A stretch of 60,738 nt of DNA from an uncultured Bacteroidota bacterium (GTDB taxonomy: Bacteria > Bacteroidota > Bacteroidia > Bacteroidales > P3). How positions within the stretch are numbered: position 1 is the stretch's first letter; each line of letters starts with the position of its first letter. A model generated the notes under the pieces. That model did no database searches and was not told the origin of the DNA. It saw only the letters and a list, made by a program, of their open reading frames with translations. Of the stretch, positions 1 through 60,738 are shown piece after piece. A program made the translations under genes and the position numbers. The DNA lies in NCBI GenBank assembly GCA_902771735.1, contig CACXXO010000013.1, positions 1 to 60,738 on the forward strand. Reading direction: 5' to 3'.

Positions 1-1
1 C

Positions 2-199
2 CGGCAGAAAAGCGGCGACGCGCACATGCGCGCCAGCGTCATCTTCTCGGCCAACGACGTGGTGGTCAACCTCGGAGTCATTCTTTCGGGCGTGGCGGTA
101 TGGGTATTCAACAGCCGTGTACCCGACCTCGTCGTCGGAGCCGTGGTGTTCGCCATCGTCCTGCGTGGCGCCGTCCGCATCTTCAAACTTTCACGCTGA
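2..199 (+). CDS. Cation diffusion facilitator family transporter, C-terminal fragment
   Basis: An open frame enters from the left edge and stops with TGA at 197-199, giving the last 65 residues. The visible part has two hydrophobic segments. The first carries an Asp in FSANDVVVNLG and the second follows PDLVVGAVVF. The pattern ..HMRASVIFSANDVVVNLGV.. then PDLVVG matches the last two membrane helices of short cation diffusion facilitator proteins, which export Zn(II) or similar divalent cations in exchange for protons. The long cytoplasmic C-terminal domain of many members is absent; the protein ends at FKLSR. The family call rests on pattern recognition of a fragment, so the substrate cannot be given. 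Confidence 0.7.
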   Translation, partial: RQKSGDAHMRASVIFSANDVVVNLGVILSGVAVWVFNSRVPDLVVGAVVFAIVLRGAVRIFKLSR

Positions 200-235
200 A
201 AACTGTCGCACAATAGCCACATATAAAACACCACA

Positions 236-295
236 ATGCACATCTCCGTCTTCTGCGGGGCGTCGCTCCCGAGCGCGGTGAAAATGCAGAGATGA
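236..295 (+). pseudogene. Duplicated 5' end of a LOG-family gene (20-codon remnant)
   Basis: The first 22 bases of this stretch match the first 22 bases of the intact LOG gene at 721-742 with one mismatch (C for A at the fourth base). It reads MHISVFCGAS, against MNISVFCASS in the intact gene, then diverges and stops with TGA at 293-295. The two copies flank the AT-rich gene at 332-703. I infer a leftover of a LOG-like gene, or a duplication formed when the intervening segment was acquired. It may not be translated. Confidence 0.6.
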
Positions 296-331
296 AACAA
301 CAGATTGCACATAAACAATAGACACAGACAA

Positions 332-703
332 ATGGCTCACAACAAAGGCAGGCGACCGGATTACCCCAAAGAGGGGAAGAAACGCTTCCGGCGAAAGAGA
401 AAACTAAAGCCAATCCATATTTTCTGGATAGTGTTCTTTGTGTTACTTGGAGCCCGTGTTGCATACACAGAATTTACAATATGGAAAATCGATACAGACC
501 CGATAGAGACATTTGCCAAGGTGAATGGAAGGGGGTTCGGTAGTGGACGCGGTTATCTTCGATTATACGAGTTTGATGTCGACGGGGCGACCTACTATGG
601 AAGAGCAGTGTATGGATGTGATGTCGGTGATGTAATTAAAATTCGATATTACTCGAAAGACCCATCGAAAAACTATAGTGTCGATAACGGGAAATGTATT
701 TAA
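332..703 (+). CDS. Small single-pass membrane protein, AT-rich, unknown function
   Basis: The 123-residue product has a strongly basic N-terminus (KGRRPDYPKEGKKRFRRKRK), one transmembrane helix at about residues 27-46, and a domain of about 75 residues with EFDVDGATYYGR and GDVIKIRYYSKDPSKNY. That pattern resembles DUF3592-type and similar small Bacteroidota proteins; this is a resemblance only. ATG 332 is chosen; an in-frame TTG at 305 would add nine residues. G+C is lower than in its neighbours: 23 of 60 bases at 421-480, against 38 of 60 at 961-1020 in the LOG gene. Together with the flanking duplication this suggests recent acquisition. Function unknown. Confidence 0.7.
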   Translation: MAHNKGRRPDYPKEGKKRFRRKRKLKPIHIFWIVFFVLLGARVAYTEFTIWKIDTDPIETFAKVNGRGFGSGRGYLRLYEFDVDGATYYGRAVYGCDVGDVIKIRYYSKDPSKNYSVDNGKCI

Positions 704-720
704 AGTAGAATAGAAAAGCA

Positions 721-1284
721 ATGAACATCTCCGTCTTCTGCGCCTCGTCGCAGCCACGTAATACTCGCATCGCCGAAGCAGCCGCTGAACTTGGGCGTCG
801 CCTTGCTATCGGCGGACATACACTGCTGTATGGCGGCAGTAACCTCGGCCTTATGGGCACCCTCAGCGGCGCCGCACTGGGGCACGGCGGCCGCGTCGTT
901 GGAGTCATCCCCACGCTCTTCAGCGAGGACATCATCCGCTCGCAGCGCGTCACCGAGCTCGTTCGCGTCCGCAGCATGGCCGAACGCAAGGAATACCTCA
1001 TCGCCCACAGCGACGCCTTCGTGGCCCTCCCCGGCGGTATCGGCACCCTCGACGAAGTGCTCGAAGTCATGGTCATGAACCAACTGCAGATAGTCGACGG
1101 CCACCGCATACTCGACGGCACCTACCGCACCAAGCCCATGATACTCCTCAACATCGACGGCTACTACAACCCCTTCCTCGACCAGCTCCGCCTCGTCAAA
1201 GAGGAGGGCCTGATGCGCAGCGACGCCGGCCTGGTCTCGGTAAAAACAGTTGATGATATTTTCTCAATTCTCAATCAAAAATAG
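721..1284 (+). CDS. LOG family protein (TIGR00730, Rossmann-fold nucleotide phosphoribohydrolase)
   Basis: This 187-residue protein is a full-length LOG/YvdD-type enzyme. It has the N-terminal beta strand ISVFCASS, the YGGSNLGLMG loop at 37-46, SMAERK at 85-90 and the catalytic signature PGGIGTLDE at 104-112. Characterised members hydrolyse nucleoside 5'-monophosphates, including cytokinin riboside monophosphates, to a free base and ribose phosphate. In Bacteroidota the physiological substrate is generally unknown, so only the family reaction is implied. The ATG at 721 follows the AT-rich gene by 17 bases. A near-identical copy of its first 22 bases lies at 236-257. Confidence 0.9.
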   Translation: MNISVFCASSQPRNTRIAEAAAELGRRLAIGGHTLLYGGSNLGLMGTLSGAALGHGGRVVGVIPTLFSEDIIRSQRVTELVRVRSMAERKEYLIAHSDAFVALPGGIGTLDEVLEVMVMNQLQIVDGHRILDGTYRTKPMILLNIDGYYNPFLDQLRLVKEEGLMRSDAGLVSVKTVDDIFSILNQK

Positions 1285-1321
1285 AAAAATATTTAGATAG
1301 TTTTTTTGTTTTGTTTGAGTT

Positions 1322-2002
1322 ATGAGCCATCTGTTGAGCAAGAGCAAGTACATCCGCGGCCTCCAATGCGATCGCGCCCTGTGGCTCGATGTCTTCAACC
1401 CGCGCCTGGCGCGCTACACCGCCGAGCAGATGCGCCGTTTCGACCGCGGCCGCGACTTCGAGTACGCCTTCAAATCCACCTTCCCCGACGGCATCGACCT
1501 CAGCGCCGAGCTGAAGCGCAACGTTGACGCCTACCCCGCCCGCACCGCCGAGCTGCTGGAGAAAGTCGATGGGGTGGCGCTTTTCGAGGCCGGTTTCCTC
1601 TACGACGACGTGCTGGTGTTGGCCGACGTAGTGCATCAGCGCGAGGATGGCACACTTGATATCTATGAGGTGAAGAGCGGCACCGCCCTCAGCGACACAT
1701 ACAAGCGCGATGCAGCCCTGCAGCACTATGTCATTTCGCATTGCCGCGAGGTGCGGAGCTTTTCTATCGTTTATAATGGAGCGGATGGGGTTAATGGGTC
1801 GAATGGGTTTAATATAGTCGACCTCACAGAGGAATTGGCTGCCCAGCACGACGAGATTGCCCGCAATGTCGCTGCCATGAAAGAAATCCTCCGTCACGGC
1901 GAGCCGGCCACGCCGACGGGGCAGCACTGCCTCGAACCCTACGCCTGCCCCTACCAGCACTATTGCGCCCAAGGGGTCAGGCAGATGTCGCTGTTCGGAT
2001 AA
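1322..2002 (+). CDS. Cas4-like PD-(D/E)XK nuclease with four Cys, stand-alone
   Basis: The 226-residue protein starts SKSKYIRGLQCDRALWL, as in the N-terminal nuclease domain of DUF2779 proteins. PD-(D/E)XK residues are visible: Asp102 in LVLADVVH, Glu116 and Lys118 in IYEVKSG, and a QHY at 134-136. Cys15 with Cys203, Cys209 and Cys215 (C-x5-C-x5-C) can form the Fe-S site known in Cas4 and AddB-like nucleases. DUF2779 proteins are usually much longer; here only the nuclease part is present. Residues 152-164 (NGADGVNGSNGFN) come from an in-frame 9-nt repeat at 1775-1813. No CRISPR or recombination partner is nearby. The stop codon directly abuts the stop of the convergent gene. Confidence 0.75.
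   Translation: MSHLLSKSKYIRGLQCDRALWLDVFNPRLARYTAEQMRRFDRGRDFEYAFKSTFPDGIDLSAELKRNVDAYPARTAELLEKVDGVALFEAGFLYDDVLVLADVVHQREDGTLDIYEVKSGTALSDTYKRDAALQHYVISHCREVRSFSIVYNGADGVNGSNGFNIVDLTEELAAQHDEIARNVAAMKEILRHGEPATPTGQHCLEPYACPYQHYCAQGVRQMSLFG
1775..1813. repeat. In-frame 9-nt repeat (ATGGGNTTN type) inside nuclease gene
   Basis: Four imperfect copies of a 9-base unit (for example AATGGGTTT, AATGGGTCG) run in tandem and encode NGA-DGV-NGS-NGF. The same unit occurs in purL and in two signal-peptide coding regions of this window. It lies between the strand SFSIV and the segment IVDLTEEL, probably in a surface loop. Confidence 0.75.
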
Positions 2003-2914
2003 TTAGAAACCATTCGGATATTCCATCCAGCGATACCAATGACCCTGCTGGTGGGTATAGATCCATGTCGCCGGGTCTTGACACCCAATAAATACCGGTA
2101 TCTCTTTGTATTTGAATAGAAGGGGGGCTTTTTTCAAAGGACGGAAAAAACGTTCGTCGACACTAGGTTCTTGGAGGAAGAAGATACGCTCTCGGTATGC
2201 TACAAATCCAAGTGTTCCATCCGAAAAAGCTTCTGGGTAGTAGGTCGTGACGACCTGTACGCATGTCGTTGTGCTGTCGAACGAGAAACTCGGTGCTTCT
2301 GGTTCCAGCGACCGTGGCAACGAGGGGTCTTCACGGTACAGCATGTAGAGGTAGTTGTCCCAAGAGGTGTCAATGCTGGGCTGTGAGAAAAGGTAGAGGT
2401 TGAAGGTGGTGCCTTCGGGAATGGGCTTGGGTTGTAGGGTGTCGGTTCTCCAGAAGTAGGTGTGCTCCTTCCCTTCGATGACACGGTCGAGCAGTGCTTT
2501 CAGCTCTTGGTCGACAATCTCGTATTCTGTTAGCGGAAGGCTGTCCCCCTTGAGCCCAAAGTATTCGTGAGTGATGGTGATTTCTTCAAGTTTTATGTTT
2601 GAAGGCGTCAACTTGACTTCCAATAAAGTGAATCCGTCTGGTTTTACTACGACGCCTTTTCTTTCGTGTCTTTCATATCCGACGTATTTTACTTCCACGT
2701 CATATTTGCCGGCCGCTAGTGGTTTGATGGTGAAGATACCGTCCAAGTCGGTTGCGCCGCCATGTACTTGCTTGCCATCTTGGAAGACGCTGACGTTGGC
2801 AAAAGGTATCGGCTCTCCGGTCTTGGCATCGGTGACGGTGCCCTTTATACAACCCTGAGCCTGCCCACCGACAGCGGCGAGCAGGCTCAGTAGGAGTATA
2901 AGTATTCGTTTCAT
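2003..2914 (-). CDS. Secreted protein with carboxypeptidase-regulatory-like domain
   Basis: The 303-residue product has a Sec signal peptide (ILILLLSLLAAVGGQAQG, cleavage near residue 20). A carboxypeptidase-regulatory-like beta-sandwich covers about residues 21-108: IKGTVTDAKTGEPIPFANV, then GIFTIKPLAAGKYDVEVKYVGYE. In Bacteroidota this domain begins TonB-dependent receptors and many free-standing envelope proteins. The remaining 190 residues have no motif I recognise and no plug or barrel, so it is not a SusC-type receptor. It sits five bases downstream of the next secreted-protein gene and is probably co-transcribed with it. Function unknown. Confidence 0.8.
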   Translation of the reverse strand: MKRILILLLSLLAAVGGQAQGCIKGTVTDAKTGEPIPFANVSVFQDGKQVHGGATDLDGIFTIKPLAAGKYDVEVKYVGYERHERKGVVVKPDGFTLLEVKLTPSNIKLEEITITHEYFGLKGDSLPLTEYEIVDQELKALLDRVIEGKEHTYFWRTDTLQPKPIPEGTTFNLYLFSQPSIDTSWDNYLYMLYREDPSLPRSLEPEAPSFSFDSTTTCVQVVTTYYPEAFSDGTLGFVAYRERIFFLQEPSVDERFFRPLKKAPLLFKYKEIPVFIGCQDPATWIYTHQQGHWYRWMEYPNGF

Positions 2915-2918
2915 GGGA

Positions 2919-3758
2919 TTACTCTACAGGGAAAGCAATCTCGCGCTCGATGACCTGGTAGGGCACGTTGTTGCGGTAGATGGTCTGGCGCACCCAGTTG
3001 TCGTCCTCGTCGTATTCGTAGACGTAGGAGTGCTTCCAGTTGAGGTGCTCGTCGTAGTTGAACGAGCTGATTTCTATCACGTTGTCGTGGTCGTCATAGT
3101 AATAGGTGGTGAGAGCCGAGAGGAACTCGTCGGCGTCGTAGAAGCGCCATTCGATGCGGTTGCCGCGGGCATCGTATTTATAGAGGTAGTGCTGCATGAG
3201 GTCGCCGTCGCGGTTGTAGAACTCGATTTCGGTGCAGTTGCCTTTCTGGTCGTATTTGTATTTGCGCAACTCGGTCATCTGGCCATCCTGGTCGAAGCTC
3301 TGCTCCTCCATCATCAATCCGCTGACGAATTTGCTGCTCTCCTTTTTGGTCATCTGGTTGCCAAGGTATACGGTGCGCTCCACGCGGTTGCCGTCCTTGT
3401 CGTTGAGGTAGGCGGTGCGGCCGGTGAGCATCTTCTCCTTGTTGTATTCGTTCCACCCCAGCGAGTAGCCGTTGACGTCGAAGAAGTAGCTGTACCAGGT
3501 ATAGTCGTTGGCTTTGGTGCGGAATTTATCGGCAAAATTGCCACGTTTGTCGAACGTGATGCTGTCGATGCATATGAGCTGGCGTCCACCGTCAGCACCG
3601 CTGTGCAGGTTGTAGGTATACTCAATGACATACAAGGCGTTGCCGTGGATTCCCATCTCGGTACGCGAGTTTTTGCGGGGCTTGTGCCCGGCGGCGAAGG
3701 CCGTTCCTGCAACGAGCAGGGCCAGCATGAGTGCGATATTTTTCTTCATTTTCATCAT
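2919..3758 (-). CDS. Secreted protein with repeated YxYDxxGN strands, unknown function
   Basis: The mature part consists of short beta repeats of the type YKYDQKGNCTEIEFYNRDGD, KYDARGNRIEWRFYDADE and YDDHDNVIEISSFNYDEH, a strand-turn pattern like that of RHS/YD-type repeats. A signal peptide precedes it (KKNIALMLALLVAGTAFAAG). The start is placed at ATG 3758, with 3749 as an alternative. A longer in-frame extension to 3986 was rejected because it runs through the promoter box at 3772-3779 and into cstA. It heads a two-gene unit with the gene at 2003-2914. No enzymatic motif is visible. Confidence 0.75.
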   Translation of the reverse strand: MMKMKKNIALMLALLVAGTAFAAGHKPRKNSRTEMGIHGNALYVIEYTYNLHSGADGGRQLICIDSITFDKRGNFADKFRTKANDYTWYSYFFDVNGYSLGWNEYNKEKMLTGRTAYLNDKDGNRVERTVYLGNQMTKKESSKFVSGLMMEEQSFDQDGQMTELRKYKYDQKGNCTEIEFYNRDGDLMQHYLYKYDARGNRIEWRFYDADEFLSALTTYYYDDHDNVIEISSFNYDEHLNWKHSYVYEYDEDDNWVRQTIYRNNVPYQVIEREIAFPVE

Positions 3759-3771
3759 TGTTTTCAAAATG

Positions 3772-3779
3772 CAAAGATA
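3772..3779 (-). promoter_or_regulatory. Bacteroidota promoter -7 box (TATCTTTG)
   Basis: TATCTTTG on the minus strand, 13 bases upstream of the ATG at 3758, matches the Bacteroidota TAnnTTTG consensus. Confidence 0.75.
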
Positions 3780-3790
3780 CAACTTTTTTT

Positions 3791-3826
3791 TGAATTGAAA
3801 ATTGAAAAATTGAAAATTGAAAGTTG
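3791..3826. repeat. TTGAAAATT-type tandem repeat
   Basis: Reiterated (A)TTGAAA units lie between the cstA stop and the promoter of the downstream gene. The same repeat type occurs at 27901-27927, 47141-47178 and 59577-59602. Confidence 0.7.
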
Positions 3827-3837
3827 TCAAGCTTTTT

Positions 3838-5325
3838 TTACAATTCTTTTTTCTGTCTGTTTCGGAGCCTCTTGGCGCGCTGTGTACTTCTGAATTTGGC
3901 CATCCAGAAGGGAGCCAGGGAGGCACCGACGAGGGTGATGACGCCGGCGATGATGTAGCCCCAGGGGTTCGGGATGAAGCTGCCAAGGCCTTCCTTGTGC
4001 GCCACGAGGATGAAACTGGCGCAGACGAATGTCATGAAATTGGCAGGGATCACCGTGAGCAGGACGGCGTAGCCCTTGCCTTTCTTCAGCAGGAAGGCCG
4101 TGATGGCCCAGAGTGTGAAGACAGACAGTATCTGGTTGCACCAGGCAAAGTAGCGCCAGATGGTCTGGAAGCCGTCGGCATCGCTAAAAGCGTAGACCAG
4201 CAGGCCGCCTGCCAGCACAAACAGTGGCAGGGCCACGGCTATGCGTTTTGCCATAGGCTTTTGGTCGATATGGAACTGGTCGGCCACTATGAGGCGTGCC
4301 GAACGCATGGCGGTGTCGCCGCTGGTGATGGCCGCACAGATGACTCCAAGGATAGAGATGATTGCCAACGCCCCGGGGAACCATTCATTGCAGATGACAC
4401 CCACCATGGCATCGCCGCTCTTGCCGGCGCAAAGCTCCGGTTTGTCGTGGAAGAAATAGGCGGCGGCAGCAGCCCAGATGAGGGCGACAACGCCTTCGGT
4501 GATCATGGCGCCATAGAAGATGGGGCGCGCCTGCTTCTCGTTGACCATGCAGCGAGCCATAAGGGGCGACTGCGTGGCATGGAAACCACTGATGGCGCCA
4601 CATGCAATGCTGACGAACATCATGGGGAAGATGGGGTTGGTTTCGGCCTGAGGGTGGCGGTTCTCGAGACCATCCCAAATTTCAATCAGGTGTACGTCGG
4701 GAATGACGAAGAATGCCACCACAAGCATCACAGCCATGGCCAAAAGCAGGAAACCGAAAATCGGGTAGATGCGGCCGATGACCTTGTCGATGGGCAACAG
4801 CGTGGCCACCAGATAGTAGACAAAGATGATGACGGGCCAAATCCACAACGGCCAGCCGGGGGTGAAGTTGTCGACGAGGAGCTGCGACGGTGTCTTCACA
4901 AAGACGGCGCCCACCAGCACCATAAGGATGATGGTGAAGAAGGCCATGAAAGTCTTCACGTTCTTGCCCAAATACTTACCATGAATCTCGGGAAGCGAAG
5001 CTCCATTGTTTCGCAAGGAGATGAAACCAGCCACGAAGTCGTGTACTGCACCGGCGAAGATGCTCCCGAAAACAATCCACAGGAACGAGGCGGTGCCGAA
5101 CTGGGCACCCATAATGGCGCCGCAGATGGGACCTACGCCGGCGATGTTGAGGAACTGGATGAGGAAGATGCGCCACGGTTTCATGGGCACATAATCGACG
5201 CCATCCGGATGCGCCACTGCAGGCGTGGTGCGTTTGGGGTTGATGCCGATAATACGGGCTATCAATTTGGAATAGAGCCAGTAGCCCAGTATCAAAAGAA
5301 CGACAGAGACGATAAAAGTAATCAT
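3838..5325 (-). CDS. cstA: Carbon starvation protein CstA family peptide/pyruvate transporter
   Basis: The 495-residue polytopic membrane protein carries CstA family blocks: YVPMKPWRIFLIQFLNIAG near the N-terminus, GPICGAIMGAQFG, and GSIFAGAVHDFVAG. Characterised CstA-type proteins import peptides or pyruvate during carbon limitation. The protein is shorter than E. coli CstA (about 700 residues) and lacks the extra C-terminal region, as is usual in Bacteroidota. The ATG at 5325 lies 24 bases from the promoter box at 5349-5356. It points away from the glsA operon, with a dispersed palindromic element in the shared upstream region. Which substrate it carries cannot be read from sequence. Confidence 0.9.
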   Translation of the reverse strand: MITFIVSVVLLILGYWLYSKLIARIIGINPKRTTPAVAHPDGVDYVPMKPWRIFLIQFLNIAGVGPICGAIMGAQFGTASFLWIVFGSIFAGAVHDFVAGFISLRNNGASLPEIHGKYLGKNVKTFMAFFTIILMVLVGAVFVKTPSQLLVDNFTPGWPLWIWPVIIFVYYLVATLLPIDKVIGRIYPIFGFLLLAMAVMLVVAFFVIPDVHLIEIWDGLENRHPQAETNPIFPMMFVSIACGAISGFHATQSPLMARCMVNEKQARPIFYGAMITEGVVALIWAAAAAYFFHDKPELCAGKSGDAMVGVICNEWFPGALAIISILGVICAAITSGDTAMRSARLIVADQFHIDQKPMAKRIAVALPLFVLAGGLLVYAFSDADGFQTIWRYFAWCNQILSVFTLWAITAFLLKKGKGYAVLLTVIPANFMTFVCASFILVAHKEGLGSFIPNPWGYIIAGVITLVGASLAPFWMAKFRSTQRAKRLRNRQKKEL

Positions 5326-5348
5326 ATTTCTATTTTAAAAAATCGTTG

Positions 5349-5356
5349 CAAAAGTA
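5349..5356 (-). promoter_or_regulatory. cstA promoter -7 box (TACTTTTG)
   Basis: TACTTTTG on the minus strand, 23 bases upstream of the cstA ATG, fits TAnnTTTG. Confidence 0.7.
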
Positions 5357-5410
5357 CGAACTTTTTAGAATATGGCAAAATAAAAACAAGATATGTTAAA
5401 AGTGCGAACA

Positions 5411-5505
5411 GCCTGCCAACGACCTACCAACACCCTTTCAAGTCCTACCGTGGTAGGAGTTGGTTAGGAGTTGGTAGGTAGTTGATAGGTGGTTGTCAGG
5501 TAGTT
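5411..5505. repeat. Dispersed palindromic element, copy 1 (reverse orientation)
   Basis: The core TCCTACC-GT-GGTAGGA at 5443-5458 is flanked by AGTTGGTTAGGAGTTGGTAG on the right and by diverged CTACCAAC modules on the left. The reverse complement aligns over its length with copies 2, 4 and 5, including CTGACAACCACCTATCAACT. The GT spacer shows it is inverted relative to those copies. Confidence 0.85.
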
Positions 5506-5676
5506 GGCGCCAAAGGGGTATTGGGGCGTTTTTTGGCATTCCCGATACGTTTTTTAACTATTTTTATGTTAAATTCCGTTTCGGGAATCGGTTGTCTTGT
5601 GTCGCCTTTTTTTGTTAAAAACAGGTGTTGTGAGACGGAATGTTAAAAATATTGTTCCTATATAAAAAAAAAGTTG

Positions 5677-5684
5677 TATTTTTG
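5677..5684 (+). promoter_or_regulatory. glsA operon promoter -7 box (TATTTTTG)
   Basis: TATTTTTGCAG lies 28 bases upstream of the glsA ATG, after an A-rich tract. It matches the Bacteroidota consensus and is the only good box for the four-gene operon. Confidence 0.8.
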
Positions 5685-5712
5685 CAGTTTGAATTGTAAG
5701 AGCGAATAAAGG

Positions 5713-6561
5713 ATGGAACAGGTAGTTATTACCGAGAAGCATATTGATTTGCAGAAAATTTTGGCCGACAAGGGCGTCAAGGTGCCCGGTTTTGTGCTGA
5801 GATGGGGTGAGCGTCTGCTGCATATCGACGAAATCAACGAGACCATCTACAAGGACCGCAATTTGTTCGGCCTCGATTTCGTCTATGGTTTCACCGAGGG
5901 CAAGGAACCTTGGAACCTGGGACTCGAGGTGAAGGTGAACGGTTTGGAGAATCTGCCTGCCGACGGCCACCCTATGGTGGTGGGCAACCATCCGCTGGGC
6001 GGCCCCGATGGTCTGGCGCTGATGGGCGCCGTGGGGCACAAGCGGACGGACATTGTCTTCCCGGTGACCGATTTCCTGCTCTACCTGCCGGGATTGCGCG
6101 AGTTGTTTGTGCCCATCAACAAGGTGAACCGCACCAAGACCCTGGCCAACCTCGAGGAGGCTTTTGCCGGCGACAATATCCTGCTCTACTATCCTTCGGG
6201 TGCCGCTTCGCGCCGCCAGAAGGGAGTCATCAAGGACCTCGAGTGGCATCCCACTTTTGTGAAGAAGGCTGTGAAGTATCAACGCGACATCGTCCCCGTG
6301 TATACCGATGCACGCAACCGCAACATTTTCTATACGGTGGCAAACATCCGCAAGCGTCTGGGTATCAAATTCTCGTTCGAGATGGCTATGCTTCCGGCCG
6401 AGATGTTTGCCCAGCGCGGCAAGACTTTCAGCATCACTTTCGGGCATCCCATCCCGTGGCAGACTTTCGACCAGCGCCGCACGCCTGCCGAATGGGCCGC
6501 CATGATGCGCGAGCATGTCTACAAACTGAAAACGAACCCAAACGCAGAATTTGAGATTTAA
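5713..6561 (+). CDS. glsA: Lysophospholipid/lyso-glycine-lipid O-acyltransferase (GlsA-like)
   Basis: The 282-residue protein is a PlsC-fold acyltransferase. It has NHPLGGPDG at 92-100, the HX5D form of the acyltransferase motif, then a PINKVNRTKT block and YPSGAASRR. It is followed with no gap by a GNAT-type N-acyltransferase. In Bacteroides thetaiotaomicron the equivalent neighbouring pair GlsB and GlsA makes glycine lipids: GlsB N-acylates the amino acid with a 3-hydroxyacyl chain and GlsA adds the second, ester-linked chain. I infer the same role here at the inner membrane. The head group (glycine, serine-glycine or ornithine) cannot be decided from sequence. First gene of the operon glsA-glsB-engB-dacB. 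Confidence 0.8.
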   Translation: MEQVVITEKHIDLQKILADKGVKVPGFVLRWGERLLHIDEINETIYKDRNLFGLDFVYGFTEGKEPWNLGLEVKVNGLENLPADGHPMVVGNHPLGGPDGLALMGAVGHKRTDIVFPVTDFLLYLPGLRELFVPINKVNRTKTLANLEEAFAGDNILLYYPSGAASRRQKGVIKDLEWHPTFVKKAVKYQRDIVPVYTDARNRNIFYTVANIRKRLGIKFSFEMAMLPAEMFAQRGKTFSITFGHPIPWQTFDQRRTPAEWAAMMREHVYKLKTNPNAEFEI

Positions 6562-7680
6562 ATGGATATGGATCTGAGTTACATCGCCCCTCCCGTCGAC
6601 CGCGAACTAATCAAGAAAGAGTTGAAGCAGAAGCACTTCCTGAGGAAGAGCAACTACGGCAACAAGGAGATTTACGTCACCACGGCCCACCTCTCGCCCA
6701 ACATCATGCGCGAGATTGGGCGTCTGCGCGAGCTTAGTTTCGCCACCGATGGCGGCGGCACGGGCAACGAGATAGACATCGACATGTATGACACCCTCGA
6801 CGACCCCCACTGCTGCAAGCAACTGTTTGTGTGGGACCCTATGGAAGAGGAGATTGTGGGTGCCTACCGCTTCATTCATGGTTCGAACATGATGCGCCGC
6901 GAGGACGGGTCCATCGTCACGCCCACGGCCGACCAGTTCCAGTTCAGCGAGCAGTTCATCAATGAATACCTGCCCTATACCGTCGAGCTCGGCCGCGCTT
7001 TTGTCCAGCCTGCCTACCAGCCCGGCAACAATCTGCGCAAGGGGCTCTATAGCCTTGACAATCTGTGGGACGGCCTCGGATGTCTCTCGCTTGAGATTCC
7101 GGAGACACTCTATTTCTTCGGCAAAATCACCACCTACGGAGACCTCGACAGCAAGGCCCGCGACTTGATACTCTTCTTCTACCAGAAGCATTTCCCCGAC
7201 CGCGACGGCCTGGTGTGGCCTTACGAGCCCATCACCATCGAGTCGGACTACAACGAGTTGGTGCAGATGTTCAACGGCCGCAACTATAAGGAAGACTATC
7301 AGATACTGTTGCGCTCGGTGCGCCAGCTGGGTTGTACGGTGCCGCCCCTGTTCAATGCCTACATGAATCTCTCGTCGACCATGCGCTCGTTTGGCACCTG
7401 CCCCAACCACCATCTTCTGGGTACCTCCGACACGGGCATCCTCATCACCATCAACGACCTCTTCCCCGACAAGCGCAAGCGCTACCTTGACAGCTATGCC
7501 GACCGAAACATCAAACTCGACCGCCGCCGCTTGTTCGGTATCAACATGAAACTGTTGCCGTGGTGGAAACAGTGCAGCGAAGAGGAGATAGAAACCCTGA
7601 AAGAGCTCAGGATGCTGAAAAAGAAACAGACAGAGCTAAAACAGGAACTGAGAAAAATTAAACGCGCCAACAGAAAATAG
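6562..7680 (+). CDS. glsB: Amino-acid N-acyltransferase, GNAT superfamily (GlsB-like)
   Basis: The 372-residue protein belongs to the OlsB/GlsB and hemolysin-type acyltransferase group. Family blocks include REIGRLRELSFATDGGGTGNE, YRFIHG, and the conserved VELGRAFVQPAYQ followed by GLYSLDNLWDGL. It transfers a 3-hydroxyacyl group to an amino acid, the first step of glycine or ornithine lipid synthesis. The C-terminus (EIETLKELRMLKKKQTELKQ) is predicted to be a basic, helical coiled coil. ATG 6562 follows the glsA stop directly, so the two are very likely translationally coupled. In B. theta the genes lie in the order glsB then glsA, if I recall the locus correctly; here the order is reversed. 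Confidence 0.8.
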   Translation: MDMDLSYIAPPVDRELIKKELKQKHFLRKSNYGNKEIYVTTAHLSPNIMREIGRLRELSFATDGGGTGNEIDIDMYDTLDDPHCCKQLFVWDPMEEEIVGAYRFIHGSNMMRREDGSIVTPTADQFQFSEQFINEYLPYTVELGRAFVQPAYQPGNNLRKGLYSLDNLWDGLGCLSLEIPETLYFFGKITTYGDLDSKARDLILFFYQKHFPDRDGLVWPYEPITIESDYNELVQMFNGRNYKEDYQILLRSVRQLGCTVPPLFNAYMNLSSTMRSFGTCPNHHLLGTSDTGILITINDLFPDKRKRYLDSYADRNIKLDRRRLFGINMKLLPWWKQCSEEEIETLKELRMLKKKQTELKQELRKIKRANRK

Positions 7681-7685
7681 GGTAG

Positions 7686-8285
7686 ATGAAGATAAGCAGC
7701 GCAGTGTTCAGCATCAGTAGTCCCAACTACAAGAAATGTCCTTCGGACGGGCGTCCGGAGTATGCTTTCATTGGGAGGAGCAATGTCGGCAAGTCGTCGC
7801 TCATCAATATGCTGACAGGTGTCAAAGGCTTGGCCAAAACTTCGGGACGGCCCGGCAAGACACAGCTTATCAACCATTTCCTCATCAACGACGAGTGGTA
7901 TTTGGTCGATCTTCCCGGATATGGCTATGCCCGCACGTCGAAGTCGTCGCGCGAGAAGTGGAGCACCATGATGCGCGACTATTTTCTCCATCGAGAGGCG
8001 CTGACCAATGTGTATGTGCTGATAGACAGCCGCATCCCGCCTCAGAGGATAGACCTCGAATTCATCACCTTCCTCGGTTCCAACGGAGTGCCGCTCTCCA
8101 TCGTCTTCACCAAGACCGACAAGGAGAGCCAGCGCGAAGTGATGGCCAACATCAAGGCCATGAAGAAGGCGCTGTCGGAGATGTGGGAGGAGTTGCCGCC
8201 GATGTTCCTCACCTCGTCGCTCACAGGGATGGGACGCGAGGCGTTGCTCGATAATATTGAAAGAATTAACGAAACACTCAAATGA
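7686..8285 (+). CDS. engB: Ribosome biogenesis GTPase EngB (YihA/YsxC)
   Basis: The 199-residue protein has the complete GTPase motif set: G1 GRSNVGKS at 30-37, G3 DLPG at 75-78 and G4 TKTDK at 142-146, with the family signature RPGKTQLINHF between G1 and G3. EngB acts in assembly of the large ribosomal subunit and is essential in many bacteria. It starts five bases after glsB and its TGA stop overlaps the start of dacB (ATGA at 8282-8285), so it is a middle gene of the envelope operon. Confidence 0.95.
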   Translation: MKISSAVFSISSPNYKKCPSDGRPEYAFIGRSNVGKSSLINMLTGVKGLAKTSGRPGKTQLINHFLINDEWYLVDLPGYGYARTSKSSREKWSTMMRDYFLHREALTNVYVLIDSRIPPQRIDLEFITFLGSNGVPLSIVFTKTDKESQREVMANIKAMKKALSEMWEELPPMFLTSSLTGMGREALLDNIERINETLK

Positions 8286-9736
8286 CTATGAAACGATATG
8301 TTGCTTTGACAATTGCTTTGTTTATGACGTTCGTTGCCGGCGCCCAGCAGGTTGCCGACCTTGAGAAGACTATTCTCGGTGTCCACCGTGAAAGCGGCAT
8401 GCAGCACGGCATGCTGTCGGTGTGTGTCTATAATGTCAGTAAGGGCCAGGAGGTGTATAGCTACAATTCGCAGATGACCATGACTCCGGCCTCGGTGAAC
8501 AAGCTGTTCACCACGGGCGTGGCTTTCTCCCGCCTGGGGAGCGATTTCCGTTTCACCACCCAATTGGGCATCCGTGGCGAGGTCGACCGTGACGGAGTGC
8601 TTCATGGCAACATCTATATCATCGGCGGCGGTGACCCCATGCTTGGTTCCTATCGCTATCGCCAAACCACCCCAGACTCGCTTTTTGAGGGATGGACGCG
8701 TGCACTGAAGAAGAAAGGCATCAAGCGTGTCGACGGGCGTGTGTGCTACAATGTGAATGTCTTTGATGAACAGCCGCTTCACGACAGTTGGAGCTGGGGC
8801 GACGTGGGAAACTATTACGGTGCCGGCGTCAGCGGCCTCAATTTCCACGAGAACATGTATTTCGTCTATTTCAATCCCGGCGCTAAATTGGGCTATCCGG
8901 CCACAAGCGTGAGAACCACGCCGAAGAATATCAATGTGCTGGGCATTTGCGAGGTGACCACGGGACCTGAAGGTTCGGGCGACAATGTGACCATCTACGG
9001 AAGCCCCATGTCCAACGAGCGTCTCTATCGTGGCACTGTTCCGCTGGGCAAGAAGGATTTCCGCGTGCGCGGAGCATTGCCCAATCCCGCCAAACACTGT
9101 GCCGACCTCTTCGCCTCTTACCTCCGCACGCACGGTATCAGCATCTCGTCGAACTCCATGCAGGTATACTCGCAGCCCGACAGTTTGCGCATCGTCCTCG
9201 ACTACTATAGCAGCGACTACTACACCCTTGCACAGTATACCAACCTTACCAGCAACAATATCTACGCCGAGTCGATATTCAAATACCTCGGCTACAGGAA
9301 ATACGGCAAGGGCTCGTTTGCCAATGGTGCCAAGGTGGTGACCGATTATTTCCGCGAGAAGAAACTCGATATGGGAGGCGTCAAGATTGTCGACGGCAGT
9401 GGCCTGTCGACGCAGAACAAGGTGACGGCCGACTTTGTCTGCCGCTACCTCATGGCGCTAAGCAAAGAGCAATTCTTCAACGACTTCCTGCGTTCTCTGC
9501 CCAAAGTGGGCGAGAACGGACCTGCCAAGAGCCTCCTTACGTCGCTGCCTGCCGGTATGGTGGTGCGCATCAAGAGCGGCACTATGGATGGCGTGAAAGC
9601 CTATGCAGGATATATCGACGCCGCCAATGGCGACCGGCTGGCTTTTTCCATCATCAGCAATGGACATGAGGTTTCCTCGACAGTTGCTGCCGAAAAGCTC
9701 AACAAAATTCTCCAGAAGATAGTTTACATTTATTAA
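8282..9736 (+). CDS. dacB: D-alanyl-D-alanine carboxypeptidase/endopeptidase, peptidase family S13 (PBP4)
   Basis: The 484-residue periplasmic protein begins with a signal peptide (YVALTIALFMTFVAGAQQ). It has the three penicillin-binding motifs in order: SxxK as SVNK at 71-74, SxN as SNN at 324-326, and the KTG equivalent KSGT at 431-434. The long insert between SxxK and SxN is typical of S13 enzymes, which trim or cleave peptide cross-links in peptidoglycan. It overlaps engB by four bases; an ATG at 8288 is an alternative start. The operon ends here at the bidirectional terminator 9755-9784. Confidence 0.93.
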   Translation: MTMKRYVALTIALFMTFVAGAQQVADLEKTILGVHRESGMQHGMLSVCVYNVSKGQEVYSYNSQMTMTPASVNKLFTTGVAFSRLGSDFRFTTQLGIRGEVDRDGVLHGNIYIIGGGDPMLGSYRYRQTTPDSLFEGWTRALKKKGIKRVDGRVCYNVNVFDEQPLHDSWSWGDVGNYYGAGVSGLNFHENMYFVYFNPGAKLGYPATSVRTTPKNINVLGICEVTTGPEGSGDNVTIYGSPMSNERLYRGTVPLGKKDFRVRGALPNPAKHCADLFASYLRTHGISISSNSMQVYSQPDSLRIVLDYYSSDYYTLAQYTNLTSNNIYAESIFKYLGYRKYGKGSFANGAKVVTDYFREKKLDMGGVKIVDGSGLSTQNKVTADFVCRYLMALSKEQFFNDFLRSLPKVGENGPAKSLLTSLPAGMVVRIKSGTMDGVKAYAGYIDAANGDRLAFSIISNGHEVSSTVAAEKLNKILQKIVYIY

Positions 9737-9754
9737 TAGTAGGGATAAACAAAA

Positions 9755-9784
9755 AAAAGGCAGAACCATGCGGCTCTGCCTTTT
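9755..9784. terminator. Bidirectional terminator between dacB and mreB
   Basis: The stem AAAAGGCAGA / TCTGCCTTTT with a ten-base loop (inner pairs possible) has A- and T-runs on both sides. It can end dacB transcription rightward and mreB transcription leftward. Confidence 0.88.
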
Positions 9785-9803
9785 CGTTTTATCAATTCTC
9801 CTG

Positions 9804-10829
9804 TTAGCGGATAAGGAAGGAGAATTTGTTGAAGTTCTTCAGTGCGATACCGGTACCGCGAGCGACGGCGCGCAGGGGGTCTTCGGCGATGTGGACCTGC
9901 AGTTTGGTCTTGCTGCTCACGCGCTGGTCGAGACCGCGGAGCAGTGCACCGCCGCCAGCCAGATAGATGCCGTTCTTGTAGATGTCGGCAGCCAACTCGG
10001 GAGGTGTGGCGGCGAGGGTGTCGAGGATGGCCTGCTCGATGCGGGCGACAGATTTGTCGAGGGCATGGGCAATCTCTTTGTAGTTGACAGAGACTTCCTT
10101 GGGAAGGCCAGTCAGCAGGTCGCGGCCCAGAGTGCGGTAGTCCTCGGGGGGATCCTGCAACTCGCTGACGGCGGCACCAACGGCAATCTTCACCTTCTCG
10201 GCAGTACGCACGCCGATGAACATGTTGTGCTGACGGCGCATGTATTCCACTACGTTGTCGTTGAACTCGTCGCCGGCTACGCGGATGGAGTTGTTGCACA
10301 CGATGCCGCCGAGGGAGATGACGGCGATTTCGGCCGTGCCACCTCCAATGTCGACCACCATGTGACCCTCAGGCTGCAGCACGTCGATGCCGATACCAAT
10401 GGCGGCGGCCATGGGTTCGTGAATCATGCGGATTTCCTTGGCGCCGGCCTGCTCGGCGCTTTCGCGCACGGCACGCTCTTCGACGTTGGTGATACCGCTG
10501 GGGATGCAGATGACCATGCGCAGCGACGGTGGCAGGAACGAGCGGTTGACATTGGTCATGCCGATGAGCTCGCGGATGAGGTGCTGGGCCATTTCGAAGT
10601 CGGCGATAACACCACCGCGCAACGGACGGATGGTCTCGATGTTCTTGTTGTCGGTGCGGCCGTCCATGCGTTGGGCTTCCTTGCCCACGGCGATAACTTT
10701 GTTGTTGTTGCGGTCGACGGCTACGATGGAGGGCTCGTCGATGACGATTTGGTCGTTATATATCACGATGGAGTTGGCGGTGCCAAGGTCCATTGCAACT
10801 TCGCGGTTGAAGAATGATAAAAGTCCCAT
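9804..10829 (-). CDS. mreB: Rod shape-determining protein MreB
   Basis: The 341-residue actin-fold ATPase has phosphate-1 DLGTANS at 14-20, phosphate-2 DIGGGTAEIAVISLGG, and an adenosine motif around AGGGALLRGLDQRV. It polymerises under the inner membrane and guides lateral wall synthesis. The start is set at MGLLSFFNREVAMDLGT; longer readings run into purH. It starts four bases after the purH stop, an arrangement common in Bacteroidota. There purH-mreB is normally followed by mreC, mreD, mrdA and rodA. Here a terminator and convergent dacB follow at once, so the rest of the elongasome operon must lie elsewhere. Confidence 0.95.
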   Translation of the reverse strand: MGLLSFFNREVAMDLGTANSIVIYNDQIVIDEPSIVAVDRNNNKVIAVGKEAQRMDGRTDNKNIETIRPLRGGVIADFEMAQHLIRELIGMTNVNRSFLPPSLRMVICIPSGITNVEERAVRESAEQAGAKEIRMIHEPMAAAIGIGIDVLQPEGHMVVDIGGGTAEIAVISLGGIVCNNSIRVAGDEFNDNVVEYMRRQHNMFIGVRTAEKVKIAVGAAVSELQDPPEDYRTLGRDLLTGLPKEVSVNYKEIAHALDKSVARIEQAILDTLAATPPELAADIYKNGIYLAGGGALLRGLDQRVSSKTKLQVHIAEDPLRAVARGTGIALKNFNKFSFLIR

Positions 10830-10833
10830 GTGA

Positions 10834-12363
10834 TTAGTGTTTAAAATGACGTTTTCCGGTGATGGCCATGCCCATGTGGTTCTTTTCGCAGAAGTCGATG
10901 CTGTCCTGGTCGTGGATGCTGCCGCCGGGGTGGGCGACGGCCACAATGCCGGCTTCGTGGGCTATCTCCACACAGTCGGGGAAGGGGAAGAAAGCATCCG
11001 AAGCCATGACGGCGCCGTTGAGGTCGAAGTTGAAACTCTTGGCTTTGGCGATAGCTTGGCGCAGGGCGTCGACGCGGCTGGTCTGGCCGGTGCCGCTGGC
11101 GTAGAGCTGGCGGCCTTTGGCCAGCACGATGGCGTTGCTCTTGGTATGCTTGACGAGAATGGTGGCGAAAGCCAGATCCTCGGCTTGCTCTTTGGTGATG
11201 GCGGTGGAAGTGACGCTCTTCAGCATCTCTTTGGCCGTGGGAACGACGGTGTCGCGATCCTGAACCAGCACGCCGTTCAGCACCGAGCGGAACATCGGGT
11301 CGGCCATCTTGAAGCCTTTGCGGCGCAAGATGATGCGGTTCTTTTTGCCACGCAGCACCTCAAGGGCGTCGTCGGCATAGTCGGGAGCGATGCAAACCTC
11401 GAAGAAGATTTTGTGCATCTCGTCGGCCACCTCTTTGGTCACTTTCTGGTTGCAGATGAGCACACCGCCGAAAGCGCTGACGGGGTCGCCGGCCAGAGCG
11501 TCTTTCCAGGCCTCGAGGAGGGTGGGACGCACGGCCATGCCGCAGGCGTTGTTGTGCTTGAGGATGGCGAAGGCTGTCTGACCTTCGAAATCGTCGATGA
11601 GGGCGCAGGCGGCGTCGATATCGCCAAGGTTGTTGTAGCTGATTTCCTTCCCGTTAAGTTTGTCGAAGCATCCTTCCAAGTCGCCGTAGAAGACACCCTT
11701 CTGGTGGGGATTCTCGCCGTAGCGAAGCACCTCGCCGTGCTTGCAGCTCTGCTTGAAGACCGGCAGGCTCTCGCTCTCGTTGAAGTGATTGAAGATGGCG
11801 GTATCGTAGTGGCTGCTGACGTTGAAAGCGTAGGCTGCGAAGCGGTGGCGCTGCTCGAGGGTGGTGCAGCCGTCCTGCTCGGTGTAAAGCTTGAGGAACT
11901 CCTGGTAGTAGTCGACGGCGGGCACGATGACCACGTCGGCAAAATTCTTGGCGGCAGCACGGATGAGGCTGATGCCTCCGATGTCGATTTTCTCGATGAT
12001 GTCCTGCTCCGAGGCGCCACTGGCCACGGTCTGCTCGAAGGGGTAGAGGTCGACGATAACAAGGTCAATCTCGGGAATCTCGTACTCGTTAAGTTGTTCG
12101 CCGTCGCTGAACATGTCGCGACGAGCCAGGATGCCGCCGAACACCTTGGGGTGGAGGGTCTTTACACGGCCTCCGAGGATGGAGGGGTAGCCGGTGAGGC
12201 TCTCCACGGCCACGGGCTGGATGCCGAGGCCTTCGATGAATTTCTGGGTGCCACCGGTGGAGTAGATGGTGACGCCGTGGGCGTCGAGGGCGCGAACGAT
12301 GTCCTCAAGGCCGTCTTTGTAGAAGACCGAGATGAGGGCTGATTTTATGCGTTTAGGTTCCAT
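10834..12363 (-). CDS. purH: Bifunctional AICAR transformylase / IMP cyclohydrolase
   Basis: The 509-residue protein carries the N-terminal cyclohydrolase domain (LISVFYKDGLEDIVRAL, STGGTQKFIEGLG, GGRVKTLHPKVFGGILARRD). The larger transformylase domain has YGENPHQKG, LKHNNACGMA and DAFFPFPDCVE, and ends at KRHFKH. It catalyses the last two steps of purine synthesis, AICAR to FAICAR to IMP. It leads the purH-mreB unit from the promoter box at 12451-12458. The transcript would begin with a strong stem-loop (12398-12442). PurL, another enzyme of the pathway, is 12 kb away in the same window. Confidence 0.96.
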   Translation of the reverse strand: MEPKRIKSALISVFYKDGLEDIVRALDAHGVTIYSTGGTQKFIEGLGIQPVAVESLTGYPSILGGRVKTLHPKVFGGILARRDMFSDGEQLNEYEIPEIDLVIVDLYPFEQTVASGASEQDIIEKIDIGGISLIRAAAKNFADVVIVPAVDYYQEFLKLYTEQDGCTTLEQRHRFAAYAFNVSSHYDTAIFNHFNESESLPVFKQSCKHGEVLRYGENPHQKGVFYGDLEGCFDKLNGKEISYNNLGDIDAACALIDDFEGQTAFAILKHNNACGMAVRPTLLEAWKDALAGDPVSAFGGVLICNQKVTKEVADEMHKIFFEVCIAPDYADDALEVLRGKKNRIILRRKGFKMADPMFRSVLNGVLVQDRDTVVPTAKEMLKSVTSTAITKEQAEDLAFATILVKHTKSNAIVLAKGRQLYASGTGQTSRVDALRQAIAKAKSFNFDLNGAVMASDAFFPFPDCVEIAHEAGIVAVAHPGGSIHDQDSIDFCEKNHMGMAITGKRHFKH

Positions 12364-12397
12364 TTATTATTATTTATATATACAATTGCACTACACA

Positions 12398-12442
12398 ACA
12401 TACTGACAATATACCACTTGTGCGATATATCGCTCAGTATGT
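12398..12442 (-). promoter_or_regulatory. Stem-loop at the predicted 5' end of the purH-mreB mRNA
   Basis: The outer arms ACATACTGA (12398-12406) and TCAGTATGT (12434-12442) are perfectly complementary, and enclose the perfect palindrome GCGATATATCGC (12422-12433). The purH promoter box ends at 12451 on this strand, so transcription should start within a few bases of the hairpin base. It could stabilise the mRNA, bind a regulator, or act as an operator in DNA form. Confidence 0.65.
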
Positions 12443-12450
12443 CACAGATG

Positions 12451-12458
12451 CAAAGTTA
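12451..12458 (-). promoter_or_regulatory. purH promoter -7 box (TAACTTTG)
   Basis: TAACTTTGCATC on the minus strand fits TAnnTTTG. It stands 87 bases upstream of the purH ATG, leaving a leader of about 80 nt that carries the 12398-12442 hairpin. Confidence 0.7.
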
Positions 12459-12479
12459 CGCAGAAAAATTAAAACCGCA

Positions 12480-12524
12480 AAAAAAACTTTGCCACCGCAG
12501 AGAAAAAATCTTGCGGTGGCAAAG
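12480..12524 (-). terminator. Intrinsic terminator of the flavodoxin-like gene
   Basis: Perfect 13-base arms CTTTGCCACCGCA (12487-12499) and TGCGGTGGCAAAG (12512-12524) are followed on the minus strand by a run of eight T. It lies 20 bases past the stop of the gene at 12546. Confidence 0.93.
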
Positions 12525-12545
12525 AGTTCTCAGGGAATGAGTCGT

Positions 12546-13376
12546 TTATCTCACGACTCTGGTGAAGACGGGAGCCTGGCCGTCGAGGACCGTGACGAAG
12601 ACCTGCATCTCGCCGGCGGGGGGCATGTCGGGCTTGTCCTCACGCGGCATATCGATGGCGGTGAAAAGATACTCGGTGCCGTTGGGCAGAGCACGAATGG
12701 CAACCGTCTTGGCCTTTGCATGCAGCATGGGGTAGCCGTTGACAGCAGCGTCGAAAACGGCTGTTTCCTCATCGCTCACCTCGTGCTGTTCCGGAAACTC
12801 TTCCAGCCGGGTATACTCACCCTCGACGAAACCCATGAATTTCAGATATTGGTCGACTTCCTCAGGCATGGCCTCCAAACGGGCGGCACGTACACCGTAG
12901 CCGCGAGTCACATCGGCTTTGGGCTGGGCAGCTTCCAAATCCTTTGTGCTCGACTCCAGTCCGCCGCTGCCAAAGGTGCAGAAGGGGACCACCTTCTTGC
13001 CGCTGAGGTCAACACTGTTCAGCCAGGTAATCACCGGTGGGGCATAGGTGCCGAACCACACGGGGTAGCCGAGGAAGATGACGTCGTATTTCGACAGGTC
13101 GGCTTGCACGGGCTGTATCTCGGGCAGCACTCCCTGCTCGCGCTCCTGCATGCAACGTTGGATGCAGGCCTCGAAGTTGGTGTCGTAGGGATCCACGGCC
13201 TCGATGGCCTCGATGTCGGCGCCGACGTTCCGGGCTATCTCTTCGGCCACCATTTTTGTGTTGCCGGTCAGTGAGTAGTAGAGTACCAGCGTTTTTGGGG
13301 TCTCCTCCTTGCTTCCACACGATGCCACGCTCATTGCCGCAAAGGTCATGGCCAGAATAAGTCTCGTTGAATTCAT
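12546..13376 (-). CDS. Flavodoxin-like lipoprotein
   Basis: The 276-residue product begins with a lipoprotein signal (MTFAAMSVASC, lipobox VASC, Cys20). A flavodoxin fold starts at LVLYYSLTGNTKMVAEEIA, where SLTGNT is the FMN-phosphate loop, followed by IFLGYPVWFGTYAPPVITWL and VPFCTFGSGG. The C-terminal 90 residues, starting near GEYTRLEEFPEQ, are not flavodoxin-like. Related Bacteroidota proteins are annotated as flavodoxins; their electron partners are unknown, and a periplasmic membrane-anchored flavoprotein is inferred. It lies downstream of the phosphofructokinase gene and ends at a strong terminator. Confidence 0.85.
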   Translation of the reverse strand: MNSTRLILAMTFAAMSVASCGSKEETPKTLVLYYSLTGNTKMVAEEIARNVGADIEAIEAVDPYDTNFEACIQRCMQEREQGVLPEIQPVQADLSKYDVIFLGYPVWFGTYAPPVITWLNSVDLSGKKVVPFCTFGSGGLESSTKDLEAAQPKADVTRGYGVRAARLEAMPEEVDQYLKFMGFVEGEYTRLEEFPEQHEVSDEETAVFDAAVNGYPMLHAKAKTVAIRALPNGTEYLFTAIDMPREDKPDMPPAGEMQVFVTVLDGQAPVFTRVVR

Positions 13377-13401
13377 CTTTTTATATTTTATACATTAATA
13401 T

Positions 13402-14502
13402 TTAGTCTCCAAATTCAATTCCTACGCCTTTCGCCGTGTGGACCAGGCGGCTGTCGGGAGCCACGAGGTTTTGTTCGCGCACGGCCTCCTCGAGAGGGAT
13501 GCCGACGACGTCGGGGTGGTGGTAGGCCACCATCTGGCCGAAGCGGCCTTCCATGACGAATTCCATGGCGCGGACGCCAAACTCGGTGGCCAGCACGCGG
13601 TCGAAGGCTATGGGAGTGCCGCCGCGCTGCAGGTGTCCGAGGATGGTGTAGCGTATATCGTGCTCGACACCGGCGGCTTTGAGCTCGGCTGCCAACTGCT
13701 CGCCTACGCCACCCAGCTTGATGTGCTGGTAGCCCACCTCGGTCGAAGTGCTCCCCACCACGCTTCCGCCTTTGGCCACGGCTCCTTCGGCCACCACGAT
13801 GATGCAGTAGCCGTGGCGCTTGTTGTAGCGTTGCTCGATTTTTGCCTTGATTTTCTCAATGTCATAGGGTATCTCCGGGATGATGCACACATCGGCACCG
13901 CCTGCGATGGCCGAATGGAGAGCTATCCAGCCCGCATCGCGCCCCATCACCTCGAGGATGAAGACTCGGTTGTGCGAGGCCGCGGTGGTCACCAGCTTGT
14001 CGATGGCGTCGGTGCAAATCTGCACAGCGGTCTGGAATCCAAAGGTATAGTCGGTCATCGAGAGGTCGTTGTCGATGGTCTTGGGTACTCCTACAATGTT
14101 GAGGCCTTTTTTGCTCAGGCCGAGGGAGATGCGTTGTGATCCGTCGCCGCCGATGTTGATGACGGCGTCCACTCCCATGTACTGCAATTTGCGCAGCATC
14201 TCGTCCGAGCGGTCGACGGTGGTCCACGTGCCGTCGGCATTCTTCACCGGCCAGGCGAAGGGGCCGCCTTTGTTGGTGGTGCCCAGAATGGTGCCACCTT
14301 GTATCTGGAGTCCCTCGACAGTCTTCTCGTCGAGCATCATGATTTCCGTCGGCTCGCGTAGCACGCCGTTAAACGACTCGATGCATCCCACCACCTCCCA
14401 GTCTGTCGTCTGCGAGGCGCGCTTGACGATGCCGCGAATCACCGCGTTCAGTCCGGGGCAGTCGCCGCCACCGGTCAGTACCATCACTCGTTTCAGTGCC
14501 AT
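13402..14502 (-). CDS. pfkA: 6-phosphofructokinase
   Basis: The 366-residue enzyme phosphorylates fructose 6-phosphate in glycolysis. It has the GGGDCPGLNAVIRG nucleotide loop, GGDGSQ, PKTIDNDLSMTDYTFGF, EVMGRDAGWIA and LGHLQRGGTPIAFDR. The residue after GGD is Gly, the usual marker of ATP use. The Lys in PKTIDND is found in pyrophosphate-dependent and group III (mixed-substrate) enzymes, whereas E. coli PfkA has Gly there. I infer a group III enzyme, probably using ATP. The promoter box is at 14590-14597. The flavodoxin-like gene lies 25 bases downstream without an intervening terminator. Confidence 0.9.
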   Translation of the reverse strand: MALKRVMVLTGGGDCPGLNAVIRGIVKRASQTTDWEVVGCIESFNGVLREPTEIMMLDEKTVEGLQIQGGTILGTTNKGGPFAWPVKNADGTWTTVDRSDEMLRKLQYMGVDAVINIGGDGSQRISLGLSKKGLNIVGVPKTIDNDLSMTDYTFGFQTAVQICTDAIDKLVTTAASHNRVFILEVMGRDAGWIALHSAIAGGADVCIIPEIPYDIEKIKAKIEQRYNKRHGYCIIVVAEGAVAKGGSVVGSTSTEVGYQHIKLGGVGEQLAAELKAAGVEHDIRYTILGHLQRGGTPIAFDRVLATEFGVRAMEFVMEGRFGQMVAYHHPDVVGIPLEEAVREQNLVAPDSRLVHTAKGVGIEFGD

Positions 14503-14589
14503 ATCTTTACTTTGTTTTTACATTGTTAAAAACCGCACAGCGTTGTTTTTGATGTCGTTACACCTTCTTTCCGCTGCGGTTGCAGACTA

Positions 14590-14597
14590 CAAAGATA
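14590..14597 (-). promoter_or_regulatory. pfkA promoter -7 box (TATCTTTG)
   Basis: GTGTATCTTTGTAG on the minus strand matches the consensus, 87 bases upstream of the pfkA ATG. Confidence 0.72.
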
Positions 14598-14660
14598 CAC
14601 TTTTTTTCTCAATCGCGCACCATTATTTTCCACAAAAAAACGCCGTTCCGAACGCTTGTT

Positions 14661-14757
14661 GTCAACTGCCTGATAACCACTTATTAACTCCCTGCCAACT
14701 CCCTACCAACTCCTACCACGGTAGGAGTTGGTAGGGAGTTGGTAGGGTGATGGCAGG
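14661..14757. repeat. Dispersed palindromic element, copy 2 (forward orientation)
   Basis: It begins GTCAACTGCCTGATAACCAC and contains the core TCCTACC-AC-GGTAGGA. Arms of about 26 bases (left CTGCCAACTCCCTACCAACT.., right ..AGTTGGTAGGGAGTTGGTAG) have one mismatch. It sits between the glycosyltransferase stop and the pfkA promoter. Confidence 0.9.
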
Positions 14758-14768
14758 CCGATGGGGCT

Positions 14769-15794
14769 TTAGTGGTGGTTCTTGAGGTAGAAAAGTATGT
14801 CGAGCAACTTCAGGAGGAGGGTCTGCAGTGGCGGCTGTTTCGACAAGGCGGCTAGGTAGCGGCGGTCGGTCGACGAGTGGATTTTCCCTTTGCTGGCTGT
14901 CAGATAGGGCAAAACGTTGAGATAGAAGAAGGGTGTGAGGTCGGTGCTGCGCCGCACCAGTCCGGTGTGGGCCAGACGGTGGAACACCTCGCGGCAGATG
15001 TCCTCCCATGGTTCCTGCCAATGGGAGAGGCGTGAGGAAAAAACGTTGGTCCAGGCAAACTCGAGCCAGTCGCACCAATAGGTGGCGGTGAGCCGGTTGG
15101 AGGAGGCCGACTGGGCCAGGTTGACGCGGTAGAGGTATACGTCCTTTTCCACCATCACATGTTTGCGCAGTCTCCGCGAGAGCAGCATGAGCATCAGGAT
15201 GTCCTCGCCGTTGGTGAAGCGGCGAGGGATGTCCAAGGCGTTGGTTTCGAGGATTTTCTCACGTCGTATCAGCTTTCCCCATACGCTGCCTGAAGCCTCG
15301 CTGAGAGTCCCGTCGGTGTAGATGCCTTTGACGAAAGAGAGTGCGTCGGGGTGGGCCACCTCGGCATGGGTGGTGCGGCAAAGGGCGGGGGTTGGGGCGA
15401 GGAGCTTTTCGTCGTCGAATGTTGTGGCGCAACCTTCCACGATGTCCACCTCGCTGTCTTGTCGGGCACGTTGTACCAGTGCATCGAGGCCGTCGGGTGT
15501 TGGACGGTCGTCGGCGTCGATGAAGTAAATCCATTGGCCGAGAGCCTCTTCCACGCCTTTTCGGCGTGCCGCGGTGACGCCACCGTTGGGTTGGTGGACG
15601 ACGCGGAGTCGCGGGTCGCGGGTGGCGAGGGAGTCGAGCAGGGTGGGGGAATCGTCGGTTGAGCCGTCGTCGACAAGGATGGCTTCATAGTCGGCAAAGG
15701 TTTGCGACAGGATGCTTTCGACGCATTCGGCGACATATTTCGCGGTGTTGTATACCGGGACGACAATGGATACCAACGGGATGTTTGTCTGCAT
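14769..15794 (-). CDS. Glycosyltransferase family 2
   Basis: The 341-residue protein has a GT-A fold start typical of GT2: VSIVVPVYNTAKYVAECVES, then LVDDGSTDDS, NGGVTAARRKGVE and the metal-binding motif YFIDADD. The C-terminal half has no obvious transmembrane helix, so it is probably cytoplasmic or peripheral. Donor sugar and acceptor are unknown; a role in surface polysaccharide or glycan synthesis is inferred. The start is ATG 15794; a TTG two codons upstream is less likely. It stands alone, with its own promoter box at 15832-15839. Confidence 0.9.
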   Translation of the reverse strand: MQTNIPLVSIVVPVYNTAKYVAECVESILSQTFADYEAILVDDGSTDDSPTLLDSLATRDPRLRVVHQPNGGVTAARRKGVEEALGQWIYFIDADDRPTPDGLDALVQRARQDSEVDIVEGCATTFDDEKLLAPTPALCRTTHAEVAHPDALSFVKGIYTDGTLSEASGSVWGKLIRREKILETNALDIPRRFTNGEDILMLMLLSRRLRKHVMVEKDVYLYRVNLAQSASSNRLTATYWCDWLEFAWTNVFSSRLSHWQEPWEDICREVFHRLAHTGLVRRSTDLTPFFYLNVLPYLTASKGKIHSSTDRRYLAALSKQPPLQTLLLKLLDILFYLKNHH

Positions 15795-15831
15795 ATTCAA
15801 TAATTTATTGTCAAGGTACCGATTCGGGATG

Positions 15832-15839
15832 CAAAGATA
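15832..15839 (-). promoter_or_regulatory. Glycosyltransferase promoter -7 box (TATCTTTG)
   Basis: TAGTATCTTTGCATC on the minus strand, 37 bases upstream of ATG 15794. Confidence 0.75.
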
Positions 15840-15892
15840 CTAAGTTTTTTTAATAAAATGCAGAAAAATTTTGTCAGTTTCAAAATTAGTTG

Positions 15893-15900
15893 TAATTTTG
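15893..15900 (+). promoter_or_regulatory. rpmG promoter -7 box (TAATTTTG)
   Basis: TTGTAATTTTGCACC on the plus strand, 87 bases before the rpmG ATG. The leader of about 80 nt contains ATGGAA..TTCCAT complementary segments and the palindrome TTCCATGGAA at 15944-15953. Confidence 0.75.
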
Positions 15901-15987
15901 CACCCGATTTGAATGGCCAATGGAACGATTGTGATGCTCTTTCTTCCATGGAATTCAGTCAGTTATGAATTTGAAAACATTTAAGTC

Positions 15988-16176
15988 ATGGCAAAGAAAA
16001 ATAAAGACGCACGGGTCCAGGTGATCCTTGAATGCACAGAACAGAAGAACAGTGGTGTCCCTGGCATGAGCCGCTACATCACCACCAAAAACAAGAAGAA
16101 CACTCCTGAGCGTTTGGAGCTCAAGAAATACAATCCCTTCTTGAAGAAAATGACCGTTCACAAAGAAATCAAGTAA
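15988..16176 (+). CDS. rpmG: 50S ribosomal protein bL33
   Basis: The 62-residue basic protein reads [19 protein letters not shown], then [29 protein letters not shown], the full bL33 pattern. It lacks the zinc-binding CxxC pairs of the C+ form. In Bacteroidota rpmG normally follows rpmB (bL28) and precedes DUF4295. Here a promoter stands directly upstream and no rpmB is present, while the DUF4295 gene follows 23 bases downstream. Confidence 0.95.
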
Positions 16177-16199
16177 CATTTTAATAGGAGAAATAAACT

Positions 16200-16355
16200 A
16201 TGGCAAAGAAAGTTGTTGCTACCCTGAAAACCTCTACCGGTAAGAGCTATGCAAAAGTGATCCGCATGGTGCGTTCTCCCAAGACCAACGCTTACATGTT
16301 CTCCGAGGAGATTGTCCCCTCTGACAATGTGCAGGAGTATCTGAAGAAGAAATAA
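16200..16355 (+). CDS. DUF4295 family protein, 51 residues
   Basis: A short open frame from ATG 16200 to TAA 16353-16355 encodes AKKVVATLKTSTGKSYAKV, followed by IRMVRSPKTNAYMFSEEIVP. This is the DUF4295 family, small basic proteins coded next to rpmG in nearly all Bacteroidota and thought to be ribosome-associated. A GGAG stretch (16187-16190) lies ten bases before the ATG. It ends the two-gene unit, followed by the terminator at 16447-16480. Confidence 0.9.
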   Translation: MAKKVVATLKTSTGKSYAKVIRMVRSPKTNAYMFSEEIVPSDNVQEYLKKK

Positions 16356-16446
16356 ATACATGGCGCGGCCGTAAGGACGCAACGTGTTTTTTTTCTGAAA
16401 AAAGGAAGAAAAGGATAATAATTTTTTTCATACGCTTTTGTTTTGG

Positions 16447-16480
16447 CCTCTGTAGGATGCGTCCTACGGAGGTTTTTTTT
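16447..16480 (+). terminator. Terminator after rpmG-DUF4295
   Basis: The stem CCTCtGTAGGA / TCCTACgGAGG with a TGCG loop and one internal mismatch is followed by eight T. Confidence 0.92.
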
Positions 16481-16570
16481 ATTTCTGTTTTTCAGCGTTT
16501 TGTGTGTATTCTAACAAAAGGGTGTTGAAATTTCTTTGTTGTTAAATTTTGCCGATTCGGGAATTGTTTG

Positions 16571-16578
16571 TATCTTTG
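16571..16578 (+). promoter_or_regulatory. Promoter -7 box (TATCTTTG) of outer-membrane barrel gene
   Basis: TTTGTATCTTTGCAG, 46 bases upstream of ATG 16624. Confidence 0.78.
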
Positions 16579-16623
16579 CAGTCGGAAGTAAAACAGATTT
16601 TTATTAACCAAAAACACAACAAA

Positions 16624-17160
16624 ATGAAAAAAGTTTTATCGATTGTGGCAGTTGCAGCCATGATGCTGTTTGTCGGAAAAGCCAACGCTCAGCTGAGCAT
16701 TCATGCTGGTTATCAGGATTTTTCCGTGACATCGAAAACTCCCCTTGGTAGCGATACTGATTCCAAAGGTGGTTTCTATGTCGGTGGTAGCTACAACATG
16801 GAGGCCGGTGCCGGTCTTGCTGTGGCTCCTGGTCTTTATTTCGCCTATGTCGAGGATGTGATGGACCTCCGCGTTCCCATCCTGATCAACTATGGCATCA
16901 GCCTCAACGATGTCCGCCTGGCTCTCTTTGCCGGTCCTCAGATCAACTTCGGCGTTGCCGGTGACGGCTACAAAGATGACGGTCTTGTTGCTGTCAACCG
17001 CTTTGACCTGGGTGTTTCTTTCGGCGCTCAGTTGAGCTTCAAGAACATCAGCGTTGAGGGTGGTTACACTGTGGGTATGCTCAACCGTTGGAAAGATGCT
17101 CCCTCAGATTGCTCGGTGAATACCAACCAGATCTTTTTCGGTGTCGGCTATGCTCTCTAA
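16624..17160 (+). CDS. Outer-membrane beta-barrel protein, PorT/OmpX-like, unknown role
   Basis: The 178-residue product has a signal peptide (KKVLSIVAVAAMMLFVGKANAQ) and a series of amphipathic strands: LSIHAGYQDFSV, GGFYVGGSYNMEAG, LAVAPGLYFAYVED, VRLALFAGPQINFG, FDLGVSFGAQLSF, ISVEGGYTVGML. It ends NQIFFGVGYAL, a barrel-type terminus. It is a small eight-strand-type outer-membrane barrel of the kind widespread in Bacteroidota. A longer reading from 16549 was rejected because it spans the promoter box. It is monocistronic, between its own promoter and the terminator at 17185. Confidence 0.85.
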   Translation: MKKVLSIVAVAAMMLFVGKANAQLSIHAGYQDFSVTSKTPLGSDTDSKGGFYVGGSYNMEAGAGLAVAPGLYFAYVEDVMDLRVPILINYGISLNDVRLALFAGPQINFGVAGDGYKDDGLVAVNRFDLGVSFGAQLSFKNISVEGGYTVGMLNRWKDAPSDCSVNTNQIFFGVGYAL

Positions 17161-17184
17161 TGCAGCATAAGAACACAATCTTAT

Positions 17185-17217
17185 GCGGGGCGGCGAATGC
17201 CGCCCCGCACTTTTTTT
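17185..17217 (+). terminator. Terminator after barrel gene
   Basis: Perfect ten-base arms GCGGGGCGGC / GCCGCCCCGC with a GAAT loop, then AC and seven T. Confidence 0.95.
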
Positions 17218-17239
17218 GCGCCGTGTCGGATATTTTTCG

Positions 17240-17247
17240 TATCTTTG
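17240..17247 (+). promoter_or_regulatory. ileS promoter -7 box (TATCTTTG)
   Basis: CGTATCTTTGTTAC, 66 bases upstream of the ileS ATG. Confidence 0.75.
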
Positions 17248-17313
17248 TTACTCATTTGTTGGTGCTCTTTGTCGCCAACTATTTGTGTATGAAATAATAA
17301 TATATACGTTGAT

Positions 17314-20300
17314 ATGAAGTATAACGAGTATAAGCAGCTTAATTTGACCCAAATCGGGCAGGATGTGCGCCGCTATTGGGAGGAGAACGAGACTTTTGAG
17401 AAAGGACAGAAACTGGCCGAGGGCCATCCCGCATATGTCTTCTATGATGGTCCCCCGTCGGCCAACGGCAAGCCCGGCATCCACCATGTGATGGCTCGCA
17501 CCATCAAGGACGTCTTCTGCCGCTACAAGGCGCAGAAGGGCTTCTTTGTCGACCGCAAGGCCGGCTGGGACACCCATGGTCTGCCTGTAGAGCTCGGCGT
17601 GGAGAAGAATCTCGGCATCACCAAAGAAGACATCGGCAAGAAAATCAGCGTGGATGAATATAACCATGCTTGCCGCACAGAGGTGCTGAAATACAAGGAC
17701 CTGTGGGACGAACTGACGCGCGTGATGGGCTATTGGGTCGACCTTAAGAACCCCTATATCACCTTCAACAACGAGTATATCGAGACCCTGTGGTTCCTGC
17801 TGAAGAAACTCTACGACAAGGGATTGCTTTACAAGGGTTACACCATCCAGCCCTATAGTCCTGCCGCCGGCACCGGCCTCTCGAGCCACGAGCTCAACAT
17901 GCCCGGCTGCTACCGCGACGTGAAGGACACGACGTGTGTGGCCATGTTCAAACTCTGTGAACAGGCCGATACCTATGCCATTGCATGGACCACTACGCCT
18001 TGGACACTGCCTTCGAACACAGCCCTCTGCGTCGGCCCCAACATCGACTATGTCACCATCGAGACCACTCACCCCTACACGGAAAAACAGTGTCGCATCA
18101 TCATGGCCAAGGCTTTGGTGGGTAGCATGTTCCCCGAGGGGAAGTGCCCCGAATACAAGATTGTCGCCGAGTGTAAAGGCACCGCGCTGGAAGGTCTGCA
18201 CTATGAGCAGCTCATTCCCTGGGTGAAGCCCAAGGAGGTCTCTGACAAGGGCAGCTTCCGCATCATTCTGGGCGACTATGTCACTACCGAGGATGGTACC
18301 GGCATTGTGCACATCGCTCCTACTTTCGGTGCCGACGACGCCCGCGTGGCCAAGAAGGCCGGCATCGGCGACCTGCTGCTCTTCGACCGCGACGGCAAGC
18401 AGATGCCCATGGTCGACAAGCAGGGCCGCTTCGCCCCCATCGAAGACCTCGACCCCAAGTGGGTTGCGGAGAATATGAACACGGATCTTTATGGCCAGTA
18501 TGCCGGCAAGTTCGTCAAGAATGCCTACGACCCCACCAAAACGGAGAAGGACATGAGCCTCGACGTCGAGTTGGTTATCATGCTCAAGGGCGAAGGCAAG
18601 CTCTTCAAGAGCGAGAAGCACACCCACAGCTACCCCCACTGCTGGCGTACCGACAAGCCTGTGCTCTACTATCCCCTCGACAGCTGGTTCATCCGTACCA
18701 CGGCCCTCAAGGACCGCATGATTGAACTCAACAAGACCATCAACTGGAAACCCGAGGCCACTGGTAGCGGCCGTTTTGGCAACTGGTTGGAAAATATTGT
18801 GGACTGGAACCTCTCGCGCAGCCGCTATTGGGGCACCCCGCTGCCCATCTGGCGCACCGAGGACGGCAAGGAAGAGAAATGCATCGGCAGCGTCGCCGAA
18901 CTCCGCAAGGAAATCGACAAGGCTGTGTCCGCAGGCCTCATGAAAGAGAATCCCTATGCCTCGGAAGACTATACCAAGTTCGATCTCCACCGCCCGTATA
19001 TCGACGGTGTTGTCCTCGTCAGCGACAGTGGCAAGCCCATGCATCGCGAGCCCGACCTGATTGACGTGTGGTTCGACAGCGGCGCCATGCCTTATGCCCA
19101 GATTCACTACATGGGCGAGCCTCTCAAAGCTACCGAATTCCCGGCCGACTTCATCGCCGAGGGCGTCGACCAGACCCGCGGCTGGTTCTACACCCTCCAC
19201 GCTATCGCCACCATGTGCTTCGACAGCGTGGCATTCAAGAATGTCATCTCCAACGGCCTTGTGCTTGACAAGAATGGCAACAAGATGTCCAAGCGCCTCG
19301 GCAACGCAGTCGATCCCTTCGAGACCCTCGGCAAGTATGGTCCCGATGCCACCCGCTGGTACATGATAACCAACAGCCAGCCTTGGGACAACCTGAAGTT
19401 CGACGTCGAGGGCGTCGACGAGGTGAGAAGAAAACTCTTCGGCACCCTCTATAACACCTACAGCTTCTTCGCCCTCTATGCCAACCTCGACGGCTTCGAC
19501 TATTCGCAGAAAGACCTGCCAATTGCCGAACGTCCCGAAATCGACCGTTGGATTCTGAGTGAGCTCAACACGCTGGTGAAGACCGTCGGCGAGGCCATGG
19601 AAGACTACGAGCCTACCCGTGCCGGCCGCGCCATCGGCACCTTCGTCGATGCCTATCTCAGCAACTGGTACGTGCGTCTCTGCCGTCGCCGTTTCTGGAA
19701 AGGTGACATGACTCCGGACAAGGTTTCTGCCTATCAGACCTTATATACCTGCCTCGAGACCCTCAGCCGTCTCATGGCCCCCATTGCTCCCTTCTTCAGC
19801 GAGCGCATGTTCCTCGACCTCAATGCCGTCACCCACCGTTATAGCGTGGAGAGCGTGCATCACCTCGGCTTCCCCGAGTATCATGCCGAGATGGTCGACA
19901 AAGCTCTCGAGGAGCGCATGCAACTGGCCCAGAAGGTCTGCTCTATGGTCCTCGGATTGCGCAAGAAGAGCAACCTGCGCGTGCGCCAGCCGCTGCAGAA
20001 GATTGTCATCCCCGTGCGTGACGAGGCCATGCGTGCCCAGATTGAGAAGGTGCAGCACCTCATCTGCTCCGAGCTCAACGTCAAGGAGATTGAGTTCCTC
20101 GCCGCCGACAACGACCTTCTGGTGAAGAAAATCAAGCCCAACTTCAAGACCCTCGGCCCGCGCTACGGCAAAGTGATGAAGTCCCTCGGAGCTGCCATCA
20201 TGGCCTTCGACCAGCAGCAAATCAATGCCCTCGAGGCCGATGGCAAGTGTGTGGTCTCCGTTGATGGTGTTGACTGCGATGTGCTTATCAGCGATGTGGA

Positions 20301-20640
20301 GATTGCCACGCAGGACATTCCCGGATGGGTCGTCGCCAACGACGGCTCGCTCACTGTGGCCCTCGACATCCAGCTCACCCCCGAGCTCATCGACGAGGGC
20401 ATCGCCCGCGAGTTGGTCAACCGCATCCAGAACATCCGCAAAGAACAGTTCGACGTCACCGACCGCATCGTTGTCACTCTCCAGGGGGGCGAGTGGGATG
20501 CTGCCGTGAAACGTCACATGGACTACATCTGTGCCGAGACACTATGCACCTCGCTGACCCTTGTTCCCGAAGTCAGCGGCGGTATTCCCATCGAACTCCT
20601 CGATGGCCAGAATACCGTCATTAGCATCACGAAGGCATAA
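17314..20640 (+). CDS. ileS: Isoleucyl-tRNA synthetase
   Basis: The 1108-residue class I synthetase charges tRNA-Ile. The HIGH motif has the Bacteroidota form GIHHVMART (HHVM at 57-60), and KMSKS reads KMSKR at 657-661. Other blocks are FVDRKAGWDTHGLPVE, the editing-domain segment AIAWTTTPWTLPSNTAL and GVDQTRGWFYTLH. Length and motifs fit the long eukaryote-like clade. No terminal zinc-binding Cys cluster is evident. It is a single gene with its own promoter; in many Bacteroidota a dksA-like gene follows, but here the next gene is convergent. Confidence 0.97.
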   Translation: MKYNEYKQLNLTQIGQDVRRYWEENETFEKGQKLAEGHPAYVFYDGPPSANGKPGIHHVMARTIKDVFCRYKAQKGFFVDRKAGWDTHGLPVELGVEKNLGITKEDIGKKISVDEYNHACRTEVLKYKDLWDELTRVMGYWVDLKNPYITFNNEYIETLWFLLKKLYDKGLLYKGYTIQPYSPAAGTGLSSHELNMPGCYRDVKDTTCVAMFKLCEQADTYAIAWTTTPWTLPSNTALCVGPNIDYVTIETTHPYTEKQCRIIMAKALVGSMFPEGKCPEYKIVAECKGTALEGLHYEQLIPWVKPKEVSDKGSFRIILGDYVTTEDGTGIVHIAPTFGADDARVAKKAGIGDLLLFDRDGKQMPMVDKQGRFAPIEDLDPKWVAENMNTDLYGQYAGKFVKNAYDPTKTEKDMSLDVELVIMLKGEGKLFKSEKHTHSYPHCWRTDKPVLYYPLDSWFIRTTALKDRMIELNKTINWKPEATGSGRFGNWLENIVDWNLSRSRYWGTPLPIWRTEDGKEEKCIGSVAELRKEIDKAVSAGLMKENPYASEDYTKFDLHRPYIDGVVLVSDSGKPMHREPDLIDVWFDSGAMPYAQIHYMGEPLKATEFPADFIAEGVDQTRGWFYTLHAIATMCFDSVAFKNVISNGLVLDKNGNKMSKRLGNAVDPFETLGKYGPDATRWYMITNSQPWDNLKFDVEGVDEVRRKLFGTLYNTYSFFALYANLDGFDYSQKDLPIAERPEIDRWILSELNTLVKTVGEAMEDYEPTRAGRAIGTFVDAYLSNWYVRLCRRRFWKGDMTPDKVSAYQTLYTCLETLSRLMAPIAPFFSERMFLDLNAVTHRYSVESVHHLGFPEYHAEMVDKALEERMQLAQKVCSMVLGLRKKSNLRVRQPLQKIVIPVRDEAMRAQIEKVQHLICSELNVKEIEFLAADNDLLVKKIKPNFKTLGPRYGKVMKSLGAAIMAFDQQQINALEADGKCVVSVDGVDCDVLISDVEIATQDIPGWVVANDGSLTVALDIQLTPELIDEGIARELVNRIQNIRKEQFDVTDRIVVTLQGGEWDAAVKRHMDYICAETLCTSLTLVPEVSGGIPIELLDGQNTVISITKA

Positions 20641-20654
20641 TCTTTTACCGTTTC

Positions 20655-20673
20655 TCACTTCACTGAGAAGTGA
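20655..20673. terminator. Weak hairpin between convergent ileS and GH97 genes
   Basis: TCACTTC / GAAGTGA arms with a five-base loop lie in the 50-base gap between two convergent stops. There is no T-run, so a terminator role is only suggested by position. Confidence 0.35.
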
Positions 20674-20690
20674 CAGGTGTCCAGCTCGTC

Positions 20691-23230
<2,540 letters not shown>

Positions 23231-23343
23231 CATGCTATTGGTGTACAAGTTGTTATTGGTATCGATGGCTGGTTTTCAGCCTAAAAGGCGGATTGGGGTG
23301 TTTCGGGAGATGGAAGAAGGTGGTTTTGTTAACTTAAAAAGTG

Positions 23344-23694
23344 TTAAATTGCAGTTTTGCCTACAGTGTGTGATTTCTTCGTGGCTTTGGGTTTAGGGGC
23401 GGGGAGTTCGGCGCAGGTGGCTTTTGTAAGGGTGGAGAGGTAGTCGTGGTCGTCGACATCCTCGATGTAGAAGTGGGGCTTGGCGCCGTCGTAGGGCGGA
23501 CGGAGGTCCACGGCGCGCAGCAGCCGGCGGCCCGCCTCGGTGGTCTTGACGTAGAAGCCGTTGTCGCAGACGAGGGCGAAGGGCTTGCCGTTGCAGTAGA
23601 TGCAATAGTCGCCGAACATCTTCTTCGCGGTTATCTCGCCGGCACCGGAGCACTGGTCGACGATGTACTGTACAAAATCGGGATTGGAGGCCAT
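23344..23694 (-). CDS. TfoX N-terminal domain-like protein
   Basis: The 116-residue protein has the TfoX N-terminal pattern: MASNPDFVQYIVDQCSGAG, KKMFGDYCIYCNGKPFALVCD, GFYVKTT, then PPYDGAKPHFYIED. Stand-alone TfoX-N proteins in Bacteroidota are not linked to competence and their function is unknown. The tail is rich in Lys, Ala and Pro. It starts four bases after the cupin stop and is probably co-transcribed with it. Confidence 0.85.
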   Translation of the reverse strand: MASNPDFVQYIVDQCSGAGEITAKKMFGDYCIYCNGKPFALVCDNGFYVKTTEAGRRLLRAVDLRPPYDGAKPHFYIEDVDDHDYLSTLTKATCAELPAPKPKATKKSHTVGKTAI

Positions 23695-23698
23695 AAAG

Positions 23699-24031
23699 TT
23701 ACGGTTGAGGTACGATGGCGAAGAAGGTCAGCGGCTCGGAGGGGCTGGCGTTGATGAGTGCGTGGGCGTGGCCCATGGGGCAGTAGTGGCACTGGCCGGG
23801 GCCGAGGCGCTCCTCGCCGTCATCGTAGCGGCAAAGGGCTTCGCCGCTAAGGATGTAGATTATCTCGCTGTTGGTCTCGTGGATGTGGTAGCCGATGGAG
23901 CAGCCAGGGTCGAGGCGGCCGCGCATAATCTTGTTCTGTCCGTCGGAAAAAGTGCGGAACAGGGTGTCGCCTTCACCGCCCTTGAACTGTGGGTTGGCTA
24001 TTTCTTCCAGTTTGTTGAAATCTATTACCAT
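23699..24031 (-). CDS. Small cupin-domain protein
   Basis: The 110-residue single-domain cupin has GCSIGYHIHETNSEIIYILSGE (motif 1, G(X)5HXH(X)4E(X)6G) and GPGQCHYCPMGHAHALINAS (motif 2). The metal ligands His, His, Glu and a later His are present. Such small cupins range from sugar-binding and isomerase roles to regulatory ones, and no specific function can be assigned. It is downstream of purL across a structured 131-base spacer. Confidence 0.85.
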   Translation of the reverse strand: MVIDFNKLEEIANPQFKGGEGDTLFRTFSDGQNKIMRGRLDPGCSIGYHIHETNSEIIYILSGEALCRYDDGEERLGPGQCHYCPMGHAHALINASPSEPLTFFAIVPQP

Positions 24032-24050
24032 ATCCTGTTTTATGATTTAG

Positions 24051-24155
24051 AAAGTGGGAGGCCTGCCGGGGCGCTCCCACTTTGGGTTTGGTAGGTTGCC
24101 GGGGTGATGTGATTAGGTTGGGCAGGCGGGACGCCTGCGTACCCGAGGCAACCTA
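24051..24155 (-). other. Structured purL-cupin spacer with nested inverted repeats
   Basis: One hairpin pairs AAAGTGGGAG (24051-24060) with CTCCCACTTT (24074-24083). A second pairs TAGGTTGCC (24092-24100) with GGCAACCTA (24147-24155) and encloses GCAGGCG / CGCCTGC (24122-24138). No T-run follows, so it is more likely an RNA-processing, stabilising or attenuation element, or a decayed mobile palindrome. Confidence 0.6.
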
Positions 24156-24162
24156 TGGGATA

Positions 24163-27100
24163 TTATTTGAAGTACTGGACACCCGACTCGAACAGTTGCT
24201 GGTCGAAGTTGCCGGGGATGTTCATGGCCGAACCTTTGCTCCAGCGCTCGCTGTGGCCCATCTTGCCGAGGACGCGGCCGTCGGGGCTGGTGATGCCCTC
24301 GATGGCGAGGTAGGAGCCGTTCATGTTGTACTCCTCGTCCATCGTCGGGTTGCCCTGCAGGTCGACATACTGAGTGGCTACCTGTCCGTTGCGGAAGAGG
24401 CGGTCGAGCCACTCCTGCGGAGCCACGAATCGACCTTCACCGTGTGAGATGGGTATGACGTAAGTGGCGCCGAGCTCGGCACGCTGCAGCCAGGGGCTGA
24501 GGTTGGAGGTGACGCGGGTGTAGGCCATCTTGCTTTGGTGGCGGCCGATGGTGTTGAAGGTCAGCGTGGGCGCATCCTCGGCCTGGGGGCGAATCTCGCC
24601 ATAAGGCACCAAGCCCAGCTTGACCAAGGCCTGGAAACCGTTGCAGATGCCGAGCATGAGGCCGTCGCGCTTGTTGAGGAGCTCCATGACGGCGTCGGCG
24701 ATGCGCGGGTTGCGGAAGACGCTTGTGATGAACTTGGCGCTGCCTTCGGGCTCGTCGCCGGCGCTGAAGCCGCCAGGAATCATCACTATCTGGCTGTTGT
24801 TGATTGCGCGAACATAGGCGTCGACACTTTCGCGAATCTGCTGGCCGTTCTGGTTGCGGAAGACGATAATCTCGCTCTCGGCACCGGCACGGTTGAAGGC
24901 GCGGGCCGAGTCGTACTCGCAGTTGGTGCCGGGGAAGGCGGGGATGAAGACATGTGGGCGGGCCACCTTGTGGGAGCAGAGGTGGATGTCCGTGAAGTTG
25001 GTGGGCTGAATGGGCTGAATGGGCTGAACGGGCGAGGTGGTGCGGGTGGGGAAGACGCCTTCGAGGGTTTTTTGCCAGGCGGCGAGGGCTTCCTCGAGGT
25101 CTATTTTTTCAGTGCCGACATAGAAGGCGGCCTCGTCGATGACACAGCCAATCTCCGTGCAACGGAACGGCAGCCCCTTGGCATCCTTCACCTCGACGAC
25201 AATCCAACCGTAGTGTTTGGTGGTGAGGTCGTCGGTGGCGGTGAGCCGCACGCCGAGTTTGTTGCCGAAAGCCATCTTGCTGACAGCCTCGATGAGGCCG
25301 CCGAAGCCGAGGGTATAGGCACTGAGCACCTGTCCGGCCTCGATGGCGCGGCGCAGGGCGGCGTATTGGTTAAGGGCGTCCTCATAGTCGGGCATGCCGA
25401 ATTCTTTCTCCTTGATGTCGAGGAGGACGAGATGGCTACCAGGCTGTTTGAACTCGGGGGTGATGACATGCTGGAGGTCGCTGATGCCCACAGCGAAGGA
25501 GCAGAGCGTTGGCGGCACGTCGATGTCGTTGAAGGTGCCGGACATGGAGTCCTTGCCTCCGATGGCGGGCAGCTTGAGGCCCATTTGGGCGTGGTAGGCG
25601 CCGAGGAGGGCGGCGAAAGGCTCGCCCCAGCGGTAGGGGTCGTTGCCGAGTTTCTTGAAATATTCCTGGAAGGTGAGGCGCACACGGGATGCGTCGCCAC
25701 CGGCGGCAGCAATCTTGGCCACCGACGACAGCACAGCATACACGGCGCCGTGGAACGGGCTCCACGAGGTCTGGTAAGGATCCATGCCGTAGGACATGAT
25801 GGTCACTGTGTCGCACTTGCCGTCGAGCAAAGGCAGTTTGCCAATCATGCTCTGTGTGGGCGTGAGCTGGTATTTGCCGCCGAAGGGCATCACCACGCTG
25901 CCGGCACCGATGGAGCTGTCGAACATTTCGACAAGACCTTTTTGCGAGCAGACGTTAAGGTCGGCAAGGGTCTTGAGCCAGAGGTCTTTGATGGGTTTAG
26001 TGGGCTGAATGGGTTTAATGGGTTCGGTGGGCATGCTGACGCTCACAGATGTCTCCTGGTGGGCGCCGTTGGTGTCGATGAAGCGGCGGCTGAGGTTGAC
26101 AATCTCTTTGCCACGCCAGTTGATGACCATGCGAGGCTCCTTGGTGACGGTGGCCACGACGGTGGCTTCGAGGTTTTCCTCGTCGGCATATTTCAGCATG
26201 AGGTCGACATCTTTGGGGTCGACGACGACAGCCATGCGCTCCTGGCTTTCGCTGATGGCCAGCTCGGTGCCATCAAGGCCGGCATATTTCTTGGGAACAC
26301 GGTCGAGGTTGATCTGCAGTCCGTCGGCCAACTCGCCGATGGCCACGCTCACGCCGCCGGCGCCGAAGTCGTTGCACTTCTTGATGATGCGCGACACTTC
26401 TTCGCGGCGGAACAGACGCTGAATCTTGCGCTCGGTGGGTGCGTTACCTTTCTGCACTTCGGCGCCGCAGGTGGTCAGCGACTTGGTGGTATGGCTTTTG
26501 GAGGCTCCCGTGGCGCCGCCGATGCCATCGCGACCGGTGCGGCCGCCGAGCAGGATAATGATGTCGCCGGGGTCGCTGGTCAGACGCTGTACGGCACGGC
26601 GCGGGGCGGCGGCGATGACGGCGCCAATCTCCATGCGCTTGGCCACATAGTTGGGATGGTATATCTCGTTCACCAAGCCTGTGGCGAGGCCTATTTGGTT
26701 GCCGTAGGAACTGTAGCCGTGGGCTGCGGTGGTGACAATCTTGCGCTGCGGCAGTTTGCCGGCGAGGGTCTCGTTGAGAGGCTTGGTGGGGTCGGCGGCA
26801 CCGGTGACACGCATGGCCTGATAGACATAGGTGCGGCCGCTCAATGGGTCGCGGATGCAACCGCCGAGGCAGGTGGCAGCACCACCGAAGGGCTCGATCT
26901 CCGTCGGGTGGTTGTGGGTTTCGTTCTTGAAGTTGATGAGCCACTCTTCGCGATTGCCGTCGATGGTGACGGGTACCACGATGGAGCATGCATTGATTTC
27001 GTCGGAGGGTTCCTGGTCATCGAGGATGCCGGCTTTCTTGAGGCGTTTGGCGGCAAGGGTTCCGATGTCCATGAGGCAGACAAACTTGTCGTTGCGACCC

Positions 27101-27888
27101 ACGTACTGTTCTTTGTGGTCGGCAAGATATTGTTTGAAGGCCCCTTCGAGCAGTGGGCGGTAGTAACCCTCGTCGAATTTCACATCCTTCAGTTCGGTGG
27201 CGAAGGTGGTGTGGCGGCAGTGGTCGCTCCAGTAGGTGTCGAGCACGCGTATTTCGGTCATTGTGGGGTTGCGGTGTTCTTCGTCGCGGAAGTAGCGCTG
27301 GATGTGCTTGAAATCGGCGAAGGTCATGGCGAGGCCGAGGCCGTCATAGAGTTCGCGCAGCTGCGGTTCGGCCATATCCTTAAAGCCGTCGAAGGTGATG
27401 ACATCAGCCGGTTCTTCGAAGAGGTCTTCGAGGGTGGTGGGCTTGGGCTCGTCGGTGACGCGACTGTCGACGGGGTTGACACAGTGTTTCACCACAGATT
27501 GGCGCTGCTCCTCATTGAGTGTGCCGCTGATGACATAGGTGGTTGCTGATTTGATGATGGGTTCCTCGCTGTCGTTCAGTAGCTTGACGCACTGCTCAGC
27601 GCTGTCGGCGCGTTGGTCGAACTGGCCGGGGAGATACTCCACGGTGAAGCAGAAATCTCCGGTTTTATGTGGAAATTCCTCGTCGTAGACGTTGTCCACC
27701 GGCGGCTCGCTGAATACGGTGCCTTTGGCTTTCCCGAAGGTGGCGTCGGAAACGTTTTCCACGTCGTAGCGGATGAGCACGCGCACCTCCTCGGCCTCGA
27801 TGCCGAGGTATTCGCTCATCTCGTTCTTCAACTCCTGTGCTTTCACGGCATAGGGAGTTTTTTTCTCAACAAAGATTCTTCTTACCAT
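24163..27888 (-). CDS. purL: Phosphoribosylformylglycinamidine synthase, single-chain PurL
   Basis: The roughly 1241-residue enzyme makes FGAM from FGAR, glutamine and ATP in purine synthesis. It has the fused PurS-like, synthetase and glutaminase parts: DTYWSDHCRHTTF, FKNETHNHPTEIEPFGGAATC, a second AIRS-type half, and a class I amidotransferase end with FPGTNCEYDSARAF, GICNGFQALVKLG and HGEGRF. Two in-frame 9-nt repeats add PTEPIKPIQPTKPI (about residues 619-633) and PVQPIQPIQPT (about 952-963), both in linkers. ATG 27888 (MVRRIFVEKK) is chosen; ATG 27903 is possible. It follows the plsC-like gene. Confidence 0.95.
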   Translation of the reverse strand: MVRRIFVEKKTPYAVKAQELKNEMSEYLGIEAEEVRVLIRYDVENVSDATFGKAKGTVFSEPPVDNVYDEEFPHKTGDFCFTVEYLPGQFDQRADSAEQCVKLLNDSEEPIIKSATTYVISGTLNEEQRQSVVKHCVNPVDSRVTDEPKPTTLEDLFEEPADVITFDGFKDMAEPQLRELYDGLGLAMTFADFKHIQRYFRDEEHRNPTMTEIRVLDTYWSDHCRHTTFATELKDVKFDEGYYRPLLEGAFKQYLADHKEQYVGRNDKFVCLMDIGTLAAKRLKKAGILDDQEPSDEINACSIVVPVTIDGNREEWLINFKNETHNHPTEIEPFGGAATCLGGCIRDPLSGRTYVYQAMRVTGAADPTKPLNETLAGKLPQRKIVTTAAHGYSSYGNQIGLATGLVNEIYHPNYVAKRMEIGAVIAAAPRRAVQRLTSDPGDIIILLGGRTGRDGIGGATGASKSHTTKSLTTCGAEVQKGNAPTERKIQRLFRREEVSRIIKKCNDFGAGGVSVAIGELADGLQINLDRVPKKYAGLDGTELAISESQERMAVVVDPKDVDLMLKYADEENLEATVVATVTKEPRMVINWRGKEIVNLSRRFIDTNGAHQETSVSVSMPTEPIKPIQPTKPIKDLWLKTLADLNVCSQKGLVEMFDSSIGAGSVVMPFGGKYQLTPTQSMIGKLPLLDGKCDTVTIMSYGMDPYQTSWSPFHGAVYAVLSSVAKIAAAGGDASRVRLTFQEYFKKLGNDPYRWGEPFAALLGAYHAQMGLKLPAIGGKDSMSGTFNDIDVPPTLCSFAVGISDLQHVITPEFKQPGSHLVLLDIKEKEFGMPDYEDALNQYAALRRAIEAGQVLSAYTLGFGGLIEAVSKMAFGNKLGVRLTATDDLTTKHYGWIVVEVKDAKGLPFRCTEIGCVIDEAAFYVGTEKIDLEEALAAWQKTLEGVFPTRTTSPVQPIQPIQPTNFTDIHLCSHKVARPHVFIPAFPGTNCEYDSARAFNRAGAESEIIVFRNQNGQQIRESVDAYVRAINNSQIVMIPGGFSAGDEPEGSAKFITSVFRNPRIADAVMELLNKRDGLMLGICNGFQALVKLGLVPYGEIRPQAEDAPTLTFNTIGRHQSKMAYTRVTSNLSPWLQRAELGATYVIPISHGEGRFVAPQEWLDRLFRNGQVATQYVDLQGNPTMDEEYNMNGSYLAIEGITSPDGRVLGKMGHSERWSKGSAMNIPGNFDQQLFESGVQYFK
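25001..25033. repeat. In-frame 9-nt repeat in purL (second copy)
   Basis: Three to four tandem GGGCTGAAT units. On the coding strand they read CCCATTCAG (Pro-Ile-Gln), giving PVQPIQPIQP in the linker before the glutaminase domain. Confidence 0.85.
25991..26032. repeat. In-frame 9-nt repeat in purL (first copy)
   Basis: About four tandem units (ATGGGTTTA, GTGGGCTGA, ATGGGTTTA, ATGGGTTCG), translated on the minus strand as PTEPIKPIQPTKPI. It is the reverse complement of the unit found in the nuclease gene at 1775. Confidence 0.85.
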
Positions 27889-27900
27889 ATTGCTGTTTTT

Positions 27901-27927
27901 CATTTTTCAATTATCAATTCTCAACTT
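27901..27927. repeat. TTGAAAATT-type repeat at the plsC-like/purL junction
   Basis: CATTTTTCAATTATCAATTC followed by TCAACTT. It supplies the last codons of the plsC-like gene and a possible upstream start for purL. Confidence 0.6.
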
Positions 27928-28477
27928 CCACAAAGTTTTCGGGCATCTTTGCCATCTCTTTCTTGAACATCCGACGGATTCTCAGTATGTCGGCCTCGGA
28001 ATCGTCGGTGGTCCACACGGTCTCACCGATGTAGACTTGGCGCTTGCTGAAATCGAGGAATGCCGGCACAATGGGTACTCCCGCCTGATGGGCTATCTCC
28101 CAGAAACCGCGTTTCCAGCGTTTGGTGGGTTTCCTGGTGCCCTCGGGGGTGATGGCAATGGACAGTGGCCCGCCTTTGGCGAATTCGCGCACGGCGGTGC
28201 CAATCATGTCGTTGTGACGGTTGCCACGGTCGATGGCGATGCAGCCTAACTTGCGCAGCAGACCGCCCAGAGGCCAACGGAAAAACTCCTTCTTGATGAA
28301 TATTTTGCCGTTGACACCCAATTCCCACATGTAAGCCGTACCAACCAGATAATCAGCTACCGATGTGTGGGGAGCCGTTGCGAAGACACAACGCTCCAAC
28401 TCAGGTCTGGACCCCTTTTCGGGCAGGATGAACTTCCATCCGCCAAGTTTTGCTATTGCAATCCATATCTTTTTCAT
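27914..28477 (-). CDS. 1-acylglycerol-3-phosphate acyltransferase-like protein (PlsC fold)
   Basis: The 187-residue protein has the acyltransferase HX4D motif in ATAPHTSVADYL and the PEGTRK motif in AITPEGTRKPTKRWKRGF. It lacks long hydrophobic helices beyond the N-terminal segment. It probably acylates a lysophospholipid or related acceptor at the inner membrane, with unknown exact substrate. Start ATG 28477 (KKIWIAIAKLGG) is used; an upstream extension to 28633 was rejected because it passes through the promoter box. That box at 28486-28493 implies an almost leaderless mRNA. It lies upstream of purL in the same direction. Confidence 0.88.
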   Translation of the reverse strand: MKKIWIAIAKLGGWKFILPEKGSRPELERCVFATAPHTSVADYLVGTAYMWELGVNGKIFIKKEFFRWPLGGLLRKLGCIAIDRGNRHNDMIGTAVREFAKGGPLSIAITPEGTRKPTKRWKRGFWEIAHQAGVPIVPAFLDFSKRQVYIGETVWTTDDSEADILRIRRMFKKEMAKMPENFVEVEN

Positions 28478-28485
28478 ATCGGGTG

Positions 28486-28493
28486 CAAAATTA
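28486..28493 (-). promoter_or_regulatory. plsC-like gene promoter -7 box (TAATTTTG)
   Basis: GTGTAATTTTGCACC on the minus strand. The box ends only eight bases before the ATG, so the predicted leader is a few bases at most. Confidence 0.7.
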
Positions 28494-28609
28494 CACTTTT
28501 TTCCGCAAATATAAAAAAGATTTTTTCCACCGCCTGTTGAAACTGTCTGTTTTTCCTGTTTTTCGGCTGCAAAAGAACGGAATAATTCCAACATATCGGA
28601 AAAAATGTG

Positions 28610-28617
28610 TATTTTTG
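28610..28617 (+). promoter_or_regulatory. C1B peptidase promoter -7 box (TATTTTTG)
   Basis: TGTATTTTTGCACC, 28 bases upstream of ATG 28646. Confidence 0.78.
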
Positions 28618-28645
28618 CACCGCGAAATAACAAATAATATACAAT

Positions 28646-30070
28646 ATGAAAGTAAAATACATTGCTTTAGCCATCGTCTCCCTGCTGATTTCGGGCAGCG
28701 CCATGGCTCAGAAGAAACAGACTGCACAGCAGTACAACGGCGGCATCACCTCCGAGATGATGCAGCAGATGAAGAAAGGATTCGGCGGCAACGCCAGCGA
28801 CAAGGCTTTGCGCAACATTATGGTCAACAATGCCCCCAACAAGCTGGCCATGAATTACGAGAACGCCACGAAGTTCGACTCCCACTTCTCCAACCGCGTC
28901 ATCAGCAAGGCCGTCACCGACCAGAAGAGCAGCGGCCGCTGTTGGATGTTCACTGGCATGAATGTGCTGCGCAACCAGGCCATCCGCAAGCACAACCTGC
29001 CCGCTGACTTCCAGTTCTCGCAGGCCTACCTTTTCTTCTACGACCAACTCGAGAAATCCAACCTCTTCCTCCAGGCCATGATCGACACCTACAAGAAGCC
29101 CATGACCGACCAAGAGGTCGAGTGGCTCTTCAAGAACCCCATCGGCGACGGCGGTCAGTTCACCGGCGTGGCCAACCTCATCGACAAATACGGCCTTGTG
29201 CCTGCCGACGTGATGCCCGAGACCTACAACACCAACAACACCTCCTCCATCAGCAATCTCATAGCCCTCAAGCTTCGCGAAGACGGCCTCGCCCTGCGCG
29301 AGATGGCTGCCCAGAAAGGAATGACCTCGCAGAAGCTGCAGGCCAAGAAGACCGAGATGCTCGGCACCATCTACCGCATGCTGGCTCTCACCATGGGCGA
29401 GCCTCCGGCACAGTTCACTTGGCAGCAGAAGGATGCCAAGGGCGAGATCGTGGAGACCGCCACCTACACCCCTATGGAGTTCTACGAGAAATTCGCCAAG
29501 ACCGACTTCTCGAAATACTACATGGTGATGAACGACCCCACCCGCGAGTACTACAAGGTGTATGAAATCCAGTACGACCGCCACGTCTACGACGGCCAGA
29601 ACTGGCGCTACCTCAACCTCCCTATGGAGGACATCGCTCCCATGTGCATCGCCTCCATCAAGGACAGCACCATGATGTACTTCAGCTGCGACGTCGGAAA
29701 ATTCCTCAACCGCGACAATGGTCTGATGGACATGAACAACTTCGACTACGAGAGCCTCATGGGCACCACCTTCGGCATGGACAAGAAGCAGCGCGTGGCC
29801 ACCTTCGCCAGCGGTTCCTCCCACGCCATGACCCTCTGCGCCGTCGATCTCGACAAGGACGGCAAACCCCTCAAATGGATGGTCGAGAACAGCTGGGGCC
29901 CCAACTACGGCTGGCAGGGCAACCTCATCATGACCAACGACTGGTTCAACGAGTACATGTTCCGCGTGGTCCTCGAGGAGAAGTACATCCCCGCCAACAT
30001 CCGCGCCATGATGGACCAGAAACCCATCATGCTCCCCGCCTGGGACCCCATGTTCGCCCCGGAAGAATAG
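28646..30070 (+). CDS. Secreted C1B cysteine aminopeptidase (bleomycin hydrolase/PepC family)
   Basis: The 474-residue protein has a signal peptide (KYIALAIVSLLISGSAMAQ) and then the bleomycin hydrolase fold. The catalytic Cys is in QKSSGRCWMFTGMNVLR, the His in SSHAMTLCAVD, and the Asn in WMVENSWGPNYGWQ. C1B enzymes of other bacteria are cytosolic hexameric aminopeptidases. The signal peptide, common in Bacteroidota homologues, implies periplasmic peptide trimming. It has its own promoter and precedes an unknown secreted protein by six bases. Confidence 0.93.
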   Translation: MKVKYIALAIVSLLISGSAMAQKKQTAQQYNGGITSEMMQQMKKGFGGNASDKALRNIMVNNAPNKLAMNYENATKFDSHFSNRVISKAVTDQKSSGRCWMFTGMNVLRNQAIRKHNLPADFQFSQAYLFFYDQLEKSNLFLQAMIDTYKKPMTDQEVEWLFKNPIGDGGQFTGVANLIDKYGLVPADVMPETYNTNNTSSISNLIALKLREDGLALREMAAQKGMTSQKLQAKKTEMLGTIYRMLALTMGEPPAQFTWQQKDAKGEIVETATYTPMEFYEKFAKTDFSKYYMVMNDPTREYYKVYEIQYDRHVYDGQNWRYLNLPMEDIAPMCIASIKDSTMMYFSCDVGKFLNRDNGLMDMNNFDYESLMGTTFGMDKKQRVATFASGSSHAMTLCAVDLDKDGKPLKWMVENSWGPNYGWQGNLIMTNDWFNEYMFRVVLEEKYIPANIRAMMDQKPIMLPAWDPMFAPEE

Positions 30071-30076
30071 TAAACG

Positions 30077-31057
30077 ATGGAACATCTACATAAAACGATA
30101 TGGGCACTGGCGCTGCTGGTGCCCTTTCTTGCCCACGGGCAGGAGCAGTTAGAGCCCTACGCTTTTGCTTCGGAATACGACCACCAATGCATCGAGAAGC
30201 TGGTGACCAAGGAATACGATGTATTCTATATGCGCCAACCCTCGTTCGGTGTCGAAGGGGCGCTCACCCTGCGGCATTCTTACCATCCTGGTGTCGACGC
30301 ATGGCTGGTCTACAGCGAGGCCGAAGAGAGCATCTGGGATGCCAAGAAACGCCACCGTGTGAAAGCAACAAAGCACGAGATGACTGTGTCCGCCGACGTG
30401 GCACGGCGGATAAGGGCTGTCGTCAACCATGCCATCAACACGGCTTCGCCTTGGGCCGACCCACGCATGATAGAGGACGGCATCGGCTACTATTTTTGCA
30501 GCATCTTTCAAGGCGCATGGAGCCATTCGCCAAAGAAGGGCGCCCGGACCTATCGCTTAGCGCAAGCCATGGACAGCATCTGTCACGCCGTAATCCACGC
30601 CGACACAGCCTTGCTGCTGCGGCAGATGCCGCTGATCGACAGCCTCGACCGCTGCTTTCGGCAGGACTACCCATTGGAAGCCTTTTATCCTGACTTTTCA
30701 CCCAACACCTACACCGACAGCACAGGCGTTGTGCATCTACAGTTCTACCGCAGCGCCACCTTCCTCAATCACACAGTGCCCGACACCCTCGCCGCCCAAC
30801 AGTTGAAAGACAGTCTCCTACACTTCTACCAGCAACTGGCTCGCGAGGTGTTTGTCCGCTATCCCGACGGCGTAAAACTTTCCGTGATGGTCGACGCCAA
30901 CTGCGCCGAGCCCCAATGCAAGGTGATTACACGCAAAGGATACTACGACAATCATTTCGTCACCTACTACACCCTCACCATTCCACCGTCGATGCTGACG
31001 ATAGAGCGCTGCCTGAAGGCGATGGAACTCCCCGAGGGAGAACACAAAATAAATTAG
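30077..31057 (+). CDS. Secreted protein of unknown function
   Basis: The 326-residue product has a signal peptide (IWALALLVPFLAHGQEQ). The mature part has no motif I recognise. Features are VTKEYDVFYMRQPSFGVEGALTLRH near the N-terminus, a Cys- and His-containing central region, and a C-terminal segment ending CLKAMELPEGEHKIN. It starts six bases after the C1B peptidase stop and is probably co-transcribed. Its stop lies three bases from the stop of the convergent sialidase gene. Confidence 0.7.
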   Translation: MEHLHKTIWALALLVPFLAHGQEQLEPYAFASEYDHQCIEKLVTKEYDVFYMRQPSFGVEGALTLRHSYHPGVDAWLVYSEAEESIWDAKKRHRVKATKHEMTVSADVARRIRAVVNHAINTASPWADPRMIEDGIGYYFCSIFQGAWSHSPKKGARTYRLAQAMDSICHAVIHADTALLLRQMPLIDSLDRCFRQDYPLEAFYPDFSPNTYTDSTGVVHLQFYRSATFLNHTVPDTLAAQQLKDSLLHFYQQLAREVFVRYPDGVKLSVMVDANCAEPQCKVITRKGYYDNHFVTYYTLTIPPSMLTIERCLKAMELPEGEHKIN

Positions 31058-31060
31058 TTA

Positions 31061-32173
31061 TTACTGCTGCCCAAGCAGCCAGGCCACATTGAACCGGTAG
31101 AACCAGAGGTCACAGCCGCTGTCGGGCCCTTTCTCCACATAGCAGCCGATGGTGCCATCTTTGAGGAGGGTGAGGGAGGAGTAGACCGAGGGGCCTTCGA
31201 CGAGGAGCACGGGAGAGTGCCACGACTGGCCTTCGTCGGTGGAGGTGAAGATGCTGACGTTCTCACGGTTCATCGAGTTGGGAATGCTGTGAATCAGTGT
31301 TTTCTCATCCACCCGCAACATCTCGCCGTTGCAGGCATTAATCGTCATCTCGTTCCAATAGCCCTGCGTGCCCCAAGTCACGCCGCCGTCCTCCGAGTGG
31401 TTGTATCCGCGGGCTCCCGTGCGGCGCACGCTGATGAGGACAGTACCGTCGTTGAGTTCCATCAGCTTAGCCTCGTCGCCCTTATTGAAAGCCTTCTGCG
31501 AGCGTTGCCACGTGTGTCCGTTGTCATCGCTATAGATGACGAAGTTGTCGCTGACATTCTCGCCGTTGCGCACCACAGCAGCGGCGAAGAGCACTCGTCC
31601 GGCATGAGGGCCACGTTTCAGGCGCAGGCCGTTGCCAGAGGCCACGAAGGCTCCATGGTAGCCCGACGAAACATCCCAGATGACAGAGGTGAGGTTGACG
31701 GTGTCGCCCCAGGTCTGGCCGCGGTCGGTGGAGCGGCACATAAAGACGCAGATGGGATTGGCCACCGTGGATTGAAAGTAGCCATTGTGGCCGGCGAAGA
31801 GACAGAGCACGTCGCCGTTCTCGCACTGCACCAACGCCGGGTCACCGTAGCCTTTCCCTTCGCCCTGGCCCTCGATGAGGGTCTGCGGTTCGGTCCATGT
31901 CTTGCCGTTATCCGTGCTGCGACGGTAGACGATGTCGATGTCCTTCGGCAAGTCGTGATAATCGTACTTGCGGCGGTCGTTGACAGCCAGCAGTGTGCCG
32001 TCGTCCAAACATAGCAGCGCGGGTATGCGCCAGAACTGCGAGCCCTCGCCCATAGCATAGAGTCGTTGACTCTCAATGAATGGTTCTTCCTGTGCCGAAG
32101 CCGTTGTCTGTTTACTGCAAGCGGCAGCCATCATGGCCAAAGAGAATAATATGGTGCAGGCAATCTGTTTCAT
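31061..32173 (-). CDS. Sialidase-family (GH33-like) lipoprotein with five Asp boxes
   Basis: The 370-residue protein has a lipoprotein signal (LFSLAMMAAACSKQ). A six-bladed sialidase propeller follows: WRIPALL in place of the FRIP/YRIP motif, and Asp boxes STDNGKTW, STDRGQTW, SDDNGHTW, SEDGGVTW and STDEGQSW. GH33 enzymes release sialic acids. Many Bacteroidota members with a single Arg-poor active site have other or no known activity, so the substrate is not certain. Start ATG 32173 fits the signal; the longer reading to 32404 overlaps the upstream gene. It is last in the run M28-MATE-murB-unknown-unknown-sialidase. Confidence 0.85.
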   Translation of the reverse strand: MKQIACTILFSLAMMAAACSKQTTASAQEEPFIESQRLYAMGEGSQFWRIPALLCLDDGTLLAVNDRRKYDYHDLPKDIDIVYRRSTDNGKTWTEPQTLIEGQGEGKGYGDPALVQCENGDVLCLFAGHNGYFQSTVANPICVFMCRSTDRGQTWGDTVNLTSVIWDVSSGYHGAFVASGNGLRLKRGPHAGRVLFAAAVVRNGENVSDNFVIYSDDNGHTWQRSQKAFNKGDEAKLMELNDGTVLISVRRTGARGYNHSEDGGVTWGTQGYWNEMTINACNGEMLRVDEKTLIHSIPNSMNRENVSIFTSTDEGQSWHSPVLLVEGPSVYSSLTLLKDGTIGCYVEKGPDSGCDLWFYRFNVAWLLGQQ

Positions 32174-32184
32174 AACGTTATGTT

Positions 32185-32679
32185 TTATGTCCAATTGAAA
32201 TTGCGATTCCAAAGGTGATTGTTGTAATCGGCATTGATTCGGTTCATGATTTGGTACAGAGGGGTGTCGTTCTTGATGTATTTGATACCACGCCGGTCGG
32301 CTTCGCGGTAGACAAGGAACATGGTGTCTTCGCCGCTGAACGTCAACAGTCGGAACAAAAGGTATAGTAGCACAAAGGTCTGCACGATGGGGATAGACCA
32401 CCACGGGGCGTCACCGCCAACTACAAGGTAAATCAAAATGATTGTCATGGGCGCCATCACAACCGCGCAAATAATGCCATTAGTCTTGAGGGCCTGCTTC
32501 CGCTCCGCCTTCCAGTCATCCTCGCGTACACTTTCCGACCATACTGACCGTAGCAGTTTCAGGTCTTGTGAGAATGCCTCAATGTCATCCTCCACATAGT
32601 TGGTGCGGAGATGCCCAGGCCGACGCTGCGCCGAAGTAGGGCGGCGTCCACGATAGCGGGTTTTGCGCGAGGTGGGCAT
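32185..32679 (-). CDS. Membrane protein with two predicted helices, unknown function
   Basis: The 164-residue product has a basic N-terminus (PTSRKTRYRGRRPTSAQRR), a charged stretch around EDDIEAFSQDLKLL, and two hydrophobic helices (IICAVVMAPMTIILIYLVVG and IPIVQTFVLLYLLFRLL). A soluble tail follows, with YREADRRGIKYIKNDTPLY. ATG 32679 lies four bases after the preceding stop. No family recognised. It lies inside the murB gene run, so it is likely expressed with it. Confidence 0.65.
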   Translation of the reverse strand: MPTSRKTRYRGRRPTSAQRRPGHLRTNYVEDDIEAFSQDLKLLRSVWSESVREDDWKAERKQALKTNGIICAVVMAPMTIILIYLVVGGDAPWWSIPIVQTFVLLYLLFRLLTFSGEDTMFLVYREADRRGIKYIKNDTPLYQIMNRINADYNNHLWNRNFNWT

Positions 32680-32683
32680 GACG

Positions 32684-33292
32684 CTATGCGTCGCGTTTTG
32701 CCTTGAACCAGTCGACGAACTTGGGCAGGTCGTCCAATTTCTGGAAACCGCTCTTGAAAGGTTCCTCGGGCACGGGGACGGTCTCCATGTAGCCAATGAG
32801 CGTGGCGCAGTCAAACTCGCCCATCAAGGCTTCCAGCGTCACATAGACACCCACCTGGAAGTCCTCATCCTGTCGCTGCCCCTCTTCGACGGCGATGCGC
32901 AAGCCCAGCATATCGGGTTCTTCCTCGCATTCCAACTGCTCGAAATACATCTTGCGCGTGTCGAAGACCATTTTGTCGAAGCGCACCTTCAGCTCGGTGC
33001 CTAGGGGCTGCTTGAAAGCCACAAACTCCCACCAGTCAAGGTCAGGGGCGTTGTCCACCAGCTCCACCACATAGCGGAACAAGTCGGTGTCGCCCTCGGC
33101 GGTAAAAGTCAAGGTGCGGCCGTTGGCGGTGGCGTCACCAATCTCATAACTCAGACCGGCACAATATTTTGTCAACTGGTACTGTAGGGCATTCTCCAAC
33201 TCCATGCGTTCCTTGTCCTCCAGGTCGCCCATGGCCACCAGCTGCTCGTTGTGGTCCTGAAACCACTTCCAGAAAGTCTCTACTTTTTCCAT
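32684..33292 (-). CDS. Acidic cytoplasmic protein of unknown function
   Basis: The 202-residue product has no signal or membrane segment. It starts EKVETFWKWFQDHNEQLVAM, has DLDWWEFVAFKQP in the middle, and ends FKSGFQKLDDLPKFVDWFKA. The pattern resembles Bacteroidota proteins described as DUF695-like or hypothetical, but I cannot place it firmly. It starts one base after the murB stop, so coupling with murB is likely. Confidence 0.7.
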   Translation of the reverse strand: MEKVETFWKWFQDHNEQLVAMGDLEDKERMELENALQYQLTKYCAGLSYEIGDATANGRTLTFTAEGDTDLFRYVVELVDNAPDLDWWEFVAFKQPLGTELKVRFDKMVFDTRKMYFEQLECEEEPDMLGLRIAVEEGQRQDEDFQVGVYVTLEALMGEFDCATLIGYMETVPVPEEPFKSGFQKLDDLPKFVDWFKAKRDA

Positions 33293-33293
33293 A

Positions 33294-34292
33294 TCAAATA
33301 ATTAATGCTTCGGGTTCCAAATCAACCCCGAACTTCTGTTTCACATCTTGTTGTATTTCTTTCGCCAAGGCGGCAACATCTTCGCCCGTGCAGCCGCCGG
33401 CGTTGTATAGCACCAGGGCGTTCTTGGGCCAGACACCTGCCCTGCCCTTGGTTTTGCCTTTCCATCCGGCACGGTCAATGAGCCATCCGGCCGAAAGTTT
33501 GTATCCCCCAACAGACAGATGTGCTTCTGGCATATCGGGGTGCTCAGACTTGATATGCCGATATACTTTTTCATCGACCACAGGGTTCTTGAAGAAGCTG
33601 CCTGCCGAGCCATGCTCTTCGGGGCGGGGCAGTTTCTGCCAGCGAATCTCCGTGATGGCCTCGCGGAGCTGTTGGGCGGTGTCGTGGGGGAGGCCTTCGA
33701 GGGCTTTGTAGCCGAGGTTGGGGACGAACTCGTGGCTCAAGCGGTAGGTGACACGGAGAATAAGATAGCGGTTGGGATGGTGTTTGAAGAAAGAGTCGCG
33801 GTAGGCAAACTGGCAGTCGTCATTGCTGAAGGTGCAATGGCGCTTCCCGACCATGTCATAGGCCTCCACGCTCTCGATAAAATCCTTTGCTTCGGCGCCA
33901 TAGGCACCCACGTTCTGCACTGCCGACGCCCCCACGGTTCCGGGAATGGCGGAGAGGTTCTCCAGACCATAGAGCCTATGGTCCAAAGTCCACTGTATCA
34001 AGTCGTCCATCACCATTCCGGCCCATGCAGTGACACAGATGGGACTGGGTGCACCGCCTCTGCTTTGCGTCACCACATCGGCATCGGACACGGTACGTCG
34101 TGCCCCTGCAATTATTACGGTCCCTTCAAAGTCTTTGGTGAAGACCATATTGCTGCCGGCGCCAATCACCAGCACTTCGCCATCCAAGTCCGGAACCTTG
34201 TCCTTGGGTTCTACCACTACCATCCGTCGCGCCTTAACGTCGATGCCGAAGGTATTGTAGGGTTTGAGGGAAATATTTTCGTATACTTTCAT
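33294..34292 (-). CDS. murB: UDP-N-acetylenolpyruvoylglucosamine reductase
   Basis: The 332-residue flavoenzyme reduces UDP-GlcNAc-enolpyruvate to UDP-MurNAc in peptidoglycan synthesis. It has NTFGIDVKARRMV, the FAD loop LVIGAGSNMVF, YGLENLSAIPGTVGASAVQN, VGAYGAEAKDFIESVEAYD and HGSAGSFFKNP, whose Ser is the proton donor. The type I (E. coli-like) insert is present, consistent with the length. The start overlaps the MATE gene stop by four bases (ATGA); the longer frame reading from 34739 is inside the MATE gene and was rejected. Confidence 0.96.
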   Translation of the reverse strand: MKVYENISLKPYNTFGIDVKARRMVVVEPKDKVPDLDGEVLVIGAGSNMVFTKDFEGTVIIAGARRTVSDADVVTQSRGGAPSPICVTAWAGMVMDDLIQWTLDHRLYGLENLSAIPGTVGASAVQNVGAYGAEAKDFIESVEAYDMVGKRHCTFSNDDCQFAYRDSFFKHHPNRYLILRVTYRLSHEFVPNLGYKALEGLPHDTAQQLREAITEIRWQKLPRPEEHGSAGSFFKNPVVDEKVYRHIKSEHPDMPEAHLSVGGYKLSAGWLIDRAGWKGKTKGRAGVWPKNALVLYNAGGCTGEDVAALAKEIQQDVKQKFGVDLEPEALII

Positions 34293-35716
34293 TGTTCGTC
34301 GTCTTTGGGTCCCAGTTCCTTCTTGGGCTTGCGGATAGGTGGCACATAGTCCATGCTGAACACGTGGCGGTGGGTCAGCAGTAGGATGGCGCTCAGCACC
34401 GCTCCCAGCACGTCGCAGATGGCACAGGCTTGCCACACTCCCGTCACGCCATCGCCATGGTTGAACTCCATAAGCATCTCGGGTAGTATCAGTGATAGTG
34501 GAATGAGGAAGATGACCTGCCGCGAGAGGCTTGTCACGATGGCTATCCACGGTTGGTCGATGCTCTGAAAGAGTTGCGAGTTGGTTACAGTGAACGCTAT
34601 CAACGGGCAGAAAACCAGCAGGTATCGCAACGCTGGCGCACCCATGTCGAGAATTTCGGGTTCTGAATTGAAAAAGCCTATGATGGTGCGCGGAAACACC
34701 AAAGCCATCACCATTCCCAGTACGCCTACCAGCACGCACACCTTCATTGTCAGCAGGTAGACCTCACGCAGGCGGTCGTTCCTGCGTGCGCCATAGTTGT
34801 AGCCCGCAATGGGCTGCATCGCTTGGCACAGTCCTAACATGAGCATGAATATCAGGCCCATGAACGAGTTGGCAGCTCCGTACACCGTCATCGCGTCGTC
34901 GCCGCCATAGGCTATCAGTTGTCGGTTTAGCACGGCCACCACGGCAAAGGCTGCCACATTCATCGAGAACGGGCTGATGCCGATGGCCAGGATGTTACGG
35001 AAGATATAAAACTTTGGTGCCCAGGCATGACGCTTGAATCGGATGAACGACTTGGGCTGCACGAAGTGGAGCACCGCCACGGTGGCCGAGGCTGCCATGG
35101 AGATGGTCGTGGCCCATGCGGCGCCCTTCATCCCCCAGCCAAACTCGCTGATGAAGAGGAAGTCGAGGAAGATGTTCAGCGCAGCTCCTCCCACCATGAT
35201 CCACATGCCCTTCATGGGGTAGCCCGACGAGCGAATCAGGCCCACAAGGTTGAATGTCAGCGTCAAAAGGAACATACCCGGCAGCACGATGTACATATAC
35301 TCGCATGCCGCGTCGAGCACCTGCGTCGAGGCACCATCGGCAAAAAGATTCATGATGGGATGCATCCACAGATAGCCTCCCACTACAAAGAAAAAACCAA
35401 ACAAGAACGTCAGCAATACACTGTTGCCCAATATCTTCTCGGCCCAGCGCACATCCTTCCTCCCCAGCACGATGCTCATGCGGGCGCTCGAACCGGCTCC
35501 CACCAGTGACCCGAAGGCGTGGATGATGTTCATCAGCGGGAAGGTGATGGTCAGTGCCGCCAACAGCATTTTTCCGTCGCCAATGCTGTTGCCGAGGAAG
35601 ATACGGTCCACAATATTGTATATTGACGTCACCACCTGGCTCGCCACCGCAGGCAGCGCATACTGCCACAGCAGTTTCCCCATCGGTTTGGTCTCCAATT
35701 CTAAAATGTTGTCCAT
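34289..35716 (-). CDS. MATE family multidrug/metabolite exporter
   Basis: The 475-residue protein has about twelve membrane helices and MATE family blocks: KLLWQYALPAVASQVVTSIYN, IVDRIFLGN, GAGSSARMSIVLGRKD, and a repeat of the fold from about residue 235 (ILAIGISPFSMNVAAF). Family members exchange Na+ or H+ for drugs or metabolites; the substrate is unknown. It lies between the M28 peptidase and murB, overlaps murB by four bases, and is 18 bases from the peptidase stop. Confidence 0.92.
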   Translation of the reverse strand: MDNILELETKPMGKLLWQYALPAVASQVVTSIYNIVDRIFLGNSIGDGKMLLAALTITFPLMNIIHAFGSLVGAGSSARMSIVLGRKDVRWAEKILGNSVLLTFLFGFFFVVGGYLWMHPIMNLFADGASTQVLDAACEYMYIVLPGMFLLTLTFNLVGLIRSSGYPMKGMWIMVGGAALNIFLDFLFISEFGWGMKGAAWATTISMAASATVAVLHFVQPKSFIRFKRHAWAPKFYIFRNILAIGISPFSMNVAAFAVVAVLNRQLIAYGGDDAMTVYGAANSFMGLIFMLMLGLCQAMQPIAGYNYGARRNDRLREVYLLTMKVCVLVGVLGMVMALVFPRTIIGFFNSEPEILDMGAPALRYLLVFCPLIAFTVTNSQLFQSIDQPWIAIVTSLSRQVIFLIPLSLILPEMLMEFNHGDGVTGVWQACAICDVLGAVLSAILLLTHRHVFSMDYVPPIRKPKKELGPKDDEQ

Positions 35717-35734
35717 CTTTTTTTTCTTAGTGGT

Positions 35735-37219
35735 TTAGAAGAAGTAGCCTATAGTCACCGCATACATGTTCATGTGTGCTTTCGGCAGGCCGTTGGCGGT
35801 TTTGAAAAAATCGCTCAGCTGGTAATACCATGTACCGTCCAACTGCCAATGTCCCAGTCGCATGCCGATGTTCCAGGCAATGCCTCCCGGATTTTTGTCG
35901 ACCTCATAGGCTGGTTCCCCGGCCGGAATGTCGCCGTAGAAACCTCCGTCGAAAACATGCTGGTAGAAAAATCCGAAGCCGAAGTACATCCCTGCTCCGC
36001 TCTCCCGAATTCCAAGTTGCAGTGTCAACGGAACCAACAGCGAGTGCTGTTCCACTCCGTAGCCCTTGCCATAGGCGTCGCCCGATGCCGGTAGCGGACA
36101 ATGGGAATAGTTGTACATTGCGTTGAGCCTCAGTCCGATGTATCGGTTGAAATTGTATTGCACCATCAGTCCGCCGTTGAAGCCGAGAGCCGACTTGCCG
36201 TCCACCGTGGCCTCTGGGAAATTGAGGTTGCTGCTCCCCAATCCCGCCGCCAGTCCAATCTCGAATCCCTTCAATTCCCGGTGTTTGCGGGCCACATGGC
36301 CCGAGGCCAGAACCCCCTCCTTTTGCGACGCCGCTATTGTCAGCGCCACCAGATAGTCGGTCACACGGTCAAGTCCATCATAGTCAATCAATTCGGCATC
36401 GTCCTCCGGCTTGTGGTAAGGACTCTTCAGTCCTGTCGTTACCGCTAATGTCGGGATGCCCTTCAAAGCGTAGGGCTCTGTGTCCGTGGCCGTTAGCATC
36501 GAGGTCTCGTATTTCTTTGTCCTCACCTTGATGTCCACGCCCAAAGCTTTGGGGTCCACCAAGGCTTTCCCGCCGGCTATCGTTCCAACGCCCTCCAAAG
36601 TCAGCTCCCCGTCGGCCTTATACCAGCCCACCATGTCCACACTCATCATCAGCTTCACCTGGCTCAACTGGAAACTGTTCTTCAGGTGGTTGACGTGTGC
36701 CGTCGAGCCGTAAAGGCCTATCTCCTCGGCATCGTAGGCGCAAATTACCACGCTCCGTTTCAACTGGCTTCTCTTGGCCAGCAGTTGGCGAGCTATCTCC
36801 AGCACACACGACGAGCCCGAGGCGTTGTCGTCGGCACCGTTGTAAATTTTGTCGCCCTTCACCCCCACATGGTCGTAATGGGCGCCCACCACGATATACT
36901 CATGCTTCATTGTCGGATCGCTGCCTTCGATGAAGGCCACCAGATTGCAGTATTCACCTTTCCCCCTCTGCACACTTGTCCTCGAGAAGGGCATGCGGTA
37001 GTTGCTGTCGCCGGCCATCGATTTCAGTCCCATCTTTTTCCACTCCCGCTCGATATAATCGGCGGCCATCTGGCCGTCTTCCGTACCCGCCGCGCGGCCA
37101 CGCAGACTGTCCGACGCCAGTGTGTACAGGTGCCTCTCCAACCGCTCGCGCTGGCTCCCTTGTCCGTAGCTCACCCCGCACATCAGCGCGGCAACAAATA
37201 TTATTATAATATTTTTCAT
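35735..37219 (-). CDS. M28 aminopeptidase fused to a C-terminal outer-membrane beta-barrel
   Basis: The 494-residue product has a signal peptide (NIIIIFVAALMCGVSYGQ) and an M28 metallopeptidase domain to about residue 305. Zinc ligands and catalytic residues are visible: His114 in AHYDH, Asp130 in NGADDNASG, Glu165/166 in YDAEEIG, Asp195 in VDMVG and His269 in SPYHKPEDD. Residues 318-494 are amphipathic strands (FEIGLAAGLGSSNLNF, IGLRLNAMYNYSHC, MYFGFGFFYQHVF, WNIGMRLGHWQL) ending AVTIGYFF, a barrel terminus with a final Phe. I infer an outer-membrane-anchored peptidase. No stop or frameshift separates the parts. First gene of its run; no clear promoter box seen. Confidence 0.88.
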   Translation of the reverse strand: MKNIIIIFVAALMCGVSYGQGSQRERLERHLYTLASDSLRGRAAGTEDGQMAADYIEREWKKMGLKSMAGDSNYRMPFSRTSVQRGKGEYCNLVAFIEGSDPTMKHEYIVVGAHYDHVGVKGDKIYNGADDNASGSSCVLEIARQLLAKRSQLKRSVVICAYDAEEIGLYGSTAHVNHLKNSFQLSQVKLMMSVDMVGWYKADGELTLEGVGTIAGGKALVDPKALGVDIKVRTKKYETSMLTATDTEPYALKGIPTLAVTTGLKSPYHKPEDDAELIDYDGLDRVTDYLVALTIAASQKEGVLASGHVARKHRELKGFEIGLAAGLGSSNLNFPEATVDGKSALGFNGGLMVQYNFNRYIGLRLNAMYNYSHCPLPASGDAYGKGYGVEQHSLLVPLTLQLGIRESGAGMYFGFGFFYQHVFDGGFYGDIPAGEPAYEVDKNPGGIAWNIGMRLGHWQLDGTWYYQLSDFFKTANGLPKAHMNMYAVTIGYFF

Positions 37220-37284
37220 ATTAAATTCATAACGGACTTCACCCCCTTTTATTGCCCCTGAAAACCAAAAAATGCCCCCTTGGC

Positions 37285-37372
37285 GTCAACTGCCTGATAA
37301 CCACCTATTAACTCCCTACCAACTCCCTACCAACTCCTACCACAGTAGGAGTTGGTAGGGGGATGGTAGGGT
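37285..37372. repeat. Dispersed palindromic element, copy 4 (forward orientation)
   Basis: It starts GTCAACTGCCTGATAACCAC exactly as copy 2 does. Tandem TCCCTACCAAC modules follow, then the core TCCTACC-AC-AGTAGGA (one mismatch) and a shorter right arm GTTGGTAGGGGGATGGTAGG. Confidence 0.9.
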
Positions 37373-37471
37373 GCCGCTATCTGGAGGAATGTTGGTTGCC
37401 GAGGGCGAGGTGGGTGAGGGACAACAGTGTGACGCTCAGCAATTACAGCAGTGGCGACGGCCATGGATGGT

Positions 37472-37511
37472 AAAAAAAAAAGCGGCATCCCGGTGGGGGT
37501 GCCGCTTTTTT
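37472..37511 (-). terminator. Terminator of the M20D gene
   Basis: Arms AAAAAGCGGCA / TGCCGCTTTTT surround a loop of about 12 bases. Ten T follow on the minus strand, 15 bases past the gene stop. Confidence 0.92.
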
Positions 37512-37525
37512 CCTGTTTTGGGTTT

Positions 37526-38749
37526 TCAGTTTTCGTTTTTTTGTTTTATCCTGTTTTGGAGGGCCATGATGGCGTTGTAGGCGATGAGGCCGCTGGCCAG
37601 CTCGAGGCTGTCCTCGTCTACGATGAGGTTTGGGCGGTGGAGGTTGGAGAAGGGAGTTCCGGGTTGGTGGATGCCGATGCGGAAGTAGCAGGCGGGTATT
37701 TTCTGGGCGAAGAAGGCGAAGTCCTCGGCTGTCATGCGTAGGTCGAGCCATTCGACGTTTTCCTTGCCGAGGAAGGCTGAGGCGTTGTCGTGCACCTGCT
37801 GGGTGCAGTCGTCGTCGTTGAGGAGGTAGGGGTAGCCGTAGTCGATGAGGAGGTCGCACCGTGCGCCCATGGCTTCGGCCACGCCGGTGCTTATTTTGCG
37901 AATTTTCTCGTGGGCCTCGAGGCGCCATTTTTCGTCGAAGGTGCGGATGATGCCTTCCATCTTCACGGTGTCGGGGATGATGTTGGTGCGGCCGCCGGTG
38001 TCGTGGATTTTTCCGATGGTGAGGACGGAGGGCATCATGGGAGGGGCGTTGCGGGAGACGACCTGCTGGAGGGCGATGACGATGTGGGAGGCGACGACGA
38101 TGGGGTCGACGCTGAGGTGCGGGGTGGCTCCGTGGCCGCCGAGGCCGTGGATGGTCCAGTAGAGTTCGTCGGTGGAGGCCATGTATTTGCCCTTGCGCAT
38201 ACCTACCTTGCCGCAGTCCATCTCGGGGAGGCAGTGGAAGGAGTAGATCTCGTTGGGAGTCACCTCGTCGAAGAGGCCGTCGTCCATCATCATGCGAGCG
38301 CCGCCGGGGTATTTTTCCTCGGAGGGTTCGAAGATGAACATCAGAGTGCCGCTGAAGTGGTCTTTCAACTGTGTCAAGATGCTGACGGCGCCGAGGAGGG
38401 AGGAGGTGTGCATGTCGTGGCCACAGGCGTGCATCACGCCGGGATTCTCGCTGGCGAAGGGCAAGCCGGTGCATTCGGTTATGGGCAGCGCGTCGTAATC
38501 GGCTCGCAGGGCCACGCAGTATTGTGCTGACGACTCCTTGTTGCCTTTGAGGAGAGCCATGCAGCCGGTGCGGCCGATGCCGGTTTTGGGATGGAGGCCC
38601 ATGTCGCGCAGGCGTTGGGCGACGAATTCCATGGTGGCGAATTCGTGCTGGCTCAGCTCTGGGTGGCGGTGCATGTGGCGGCGCCACTCGACGACTTGTT
38701 GCCGTTGGGCGTTGGCGAGGGTTTTGATTTGGGGTATGAGGTTGTTCAT
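37526..38749 (-). CDS. M20D family metal-dependent amidohydrolase
   Basis: The 407-residue cytoplasmic protein has RRHMHRHPELSQHEFAT, ALRADYDALP, the metal site HACGHDMHTSSLLGA, the catalytic Glu in FEPSEEKYPGG, and a GGHGATPHLSVDPI dimerisation-domain segment. M20D enzymes hydrolyse N-acyl amino acids (hippurate, IAA-amino acids, N-acetyl amino acids); which one is used here is unknown. Start ATG 38749 (NNLIPQIKTLANAQRQQ) is used because the longer frame to 39199 overlaps the divergent GH78 gene. It has its own terminator. Confidence 0.92.
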   Translation of the reverse strand: MNNLIPQIKTLANAQRQQVVEWRRHMHRHPELSQHEFATMEFVAQRLRDMGLHPKTGIGRTGCMALLKGNKESSAQYCVALRADYDALPITECTGLPFASENPGVMHACGHDMHTSSLLGAVSILTQLKDHFSGTLMFIFEPSEEKYPGGARMMMDDGLFDEVTPNEIYSFHCLPEMDCGKVGMRKGKYMASTDELYWTIHGLGGHGATPHLSVDPIVVASHIVIALQQVVSRNAPPMMPSVLTIGKIHDTGGRTNIIPDTVKMEGIIRTFDEKWRLEAHEKIRKISTGVAEAMGARCDLLIDYGYPYLLNDDDCTQQVHDNASAFLGKENVEWLDLRMTAEDFAFFAQKIPACYFRIGIHQPGTPFSNLHRPNLIVDEDSLELASGLIAYNAIMALQNRIKQKNEN

Positions 38750-38793
38750 GGTTGGGAGTAGGGGTTTGCTACAAATAATAAAAATAACGCGTT

Positions 38794-38836
38794 TTTTCAA
38801 TAAATATTTTCCGATTTTCAATAAATGTTTTTCCGA
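38794..38836 (+). promoter_or_regulatory. Tandem direct repeat upstream of the GH78 promoter
   Basis: Two adjacent near-identical units of 21 and 22 bases (TTTTCAATAAATATTTTCCG and TTTTCAATAAATGTTTTTCC, each followed by GA or CGA) end 15 bases before the promoter box at 38852. Position and spacing of two DNA turns suggest a binding site for a dimeric activator. Confidence 0.65.
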
Positions 38837-38851
38837 GTGGAGATTTTTATG

Positions 38852-38859
38852 TAATTTTG
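38852..38859 (+). promoter_or_regulatory. GH78 cluster promoter -7 box (TAATTTTG)
   Basis: ATGTAATTTTGCAAAAC, 25 bases upstream of ATG 38885. No good -33 element is visible; the direct repeat covers that position. Confidence 0.75.
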
Positions 38860-38884
38860 CAAAACGAATAGAGAGAAAAAAAGG

Positions 38885-41092
38885 ATGAAAGAAACTGTGA
38901 TAATAACGTGCATGCTGTTGCTGGGACTCGGGGCTTGGGGACAGCAGTTCATCGGCTGCCGCCAGGGCGACCGCTGGGCCGAGACGCCCATGCTGCGAAC
39001 CACGATCCACATCGACCACGGCGAACTGCGGCATTCCGACTTCCAAACCATCCACTACAATCTGTCCGTCGTGTCGCTGGGCTACCACGAGGTGTTCGTC
39101 AATAACAATCGTGTGGGCGATGATGTGCTGCAGCCCGCCGTCTCGCAGCTCGACAAGCGGGCGATGGAAGTCTCCTACGACATCTCCGACCTCGTCCACG
39201 AGGGCGAGAATGAGATTATGCTCTGGATAGGACAGGGCTGGGGGCGTATCTACGGCACTCCGGCGGCGGTAAAAGCGACGGTGGAGAAAACCGTCTCCGA
39301 CGGCGAATGTGGACTGATATATGTAATCCTTAAGACCGACAGCACGTGGGAGGCCTCGCCATCACCCTACAGCTATACCGGCAGCTGGCAGCCTATGCAG
39401 TTCGGCGGCGAACGCTACGACGCGCGAGTAAAGGAGCGTTGGCGCCCGGCATCAATATATGACGCAAAGGATATCACCGTCTCGCGACAAGAGTTTGCGG
39501 GCAACCAAATCGTCGACACCCTGGATCCTGTCGAGCAGACAACTTTGCCCGATGGCTCGACGCTGATTGACTTCGGCCGCGTGGTGACTGGATGGTTCTA
39601 TGCCGTATATGGCCTGATGGATTCTGGGCAGGCGGTGACAATGGAATACCTCGACCATCTCGAGGCAAAGCCTCCTTTCACCGAGACCGACGTCTTTGTC
39701 TCCGACGGCGCCCCGTACAATATCTTCCGCAACCGCTTCCACATGCACGCTTTCCGCTATGTGCGAGTGAAAGGGGCCGGAGTGGGGCGTGCCCGCGCCC
39801 TGCAAATCAGCGCTGTCGACCCCTATGGCGGCGCCACCTTCTCCTGTTCCGACCCGCGCCTCAACGCCATCCACGACATGGTGAAGTACACCCTCAGCTG
39901 CCTCACCTTCAGCGGCTATATGGTCGACTGCCCGCACATCGAGCGCATGGGATACGGCGGCGACGGCAACTCCTCCACCAACACACTCCAGACCCTCTGG
40001 GACGTGCGCGACACCTACCTCAACTGGATGCAAGCCTGGCACGACGCCATGCAGCCCGACGGCGACCTGCCCTACGCGGCACCCGCCTTCCGCACCGGCG
40101 GCGGCCCCTACTGGCAGAGCTTCATCGTCCTGGCACCCTGGCGCACCTATCTCAACTACGGCGACCGCTCCCTCATCTACTACGACGACATGAAGCGCTG
40201 GCTGGAGTACGTCGAGCGGCACAGCGAGGACTACATCCTGCAGCCGTGGCCCGACAATGAGCGGCACAGTTGGTTTCTCGGTGACTGGGCCGTTCCCGAG
40301 GGCGTAAAAAAGGGCGGCGAGAGTGTGCTGCACGTCAGCAGCTGTGTCGTTAGCGAATGCCTCGCTCTTATGGAACAAATGGCAGATTTGTTGCCGAGCA
40401 CCCGCGCCGACACACTGCGCTTGGCCGAATGGCGCCGGAACCTCAACGCAGCCATCCACCGCCACTTCTACCACCCCGAGACCCACACCTACGCCAACGG
40501 CACACCCCTCGACCAATGCTATGCCCTCCTCCTCGGCATCCCGCCCGACAGCGCCACCGCCGCAGCAGTCAAGGAGCAACTGCTCAGGGACTGCCATGGG
40601 AAGTACCGCGACCACATCGCCGCCGGCCTCATGGGCGTACCCATCTTCACCCAGTGGTGCATACAAGAAAGGGAGACCGACCTCATGGCCACCATTCTGC
40701 GCCAACCCGACTACCCCGGCTACCTTTATATGATAAACCAAGGTGCCACCACCACCTGGGAATCGTGGGACTGCGGCCGCCCCGGCAAGGAGGACCGAAG
40801 CCGTGTGCACAACTGCTATAACGGCATCGGCATCTGGTTCTACCAAGCCCTTGCCGGCATCCGTCCCGACCCTAAGCATCCAGGCTACAAGCACTTCTTC
40901 ATCGACCCACAGCCGTGCGAAGGTGTCGACTGGGTGAAATGCACCAAGCCTACCCCCCATGGCGACATACTCATAGATACGACAGACAAAATATTGAAAG
41001 TTACCGTACCGAAAGGCACCACCGCCACAATTTTCCCAGGCACGCCTCGCGAGCGTACCGTCGATGCCGGAGAGTGGACTTTTGAATTATAA
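38885..41092 (+). CDS. GH78 alpha-L-rhamnosidase-like glycoside hydrolase, secreted
   Basis: The 735-residue protein has a short signal (VIITCMLLLGLGAWGQQ) and GH78 architecture. The N-terminal beta-sandwich contains IHIDHGELRHSDFQTIHYNLSV-type strands and LIDFGRVVTGWFYA. The (alpha/alpha)6 barrel begins near SDPRLNAIHDMVKYTL. The conserved acid block reads MVDCPHIERMGYGGDGN instead of the standard DCPQRDERMGWTGD, keeping Asp, Glu and Arg. NQGATTTWESWD and a C-terminal sandwich (GDILIDTTDKILKVTVPKG) follow. It likely removes alpha-L-rhamnose or a related deoxysugar. It heads a three-gene + strand unit with the next GH78 and an EEP-fold lipoprotein. Confidence 0.87.
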   Translation: MKETVIITCMLLLGLGAWGQQFIGCRQGDRWAETPMLRTTIHIDHGELRHSDFQTIHYNLSVVSLGYHEVFVNNNRVGDDVLQPAVSQLDKRAMEVSYDISDLVHEGENEIMLWIGQGWGRIYGTPAAVKATVEKTVSDGECGLIYVILKTDSTWEASPSPYSYTGSWQPMQFGGERYDARVKERWRPASIYDAKDITVSRQEFAGNQIVDTLDPVEQTTLPDGSTLIDFGRVVTGWFYAVYGLMDSGQAVTMEYLDHLEAKPPFTETDVFVSDGAPYNIFRNRFHMHAFRYVRVKGAGVGRARALQISAVDPYGGATFSCSDPRLNAIHDMVKYTLSCLTFSGYMVDCPHIERMGYGGDGNSSTNTLQTLWDVRDTYLNWMQAWHDAMQPDGDLPYAAPAFRTGGGPYWQSFIVLAPWRTYLNYGDRSLIYYDDMKRWLEYVERHSEDYILQPWPDNERHSWFLGDWAVPEGVKKGGESVLHVSSCVVSECLALMEQMADLLPSTRADTLRLAEWRRNLNAAIHRHFYHPETHTYANGTPLDQCYALLLGIPPDSATAAAVKEQLLRDCHGKYRDHIAAGLMGVPIFTQWCIQERETDLMATILRQPDYPGYLYMINQGATTTWESWDCGRPGKEDRSRVHNCYNGIGIWFYQALAGIRPDPKHPGYKHFFIDPQPCEGVDWVKCTKPTPHGDILIDTTDKILKVTVPKGTTATIFPGTPRERTVDAGEWTFEL

Positions 41093-41116
41093 TCGCTCAA
41101 TAAACCTATTAGCCCC

Positions 41117-43924
41117 ATGAAACACATAGTCCCCATCCTTTTGGCACTCTTGCTCGCCTCTTGCGGCAGCAGAATACATCTCATCAACCCCACCGTCGAG
41201 ATGCAGGACGGCTCCGTCCCTTTGGCTACCGCCTACCCGCGCTTCAGCTGGTGTTATGAGGCCGAGGTCCCCAACGTCGTGCAAACCGACTACCGCATCA
41301 TCGTAGCCTCCACGGAAGAAAACGCGAAGAAGGGCGTCGGCGACCTGTGGGACTCCAAGCTTGTCGATACCAACCAGATGCTCTACATCCCCTACGAGGG
41401 CAAGCCGCTGAAAAGCCGCGACCGCTGCTGGTGGCGCGTGTATACCACCGTCACCTACGGCGACAAGGGCAGAAATAAGACCCTCGAAAGCGACGTGCAG
41501 CACTTTGAGATAAGCCTCCTCTCGCCCAACGATTGGAAGGCGCAATGGATTGGGCGCGACTACGAGGACGACCATTTGGATGGCCACACCGCCATCGCCG
41601 CCCGCTACCTGCGCAAGGAGTTTGCACTCAAAAGCGATATCGTGAAAGCCCGACTCTACATCTGTGGCCTGGGTGTCTACTCCGCCTACATCAACGGCGC
41701 CGAAGTGGGTATGAACGAGGTCTTGAAACCTACCCTTAGCGACTATACCCAGCGTATCTATTTCAATGCCTACGACGTAACCAACATCGTGCGGGCTGGC
41801 GACAAGAACGCTATTGGCGTCATCCTCCAAGGCGGACGCTTCACCACCCCTCGCCACGACACCAACTATCTGGAATGGTGCGGCATCCTTCACGCCGCAC
41901 ACTACGGCCTGCCACAACTGCTCATGCAATTGGAGGTGACCTACCAAGACGGCACGACGGACACCGTCATCAGCGGCGACGGTTGGAAGATCACCAACCG
42001 CGGCCCCATACGCAAGAGCAATGAATTCGACGGCGAGACCTACGACGCCCGCCTCGACCTTGGCGACTGGACACAGCCACACTATGACGACAACCTGTGG
42101 GATGATGCCGTCGTCGACTACGACCGCCAGAATATGTACCGCGAGGATGTCTACAATCCCCGCCACAGAGTGTCCCGCGAGTATCCTGTTCAAACTGGCA
42201 GCCCGTTGCCCAATGACTACCAACGACCCGATCCGATGCGGCTCCTTACGCCGCAGCCCAACCCTAACATCGAGGAGCAAGGGCTGCTGAGACCTGTGGC
42301 GATCTTCCGGAAAGGAGACAAATGGATTGTAGACATGGGGCAGAACATGGTCGGCGTGATGACTGCGTCGATGACGGGCATGCACTTTGGCGACACTGTC
42401 ACTTTCCGCTATGCCGAATTGCTCAACGCCGACAGCACGCTTTACACTGCCAACCTCCGCTCTGCAGAATGCACCGACCGATATATTGCCGCCAATTCTA
42501 CCGATGTCTGGTACCCGATGTTTACCTATCATGGCTTCCGATACGTCGAAATAACCGGATTGCGGGACCAGCCAAAACCAGACGACTTTATTGGGCAAGT
42601 CCTTTATGACGAGATGCCGATGACCGGCAGTTTCGAGACCTCCGACAGCGTCATCAACGCCGTCTACCGCAACGCCACATGGGGCATCCGCGGCAACTAC
42701 CGCTCCATGCCCACCGACTGTCCCCAGCGCGACGAGCGCATGGGCTGGACCGGCGACCGCACCACCGGCTGCTACGGAGAGAGCTTCATCTTCGACAACC
42801 ACCGCCTCTACGCCAAGTGGCTGCAGGACCTCGAAGACAGCCAGTGGGGAAACGGCGCACTCCCCGACGTGGCTCCCGCCTACTGGCGCAACTACACCGA
42901 CAACATGACCTGGCCCGGGGCTTTCATCACGGTGGCCGACATGCTATGGGAGCGCTTCGGCGACTTCCGCCCAATAGAGAAGCACTACGACGCCATGAAG
43001 CGCTGGATGCTCCACATGGAAAAATACTACCTCAAGGACGGCATCCTCGTCCGCGACACCTATGGCGACTGGTGTGTGCCGCCCGAGAGCCCAGAGCTCA
43101 TCCACACCCGCGACACCAACCGCATGACCTGGCCCGCCAACCTCTCCACACCCTACTACTACCATTTCTGCCACCTCATGATCGACTTCGCCTATGCGCT
43201 GGAGCGCTACGACGACATCGACTATTTCGGCCGTCTGAACGATATTATCGCCGACGCTTACAACGCCCGCTACCTCGACACCGTCCGCGGCTGCTACAGC
43301 AATAACACCATCACCGCCAACCTGCTGCCGCTGGCCTTCGGCATGGTCCCCTCGGAGAGACTCGAACTCAAGGTCTTTGACAACATCGTCGACAAAATAG
43401 AGAACGACTTCGGCGGCCACGTCGCCACCGGCGTGGTCGGCATCCAGCACCTTATGCGCACCCTCACCGATCATTGCCGGGGTGACCTTGCTCTGAAGCT
43501 GGCCACCGACACCACCTACCCCTCCTGGGGTTACATGGTGAAGCAGGGCGCCACCACCATCTGGGAGCTGTGGAATGGAGATACTGGCGACCCGGCGATG
43601 AACTCCGCCAACCATGTGATGCTCCTCGGCGACCTCATCATCTGGTACTACTCCTACCTCGGCGGCATACGCAGCACATCGGGCAATAACTCCTTCTTGC
43701 TGGAGCCCCACCCCATCGAGGACCTCGACTACGTCAACTGCTCCTACAATTCTGTGTACGGGCGAATAGAAAGCAACTGGCGCCGCAAAGGCGACCGCTT
43801 CGAGTGGGACATCGTCATTCCGCCCAACACCACGGCCACCGTGATGCTGCCCACCAGTTCTTGTGGTTGGGAAATGCATACACTTACCAGTGGTCGACAT
43901 CACCTTGTCAGCAAATTAATATAA
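41117..43924 (+). CDS. GH78 alpha-L-rhamnosidase lipoprotein
   Basis: The 935-residue protein has a lipoprotein signal (HIVPILLALLLASCGS). Domains follow in the GH78 order: fibronectin-type PRFSWCYEAE.. to FEISL, the rhamnosidase N-terminal carbohydrate-binding domain (WKAQWIGRDYED, KARLYICGLGVYSAYINGAEV), a concanavalin-like part (WIVDMGQNMVGVM), and the six-hairpin barrel with the catalytic block PTDCPQRDERMGWTGDR. C-terminal to these are KQGATTIWELWNGD and a sandwich. It should release alpha-L-rhamnose from pectic or glycoside substrates at the cell surface or periplasm. It starts 24 bases after the first GH78; the two are only distantly similar. Confidence 0.93.
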   Translation: MKHIVPILLALLLASCGSRIHLINPTVEMQDGSVPLATAYPRFSWCYEAEVPNVVQTDYRIIVASTEENAKKGVGDLWDSKLVDTNQMLYIPYEGKPLKSRDRCWWRVYTTVTYGDKGRNKTLESDVQHFEISLLSPNDWKAQWIGRDYEDDHLDGHTAIAARYLRKEFALKSDIVKARLYICGLGVYSAYINGAEVGMNEVLKPTLSDYTQRIYFNAYDVTNIVRAGDKNAIGVILQGGRFTTPRHDTNYLEWCGILHAAHYGLPQLLMQLEVTYQDGTTDTVISGDGWKITNRGPIRKSNEFDGETYDARLDLGDWTQPHYDDNLWDDAVVDYDRQNMYREDVYNPRHRVSREYPVQTGSPLPNDYQRPDPMRLLTPQPNPNIEEQGLLRPVAIFRKGDKWIVDMGQNMVGVMTASMTGMHFGDTVTFRYAELLNADSTLYTANLRSAECTDRYIAANSTDVWYPMFTYHGFRYVEITGLRDQPKPDDFIGQVLYDEMPMTGSFETSDSVINAVYRNATWGIRGNYRSMPTDCPQRDERMGWTGDRTTGCYGESFIFDNHRLYAKWLQDLEDSQWGNGALPDVAPAYWRNYTDNMTWPGAFITVADMLWERFGDFRPIEKHYDAMKRWMLHMEKYYLKDGILVRDTYGDWCVPPESPELIHTRDTNRMTWPANLSTPYYYHFCHLMIDFAYALERYDDIDYFGRLNDIIADAYNARYLDTVRGCYSNNTITANLLPLAFGMVPSERLELKVFDNIVDKIENDFGGHVATGVVGIQHLMRTLTDHCRGDLALKLATDTTYPSWGYMVKQGATTIWELWNGDTGDPAMNSANHVMLLGDLIIWYYSYLGGIRSTSGNNSFLLEPHPIEDLDYVNCSYNSVYGRIESNWRRKGDRFEWDIVIPPNTTATVMLPTSSCGWEMHTLTSGRHHLVSKLI

Positions 43925-43933
43925 CACAATACC

Positions 43934-44770
43934 ATGAAAAGATTTACCTTTATTCTTTCCGCTTTGCTGCTTCTTTGCAGCTGCGGCAAGCCTGCCGACG
44001 AGCTGAAGATTATCTCCTTTAATATCCGCTATAACTCGTGGAACAACATCGACGGAGAGAACGGCTGGCCCAACCGCAAGGCTGCGGTAGTGTGCATGAT
44101 AAACGAAGAGCGCCCAGCCGCCATCGGCTTGCAGGAAGCCCTCATCGACCAGCTGCAGTACCTCGACAGCTGCCTGCCCACATACCGCCGCATCGGGGTA
44201 GGGCGCGACGACGGCAAGGAGGCTGGCGAGTTTATGGCTATCTACTACGACACGACGCAGTTATTACTGTTGCACGACACCACCCGCTGGCTCAGCGAGA
44301 CACCCGAGGTGCCGTCGAAATACGAAGGGGCCGGATGCTTCCGCACCGTCACCGTGGCCCGATTCCGTGATAGAATAAACGGCCACGAGTTTGCCTATCT
44401 CAATACCCACCTCGACCATGTCAGCGACGACGCACGCGTCAGGGGCGCACAAGTGATAGGTGACATAGTAGCCAACAATTTGAGGGAGATTCCTGTCATC
44501 GTTGGTGGCGATATGAACTGCACGGCAGAATACGGCGAATATAAACCGTTCGACTTTTTCTCCCGCGCAGGACTACAAGAGGCACGCGAGATGACCGACA
44601 GCACCAGCCACGCCATCACCTACAACGCATACGGCCAAAGTGAAGGCTCCGTCATTGACCATCTCCTTGTTAAGGACATGCAGGTGATGTGGTTCCGCAC
44701 CCTCGATGGCGACTACGGTGTACCTTATATCTCCGACCACTACCCGATAGAGATGGCTATTCGGTTGTAA
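43934..44770 (+). CDS. Endonuclease/exonuclease/phosphatase-fold lipoprotein
   Basis: The 278-residue protein has a lipoprotein signal (FILSALLLLCSCGK). EEP-fold motifs are ISFNIRYNSWNNIDGENGWPNRK, IGLQEALIDQLQYL (metal Glu), AYLNTHLDHVSDDAR (His), VIVGGDMNCTAEYGEY (Asp-x-Asn) and ISDHYPIEM (terminal Asp-His). Exported EEP proteins of Bacteroidota often sit in polysaccharide-utilisation regions; their substrates are mostly unknown and may be phosphoesters rather than DNA. It starts nine bases after the GH78 stop, and its 3' end overlaps the convergent GH97 gene by 14 bases. Confidence 0.88.
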   Translation: MKRFTFILSALLLLCSCGKPADELKIISFNIRYNSWNNIDGENGWPNRKAAVVCMINEERPAAIGLQEALIDQLQYLDSCLPTYRRIGVGRDDGKEAGEFMAIYYDTTQLLLLHDTTRWLSETPEVPSKYEGAGCFRTVTVARFRDRINGHEFAYLNTHLDHVSDDARVRGAQVIGDIVANNLREIPVIVGGDMNCTAEYGEYKPFDFFSRAGLQEAREMTDSTSHAITYNAYGQSEGSVIDHLLVKDMQVMWFRTLDGDYGVPYISDHYPIEMAIRL

Positions 44771-46802
44771 TCTTTGCCACGAAACCGCCGCCGGGGGCCA
44801 TGTGGATTGTCATGACCGGTAGGACCACACGGTGTGTTTCGTGTCGGTAGTCGCTGCCTCGGCGATGTGCGTTGATGCCGTCGGTGTAAAGTTCGATGTT
44901 TCTGATGTTTAGGCTGATTAGCGGTAATACAATGTTCACGTCACGGGCAGTCCAGTTGGTAATGCCGCCGATGTACCAGGTCTTGCCTTTGCGGCGGGCG
45001 GTGACGATATATTCGCCCACTTCGCCCTGCAGCACGTGTGTTTCGTCCCACACTGTGGGCAATGAGGCGACAAAGCGTGTGTAGTCGGGTTCTTTGTCGT
45101 AATGTGTGGGTGAGTCACACATCATGTTGAGCGGCGACTCGAGCACTATATAGAGCGCCAGTTGGTGGCAGCGTGTACCCTGACTCATGGGTTCCATCCA
45201 GCAGGGGTGGTAGTTCCAGCGGCCGCCGTTGAGCATGGCTCCCTGGGTGTAGTCCATGGGGCCAGCGGCCTGGCGGATGAAGGGTATCTGACAGTCGTAG
45301 CGCATCTGGTCGACGGTGGTGGGCGCCCATTTCATCTGCTCCAATCCGAAGACACCTTCGAAGTTGAGCACGTTGGGGTAGGTGCGCGTGAAGCCCGCGG
45401 GCTTGAAGGCGCCGTGGAAGTCGACGACGAGGTGGTACTTGGCACACATCTCGGCGGCGCGGCGGTAGAAGTCGACGGCCAACTGGTCGTCGCGATCCAT
45501 GAAATCAATCTTGAAGCCTTTGACGCCCATCTGGCTATAATGCTGGCAGACGTGCTCCATATCGCGGTCAAAGGCATAGTAGCCTGCCCAGAGGATGATG
45601 CCGACGTTGCGCTCTTTGGCATAGTTGACGAGCATGGGCAGGTCTATCTCGGGTACTACTTGGAAGAGGTCGGCCTTCCCATTTACCGCCCAGCCCTCGT
45701 CGAGGATGACGTACTCTATGCCATACTTTGAGGCGAAATCTATGTAGTGTTTGTAGGTGTCGTTGTTGATGCCTGCTTCGAAGTCGACTCCGCTGATGTT
45801 GAAGCAGTTCCACCAGTCCCACGCTACTTTGCCGGGTTTTATCCAACTTGTGTCTTCCACACGCGGGGGCTCGGCGAGCAGGTAGCTCATATTGTTCATC
45901 GCTATCTCCGTGGCGGTGCCCACCATCATGATGCGCCAGGGGAAGACTTTGCTGCGGTCCATGTGGGCGATGTAGTTCTCGCGCTCCCGCACGAGGAGCT
46001 GGAGGTTGTTGTGGCCACCCTGCTCTACAGTCCGGGGCAGTGGGGCGTGCTGGCATTCGAGCATGCCGTCGGCGAAGTTGCGCATGTACATGCCGGGGTA
46101 GTCGAGGAGCGCAGATTCTGTGATGCACATTTTGATGCCTTGTTCGCCATGGAGCATGAGGGGGAGGAAGCAGAGGCGGCGGGGGTCGAGTTTGCGTAGG
46201 GGCAGGGTGGTGTATTGGTTCTCGAAAGAGGAGCTGTATTGCGGATAGAAGGATTTCCATTTCTCCGACTGTGGCGTCCAGGCGAGGCTGAGTACGAAGG
46301 GCTCGCTGCCGAAGGCCGTGGAGTCGAACTGCGAGACATAGGGCACCGTCGCCGAATCGGCATTGTAACAGCATTGAGCCACCTCGTTGAACACCTTGCC
46401 TGGCTTTCCCTCCCACACGTAACGGTAGGCGAGGCCGTTGTCGTAGGCCCGGAAGACGACGGAGAGTCCTTCGCGGAGGGTGAGGGTCATCTCGTTGCAG
46501 TGGTTGCGCATGGTGGCCTGCCGGGTGAAGGGCGAGGGGATGGTTTCATCGATGGTGCGGCGGGAAACTTTCCGCACGGTCATTTTGTCGAAGATCTTCC
46601 CTCCCTGCTCGTATCTGAGGCCGATGACGGTGGTGGGGGAGAGGAAGCGGTTGTCGTACTCGACCGAAAAGGACATTCCCCCCTGTTGACAGACGATGGT
46701 GGCGACGAGGCGCCCGTTGGGAGAGGAGAGCGAGTATTCTTTTTGGGCGAGGGCGGCGAGGGCGACAGCTATGGCGGCGAGGAGGAGGAGTGCTTTTTTC
46801 AT
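44757..46802 (-). CDS. GH97 glycoside hydrolase, retaining alpha-galactosidase type
   Basis: The 681-residue secreted enzyme (signal KALLLLAAIAVALAALAQ) has GH97 domains: N-terminal sandwich SSPNGRLVATIVCQQGGMSFSVEYDN, then a barrel with YVILDEGWAV. Asp433 in GFKIDFMDRDD and Glu488 in VFGLEQMKW are spaced 55 residues, as are the nucleophile Asp415 and acid/base Glu470 of the retaining B. theta GH97 alpha-galactosidase. This differs from the inverting-type GH97 at 20691. It likely acts on alpha-galactosides. The barrel gene at 46815 lies 12 bases upstream. Confidence 0.9.
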   Translation of the reverse strand: MKKALLLLAAIAVALAALAQKEYSLSSPNGRLVATIVCQQGGMSFSVEYDNRFLSPTTVIGLRYEQGGKIFDKMTVRKVSRRTIDETIPSPFTRQATMRNHCNEMTLTLREGLSVVFRAYDNGLAYRYVWEGKPGKVFNEVAQCCYNADSATVPYVSQFDSTAFGSEPFVLSLAWTPQSEKWKSFYPQYSSSFENQYTTLPLRKLDPRRLCFLPLMLHGEQGIKMCITESALLDYPGMYMRNFADGMLECQHAPLPRTVEQGGHNNLQLLVRERENYIAHMDRSKVFPWRIMMVGTATEIAMNNMSYLLAEPPRVEDTSWIKPGKVAWDWWNCFNISGVDFEAGINNDTYKHYIDFASKYGIEYVILDEGWAVNGKADLFQVVPEIDLPMLVNYAKERNVGIILWAGYYAFDRDMEHVCQHYSQMGVKGFKIDFMDRDDQLAVDFYRRAAEMCAKYHLVVDFHGAFKPAGFTRTYPNVLNFEGVFGLEQMKWAPTTVDQMRYDCQIPFIRQAAGPMDYTQGAMLNGGRWNYHPCWMEPMSQGTRCHQLALYIVLESPLNMMCDSPTHYDKEPDYTRFVASLPTVWDETHVLQGEVGEYIVTARRKGKTWYIGGITNWTARDVNIVLPLISLNIRNIELYTDGINAHRRGSDYRHETHRVVLPVMTIHMAPGGGFVAKITTE

Positions 46803-46814
46803 GATGAGGGATGA

Positions 46815-47660
46815 TTAGAGATTGTAAAAGAGGCCGAGGGAGCCGTAGATGGGGTAGAGGGACTGCTGCACGGTTGTGAAATCACTGTTGAAGATGCCGG
46901 AGAGGCCCCAAGAGAGGGAGGCAAAGAGGCCAAGGCGGGGGGTGGCGTTCCAGTCGAGGGAGAGGGAGAGCCCCCATTGGAGGGAGCGCATGGAGGGGCT
47001 GAAGTCGTAGGTGGCCCATTCGCCCTCCTTGTCGCCGATGTCAATTTTGGGGCCGGTGGGGTCGCCCTGGCGCAGGTAGCCGGAGGAGGCGATGCCGCTG
47101 AAGTTCTTGGAGAACAAGAGGGAGAAGAAGGGGCCGAAACTGAATTGAAAATTGGAAATTGAAAATTGAAAATTAATTGGTACGGTGAGCATCCACTGCG
47201 TCACTTGCTGGGAGATGTGGCCGGAGAAGAGACCGGAGATTTGGCTGTTGCCCTTGGTCATCTCCATGCGGTAGCTTTTGACGGTGGCGTCGATGTCCAT
47301 GCCTTTGTTCTCGAGCCGGAGCCCTGCAGAGATGGAGAATCGGGGGTTCGCTCCACTGGGGTTGCAGGCGGTGTCTCTTTTGGAGCCAGGCAGTGGGATT
47401 GGGAATTGGATGTCGGCTCCGACGGACGGCGACGCCGTCGGCCTGAAGGCGTCGATGCTGCGGATGGAGGCGGGGAGGGGAATGGGAGAGGTGCCGCCGA
47501 GGTTGTAGCCGACGCGGATTTTGACATGGAGGCTGTCGGCCCTGCAAAAAGAGGGATGGGAATTCCCCGCTGGGTTTGTTTTTTTTTCAGTGGTGGCCAA
47601 GGCCTGTGAGGCAGGCAGGAAGAATGAGAATATGGCGGCTATGACAATGATTTTCTTCAT
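46815..47660 (-). CDS. Outer-membrane beta-barrel protein partnered with a PCMD lipoprotein
   Basis: The 281-residue protein has a signal peptide (IIVIAAIFSFFLPASQALA) and amphipathic strands: LHVKIRVGYNLGG, PRFSISAGLRLENKG, LQWGLSLSLDWNATPRLGLF, LYPIYGSLGLFYNL, ending in a barrel-like terminus. About residues 162-173 (NFQFSISNFQFS) are encoded by a TTGAAAATT-type repeat at 47141-47178 and read as an extra amphipathic strand. It follows the PCMD gene in the same direction, a pairing seen in other Bacteroidota. It is presumably an accessory outer-membrane component of this glycan cluster. No known transport motif. Confidence 0.75.
   Translation of the reverse strand: MKKIIVIAAIFSFFLPASQALATTEKKTNPAGNSHPSFCRADSLHVKIRVGYNLGGTSPIPLPASIRSIDAFRPTASPSVGADIQFPIPLPGSKRDTACNPSGANPRFSISAGLRLENKGMDIDATVKSYRMEMTKGNSQISGLFSGHISQQVTQWMLTVPINFQFSISNFQFSFGPFFSLLFSKNFSGIASSGYLRQGDPTGPKIDIGDKEGEWATYDFSPSMRSLQWGLSLSLDWNATPRLGLFASLSWGLSGIFNSDFTTVQQSLYPIYGSLGLFYNL
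47141..47178. repeat. TTGAAAATT-type repeat within the barrel gene
   Basis: Three to four AATTGAAA(A) units, in frame, encode NFQFSISNFQFS on the minus strand. Confidence 0.75.
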
Positions 47661-47686
47661 GACTGTTATTTTTTTTATCTATCATC

Positions 47687-48823
47687 TTAATTCCCGAATT
47701 CGACTGTCACTTCGTCGACGAAGAGCGTGCTGCCGATGGCGCCCTCGAAGGTGTCGCCGTCCTTGCTGGAGGAGAAGACGACGGTGTAACTGTAGCCCAT
47801 AGCGGCAAGAATGGCTGGGTCGGCGGTGCCGCCCTCGAAAGTCATCTCGAAGCGGGTCCACTCGTCAGTGGCGGCAGGCACGAGCTGAGCCTTGCTGACG
47901 ATGAGGTCGCTGGAGAGCACGTTGTCGCCGTAGAGCGCCACAGGGTTGCCCCCGGCATCCTGGTTGCGGAAGAAGACGGCGTAGATGTGGCCCTGGTCCA
48001 CACGATCGGCAACGGGCTGCATGGTGGCGTCGGTGAAGGTGTCGCCGGGATGGTATTTGTACCAGCCGGTGATTTTCACGGGCTGTTTGTCGGTGGGGAT
48101 GCCGAATTCGGTGGCTTTCAGAGGATTGAGTAGGACGGCATTGACGTTGAACTTGCCGAGGAAGAGGTTGCCGGCGGCGATGGGTTTGCCGAAGGCTGCC
48201 CCGAAATCGCCGGTCGACTGAGTGGAGAGGCAAGCGCCCTTGCCCTGGTAGCCGTTGTCGGTGGAGTGGGTGGGGAACAACTCGGGGGTCCAGTCGGCAT
48301 GGAGGATGCCCACACCGGCGTTGCCCGAGGCCCAGATGTTGCGGCGCTCCCCGTTGTCAAGCTCGTAGAAGACATGGTAGGTGCAGCCGTTGGAGAAGGT
48401 GTCCACCGCCACATGCTCGAAGCTGAAGAGACAGGAGGTATGGGTGCTGACGGTCTGGAAGTCGACGCTGTAGGAGCGTGTCCACTGGCCGTCTTCCGAC
48501 GTCACGGTGTAGGTCACGGGGCCTTGGGAAAAATCCTGCGGCGAGCCGTTGGCGGGCGTGATGGTGGCGCCGGGGGTGAGGGCGAAGTGTACGGGTATGA
48601 GCGGCAGCCCGCTCTTGGTGCGCACCTGGAAGACGATCTCCGTGCTGTTCGACGGTATGTTGTCTATCCGCATCTGCGTGCCCTGGTAGAAGAAGCTCTC
48701 GTATTCTGCGCCTTCCACCCAGGCGCTGAGGATGTCGCATTCGTCGTTTTTCGGCTCTTCCTTGATGCAGGCCGCGAAAAACAGAGGCAGACACAGCATA
48801 AGGCATAGCTTGAGTGTTCTCAT
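47687..48823 (-). CDS. PCMD domain lipoprotein (putative glycan-binding surface protein)
   Basis: The 378-residue product has a lipoprotein signal (LCLMLCLPLFFAACIKEE), an N-terminal Ig-like part, and the PCMD region with WASGNAGVGILHADW, GYQGKGACLSTQSTGDFGAAFG, IAAGNLFLGKF, ITGWYKYHPGDTF, and the C-terminal DGDTFEGAIGSTLFVDEVTVEF. Known PCMD proteins (for example BT1012 of B. theta) lie in carbohydrate gene clusters and are thought to bind glycans. Start ATG 48823 fits the signal. The promoter box is at 48845-48852. It leads the run PCMD-barrel-GH97. Confidence 0.88.
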   Translation of the reverse strand: MRTLKLCLMLCLPLFFAACIKEEPKNDECDILSAWVEGAEYESFFYQGTQMRIDNIPSNSTEIVFQVRTKSGLPLIPVHFALTPGATITPANGSPQDFSQGPVTYTVTSEDGQWTRSYSVDFQTVSTHTSCLFSFEHVAVDTFSNGCTYHVFYELDNGERRNIWASGNAGVGILHADWTPELFPTHSTDNGYQGKGACLSTQSTGDFGAAFGKPIAAGNLFLGKFNVNAVLLNPLKATEFGIPTDKQPVKITGWYKYHPGDTFTDATMQPVADRVDQGHIYAVFFRNQDAGGNPVALYGDNVLSSDLIVSKAQLVPAATDEWTRFEMTFEGGTADPAILAAMGYSYTVVFSSSKDGDTFEGAIGSTLFVDEVTVEFGN

Positions 48824-48844
48824 GGTTTTTTGGATTTTAAAATG

Positions 48845-48852
48845 CAAAGATA
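48845..48852 (-). promoter_or_regulatory. PCMD gene promoter -7 box (TATCTTTG)
   Basis: TTGTATCTTTGCATT on the minus strand, 21 bases upstream of ATG 48823. Confidence 0.78.
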
Positions 48853-48883
48853 CAAAAAAATCCGTATACTGAGCTTTTTTTCG

Positions 48884-48891
48884 TATCTTTG
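48884..48891 (+). promoter_or_regulatory. DUF3298 gene promoter -7 box (TATCTTTG)
   Basis: TCGTATCTTTGCAG on the plus strand, 24 bases upstream of ATG 48916. It lies back to back with the PCMD promoter. Confidence 0.78.
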
Positions 48892-48915
48892 CAGTCGAAA
48901 AAAACAAATAATCTT

Positions 48916-49722
48916 ATGAAGAAACAGATTTTTTTCCTTGCCCTTTGCCTTGCATTGTTGGCAGGCTGTAGACATGACAACAAGGAATTCAAGACACACA
49001 CCCTCAGTGGTGAAAAGTGCTGGCTGCAGATTTTTGACGAACCGTACGTTCTCGAATTGGATACTATCGGCGTGAAGGTGACCTACACCCTGCAATGGCC
49101 CGACAAGGGAGTGATAAGTCCGGCGGCCGAGCGGGAAATGATGTACCTCTGCTTTGCTGACAGTAACAAAGTCAATGTAGAGTCCGCCATCCAAGGTTGG
49201 ATTGTGGATGACATCAACGATTTGCAACCTGTGGAGAGTTTCAACGAGGAAAACGGTTTCAGCTATCTCGACATCAAAAGCACCTGCCGGAAAGACAGCA
49301 CGCTTGCAACCTTCATCATCCAAACCGAAGGCTTCCCTCTCGGAGCTGCACATGGCATGCACTCCACCAACTTCCTGACCGTCGACCTCGAGACTGGCAA
49401 CACCATCCACTTCACCGACCTCGTCGCCGACACCAACCTCCTCTGCGAGGCCATCGCCCATGCCATCTACGACCTCGAGGTCAACAAAGAGGTTCAAGAG
49501 TGTCTTTTCGACGAGTTCCGCGATGTCGAGCGCATGCCCATGCCCGAGGACTTTTTCATCGACTCCACCCGCAGCACCATCGTCGTCAACTATGGCCTCT
49601 ACCACATCGCCCCCTACGCCTGCGGCATACAGAGCATCGTCCTCCCCATCTTCTGGCTCTCCAAGCACGTAGACCTCACCCCCTACGCCAAGCGCCTCTT
49701 CGGTCCTGGATCCACCTTGTAG
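48916..49722 (+). CDS. DUF3298 (RsiV-like) lipoprotein
   Basis: The 268-residue protein has a lipoprotein signal (FFLALCLALLAGCRHD). The DUF3298 region includes HGMHSTNFLTVDLETGNTIHF and the typical end YHIAPYACGIQSIVLPIFWL. In Bacillus the RsiV homologue senses lysozyme, but Bacteroidota lipoproteins with this domain are uncharacterised and have no sigma factor gene nearby here. Start ATG 48916 is chosen over 48889, which overlaps the promoter box. The TAG stop is supplied by a GAGACGCGGC palindrome at 49718-49745. Confidence 0.8.
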   Translation: MKKQIFFLALCLALLAGCRHDNKEFKTHTLSGEKCWLQIFDEPYVLELDTIGVKVTYTLQWPDKGVISPAAEREMMYLCFADSNKVNVESAIQGWIVDDINDLQPVESFNEENGFSYLDIKSTCRKDSTLATFIIQTEGFPLGAAHGMHSTNFLTVDLETGNTIHFTDLVADTNLLCEAIAHAIYDLEVNKEVQECLFDEFRDVERMPMPEDFFIDSTRSTIVVNYGLYHIAPYACGIQSIVLPIFWLSKHVDLTPYAKRLFGPGSTL

Positions 49723-49745
49723 AGACGCGGCCAGCCCCGTCTCCC
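49718..49745. repeat. GAGACGCGGC-type palindrome, diverged copy
   Basis: TGTAGAGACGCGGC is followed by the imperfect arm GCCCCGTCTC. It provides the stop codon of the DUF3298 gene. The same palindrome occurs twice at 60511-60616. Confidence 0.75.
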
Positions 49746-49758
49746 AAAACGAATAAAT

Positions 49759-50700
49759 ATGGAACCACGGCAGAAAGAAAAGAAAATCGTCACTTTCGGA
49801 CGCTCTCTCGCCATCCTGGTGAAAACACTCGTTACGATGGTGCTGATCGCCATGTGTGTCACCACCGGCAAAGAAGGCTTTGACTTCTTCGTTGCCCTCA
49901 CTATTGTCCTCTGGCTTCCACTGTTGATAGTGGGTCTCATCATCACCCTCTGCAACATCCGCATGCGCGACACCTACCAGCGCGCCATTGTCCTGTGGGG
50001 TGTAGGCAACGTGTTGCTCGTCGGCCTGTCATGGTGGCTCGACAATCGCCTGTCCAACCAAGTGGAAGCCGATAACCTTGTCGCCCACTACTGCGAGCAC
50101 GAGCGCGAGTTGTGGGATTTGGTCGACTATACCCGCGCGGCGATGGACAGCGGCGCCTATCTGGACATTGAGTTCGACGGCCGCAAGGTGGAGCGTTTCC
50201 TCACCCATACCGCCGATGGGGAATACAAGGGCGGATGGAGCTCCCAAGGGCCCATCAATGCCGTCGAGATAGGTGCCTCCATCGGCCTCATGGAAGACGA
50301 AATCGAAGGCATCCGCCAGCGACTAAAGGCGGCCGACTGCATCAGCATTTCGCTGACAAATTATGGTCTCGACAATGGCGTCAGCATTCCTATGACGACC
50401 TACGGCATGGCCGACAGCGTGGCAGCCTGCGGCAACCGCCGCACGGTGCGCGACATTAATATTGTTGAAATCGGACGCATGCGTTACATGATGAGCGCAT
50501 ACTACTATAATCTCTACCGTCATCCGATGAGCGACAGCACCTGGAACCACCTTCTTCTCGACGACTGCACCCGCATCCCCGTCTGCGACACCATGGTACT
50601 CGAATACGGCAGCCCCGCTTTCGGCAGCGAATGCTATCCCCAAAGGGACGAAATTGTCCGCCGACTCAACCTGAAAGAGAGAAAAAGTGGCGGCCGATAA
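49759..50700 (+). CDS. Membrane protein with three predicted helices, unknown function
   Basis: The 313-residue product has three hydrophobic segments near the N-terminus (residues about 17-38, 44-66 and 76-95). A soluble domain of about 215 residues follows, with VDYTRAAMDSGAYLDIEFDG, SIGLMEDEIEGIRQRL, SISLTNYGLDNGVSIPM and DINIVEIGRMRYMMSAYYYN. I recognise no family. It follows the DUF3298 gene by 36 bases that hold the palindrome, and may be co-transcribed with it. Confidence 0.65.
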   Translation: MEPRQKEKKIVTFGRSLAILVKTLVTMVLIAMCVTTGKEGFDFFVALTIVLWLPLLIVGLIITLCNIRMRDTYQRAIVLWGVGNVLLVGLSWWLDNRLSNQVEADNLVAHYCEHERELWDLVDYTRAAMDSGAYLDIEFDGRKVERFLTHTADGEYKGGWSSQGPINAVEIGASIGLMEDEIEGIRQRLKAADCISISLTNYGLDNGVSIPMTTYGMADSVAACGNRRTVRDINIVEIGRMRYMMSAYYYNLYRHPMSDSTWNHLLLDDCTRIPVCDTMVLEYGSPAFGSECYPQRDEIVRRLNLKERKSGGR

Positions 50701-50730
50701 AAAATATTTTGCCATTTTTTGAATTTTTAG

Positions 50731-50738
50731 TATTTTTG
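50731..50738 (+). promoter_or_regulatory. pepD promoter -7 box (TATTTTTG)
   Basis: TTAGTATTTTTGCACCC, 28 bases before the pepD ATG. Confidence 0.78.
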
Positions 50739-50766
50739 CACCCACGAAACAAATACATTATTATAT

Positions 50767-52227
50767 ATGAAACAAGACCCTTTGAAGAACTTGAAACCCG
50801 CCCGCGTGTGGCATTGGTTTGGTGAAATAATGCAGATTCCGCGTCCCTCGAAGCATGAGGAACGCATCTCCGCCTACCTCGTCAACTGGGGCAAGGAGCA
50901 TGGCCTCGAAACCAAGAGCGACAAGCTGGGCAACGTGCTCATCCGCAAGCCCGCCACCAAAGGCTATGAGAAGAGCGCCGGCGTGTGCCTCCAGGCCCAC
51001 ATGGACATGGTCTGCGAGAAGAACAGCACCAAGAAGTTCGACTTCATGAAAGACCCCATCCAGCCTGTGCTCGACGGTGAGTGGCTCACCGCCGACGGCA
51101 CCACCCTCGGTGCCGACGACGGCATCGGCGTTGCCGCCATCCTCGCCATCCTCGAGGACAAGAAGATTGCCCATCCCGCACTCGAAGCCCTCATCACCGT
51201 CGACGAGGAGACCGGCCTCACCGGCGCCAACGGCCTCAGCAAGAGCTGGCTCAAGAGCGACATCCTCCTCAACTTCGACGACGAGGACGAGGGCGAATAC
51301 TGCATCGGCTGCGCCGGCGGCATCGACACCACCGCCGAGATGGATTACAAGCTGGTGCCCGCCGTCCGTGGCCACAAGGCTTTCTTCGTCAAGGTGAGCG
51401 GTCTGGTGGGCGGCCACAGCGGCGACGACATCAACCGCGGCCGCGCCTGCGCCAACAAGCTCCTCAACCGCATCCTCTGGGAGGGTACCTATAAATATGG
51501 TATGCGTCTCGCCACCATCGACGGCGGCAACCTTCGCAACGCCATAGCCCGCGAAGCCGAGGCACTCGTCACCGTGCCCGAAGACCGCGTCCGCGCCTTC
51601 AAGACCATGGTCACCAAGATGGGCAAGGCCATGGTGTTCGAATTCCGCAGCACCGAGCCCGACATGGAGTTCGAGTTGCGCGATGTCAAGGCGTTGCCCA
51701 AGAAACTCATCGACAAGGAGACGCAGGAGCGCCTCGTCAATCTCCTCTATGCCTGCGCCCACGGTGTGCTGGCCATGAGCCGCGAGATCGACAATTTTGT
51801 CGAAACCTCCACCAACCTCGCCTCCATCAAGATGAAAGACGGCGTCATCCACATCGCCACCTCGCAGCGCAGCTCCGTCGAGAGCGCCAAGATGGCCGCC
51901 GCCGCCAAGCTCGAGAGCACCTTCCGCCTCGCCGGCTGCCGTGTGAAACACTCCGACGGCTACCCCGGCTGGACCCCCAACCCCGACAGCCGTGTGCTGA
52001 AGGTGGGTGTCGACGTCTACAAGAAGATGTACGGCCGCGAGCCTATCGTCCGCGCCATCCACGCCGGCCTCGAGTGCGGCCTCATCGGCGAGAAATATCC
52101 CAACATGGACATGATCTCCTACGGCCCCACCCTCCGCGGCGTCCACAGCCCCGACGAGCGTATCGAGATCAAGACCGTCGAGATGTTCTGGAACCAGACC
52201 CTTGAAATCCTCAAGAAATTGAAATAG
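50767..52227 (+). CDS. pepD: Aminoacyl-histidine dipeptidase (M20C)
   Basis: The 486-residue cytoplasmic metallopeptidase has EIMQIPRPSKHEERIS, VCLQAHMDMVCEKNSTKKFDF (His-x-Asp metal site), GTTLGADDGIGVAAILAILED, EALITVDEETGLTGA (catalytic Glu pair) and VSGLVGGHSGDDINRGRACA. PepD cleaves Xaa-His and other dipeptides, using two Zn. Length and motifs match the family fully. It has its own promoter box and is followed by a stem-loop at 52237-52272. Confidence 0.96.
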   Translation: MKQDPLKNLKPARVWHWFGEIMQIPRPSKHEERISAYLVNWGKEHGLETKSDKLGNVLIRKPATKGYEKSAGVCLQAHMDMVCEKNSTKKFDFMKDPIQPVLDGEWLTADGTTLGADDGIGVAAILAILEDKKIAHPALEALITVDEETGLTGANGLSKSWLKSDILLNFDDEDEGEYCIGCAGGIDTTAEMDYKLVPAVRGHKAFFVKVSGLVGGHSGDDINRGRACANKLLNRILWEGTYKYGMRLATIDGGNLRNAIAREAEALVTVPEDRVRAFKTMVTKMGKAMVFEFRSTEPDMEFELRDVKALPKKLIDKETQERLVNLLYACAHGVLAMSREIDNFVETSTNLASIKMKDGVIHIATSQRSSVESAKMAAAAKLESTFRLAGCRVKHSDGYPGWTPNPDSRVLKVGVDVYKKMYGREPIVRAIHAGLECGLIGEKYPNMDMISYGPTLRGVHSPDERIEIKTVEMFWNQTLEILKKLK

Positions 52228-52236
52228 AAACTCTTT

Positions 52237-52272
52237 CCTCCGTTCCCCCTCGAGAGGGGATGGAGGGCTTTT
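52237..52272 (+). terminator. Stem-loop after pepD
   Basis: CCTCC..CCCCTC / GAGGGG..GGAGG arms around CGA are followed by GCTTTT. It is a plausible terminator; its T-run is short. Confidence 0.6.
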
Positions 52273-52318
52273 AATTATTAACCAACAGTTGCGCCCGACA
52301 CGTATCAGGGAACAGAAA

Positions 52319-52672
52319 ATGAAGAAAAAATTATTGACTTTGATCGCCGTTGTTGCAATGGCATTCTCCATGACCAGCTGCATGACCACCAGCGCCGTCA
52401 GCGCCATGAGTGACGGCACCGCCATCTCTGCCGCCAACTTCTCCTATGTCAGCACCGTTAAAGCTGAAGCCGACTGCAATGTCTACCTCCTGCTTTTCGG
52501 CGGTTCCAATGTCGAGCAGCAGGTCCTCGACCAGCTCCGTAGCAAAGCCACCCTCAAAGACGGACAGGCGCTGACCAACATCCGCCTCACCACCGAAGAA
52601 GAGTATATCCTCGGCGGCATCGTCATCAAGAAAACCGTCCACGGCACCGCCGACATTGTGCAGTTCAAATAA
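52319..52672 (+). CDS. DUF6567-like small lipoprotein
   Basis: The 117-residue product has a lipoprotein signal (LLTLIAVVAMAFSMTSCMTT). A compact domain with AANFSYVSTVKAEADCNVYL, LDQLRSKATLKDGQALTNIR and IVIKKTVHGTADIVQF resembles the DUF6567 (TRL-like) lipoproteins of Bacteroidota. Function unknown. Start ATG 52319 is chosen for the signal; an upstream start at 52289 is less likely. It is followed by a good terminator. Confidence 0.75.
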   Translation: MKKKLLTLIAVVAMAFSMTSCMTTSAVSAMSDGTAISAANFSYVSTVKAEADCNVYLLLFGGSNVEQQVLDQLRSKATLKDGQALTNIRLTTEEEYILGGIVIKKTVHGTADIVQFK

Positions 52673-52698
52673 GAACTTCCTCTGTCTTTAAAACCCCC

Positions 52699-52722
52699 AA
52701 AGCCATCCTCTCGGATGGCTTT
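52699..52722 (+). terminator. Terminator after DUF6567-like gene
   Basis: Arms AAAGCCATCC / GGATGGCTTT with a TCTC loop; the descending arm ends in TTT and runs into CTTCG. Confidence 0.8.
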
Positions 52723-52730
52723 CTTCGTCT

Positions 52731-52839
52731 TGCCACCAACTACCTGTTTTCCACCTACCAACGCCCTGTCAACTCCCTACCAACTCCTACCACGGTAGGA
52801 GTTGGTAGGGAGTTGACAGGCTCTTGGCAGGTCGTTGGA
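52731..52839. repeat. Dispersed palindromic element, copy 5 (forward orientation)
   Basis: The core TCCTACC-AC-GGTAGGA has perfect flanking arms AACTCCCTACCAAC / GTTGGTAGGGAGTT. Diverged outer parts read TACCTGTTTTCCACCTACCA and GACAGGCTCTTGGCAGG. It lies between two convergent transcription units. Confidence 0.9.
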
Positions 52840-52864
52840 CCGAAGTTTGTGCTAACAAAAGAGC

Positions 52865-52897
52865 AAAAAAAAAGTAGGTTGCCGATTGGCAACCTGC
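52865..52897 (-). terminator. Terminator of the initiator tRNA
   Basis: On the minus strand the arms GCAGGTTGCC / GGCAACCTAC with an AATC loop are followed by nine T, 14 bases past the tRNA 3' end. Confidence 0.9.
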
Positions 52898-52910
52898 TTG
52901 TCTGTTTTTT

Positions 52911-52985
<75 letters not shown>

Positions 52986-53038
52986 CTCTGTTAAATTGAA
53001 AATCGAGTTTTGTTTGTCTCTCTCTTCAAAATCGGGTG

Positions 53039-53046
53039 CAAAGGTA
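53039..53046 (-). promoter_or_regulatory. tRNA-fMet promoter -7 box (TACCTTTG)
   Basis: TCGTACCTTTGCACC on the minus strand, 53 bases upstream of the mature tRNA 5' end. Confidence 0.72.
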
Positions 53047-53090
53047 CGAACTTTTTCCCAATCTACCAAATTTTTCTTTTCTTTATTTTT

Positions 53091-54929
53091 CTATAGCTTG
53101 ATTATTTGTCGGTTATAAGTGCCGTGGTCGGTACGTATCAGCAGTGTGTAGAGTCCAGCAGGAAGGTTGGAAAGGTCGATTTTGGCCATTCCGCCCATGA
53201 CGTTGGGATAGTCTTCACGCAGTATGGTGCGTCCCAGCGCATCGAGGACGGTGAGGGTGGCGGTATGGAATGGGAGGGAGACGGAAAGTTCCTCGGTGGT
53301 GGGATTGGGCCAGAGTTTGATGGCTTCTTCATCGACTTCGCCAATGCCGGCGTAGAAGGTGGTGTCGAGCCAGAGGGCGGTGAAGGAACGGTTGACGTTG
53401 AGGTTGATGTGCTGTCCGGGCTGGTAGATGGTGTCTTCGCCCAGCGGGCTGTGGCACCAGCCCATGAACATGTGGCCGTTGCGGGTGTCTTCGCACTCGG
53501 GGAAGGTGTAGCCCGTGGCGGGGCAGTACTTGACCATTTTTGGGTCTTTGCCGGGGATGTTGGGGTCGAGCATGATGTTTTTCTGGCCGATGATTTTGAG
53601 GTGGTAGTTGAAGATGGTGTCGAGGTGGCGCAGCAGGGTGTCCATGGTGGCGACGTGCAGGTGGTATTCGTGGAAGTCGATGTATTGCGAGTTGCTGCAG
53701 ATGGAGTCGAAATAGTCGACGGTGTCGAAGACCTCGACGAAAGAGGGTCGGATGCCGAAGATGGCACCCTGGTCGTCGTTGAATGTGTAGGTGGCGTTGC
53801 CGCCAGTGCCGCCGGAGCCGGGGGCGATGTTGTTGATGGAGTAGAAGCCGTCGCCATAGCCGGCCCAGCCCATGTTGAAGTGGTAGCGGTTCTGGTTGTC
53901 GGAGCCGTCGAGCACGAAGGCGTGTCCGCCGGAATGGTCGGAACCGTCGTAATAGATGGGACGGCCCTGAGCCAGTTGCTCGTCGATGAAGCCCAGCCAT
54001 ATGCTGTCGTTGTAGGCGTCGCGCTCGGCGTAGAAGAGCGAGGTGTCGTATTTGAAGTATTGCCAGAAGGCGTTGGTGGCGCAGTGGGACGTCCAGCTGC
54101 CGCAGCCCGAATAGGCGGCGCTGCCGCCTTGCTCGGAGAGACCATACATCATCTCGACAGCCACGCCGCAGTGGAAGCTGAGGGTGGCCACGGCATCGCG
54201 CTGGTGCTGGGGAGAGAAGTTCTCGGCGCGGTCGGGCATGTATTGCCAGAGGTAGGTGGTGTGACCGAAATCGGCGGTGAGGGTGGGGTAGTGGGGGGTG
54301 CCCCACCAGCTGACGGGTTGGTAGGTATGGGAACCCTCGCCGAAGGAGGGGAAGTTCCAATATTTCATGATTTGTGCCATGGCGGTGGCCACGCAGCCCA
54401 CTACGGCACGTCCGCCGAGGACGGTGTCGACAGGGCAGAAATGGTTGTAGGGAGCGCTCTGGTTCCACTCGGTGGTGAGCATGGCGGGCACGTTGACGAG
54501 GCTCTTAGGAGTCTCGGGGACGTCGGCATACAGCAGCTGGTGCCACTGTGCGGCGATTTTGTCGGAACTTTGTGCGCCCAGTTTGACGGCTGTGGCTATC
54601 TGGCTTTCATAGCCGCGCACCCAGTAGCCAAGCTCGGGGTTGAGTTCGGAGGGGAAGAGGTTGCGGAACGAGTAGGCGAGGACCGGGGCAACGCAGTCGT
54701 CGCCGGCGACAATGACAAAACCAGTGCCGTCGACATCGAAGATGTGCAGGTGGGACAGCTCGTCGAAAGTTATCTTGCTCACTTTGTCGGCGCGATTGGT
54801 TTCGGCGGGACGGTAGGTGTTCCAGAAGTGGATCGCCACATCGCGTGCGGTCGCGGTGGACACAGGGTTGGCGTTGGCGCTTGCCGCAAGGCTAATGAGG
54901 GCGGCTATCAGCAGGATGGTTCTTTTCAT
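53091..54929 (-). CDS. C10 family cysteine peptidase (streptopain-like) with type IX sorting domain
   Basis: The 612-residue secreted protein has a signal peptide (TILLIAALISLAASANA) and a SpeB/interpain-type prodomain (GFVIVAGDDCVAPVLAYS). The catalytic domain has Cys179 in VVGCVATAMAQIMKYW and His336 in SGGHAFVLDGSD. The C-terminal 80 residues form a type IX sorting domain: KLWPNPTTEELSVSL, VLDALGRTI, then LPAGLYTLLIRTD and a basic-hydrophobic end. It should be exported across the outer membrane by the type IX system. It is last in the run of four secreted genes, six bases after dsbD. Confidence 0.93.
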   Translation of the reverse strand: MKRTILLIAALISLAASANANPVSTATARDVAIHFWNTYRPAETNRADKVSKITFDELSHLHIFDVDGTGFVIVAGDDCVAPVLAYSFRNLFPSELNPELGYWVRGYESQIATAVKLGAQSSDKIAAQWHQLLYADVPETPKSLVNVPAMLTTEWNQSAPYNHFCPVDTVLGGRAVVGCVATAMAQIMKYWNFPSFGEGSHTYQPVSWWGTPHYPTLTADFGHTTYLWQYMPDRAENFSPQHQRDAVATLSFHCGVAVEMMYGLSEQGGSAAYSGCGSWTSHCATNAFWQYFKYDTSLFYAERDAYNDSIWLGFIDEQLAQGRPIYYDGSDHSGGHAFVLDGSDNQNRYHFNMGWAGYGDGFYSINNIAPGSGGTGGNATYTFNDDQGAIFGIRPSFVEVFDTVDYFDSICSNSQYIDFHEYHLHVATMDTLLRHLDTIFNYHLKIIGQKNIMLDPNIPGKDPKMVKYCPATGYTFPECEDTRNGHMFMGWCHSPLGEDTIYQPGQHINLNVNRSFTALWLDTTFYAGIGEVDEEAIKLWPNPTTEELSVSLPFHTATLTVLDALGRTILREDYPNVMGGMAKIDLSNLPAGLYTLLIRTDHGTYNRQIIKL

Positions 54930-54935
54930 CGGGGG

Positions 54936-56960
54936 TTATTTCTTAAAATTGTTCTTGCCTTCGTTGAGCCAGTCGACGAACTTCTGCACGTCGCGGTCGT
55001 ACTTGTAGTTCTCTTTCGTCAGCACATTGCCGTCGGCGTCGATGACCACATAGTAGGGCTGGGCGTTCATGTTGAAGGCGGTCTTCTGGTAGTTGAGGTT
55101 CTTCTGTCCGAGCGACTTGATGGTGTGGCCGTTGTCGGTGGTGACCCAGTCGCTCTCAGGCAACTCGATGGTGTTGGCGTCGCAGTAGAGCGAAACCATG
55201 ACATAGTCTTCGTTGAGTATGCGCTTCACCTCAGGGGCGGGCCATACATAGTGCTCCATCTCGCGGCAATTGGCACAGGTCTTGCCGGTGAAGTCGATGA
55301 AGATGGGTTTGCCCTGCTGGCGGGCGTAGGCCTTGGCTTCGTCGAGGTCGAAGAAGGTCTCGAAGCCCAGCGGGGTGTGCTCGGCGAGCTCTACATACTT
55401 GCGGTCTTTGGGAAGCCCGGAGTCGCTGTTGCCGCTGAATTCGCTTACCACTTTCTGTATGGAGAAACTTTGGCTCGACATCGGGGGAAGGAAGCCTGAG
55501 AGCCCTTTGAGTTCGGCACCCCAGAGGCCGGGAATCATGTAGACCACGAAAGCCAGGTCGACGATGGCTATCATCAGGCGGCCGGTGCCGATGTGCTCCA
55601 CGGGCTCGTCGCCTTTGAAACGCAACTTGCCCAGCAGGTAGAAGCCCAGCATGGCGAAGATGACAATCCACAGGGCAAGATAGATGTCGCGCGGCAGCAG
55701 TCCCCAGTCGCAGTAGAGATCGGCCTGCTGGAGGAATTTAAGTCCGAAGGCCAGCTCAAGGAAAGCGAAGACCACCTTGACGGTGTTGAGCCATCCGCCG
55801 CTCTTCATGTTTTTCAGAAACTGGGGGAACATGGCCAGGAGGGTGAAGGGGGCGGCAAATCCGATGCCGAAGCCTAACATGGTGATGAGACTCACTAACC
55901 GGTCGGTCGAACTGGTGGTGAGCCCCACCAGGGCAGCTCCGAGGATGGGGCCGGTGCAGCTGAAGCTCACCAGCACGGTAGTCAGGGCAATGAAGAAAGG
56001 CGCCAGCAAGCCACCCTTGTCAGCTTGTTCGTCGCTGCTGTTAATCCATTTCTCGGGCATCTTGATTTCGAACAGGCCGAAGAAACTTAGGGCGAAGATG
56101 AAGAAGATGACGAAGAAGATCATGTTGGGAATCCAGTGGGTGCCCATGACGTAGAGCGACTCGGGACCGAGTATGAGGGCCAGAATGGCACCCAACACTG
56201 CAAAGAGAAAAACAATGCTCAAGCCGAAGAACCATGCCTGGCGACGGCCTTTGCGCTTGTTCTCGGCACCGCGCATGAAGAAGTTCACTGTCATCGGTAT
56301 CATCGGGAAGACGCAGGGGGTGAACATGGTGAGGATGCCGCCACCCAGGGCGATAAGGAAGATGATAATCAGACTCTGGCTTTCCTCCTCTTCCTCGGCG
56401 GGAGCAGGCTCGGCAGGTGCCTCGGCGACTTCTTCAGTGTTCGTTTCTTCCGGGGTCTCGGGTTCTTCCTCGACGACAGTCTCAGCCACCTCTTCCGTGG
56501 CTCCTTTCACCTTGAAGGTCATGTCGTGGTCCTCGGGGGCTATGCAGCTGCCGTCGTTGCAGAGCTGGTAGCTGAGGGTACCGGTCACGGTGAAGTCCTT
56601 TTGCGAGAGGCGTTTGATTTTCTGACGGAAGACCACCGTGCCTTCGAACGACTTGACCACGCAGCCGAACAGTGGGTCCATCTCCTCGTGGGGCTTGGGT
56701 TCAACAACCTTGCCCACCAGCTGATAGTCGCCGCTCTTGGTGAAGTCGAACACCGTGGCCAAGGGGCCATCGGCGGAGGTGTACTGCGAGTACATGTGCC
56801 AGCCTTGGTCGAGCTTGACAGTAATGATGAGTTCCGCCTCGGTGGCCGAAATCTCTTTCACCGAGTAGGAGCGTTTGGCTGGGTCGAGCAATTGGGCATT
56901 TGAAAAATTGCCCAACAATCCCATTAATCCTATCAAACCCAGTAAGAATATCTTTTTCAT
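54936..56960 (-). CDS. dsbD: Thiol:disulfide interchange protein DsbD
   Basis: The 674-residue membrane protein has the three DsbD parts. The N-terminal periplasmic alpha domain carries the Cys pair in CNDGSCIAPED. An acidic linker is followed by the eight-helix electron-transfer domain (FTPCVFPMIPMTVNFF and FSCTGPILGAAL, each with one Cys). The C-terminal thioredoxin domain has Cys562 and Cys565 in KTCANCREME. It carries electrons from cytoplasmic thioredoxin to periplasmic disulfide proteins. The signal peptide core LLGLIGLMGLLGNF is encoded by the 9-nt repeat (56911-56945). It lies between two genes for type IX-sorted proteins. Confidence 0.95.
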   Translation of the reverse strand: MKKIFLLGLIGLMGLLGNFSNAQLLDPAKRSYSVKEISATEAELIITVKLDQGWHMYSQYTSADGPLATVFDFTKSGDYQLVGKVVEPKPHEEMDPLFGCVVKSFEGTVVFRQKIKRLSQKDFTVTGTLSYQLCNDGSCIAPEDHDMTFKVKGATEEVAETVVEEEPETPEETNTEEVAEAPAEPAPAEEEEESQSLIIIFLIALGGGILTMFTPCVFPMIPMTVNFFMRGAENKRKGRRQAWFFGLSIVFLFAVLGAILALILGPESLYVMGTHWIPNMIFFVIFFIFALSFFGLFEIKMPEKWINSSDEQADKGGLLAPFFIALTTVLVSFSCTGPILGAALVGLTTSSTDRLVSLITMLGFGIGFAAPFTLLAMFPQFLKNMKSGGWLNTVKVVFAFLELAFGLKFLQQADLYCDWGLLPRDIYLALWIVIFAMLGFYLLGKLRFKGDEPVEHIGTGRLMIAIVDLAFVVYMIPGLWGAELKGLSGFLPPMSSQSFSIQKVVSEFSGNSDSGLPKDRKYVELAEHTPLGFETFFDLDEAKAYARQQGKPIFIDFTGKTCANCREMEHYVWPAPEVKRILNEDYVMVSLYCDANTIELPESDWVTTDNGHTIKSLGQKNLNYQKTAFNMNAQPYYVVIDADGNVLTKENYKYDRDVQKFVDWLNEGKNNFKK
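56911..56945. repeat. 9-nt repeat forming the DsbD signal-peptide core
   Basis: Units such as GGGTTTGAT, AGGATTAAT and GGGATTGTT on the minus strand encode GLI-GLM-GLL. The same unit recurs in the next gene's signal peptide. Confidence 0.8.
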
Positions 56961-56969
56961 GTTGTTCGA

Positions 56970-58280
56970 TTATTTCAGGTTGAACTTGATTTTTCTCTCG
57001 CCGCGTTCGGTCTTCACCGAGACGGTGTACATGCCTTTGGGGAGCCGGTTGATTTTGATGTGTTGGTTGTTGGTGTAGCCTTCCACTTTTTTCACCACTT
57101 TGCCGTTGCTGTTGATGAAGGTGATGTCGGCCACGGGGCTCTCGATGGAGATGGTTACATATCCATCTTCGAGGTGGGGGTTGATGCGCACATGCTGGTC
57201 GCCGGGGCCGGGATTGTTCATCTCGCTGCCGCTGCCGGTCTTGCCGCCTTTGTCGCTCGGGGCCTGTCCCGAGGGACGGTCGTTGGAGGCTACCTCCCGG
57301 GTGGGCATACGGAAACCGCTAAGTTTAGCCAGTCCCTTGGCGTCGTTGCCAAACCATGCGGTACCGTTGTCGGCTACGGATACTTTGTAGATGTTCCCTT
57401 CGGGAATCTGGCTGTTGCGCGAGGTGAAGGTCACCCAGTTGTCCACGCCGTCGAACACCGCGGCACCTTGGTTGGTGGCAATCCACAGCAGGCCGTTCTC
57501 GTCAATGTCTATGTCGTTCACTTGATCGCTGGGCAGAGGGCTGTTCTTGGTGTTCCACACCGTCCATTTCTGACCGTCGTAGCGCACCAGGCCGCCGAGG
57601 GTCCCGAACCATTTGACGTTCTCTTTGTCGATGACGATGGCAGGTACGATATCGTCGGGCAGGCCCGAGTTGCCGGTGGTGTAGCTTGTCCAGCGGCTGC
57701 CGTTGAAGACGCTGATACCGGCGTTGGTGGTAATCCATTTGCGGTTGGCGCGGTCGACGGCGATGTCGAGCACAAAGTCGCTCAGCAGGCCGCAGTCATC
57801 GGGGGTGTATTTCTCCCAGTTGCTGCCGTCGTAGGTCACCAAGCCGCCGAGGGTCACGCCAATCCACGTCACGCCGTCCTGGTCGATGACTATCTCTTTG
57901 ACGAACTTCATTTTCAATCGGCGGGTGACGTCGGTATGCTCGGTCCAGTTGGTGCCGTCCCACTCGATGACGCCATAGTCGTCGGTGCCAATCCACAGCA
58001 CTCCGCGGGCGTCAACCATCAGGCAGTTCACCGATTGGTCTTTCAGTTTGTCGTTGAACATCGAGTAGTCCATCCATGCGGCGCCACCCAGGCGGCAGAG
58101 GCCTTGGTAGGTGCCGGCCCACACCCCTTTGTTGTCGGCGGCAAGAGCCGAGATGTTGTTGCCGCAGATATCCGAGTTGCGTGTGTCATAGACTGTCCAC
58201 GTGCCATTGCTTTGCGCCGTGGCCATATTGCCCATTAGACCCATGAAGCCCATCAGGCCCATTATGATTGTCTTTCTCAT
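56970..58280 (-). CDS. Secreted beta-propeller (two-component-regulator-propeller repeats) with sorting domain
   Basis: The 436-residue protein has a repeat-built signal peptide (IIMGLMGFMGLMGNMATAQ). Propeller blades follow with the pattern D..G..WIGT..G...WDG..W: GVWAGTYQGLCRLGG, GVLWIGTDDYGVIEWDG, GVTWIGVTLGGLVTYDG, NVKWFGTLGGLVRYDG, GLLWIATNQGAAVFDG. A Gly/Ser/Asp-rich linker leads to a C-terminal type IX-like sorting domain (ITFINSNGKVVKKVEG, RLPKGMYTVSVKTERGERK). In hybrid two-component sensors this propeller binds glycans, but here no kinase is attached. The role is unknown. It overlaps the upstream gene by four bases. Confidence 0.85.
   Translation of the reverse strand: MRKTIIMGLMGFMGLMGNMATAQSNGTWTVYDTRNSDICGNNISALAADNKGVWAGTYQGLCRLGGAAWMDYSMFNDKLKDQSVNCLMVDARGVLWIGTDDYGVIEWDGTNWTEHTDVTRRLKMKFVKEIVIDQDGVTWIGVTLGGLVTYDGSNWEKYTPDDCGLLSDFVLDIAVDRANRKWITTNAGISVFNGSRWTSYTTGNSGLPDDIVPAIVIDKENVKWFGTLGGLVRYDGQKWTVWNTKNSPLPSDQVNDIDIDENGLLWIATNQGAAVFDGVDNWVTFTSRNSQIPEGNIYKVSVADNGTAWFGNDAKGLAKLSGFRMPTREVASNDRPSGQAPSDKGGKTGSGSEMNNPGPGDQHVRINPHLEDGYVTISIESPVADITFINSNGKVVKKVEGYTNNQHIKINRLPKGMYTVSVKTERGERKIKFNLK
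58224..58265. repeat. 9-nt repeat forming the propeller protein signal-peptide core
   Basis: ATGGGCCTG, ATGGGCTTC, ATGGGTCTA and ATGGGCAAT on the minus strand, in tandem, encode MGL-MGF-MGL-MGN. Confidence 0.85.
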
Positions 58281-59584
58281 GTTTTATGTTTTTCTTTCTT
58301 CGCTGCTGGGAAGAGTATGTTGTTCAATATCAATCTGTATCCAGGTGAATTGGGGTAGAGTTCGAGGTCGGTTGGCGGGTCGCCGATGAAGTGGCGGTAG
58401 TCTTCGGGGTCGTGGCCGCCGAGGAAGGTCCACGTGCCCTTGCCGTAGTCGCCATGCAGGTAGCGCACCTCGTTAAACTCTTTGTTGTCGCCAAGAATGA
58501 CGCAGCTGGTCTTCACCAACTCGCGGCGGAAGGCCGTGGTCTGCCCCATGAATCCATGCACCACGCGGGTGTGGTTCTGCGTCAGCATGGTGGGTATCCA
58601 GTCCCATTTGGCCGAGAAATCGAAGAGCACGAAGAAATCGTTCTTTTCGTTCACCTGCTTCTGGCGGGTGCGGTCGTCGATGTCGATGGTCGAAATCTCG
58701 TATTCCGATGGGTTCCGGCTGATGCGGAAATCTTTGAAGGCAAAACATTTGCTGTAGTCCAGCAACTCTTGCGCGTTGGGCTCCATGGGGTCTCCGTCGA
58801 ACATCACGTCGCAGATGTCCACCCCTTCGGCGGCCAGCGCCACGTCGTAGCTGTCGGGAGCCGAACACATGGCAAACAGGAAGCCGCCGCCCATCACGAA
58901 GTCGCGTATCTTTTTGGCCACGGCCAGCTTCAGGTGGCTCACCTTGCTGAATCCCAGTTTGTGGGCTGCAGCCTCTTGCAGGCGCACATCCTCGATGTAC
59001 CACTGCTGGCTGCGGTAGTTGGCCCAGAATTTACCATACTGGCCCGTGAAGTCCTCGTGGTGCAGGTGCAGCCAGTCGTAGGAGGGCAGCACGCCGCCCA
59101 TCACCTCCTCGTCGTACACCACGTCGTAGGGTATCTCGGCATAGGTAAGGACGAGCGTCACCGCGTCGTCCCACGGCAGTTTGTTCTTGGGCGAGTAGAC
59201 GGCTATCTTCGGTGCCTTCTGCAGCTTCACGGCGTCCATGTTCACCGCCGGGTCGGCGATGTGGCTGAGGATGGCGCTCGACTGGCCGTCGGCAATCACC
59301 TCGCAGCTGACGCCCCTCAGTTTGCATTCGCGCTCGATGGCGTCGGCATATTTCATCATGAAGGTGCCGCCGCGGTAGTTCAGCAGCCATGTCACTTCGA
59401 CGTCACGCTGCAGGCTCCAGTAGGCTATGCCGTAGGCTTTCAGGTGGTTCTTCTGGACCTCGTCCATCGGTAGCAATATATAACTCGCCTGCGCGTGCGC
59501 GATAAAAAAAATGAAAAATAGCACCAGCAGCACGCCTTTCCAGCGTGACCCCAACCGTGTGCTATGATTTTTTCCTATTTTCAA
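58277..59584 (-). CDS. Conserved exported protein, usually labelled asparagine synthetase B
   Basis: The 435-residue protein has an N-terminal hydrophobic signal (GVLLVLFFIFFIAHAQA), then ILLPMDEVQKNHLKAYGIAYWSL, WLLNYRGGTF, PDSYDVALAAEGVDICDVMFDG and GTWTFLGGHDPEDYRHFIGDP. Bacteroidota databases often name this family asparagine synthetase B, but neither the N-terminal amidotransferase Cys nor the ATP-pyrophosphatase motif of AsnB is present. An amidotransferase-like or ThuA-like alpha/beta fold is possible. The start is uncertain: TTG 59584 gives a full signal peptide, GTG 59533 is an alternative, and no suitable ATG precedes residue 41. tRNA-Leu ends 20 bases upstream with no terminator between. 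Confidence 0.75.
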   Translation of the reverse strand: MKIGKNHSTRLGSRWKGVLLVLFFIFFIAHAQASYILLPMDEVQKNHLKAYGIAYWSLQRDVEVTWLLNYRGGTFMMKYADAIERECKLRGVSCEVIADGQSSAILSHIADPAVNMDAVKLQKAPKIAVYSPKNKLPWDDAVTLVLTYAEIPYDVVYDEEVMGGVLPSYDWLHLHHEDFTGQYGKFWANYRSQQWYIEDVRLQEAAAHKLGFSKVSHLKLAVAKKIRDFVMGGGFLFAMCSAPDSYDVALAAEGVDICDVMFDGDPMEPNAQELLDYSKCFAFKDFRISRNPSEYEISTIDIDDRTRQKQVNEKNDFFVLFDFSAKWDWIPTMLTQNHTRVVHGFMGQTTAFRRELVKTSCVILGDNKEFNEVRYLHGDYGKGTWTFLGGHDPEDYRHFIGDPPTDLELYPNSPGYRLILNNILFPAAKKEKHKT

Positions 59585-59602
59585 CTTTCAATTCTCAATT
59601 CT
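59577..59602. repeat. TTGAAAATT-type repeat between tRNA-Leu and the next gene
   Basis: GAGAATTGAGAATTGAAAGT on the minus strand. The predicted TTG start codon of the downstream gene falls within the repeat. Confidence 0.6.
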
Positions 59603-59604
59603 CG

Positions 59605-59686
59605 TGCGGATAGGGGGGCTCGAACCCCCACTCCTTTCGGAACAAGATCCTAAGTCTTGCGCGGCTACCAATTACGCCATATCCGC
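59605..59686 (-). tRNA. tRNA-Leu (UAG)
   Basis: The 82-nt class II tRNA on the minus strand has acceptor GCGGATA / TATCCGC, anticodon stem CAAGA / TCTTG, loop CTTAGGA with anticodon UAG, and the variable arm TTCCGAAAGGAG. The T-arm has GGGGG / CCCCC pairs. The discriminator is A and CCA is not encoded. No terminator lies between it and the secreted-protein genes downstream, so read-through co-transcription is possible. Confidence 0.95.
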
Positions 59687-59703
59687 AGGTCGAAAAACGG
59701 GTG

Positions 59704-59711
59704 CAAAGATA
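59704..59711 (-). promoter_or_regulatory. tRNA-Leu promoter -7 box (TATCTTTG)
   Basis: GCGTATCTTTGCACC on the minus strand, 17 bases upstream of the mature tRNA. It may also drive the four downstream protein genes. Confidence 0.78.
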
Positions 59712-59784
59712 CGCACTTTTTTTCACATGTCAGAAAAAAACTTTAATCCAGCGCCCTTAAACCTTAAGCCATAAACCTTAAACC

Positions 59785-60339
59785 TTACCCTTTGCGGTTG
59801 GCTCTTCGTGCCATTTCAAACAGAGCCTCAGGCAGATGGCAGTAGCCGTCGGGGTGCTTGTCGAGGTAGTCCTGGTGATACTCGTTGGCGGGCTCGAAGG
59901 TCTCCAGCGGCTCCACCTCCACAGCCAGCGGCCCGCTGTAGTTGTGTTGCACCTCGCGGTACACTTCCTCGATGGTCGGCCGGTCGCCGGGGTCGATATA
60001 ATAGATGCCTGTGCGGTAGCGTGTCCCCTCGTCCTCGCCCTGCCGGTTCACCGACGTGGGCTCGATGCAGAGGAAATACAGTTCCACAAGTTTCCTGAGT
60101 GGCAATATGTCAGGGTCGAATACCACGCGCACCGTCTCCGCATAGCCTGTGCGGTCGGTGTAGACCTGTTCGTAGGTAGGATGCTCCACCACGATGCCGT
60201 CCGTGCCCTCGCTGCGTGTGCGGCCGAACGTGTTGCCGTTGGCAAAGCCTGTCTGCGTCTCGAGGACGCCGTTGATTTGTTTCAGATAATGCTGTGTGCC
60301 CCAGAAGCATCCGCCAGCAAGGAATATCGTCTTGGTCAT
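59785..60339 (-). CDS. msrA: Peptide-methionine (S)-S-oxide reductase
   Basis: The 184-residue enzyme repairs oxidised methionine. The catalytic motif GCFWG is at 10-14, followed by TGFANGNTFGRTRSEG, HPTYEQVYTDRTGYAE, FFLCIEPTS-like LYFLCIEPTSVNRQG, and the end YLDKHPDGYCHLP with a possible recycling Cys. No signal peptide, so it is cytoplasmic. It is upstream of tRNA-Leu in the same direction. An AAACCTTA-rich stretch (59757-59785) lies directly after its stop. Confidence 0.95.
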   Translation of the reverse strand: MTKTIFLAGGCFWGTQHYLKQINGVLETQTGFANGNTFGRTRSEGTDGIVVEHPTYEQVYTDRTGYAETVRVVFDPDILPLRKLVELYFLCIEPTSVNRQGEDEGTRYRTGIYYIDPGDRPTIEEVYREVQHNYSGPLAVEVEPLETFEPANEYHQDYLDKHPDGYCHLPEALFEMARRANRKG

Positions 60340-60365
60340 GCATCATTAACGCGACGTCGGCGAAA

Positions 60366-60737
60366 TTATTGTATCAGCGGGTAAGAAACATCGGTTGTCC
60401 ATCCGTCGCCACCGCCGGCGCCGACAGGGGTCCCTCCCCCCAGCTCTGGACAGTAAGCATAAACATACACCTCGTCATCCCCACTGCCACCGTCCCACTC
60501 AAACCCCATCTGTAGAGACGCGGCCTGCCGCGTCTCCCTGTCGACATCGGTCTCCCTGTCGACATCGGTAGCTATCGTTTCGCGTGGAGACGCGGCCTGC
60601 CGCGTCTCTACAGGCGACGAAGAGCCTATGTAGGCCGTCGCGCTCGCATTTCCCTCATTGTCAACGGCGAAACCGTAGAGATGCACCTCCTTCCCCTGCC
60701 ACCTCTCGGGCAGCGCCAGCTGCACGCTCTTCATCCG
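60366..60737 (-). CDS. DUF6266-like protein, C-terminal fragment with repeat-derived tail
   Basis: The frame runs off the right edge of the window; 124 codons including the stop are visible. SVQLALPERWQGKEVHLYGF, then AVDNEGNASATAYIG, resembles the last strands of DUF6266 proteins of Bacteroidota. The stretch VETRQAASPRETIATDVDRE and the following TDVDRETRQAAS are encoded by two inverted GAGACGCGGC palindromes and an 18-base duplication. The gene then continues with GFEWDGGSGDDEVYVYAYC to the TAA stop at 60366-60368. Function unknown. Confidence 0.65.
   Translation of the reverse strand, partial: RMKSVQLALPERWQGKEVHLYGFAVDNEGNASATAYIGSSSPVETRQAASPRETIATDVDRETDVDRETRQAASLQMGFEWDGGSGDDEVYVYAYCPELGGGTPVGAGGGDGWTTDVSYPLIQ
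60511..60616. repeat. Two inverted GAGACGCGGC palindromes with an 18-bp duplication between
   Basis: Unit A (60511-60540) starts TGTAGAGACGCGGCCTGCCG; unit B (60584-60616) is the same palindrome inverted, ending CCGCGTCTCTACAGGCG. Between them TCGACATCGG + TCTCCCTG recurs (60541-60568). All of it reads in frame inside the DUF6266-like gene. Confidence 0.85.
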
Positions 60738-60738
60738 C

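Follow-up and report, generated by a model that had tools for sequence, protein, structure and literature searches.

Dyad-symmetric arrays of 11-bp modules between the genes of a Bacteroidales bacterium suggest an undescribed kind of genome-wide repeat

The window, i.e., the whole stretch of 60,738 nucleotides analysed here, raises the question of what five similar palindromes located between its genes represent. The initial annotation had placed them at 5411..5505, 14661..14757, 23135..23230, 37285..37372 and 52731..52839, and all five were confirmed at these positions. Copy 1 (+ strand; core TCCTACC GT GGTAGGA at 5443-5458) carries a tail, TGTCAGGTAGTT, at 5494-5505 pointing right, and separates a divergent pair consisting of a CstA-like gene (-) and an acyltransferase gene (+). 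Copy 2 (- strand; core at 14711-14726) has its tail, the reverse strand of AACTGCCTGATA, at 14664-14675 pointing left, and lies in tandem setting (-,-) between glycosyltransferase and phosphofructokinase genes. Copy 3 was assigned to neither strand, its tail polarity being without a confident call; its centre (ACCTACC GT GGTAGGA) occupies 23168-23183 in a tandem setting (-,-) upstream of a GH97 glycoside hydrolase gene. Copy 4 (- strand; core TCCTACC AC AGTAGGA at 37335-37350; tail at 37288-37299 pointing left) is flanked by tandem (-,-) M20 and M28 peptidase genes. Copy 5 (- strand; core at 52785-52800; tail near 52738-52749 pointing left) has a small + strand gene on one side and a tRNA on the - strand (52914-52985) on the other, and achieved the best score in the search with model R1 (111.6 bits), the model having been built from this copy and 35 others.

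The core TCCTACC-(AC/GT)-GGTAGGA, proposed to be common to all five, was found in copies 1, 2 and 5, but not exactly in all, because copies 3 and 4 deviate from it (ACCTACC-GT-GGTAGGA and TCCTACC-AC-AGTAGGA, respectively). Likewise, stems of up to about 26 bp apply to copies 2 (27 bp) and 5 (26 bp), the longest unbroken + strand stems of the others being shorter (18 bp in copy 4, 8 bp in copy 1 and 9 bp in copy 3). Fold z-scores of the five copies on the + strand ranged between -4.3 and -11.7. A sequence-blind scan of the window for palindromes with periodic arms returned exactly these five places at period 11 and nothing at the remaining periods tried (6 to 18).

The family is by no means confined to the five copies, which the initial annotation had named as a result that would refute it: at least 117 distinct copies were located in the window's own genome (R1 search with the best 150 candidates scored, plus further locating). 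All R1 counts are lower bounds, with at most 150 matches for the own genome and at most 31 or 12 per genome elsewhere. Furthermore, the exact core occurs at 72 genome sites and the reversed pattern at none, which excludes chance. In accordance with the proposed placement between genes, none of the 96 copies examined lies inside a gene (gene calls by a custom script, with some starts wrong, e.g. L278), and all gene settings are represented, as was also proposed, including tandem (42/96) and divergent ones (35/96). rRNA operons had been presumed to lie behind five copies with long common flanks; this proved incorrect, the flank running into a family of paralogous proteins.

Each array is a dyad-symmetric stack of 11-bp modules with a total length of about 110 bp. 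The modules keep a strict 11-bp phase, the self-identity of arms in the own genome reaching 0.58 (lag 11) and 0.51 (lag 22), compared to 0.28 and 0.27 in the flanks; 11 bp is approximately one helical turn. Arm-to-arm pairing exceeds that of shuffled partners only within the inner ~26 bp and not farther out. In 77 of 113 copies, polarity is clear and one arm bears a tail (the 36 copies without confident polarity were left out of these counts), at position +43 (n=31), +64 (n=24), +53 (n=5), +75 (n=5) or elsewhere (n=12), i.e., mostly at module steps. A replication-oriented signal was rejected, as tail orientation is mixed along contigs and matches GC skew in only 34/70 cases. Without reference to module sequence, a strict scan recovered 18 and a relaxed scan 26 of 27 known own copies, each with the same single additional place (C10:45591).

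Neighbouring arrays avoid each other: only 1 of 42 gaps was shorter than 5 kb, whereas 11.9 were expected when positions were drawn from real intergenic gaps (2 of 52 arrays, near contig ends and outside any gap, were left out). This avoidance was seen in three data sets with unrelated modules, and arrays are spaced at roughly 5-15 kb. Spacing in multiples of 7 kb was a by-eye impression in contig C4, absent in C1 and C2.

Comparison with close relatives showed the array site to be common in 12 of 15 comparisons; two of the 11 comparisons of one round, both empty, were left out because one flank was a 45-46% paralog. At the empty site L006 in genome G099, a plain terminator takes the place of the array, and no target duplication was visible there by eye; L137 is a second empty site. 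More distant members of the genus possess arrays of the same build, composed of unrelated modules. The relaxed scan yielded 19 matches at period 11 in G106 (C18), versus 5, 0, 4 and 0 at periods 9, 10, 12 and 13, and 6 matches in G025 (C8), versus 2, 3, 3 and 1. Array density amounted to 6.0-8.2 per 100 kb in the own genome, G106, G025 and G002, and to 2.0 in G091. The sites of own arrays were also occupied in more distant species in 2 of 8 cases, about the chance level; in the reverse test, an own array lay between the same flanks for 3 of 20 arrays of the distant species and for 1 of 78 gaps lacking an array, a test that is biased because the own loci were centred on arrays. Several distant species have arrays at priA and purN, but the genus-wide site sharing that this suggested failed in the wider test. 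In the order-wide search, performed with a model biased towards certain sequences on 295 genomes (at most 12 matches each), just 2 further genomes had matches. One of them, G384, contains a multi-copy family, which overturned the early impression of a family limited to one genus; another Bacteroidales family thus has a version of the array. Outside the genus, 6 of 10 stretches were scanned, the other four being only 1-3 kb long. A phage origin was dismissed, the three module patterns giving no match in the viral_contigs data.

Even spacing, species-specific modules and renewal from the centre are invisible from a single window. The evidence on renewal comes from orthologous copies, whose identity was above that of paralogs by 0.10-0.20 at 24-78 bp from the centre, but by just 0.03 at 13-23 bp (42 pairs; positions 2-12 are uninformative because pairs were selected by the exact core). 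A weaker trend (0.01, 0.05, 0.05, 0.11, 0.07 and 0.10) was seen in the 29 pairs whose flanks had diverged most. The inner modules of orthologous copies thus appear barely to keep locus identity, whereas the outer ones appear to do so. In G106 and G025, locus-specific modules surround a centre that is nearly the same from copy to copy; arms match the consensus up to a point 23-73 bp out in G106 (29 arms of one module family) and 24-68 bp out in G025 (23 arms). In G025, copies such as those at 34873 and 105098 hold, as an unexpanded centre, the sequence that is repeated as 11-bp modules in other copies, and a copy in G122 combines outer modules resembling CCCTATCATCT/CCCTATCAACT, as in the own genome, with the centre GTTCTTCAGT, as in G025. 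In G025, the outer modules draw on a small vocabulary, combined in 59 distinct ordered pairs out of 64, a pattern that independent drift within a degenerate binding motif would fit as well. Gradient and layers, like build, copy number, placement between genes, spacing and the sites common to close relatives, are direct observations; judging from inner modules with little locus memory and from near-identical centres, the arrays seem to undergo renewal starting at the centre and to be homogenised genome-wide.

We therefore tentatively favour, with a probability of roughly 45%, self-renewing palindromic arrays that act at the DNA level, are copied from centre to centre and grow in 11-bp steps. 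An 11-bp duplication at the centre would add modules and move older ones outward, and a successful centre would be copied into the centres of other arrays genome-wide, most simply by ectopic gene conversion from the tip of a hairpin or cruciform, or by nested insertion there. Closely related species would keep inherited sites, whose centres would change in concert. Arrays lying near each other would either be lost through recombination between homologous palindromes a few kb apart, with deletion of the intervening DNA, or be blocked from forming, leaving the spacing of ~5-15 kb. The copying step, its enzyme and the cause of the exclusion zone are what we infer here; neither was a donor-recipient event observed directly nor an enzyme found. 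A purely selfish process would not predict similar densities in species whose modules are unrelated, which speaks against the favoured reading. Further points against it are arm-to-arm pairing limited to the inner ~26 bp, the vocabulary of the outer modules in G025 and the empty site L006 with its plain terminator.

A doubtful but conceivable alternative is that, starting from nucleation at the dyad, a sequence-specific DNA-binding protein spreads both ways over helically phased 11-bp sites, so that the chromosome would be partitioned or packed by predicted platforms every 5-15 kb, with modules differing by species because protein and sites co-evolve. Phase, dyad and spacing are consistent with a protein-binding iteron array, and the avoidance between nearby arrays, seen in three data sets whose modules are unrelated, the fixed 11-bp phase, the occurrence in every gene setting without a tie to transcription direction, the 12/15 sites common to close relatives and the drift of outer modules within a motif would all suit it. 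However, no binding protein was identified, more distant species hardly share sites (2/8 own sites), arrays are not consistently oriented along the chromosome or relative to GC skew (34/70), and near-identical centres at many loci require physical copying beyond selection. A bolder and rather unlikely reading is a bacterial counterpart of satellite or centromere DNA, i.e., evenly spaced dyad 11-bp iteron platforms whose build, density and position between genes are kept while the letters are replaced genome-wide, centre first, driven by a co-evolving binding or copying protein, and which would organise the chromosome every 5-15 kb. A non-autonomous MITE or REPIN mobilised by a transposase, whose target immunity would set the spacing, is unlikely: dispersed, multi-copy and intergenic occurrence, the polar tail, one relative with an empty site and the exclusion that target immunity could account for would agree with it, but Y1_Tnp (PF01797) was not found in the 96% complete own genome, speaking against the REP/RAYT idea of the initial annotation (the search covered this genome and this domain alone; as a control, it was found in 5 of 14 named genomes). 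As for the MITE variant of that idea, constant ends were not seen in G106 and G025, where the shared stretch stops at varying distances, which makes a classical MITE unlikely; moreover, sequence is replaced wholesale while the architecture stays common, and the extragenic distribution of REPIN doublets is described as random (PMC3116915), against over-dispersed arrays.

Loss of the SbcCD hairpin nuclease in part of the genus, allowing palindromes to accumulate, is only a lead and improbable as the cause. None of the 14 genomes with 25 or more R1 matches scored above the cut-off of the SbcD model, versus 56 of 105 others (assuming that both surveys drew the same 119 genomes), and at two loci, picked since the own genome has arrays there, 0 arrays were found in 51.8 kb of 6 SbcD+ genomes versus 17 in 191.5 kb of 22 SbcD- genomes. 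However, the contrast fades when any R1 match is counted (19/52 vs 37/67, p 0.06), SbcD is present in G002 (6 arrays in 100 kb), G122 (2 in 15 kb) and, together with 22-24 R1 matches, in G052 and G174, and unselected 15-kb stretches lacked arrays in 3 of 4 SbcD- and 3 of 4 SbcD+ genomes; these counts are uncorrected for descent or genome completeness, and R1 favours the own genome's modules. Very improbable is an RNA-level element, be it a 3' UTR stabiliser, terminator or small RNA. Hairpins are strong on both strands, and a sense-strand T5 follows the centre by 20-140 bp in 30 of 42 tandem copies (before the centre in 21/42), but G.T and A.C mismatches lack the strand bias of an RNA element (sense 72 vs antisense 80, p 0.57, 42 tandem copies), tails point with and against tandem transcription about equally (17 vs 16), and 35/96 copies lie between divergent genes. 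The claimed lack of T-runs holds near the centres, where T5/A5 within 40 bp occurs in 2/96 copies (none in the window, 0/42 tandem), but not at 60-120 bp, where many copies have one; several of these are ordinary neighbouring terminators. Together with the divergent copies and the ordinary terminators alongside several arrays, this upholds the view that the arrays do not behave as terminators. None of the window's copies matched a known Rfam family, the only window matches at gathering thresholds being two tRNAs.

If the favoured reading is true, the repeat is defined by build and spacing, not by sequence, and searches by sequence or family model would therefore miss such arrays. They would provide a natural system for the growth, spread and tolerance of palindromes in bacteria and make it testable whether bacterial chromosomes have evenly spaced, fast-changing organising sites.

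In line with the initial annotation, no description of the arrays was found in the open-access literature searched. Arrays of one build but with quite different letters in related species point to a type of genome-wide repeat not described so far. Intrinsic terminators share the strong intergenic hairpin, but nearly all arrays lack a T-run at the hairpin, occur in all gene settings and several have ordinary terminators alongside. Porphyromonas gingivalis is a relative within the Bacteroidales. Its BrickBuilt MITE is likewise described as always intergenic, with tandem modules within an element ended by inverted repeats, namely 23-nt direct repeats between leader and tail, in 19 copies in one strain (PMC4596501), whereas the arrays consist of mirror-image modules of period 11, inverted about the centre, number more than 100 copies and have modules replaced between species. 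REP, BIME and REPIN sequences resemble the arrays in their many short palindromic, mainly intergenic copies with species-differing sequences, and CGTC repeats without a dedicated transposase are reported from Bacteroidetes in the same source (PMC3733652). REPs are, however, described as stem-loops of 20-40 bp, one end of which bears a GTAG or CGTC tag, a form not matched by ~110-bp arrays of 11-bp modules, in which GTAG recurs inside the arms (own genome and G025) instead of tagging one end, and is absent from the main modules of G106 and G002. REPs are served by RAYT transposases, in contrast to the own genome, where no Y1_Tnp was found, and REPIN doublets, described as random in placement, differ from over-dispersed arrays. 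The plasmid partition centromeres of the parC/ParR type consist of phased 11-bp direct repeats in two blocks at a single plasmid site beside their own genes. Phased 11-bp repeats in two blocks are thus common to both, whereas the arrays occupy more than 100 chromosomal sites and their blocks are inverted.

All five palindromic arrays assigned to the window by the initial annotation were present as described, although copies 3 and 4 needed small corrections to their cores. The window, which also encodes a C10 family peptidase (53091-54929) carrying an I69 inhibitor prodomain as well as a Por secretion tail, is one of the 37 contigs of a 2.29-Mb genome. The core TCCTACCNNGGTAGGA was found at 72 sites in this genome (reversed control: 0). 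Using a covariance model made from 36 copies together with pattern lists, 100 distinct places were detected, and full reading of contigs C4, C5, C10 and C1 (positions 1-80,000) added 17 copies absent from the model matches listed, resulting in at least 117 places. Since the fully read stretches contained 27 arrays in 444 kb, the genome total would be approximately 140. No description of such arrays was found in the open-access literature searched. The first 30 kb of C1, where no match to the covariance model was obtained up to E 1, are AT-rich (GC 0.39-0.47 per 10 kb), which would fit a recent acquisition.

The arms are composed of 11-bp modules stacked in fixed phase and mirrored around a 2-bp spacer, the outward consensus being GGTAGGAGTT GGTAGGGnGTT GGTAGGGnGTT, along which the information per base drops across five modules from ~1.7 to ~0.35 bits. 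At lags of 11 and 22, self-identity within an arm was 0.58 and 0.51, respectively, compared to 0.28 and 0.27 in the flanks. Pairing between the arms was above the level of shuffled partners only within ~26 bp of the centre (0.53 vs. 0.34 at position 19), with hardly any excess past 30 bp. One arm is terminated by the tail TATCAGG(T/C)AGTT; of the 77 copies with clear polarity, 55 have this tail at +43 or +64, 10 at +53 or +75, and 12 elsewhere.

None of 96 copies was located inside a gene, the settings being tandem (42), divergent (35), convergent (17) or unassigned (2). The distance from the core to a stop codon can be as short as 42 bp, whereas a start codon was less than 81 bp away in just one flank out of 113. 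An RNA or terminator role is disfavoured by these settings, by the rarity of T5 or A5 runs within 40 bp of the array centre (2 of 96 copies), by the true terminators adjoining several arrays, and by the tail direction, which was unrelated to transcription (17 to 16); it was likewise unrelated to GC skew (34/70).

A strict sequence-blind scan at period 11 detected arrays in every stretch of the own genome and, per 100 kb, 6, 9, 5 and 1 arrays in the genomes G025, G106, G002 and G091, respectively. Over all stretches, periods 10, 12 and 13 yielded 0, 2 and 1 arrays, and the remaining periods within 6-18 yielded 0-4 per stretch; none was detected at period 11 in six stretches (20 kb each) from outside the genus. 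The modules are unrelated in sequence, namely ACTGAAGAACT in G025, ACATAAGAAAT and GATAGTACAAC in G106, and ACAACAAGCGG in G002, and 54 of 55 matches of a relaxed scan in these genomes were intergenic. In G384, representing another family, 15 matches to an array of ACGAACATGGT modules occurred in 8 places, with modules visible by eye in all except the one on C250 (L403). One weak array-like match with GGCTTTGATAA modules (L246) was observed in G347, from another Bacteroidales family. In the own genome, C10:45591 was reported by the sequence-blind scan and not by the covariance model, and is possibly an array of other modules.

Named carriers among the matches listed were Bacteroidales assemblies including RUG156, RUG429, UBA2939 and RUG153. 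When the own genome was compared to two relatives, G087 and G099 (UBA2939), an array lay between the same two flanking genes in 7 of 9 usable comparisons (in four of the nine, these genes are 1.2-2.3 kb apart in the relative), and in 5 of 6 comparisons in the reverse direction; as a baseline, an array is present in 27 of the 104 own gaps that measure 150 bp or more. For 13 further copies with a single flank located in the relative, an array was nearby in 6. More distant genus members shared just 2 of 8 own array sites. Many more shared sites appeared in other comparisons, but their pairs had been picked on the exact core. Upstream of priA, where the own genome carries a palindromic array, G014 (L292) and G105 (L286) have direct 11-bp arrays (TAGATGATGCC, TAGACCTAGCA) that are poorly palindromic or non-palindromic. 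Also upstream of priA, three species (L281 in G138, L289 in G109 and L290 in G124) share a conserved sequence several tens of bases long, GGGCAAGCTGTTTATATCGC..., which lies outside gene calls and could represent an RNA element or a regulatory one.

The excess of ortholog over paralog identity rose from 0.03 at 13-23 bp from the centre to 0.15-0.20 at 46-78 bp, close to the 0.13-0.17 of the flanks beyond; it rose less, from 0.01 to 0.07-0.11, when only the 29 pairs whose flanks had diverged most were considered. In both G106 and G025, locus-specific modules enclose a near-identical centre, the shared stretch ending 23-73 bp and 24-68 bp from the centre, respectively. In some G025 copies the centre is unexpanded and consists of the sequence that other copies repeat as their unit, and G122 combines an outer layer of modules like those of the own genome with a G025-like centre. 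The outer G025 modules (32 arrays vs. 7 for a control pattern) draw on a small vocabulary: the 96 modules fall into 42 kinds, of which the eight most frequent account for 53%, and 59 of 64 ordered pairs are distinct. Together, the nested layers and the centre-out gradient point to copying of array centres between loci, possibly by gene conversion begun at hairpin tips or by nested insertion. Five own copies (L182, L186, L187, L191 and L193 on C21, C23, C26 and C27) share more than 200 bp of flank, several being near contig ends; at L186, this flank runs into an open frame of 450 aa, in which a signal peptide is apparent by eye and for which Pfam gave no match at E 0.001.

Loss of SbcD, a subunit of the hairpin nuclease SbcCD, may be connected with the arrays. 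SbcD (TIGR00619) is patchy across the genus, being above the cut-off in 56 of 119 genomes, few of which are strong carriers of the own module type; it was present in none of the 14 richest carriers of that type vs. 56 of the 105 others. However, this is only a lead, because the array carriers G002 and G122 possess SbcD.

Neighbouring arrays avoid each other. Among the 42 gaps between neighbours in eight fully read stretches (own genome plus two relatives), one was shorter than 5 kb, compared to 11.9 expected from random draws of an equal number of real intergenic gaps (none of 5000 draws gave so few; CV 0.61 vs. 0.90). Avoidance was also detected for the unrelated modules of G106 (1/24 vs. 7.3 expected, p 0.0008; CV 0.41 vs. 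0.85) and, more weakly, of G025 (2/16 vs. 5.2 expected, p 0.04). This exclusion would follow if nearby copies recombine and delete. Alternatively, the arrays may serve as a putative binding platform, which would better account for phase, spacing and similar density, but not for the copied centres; centre copying and a binding platform may both hold.
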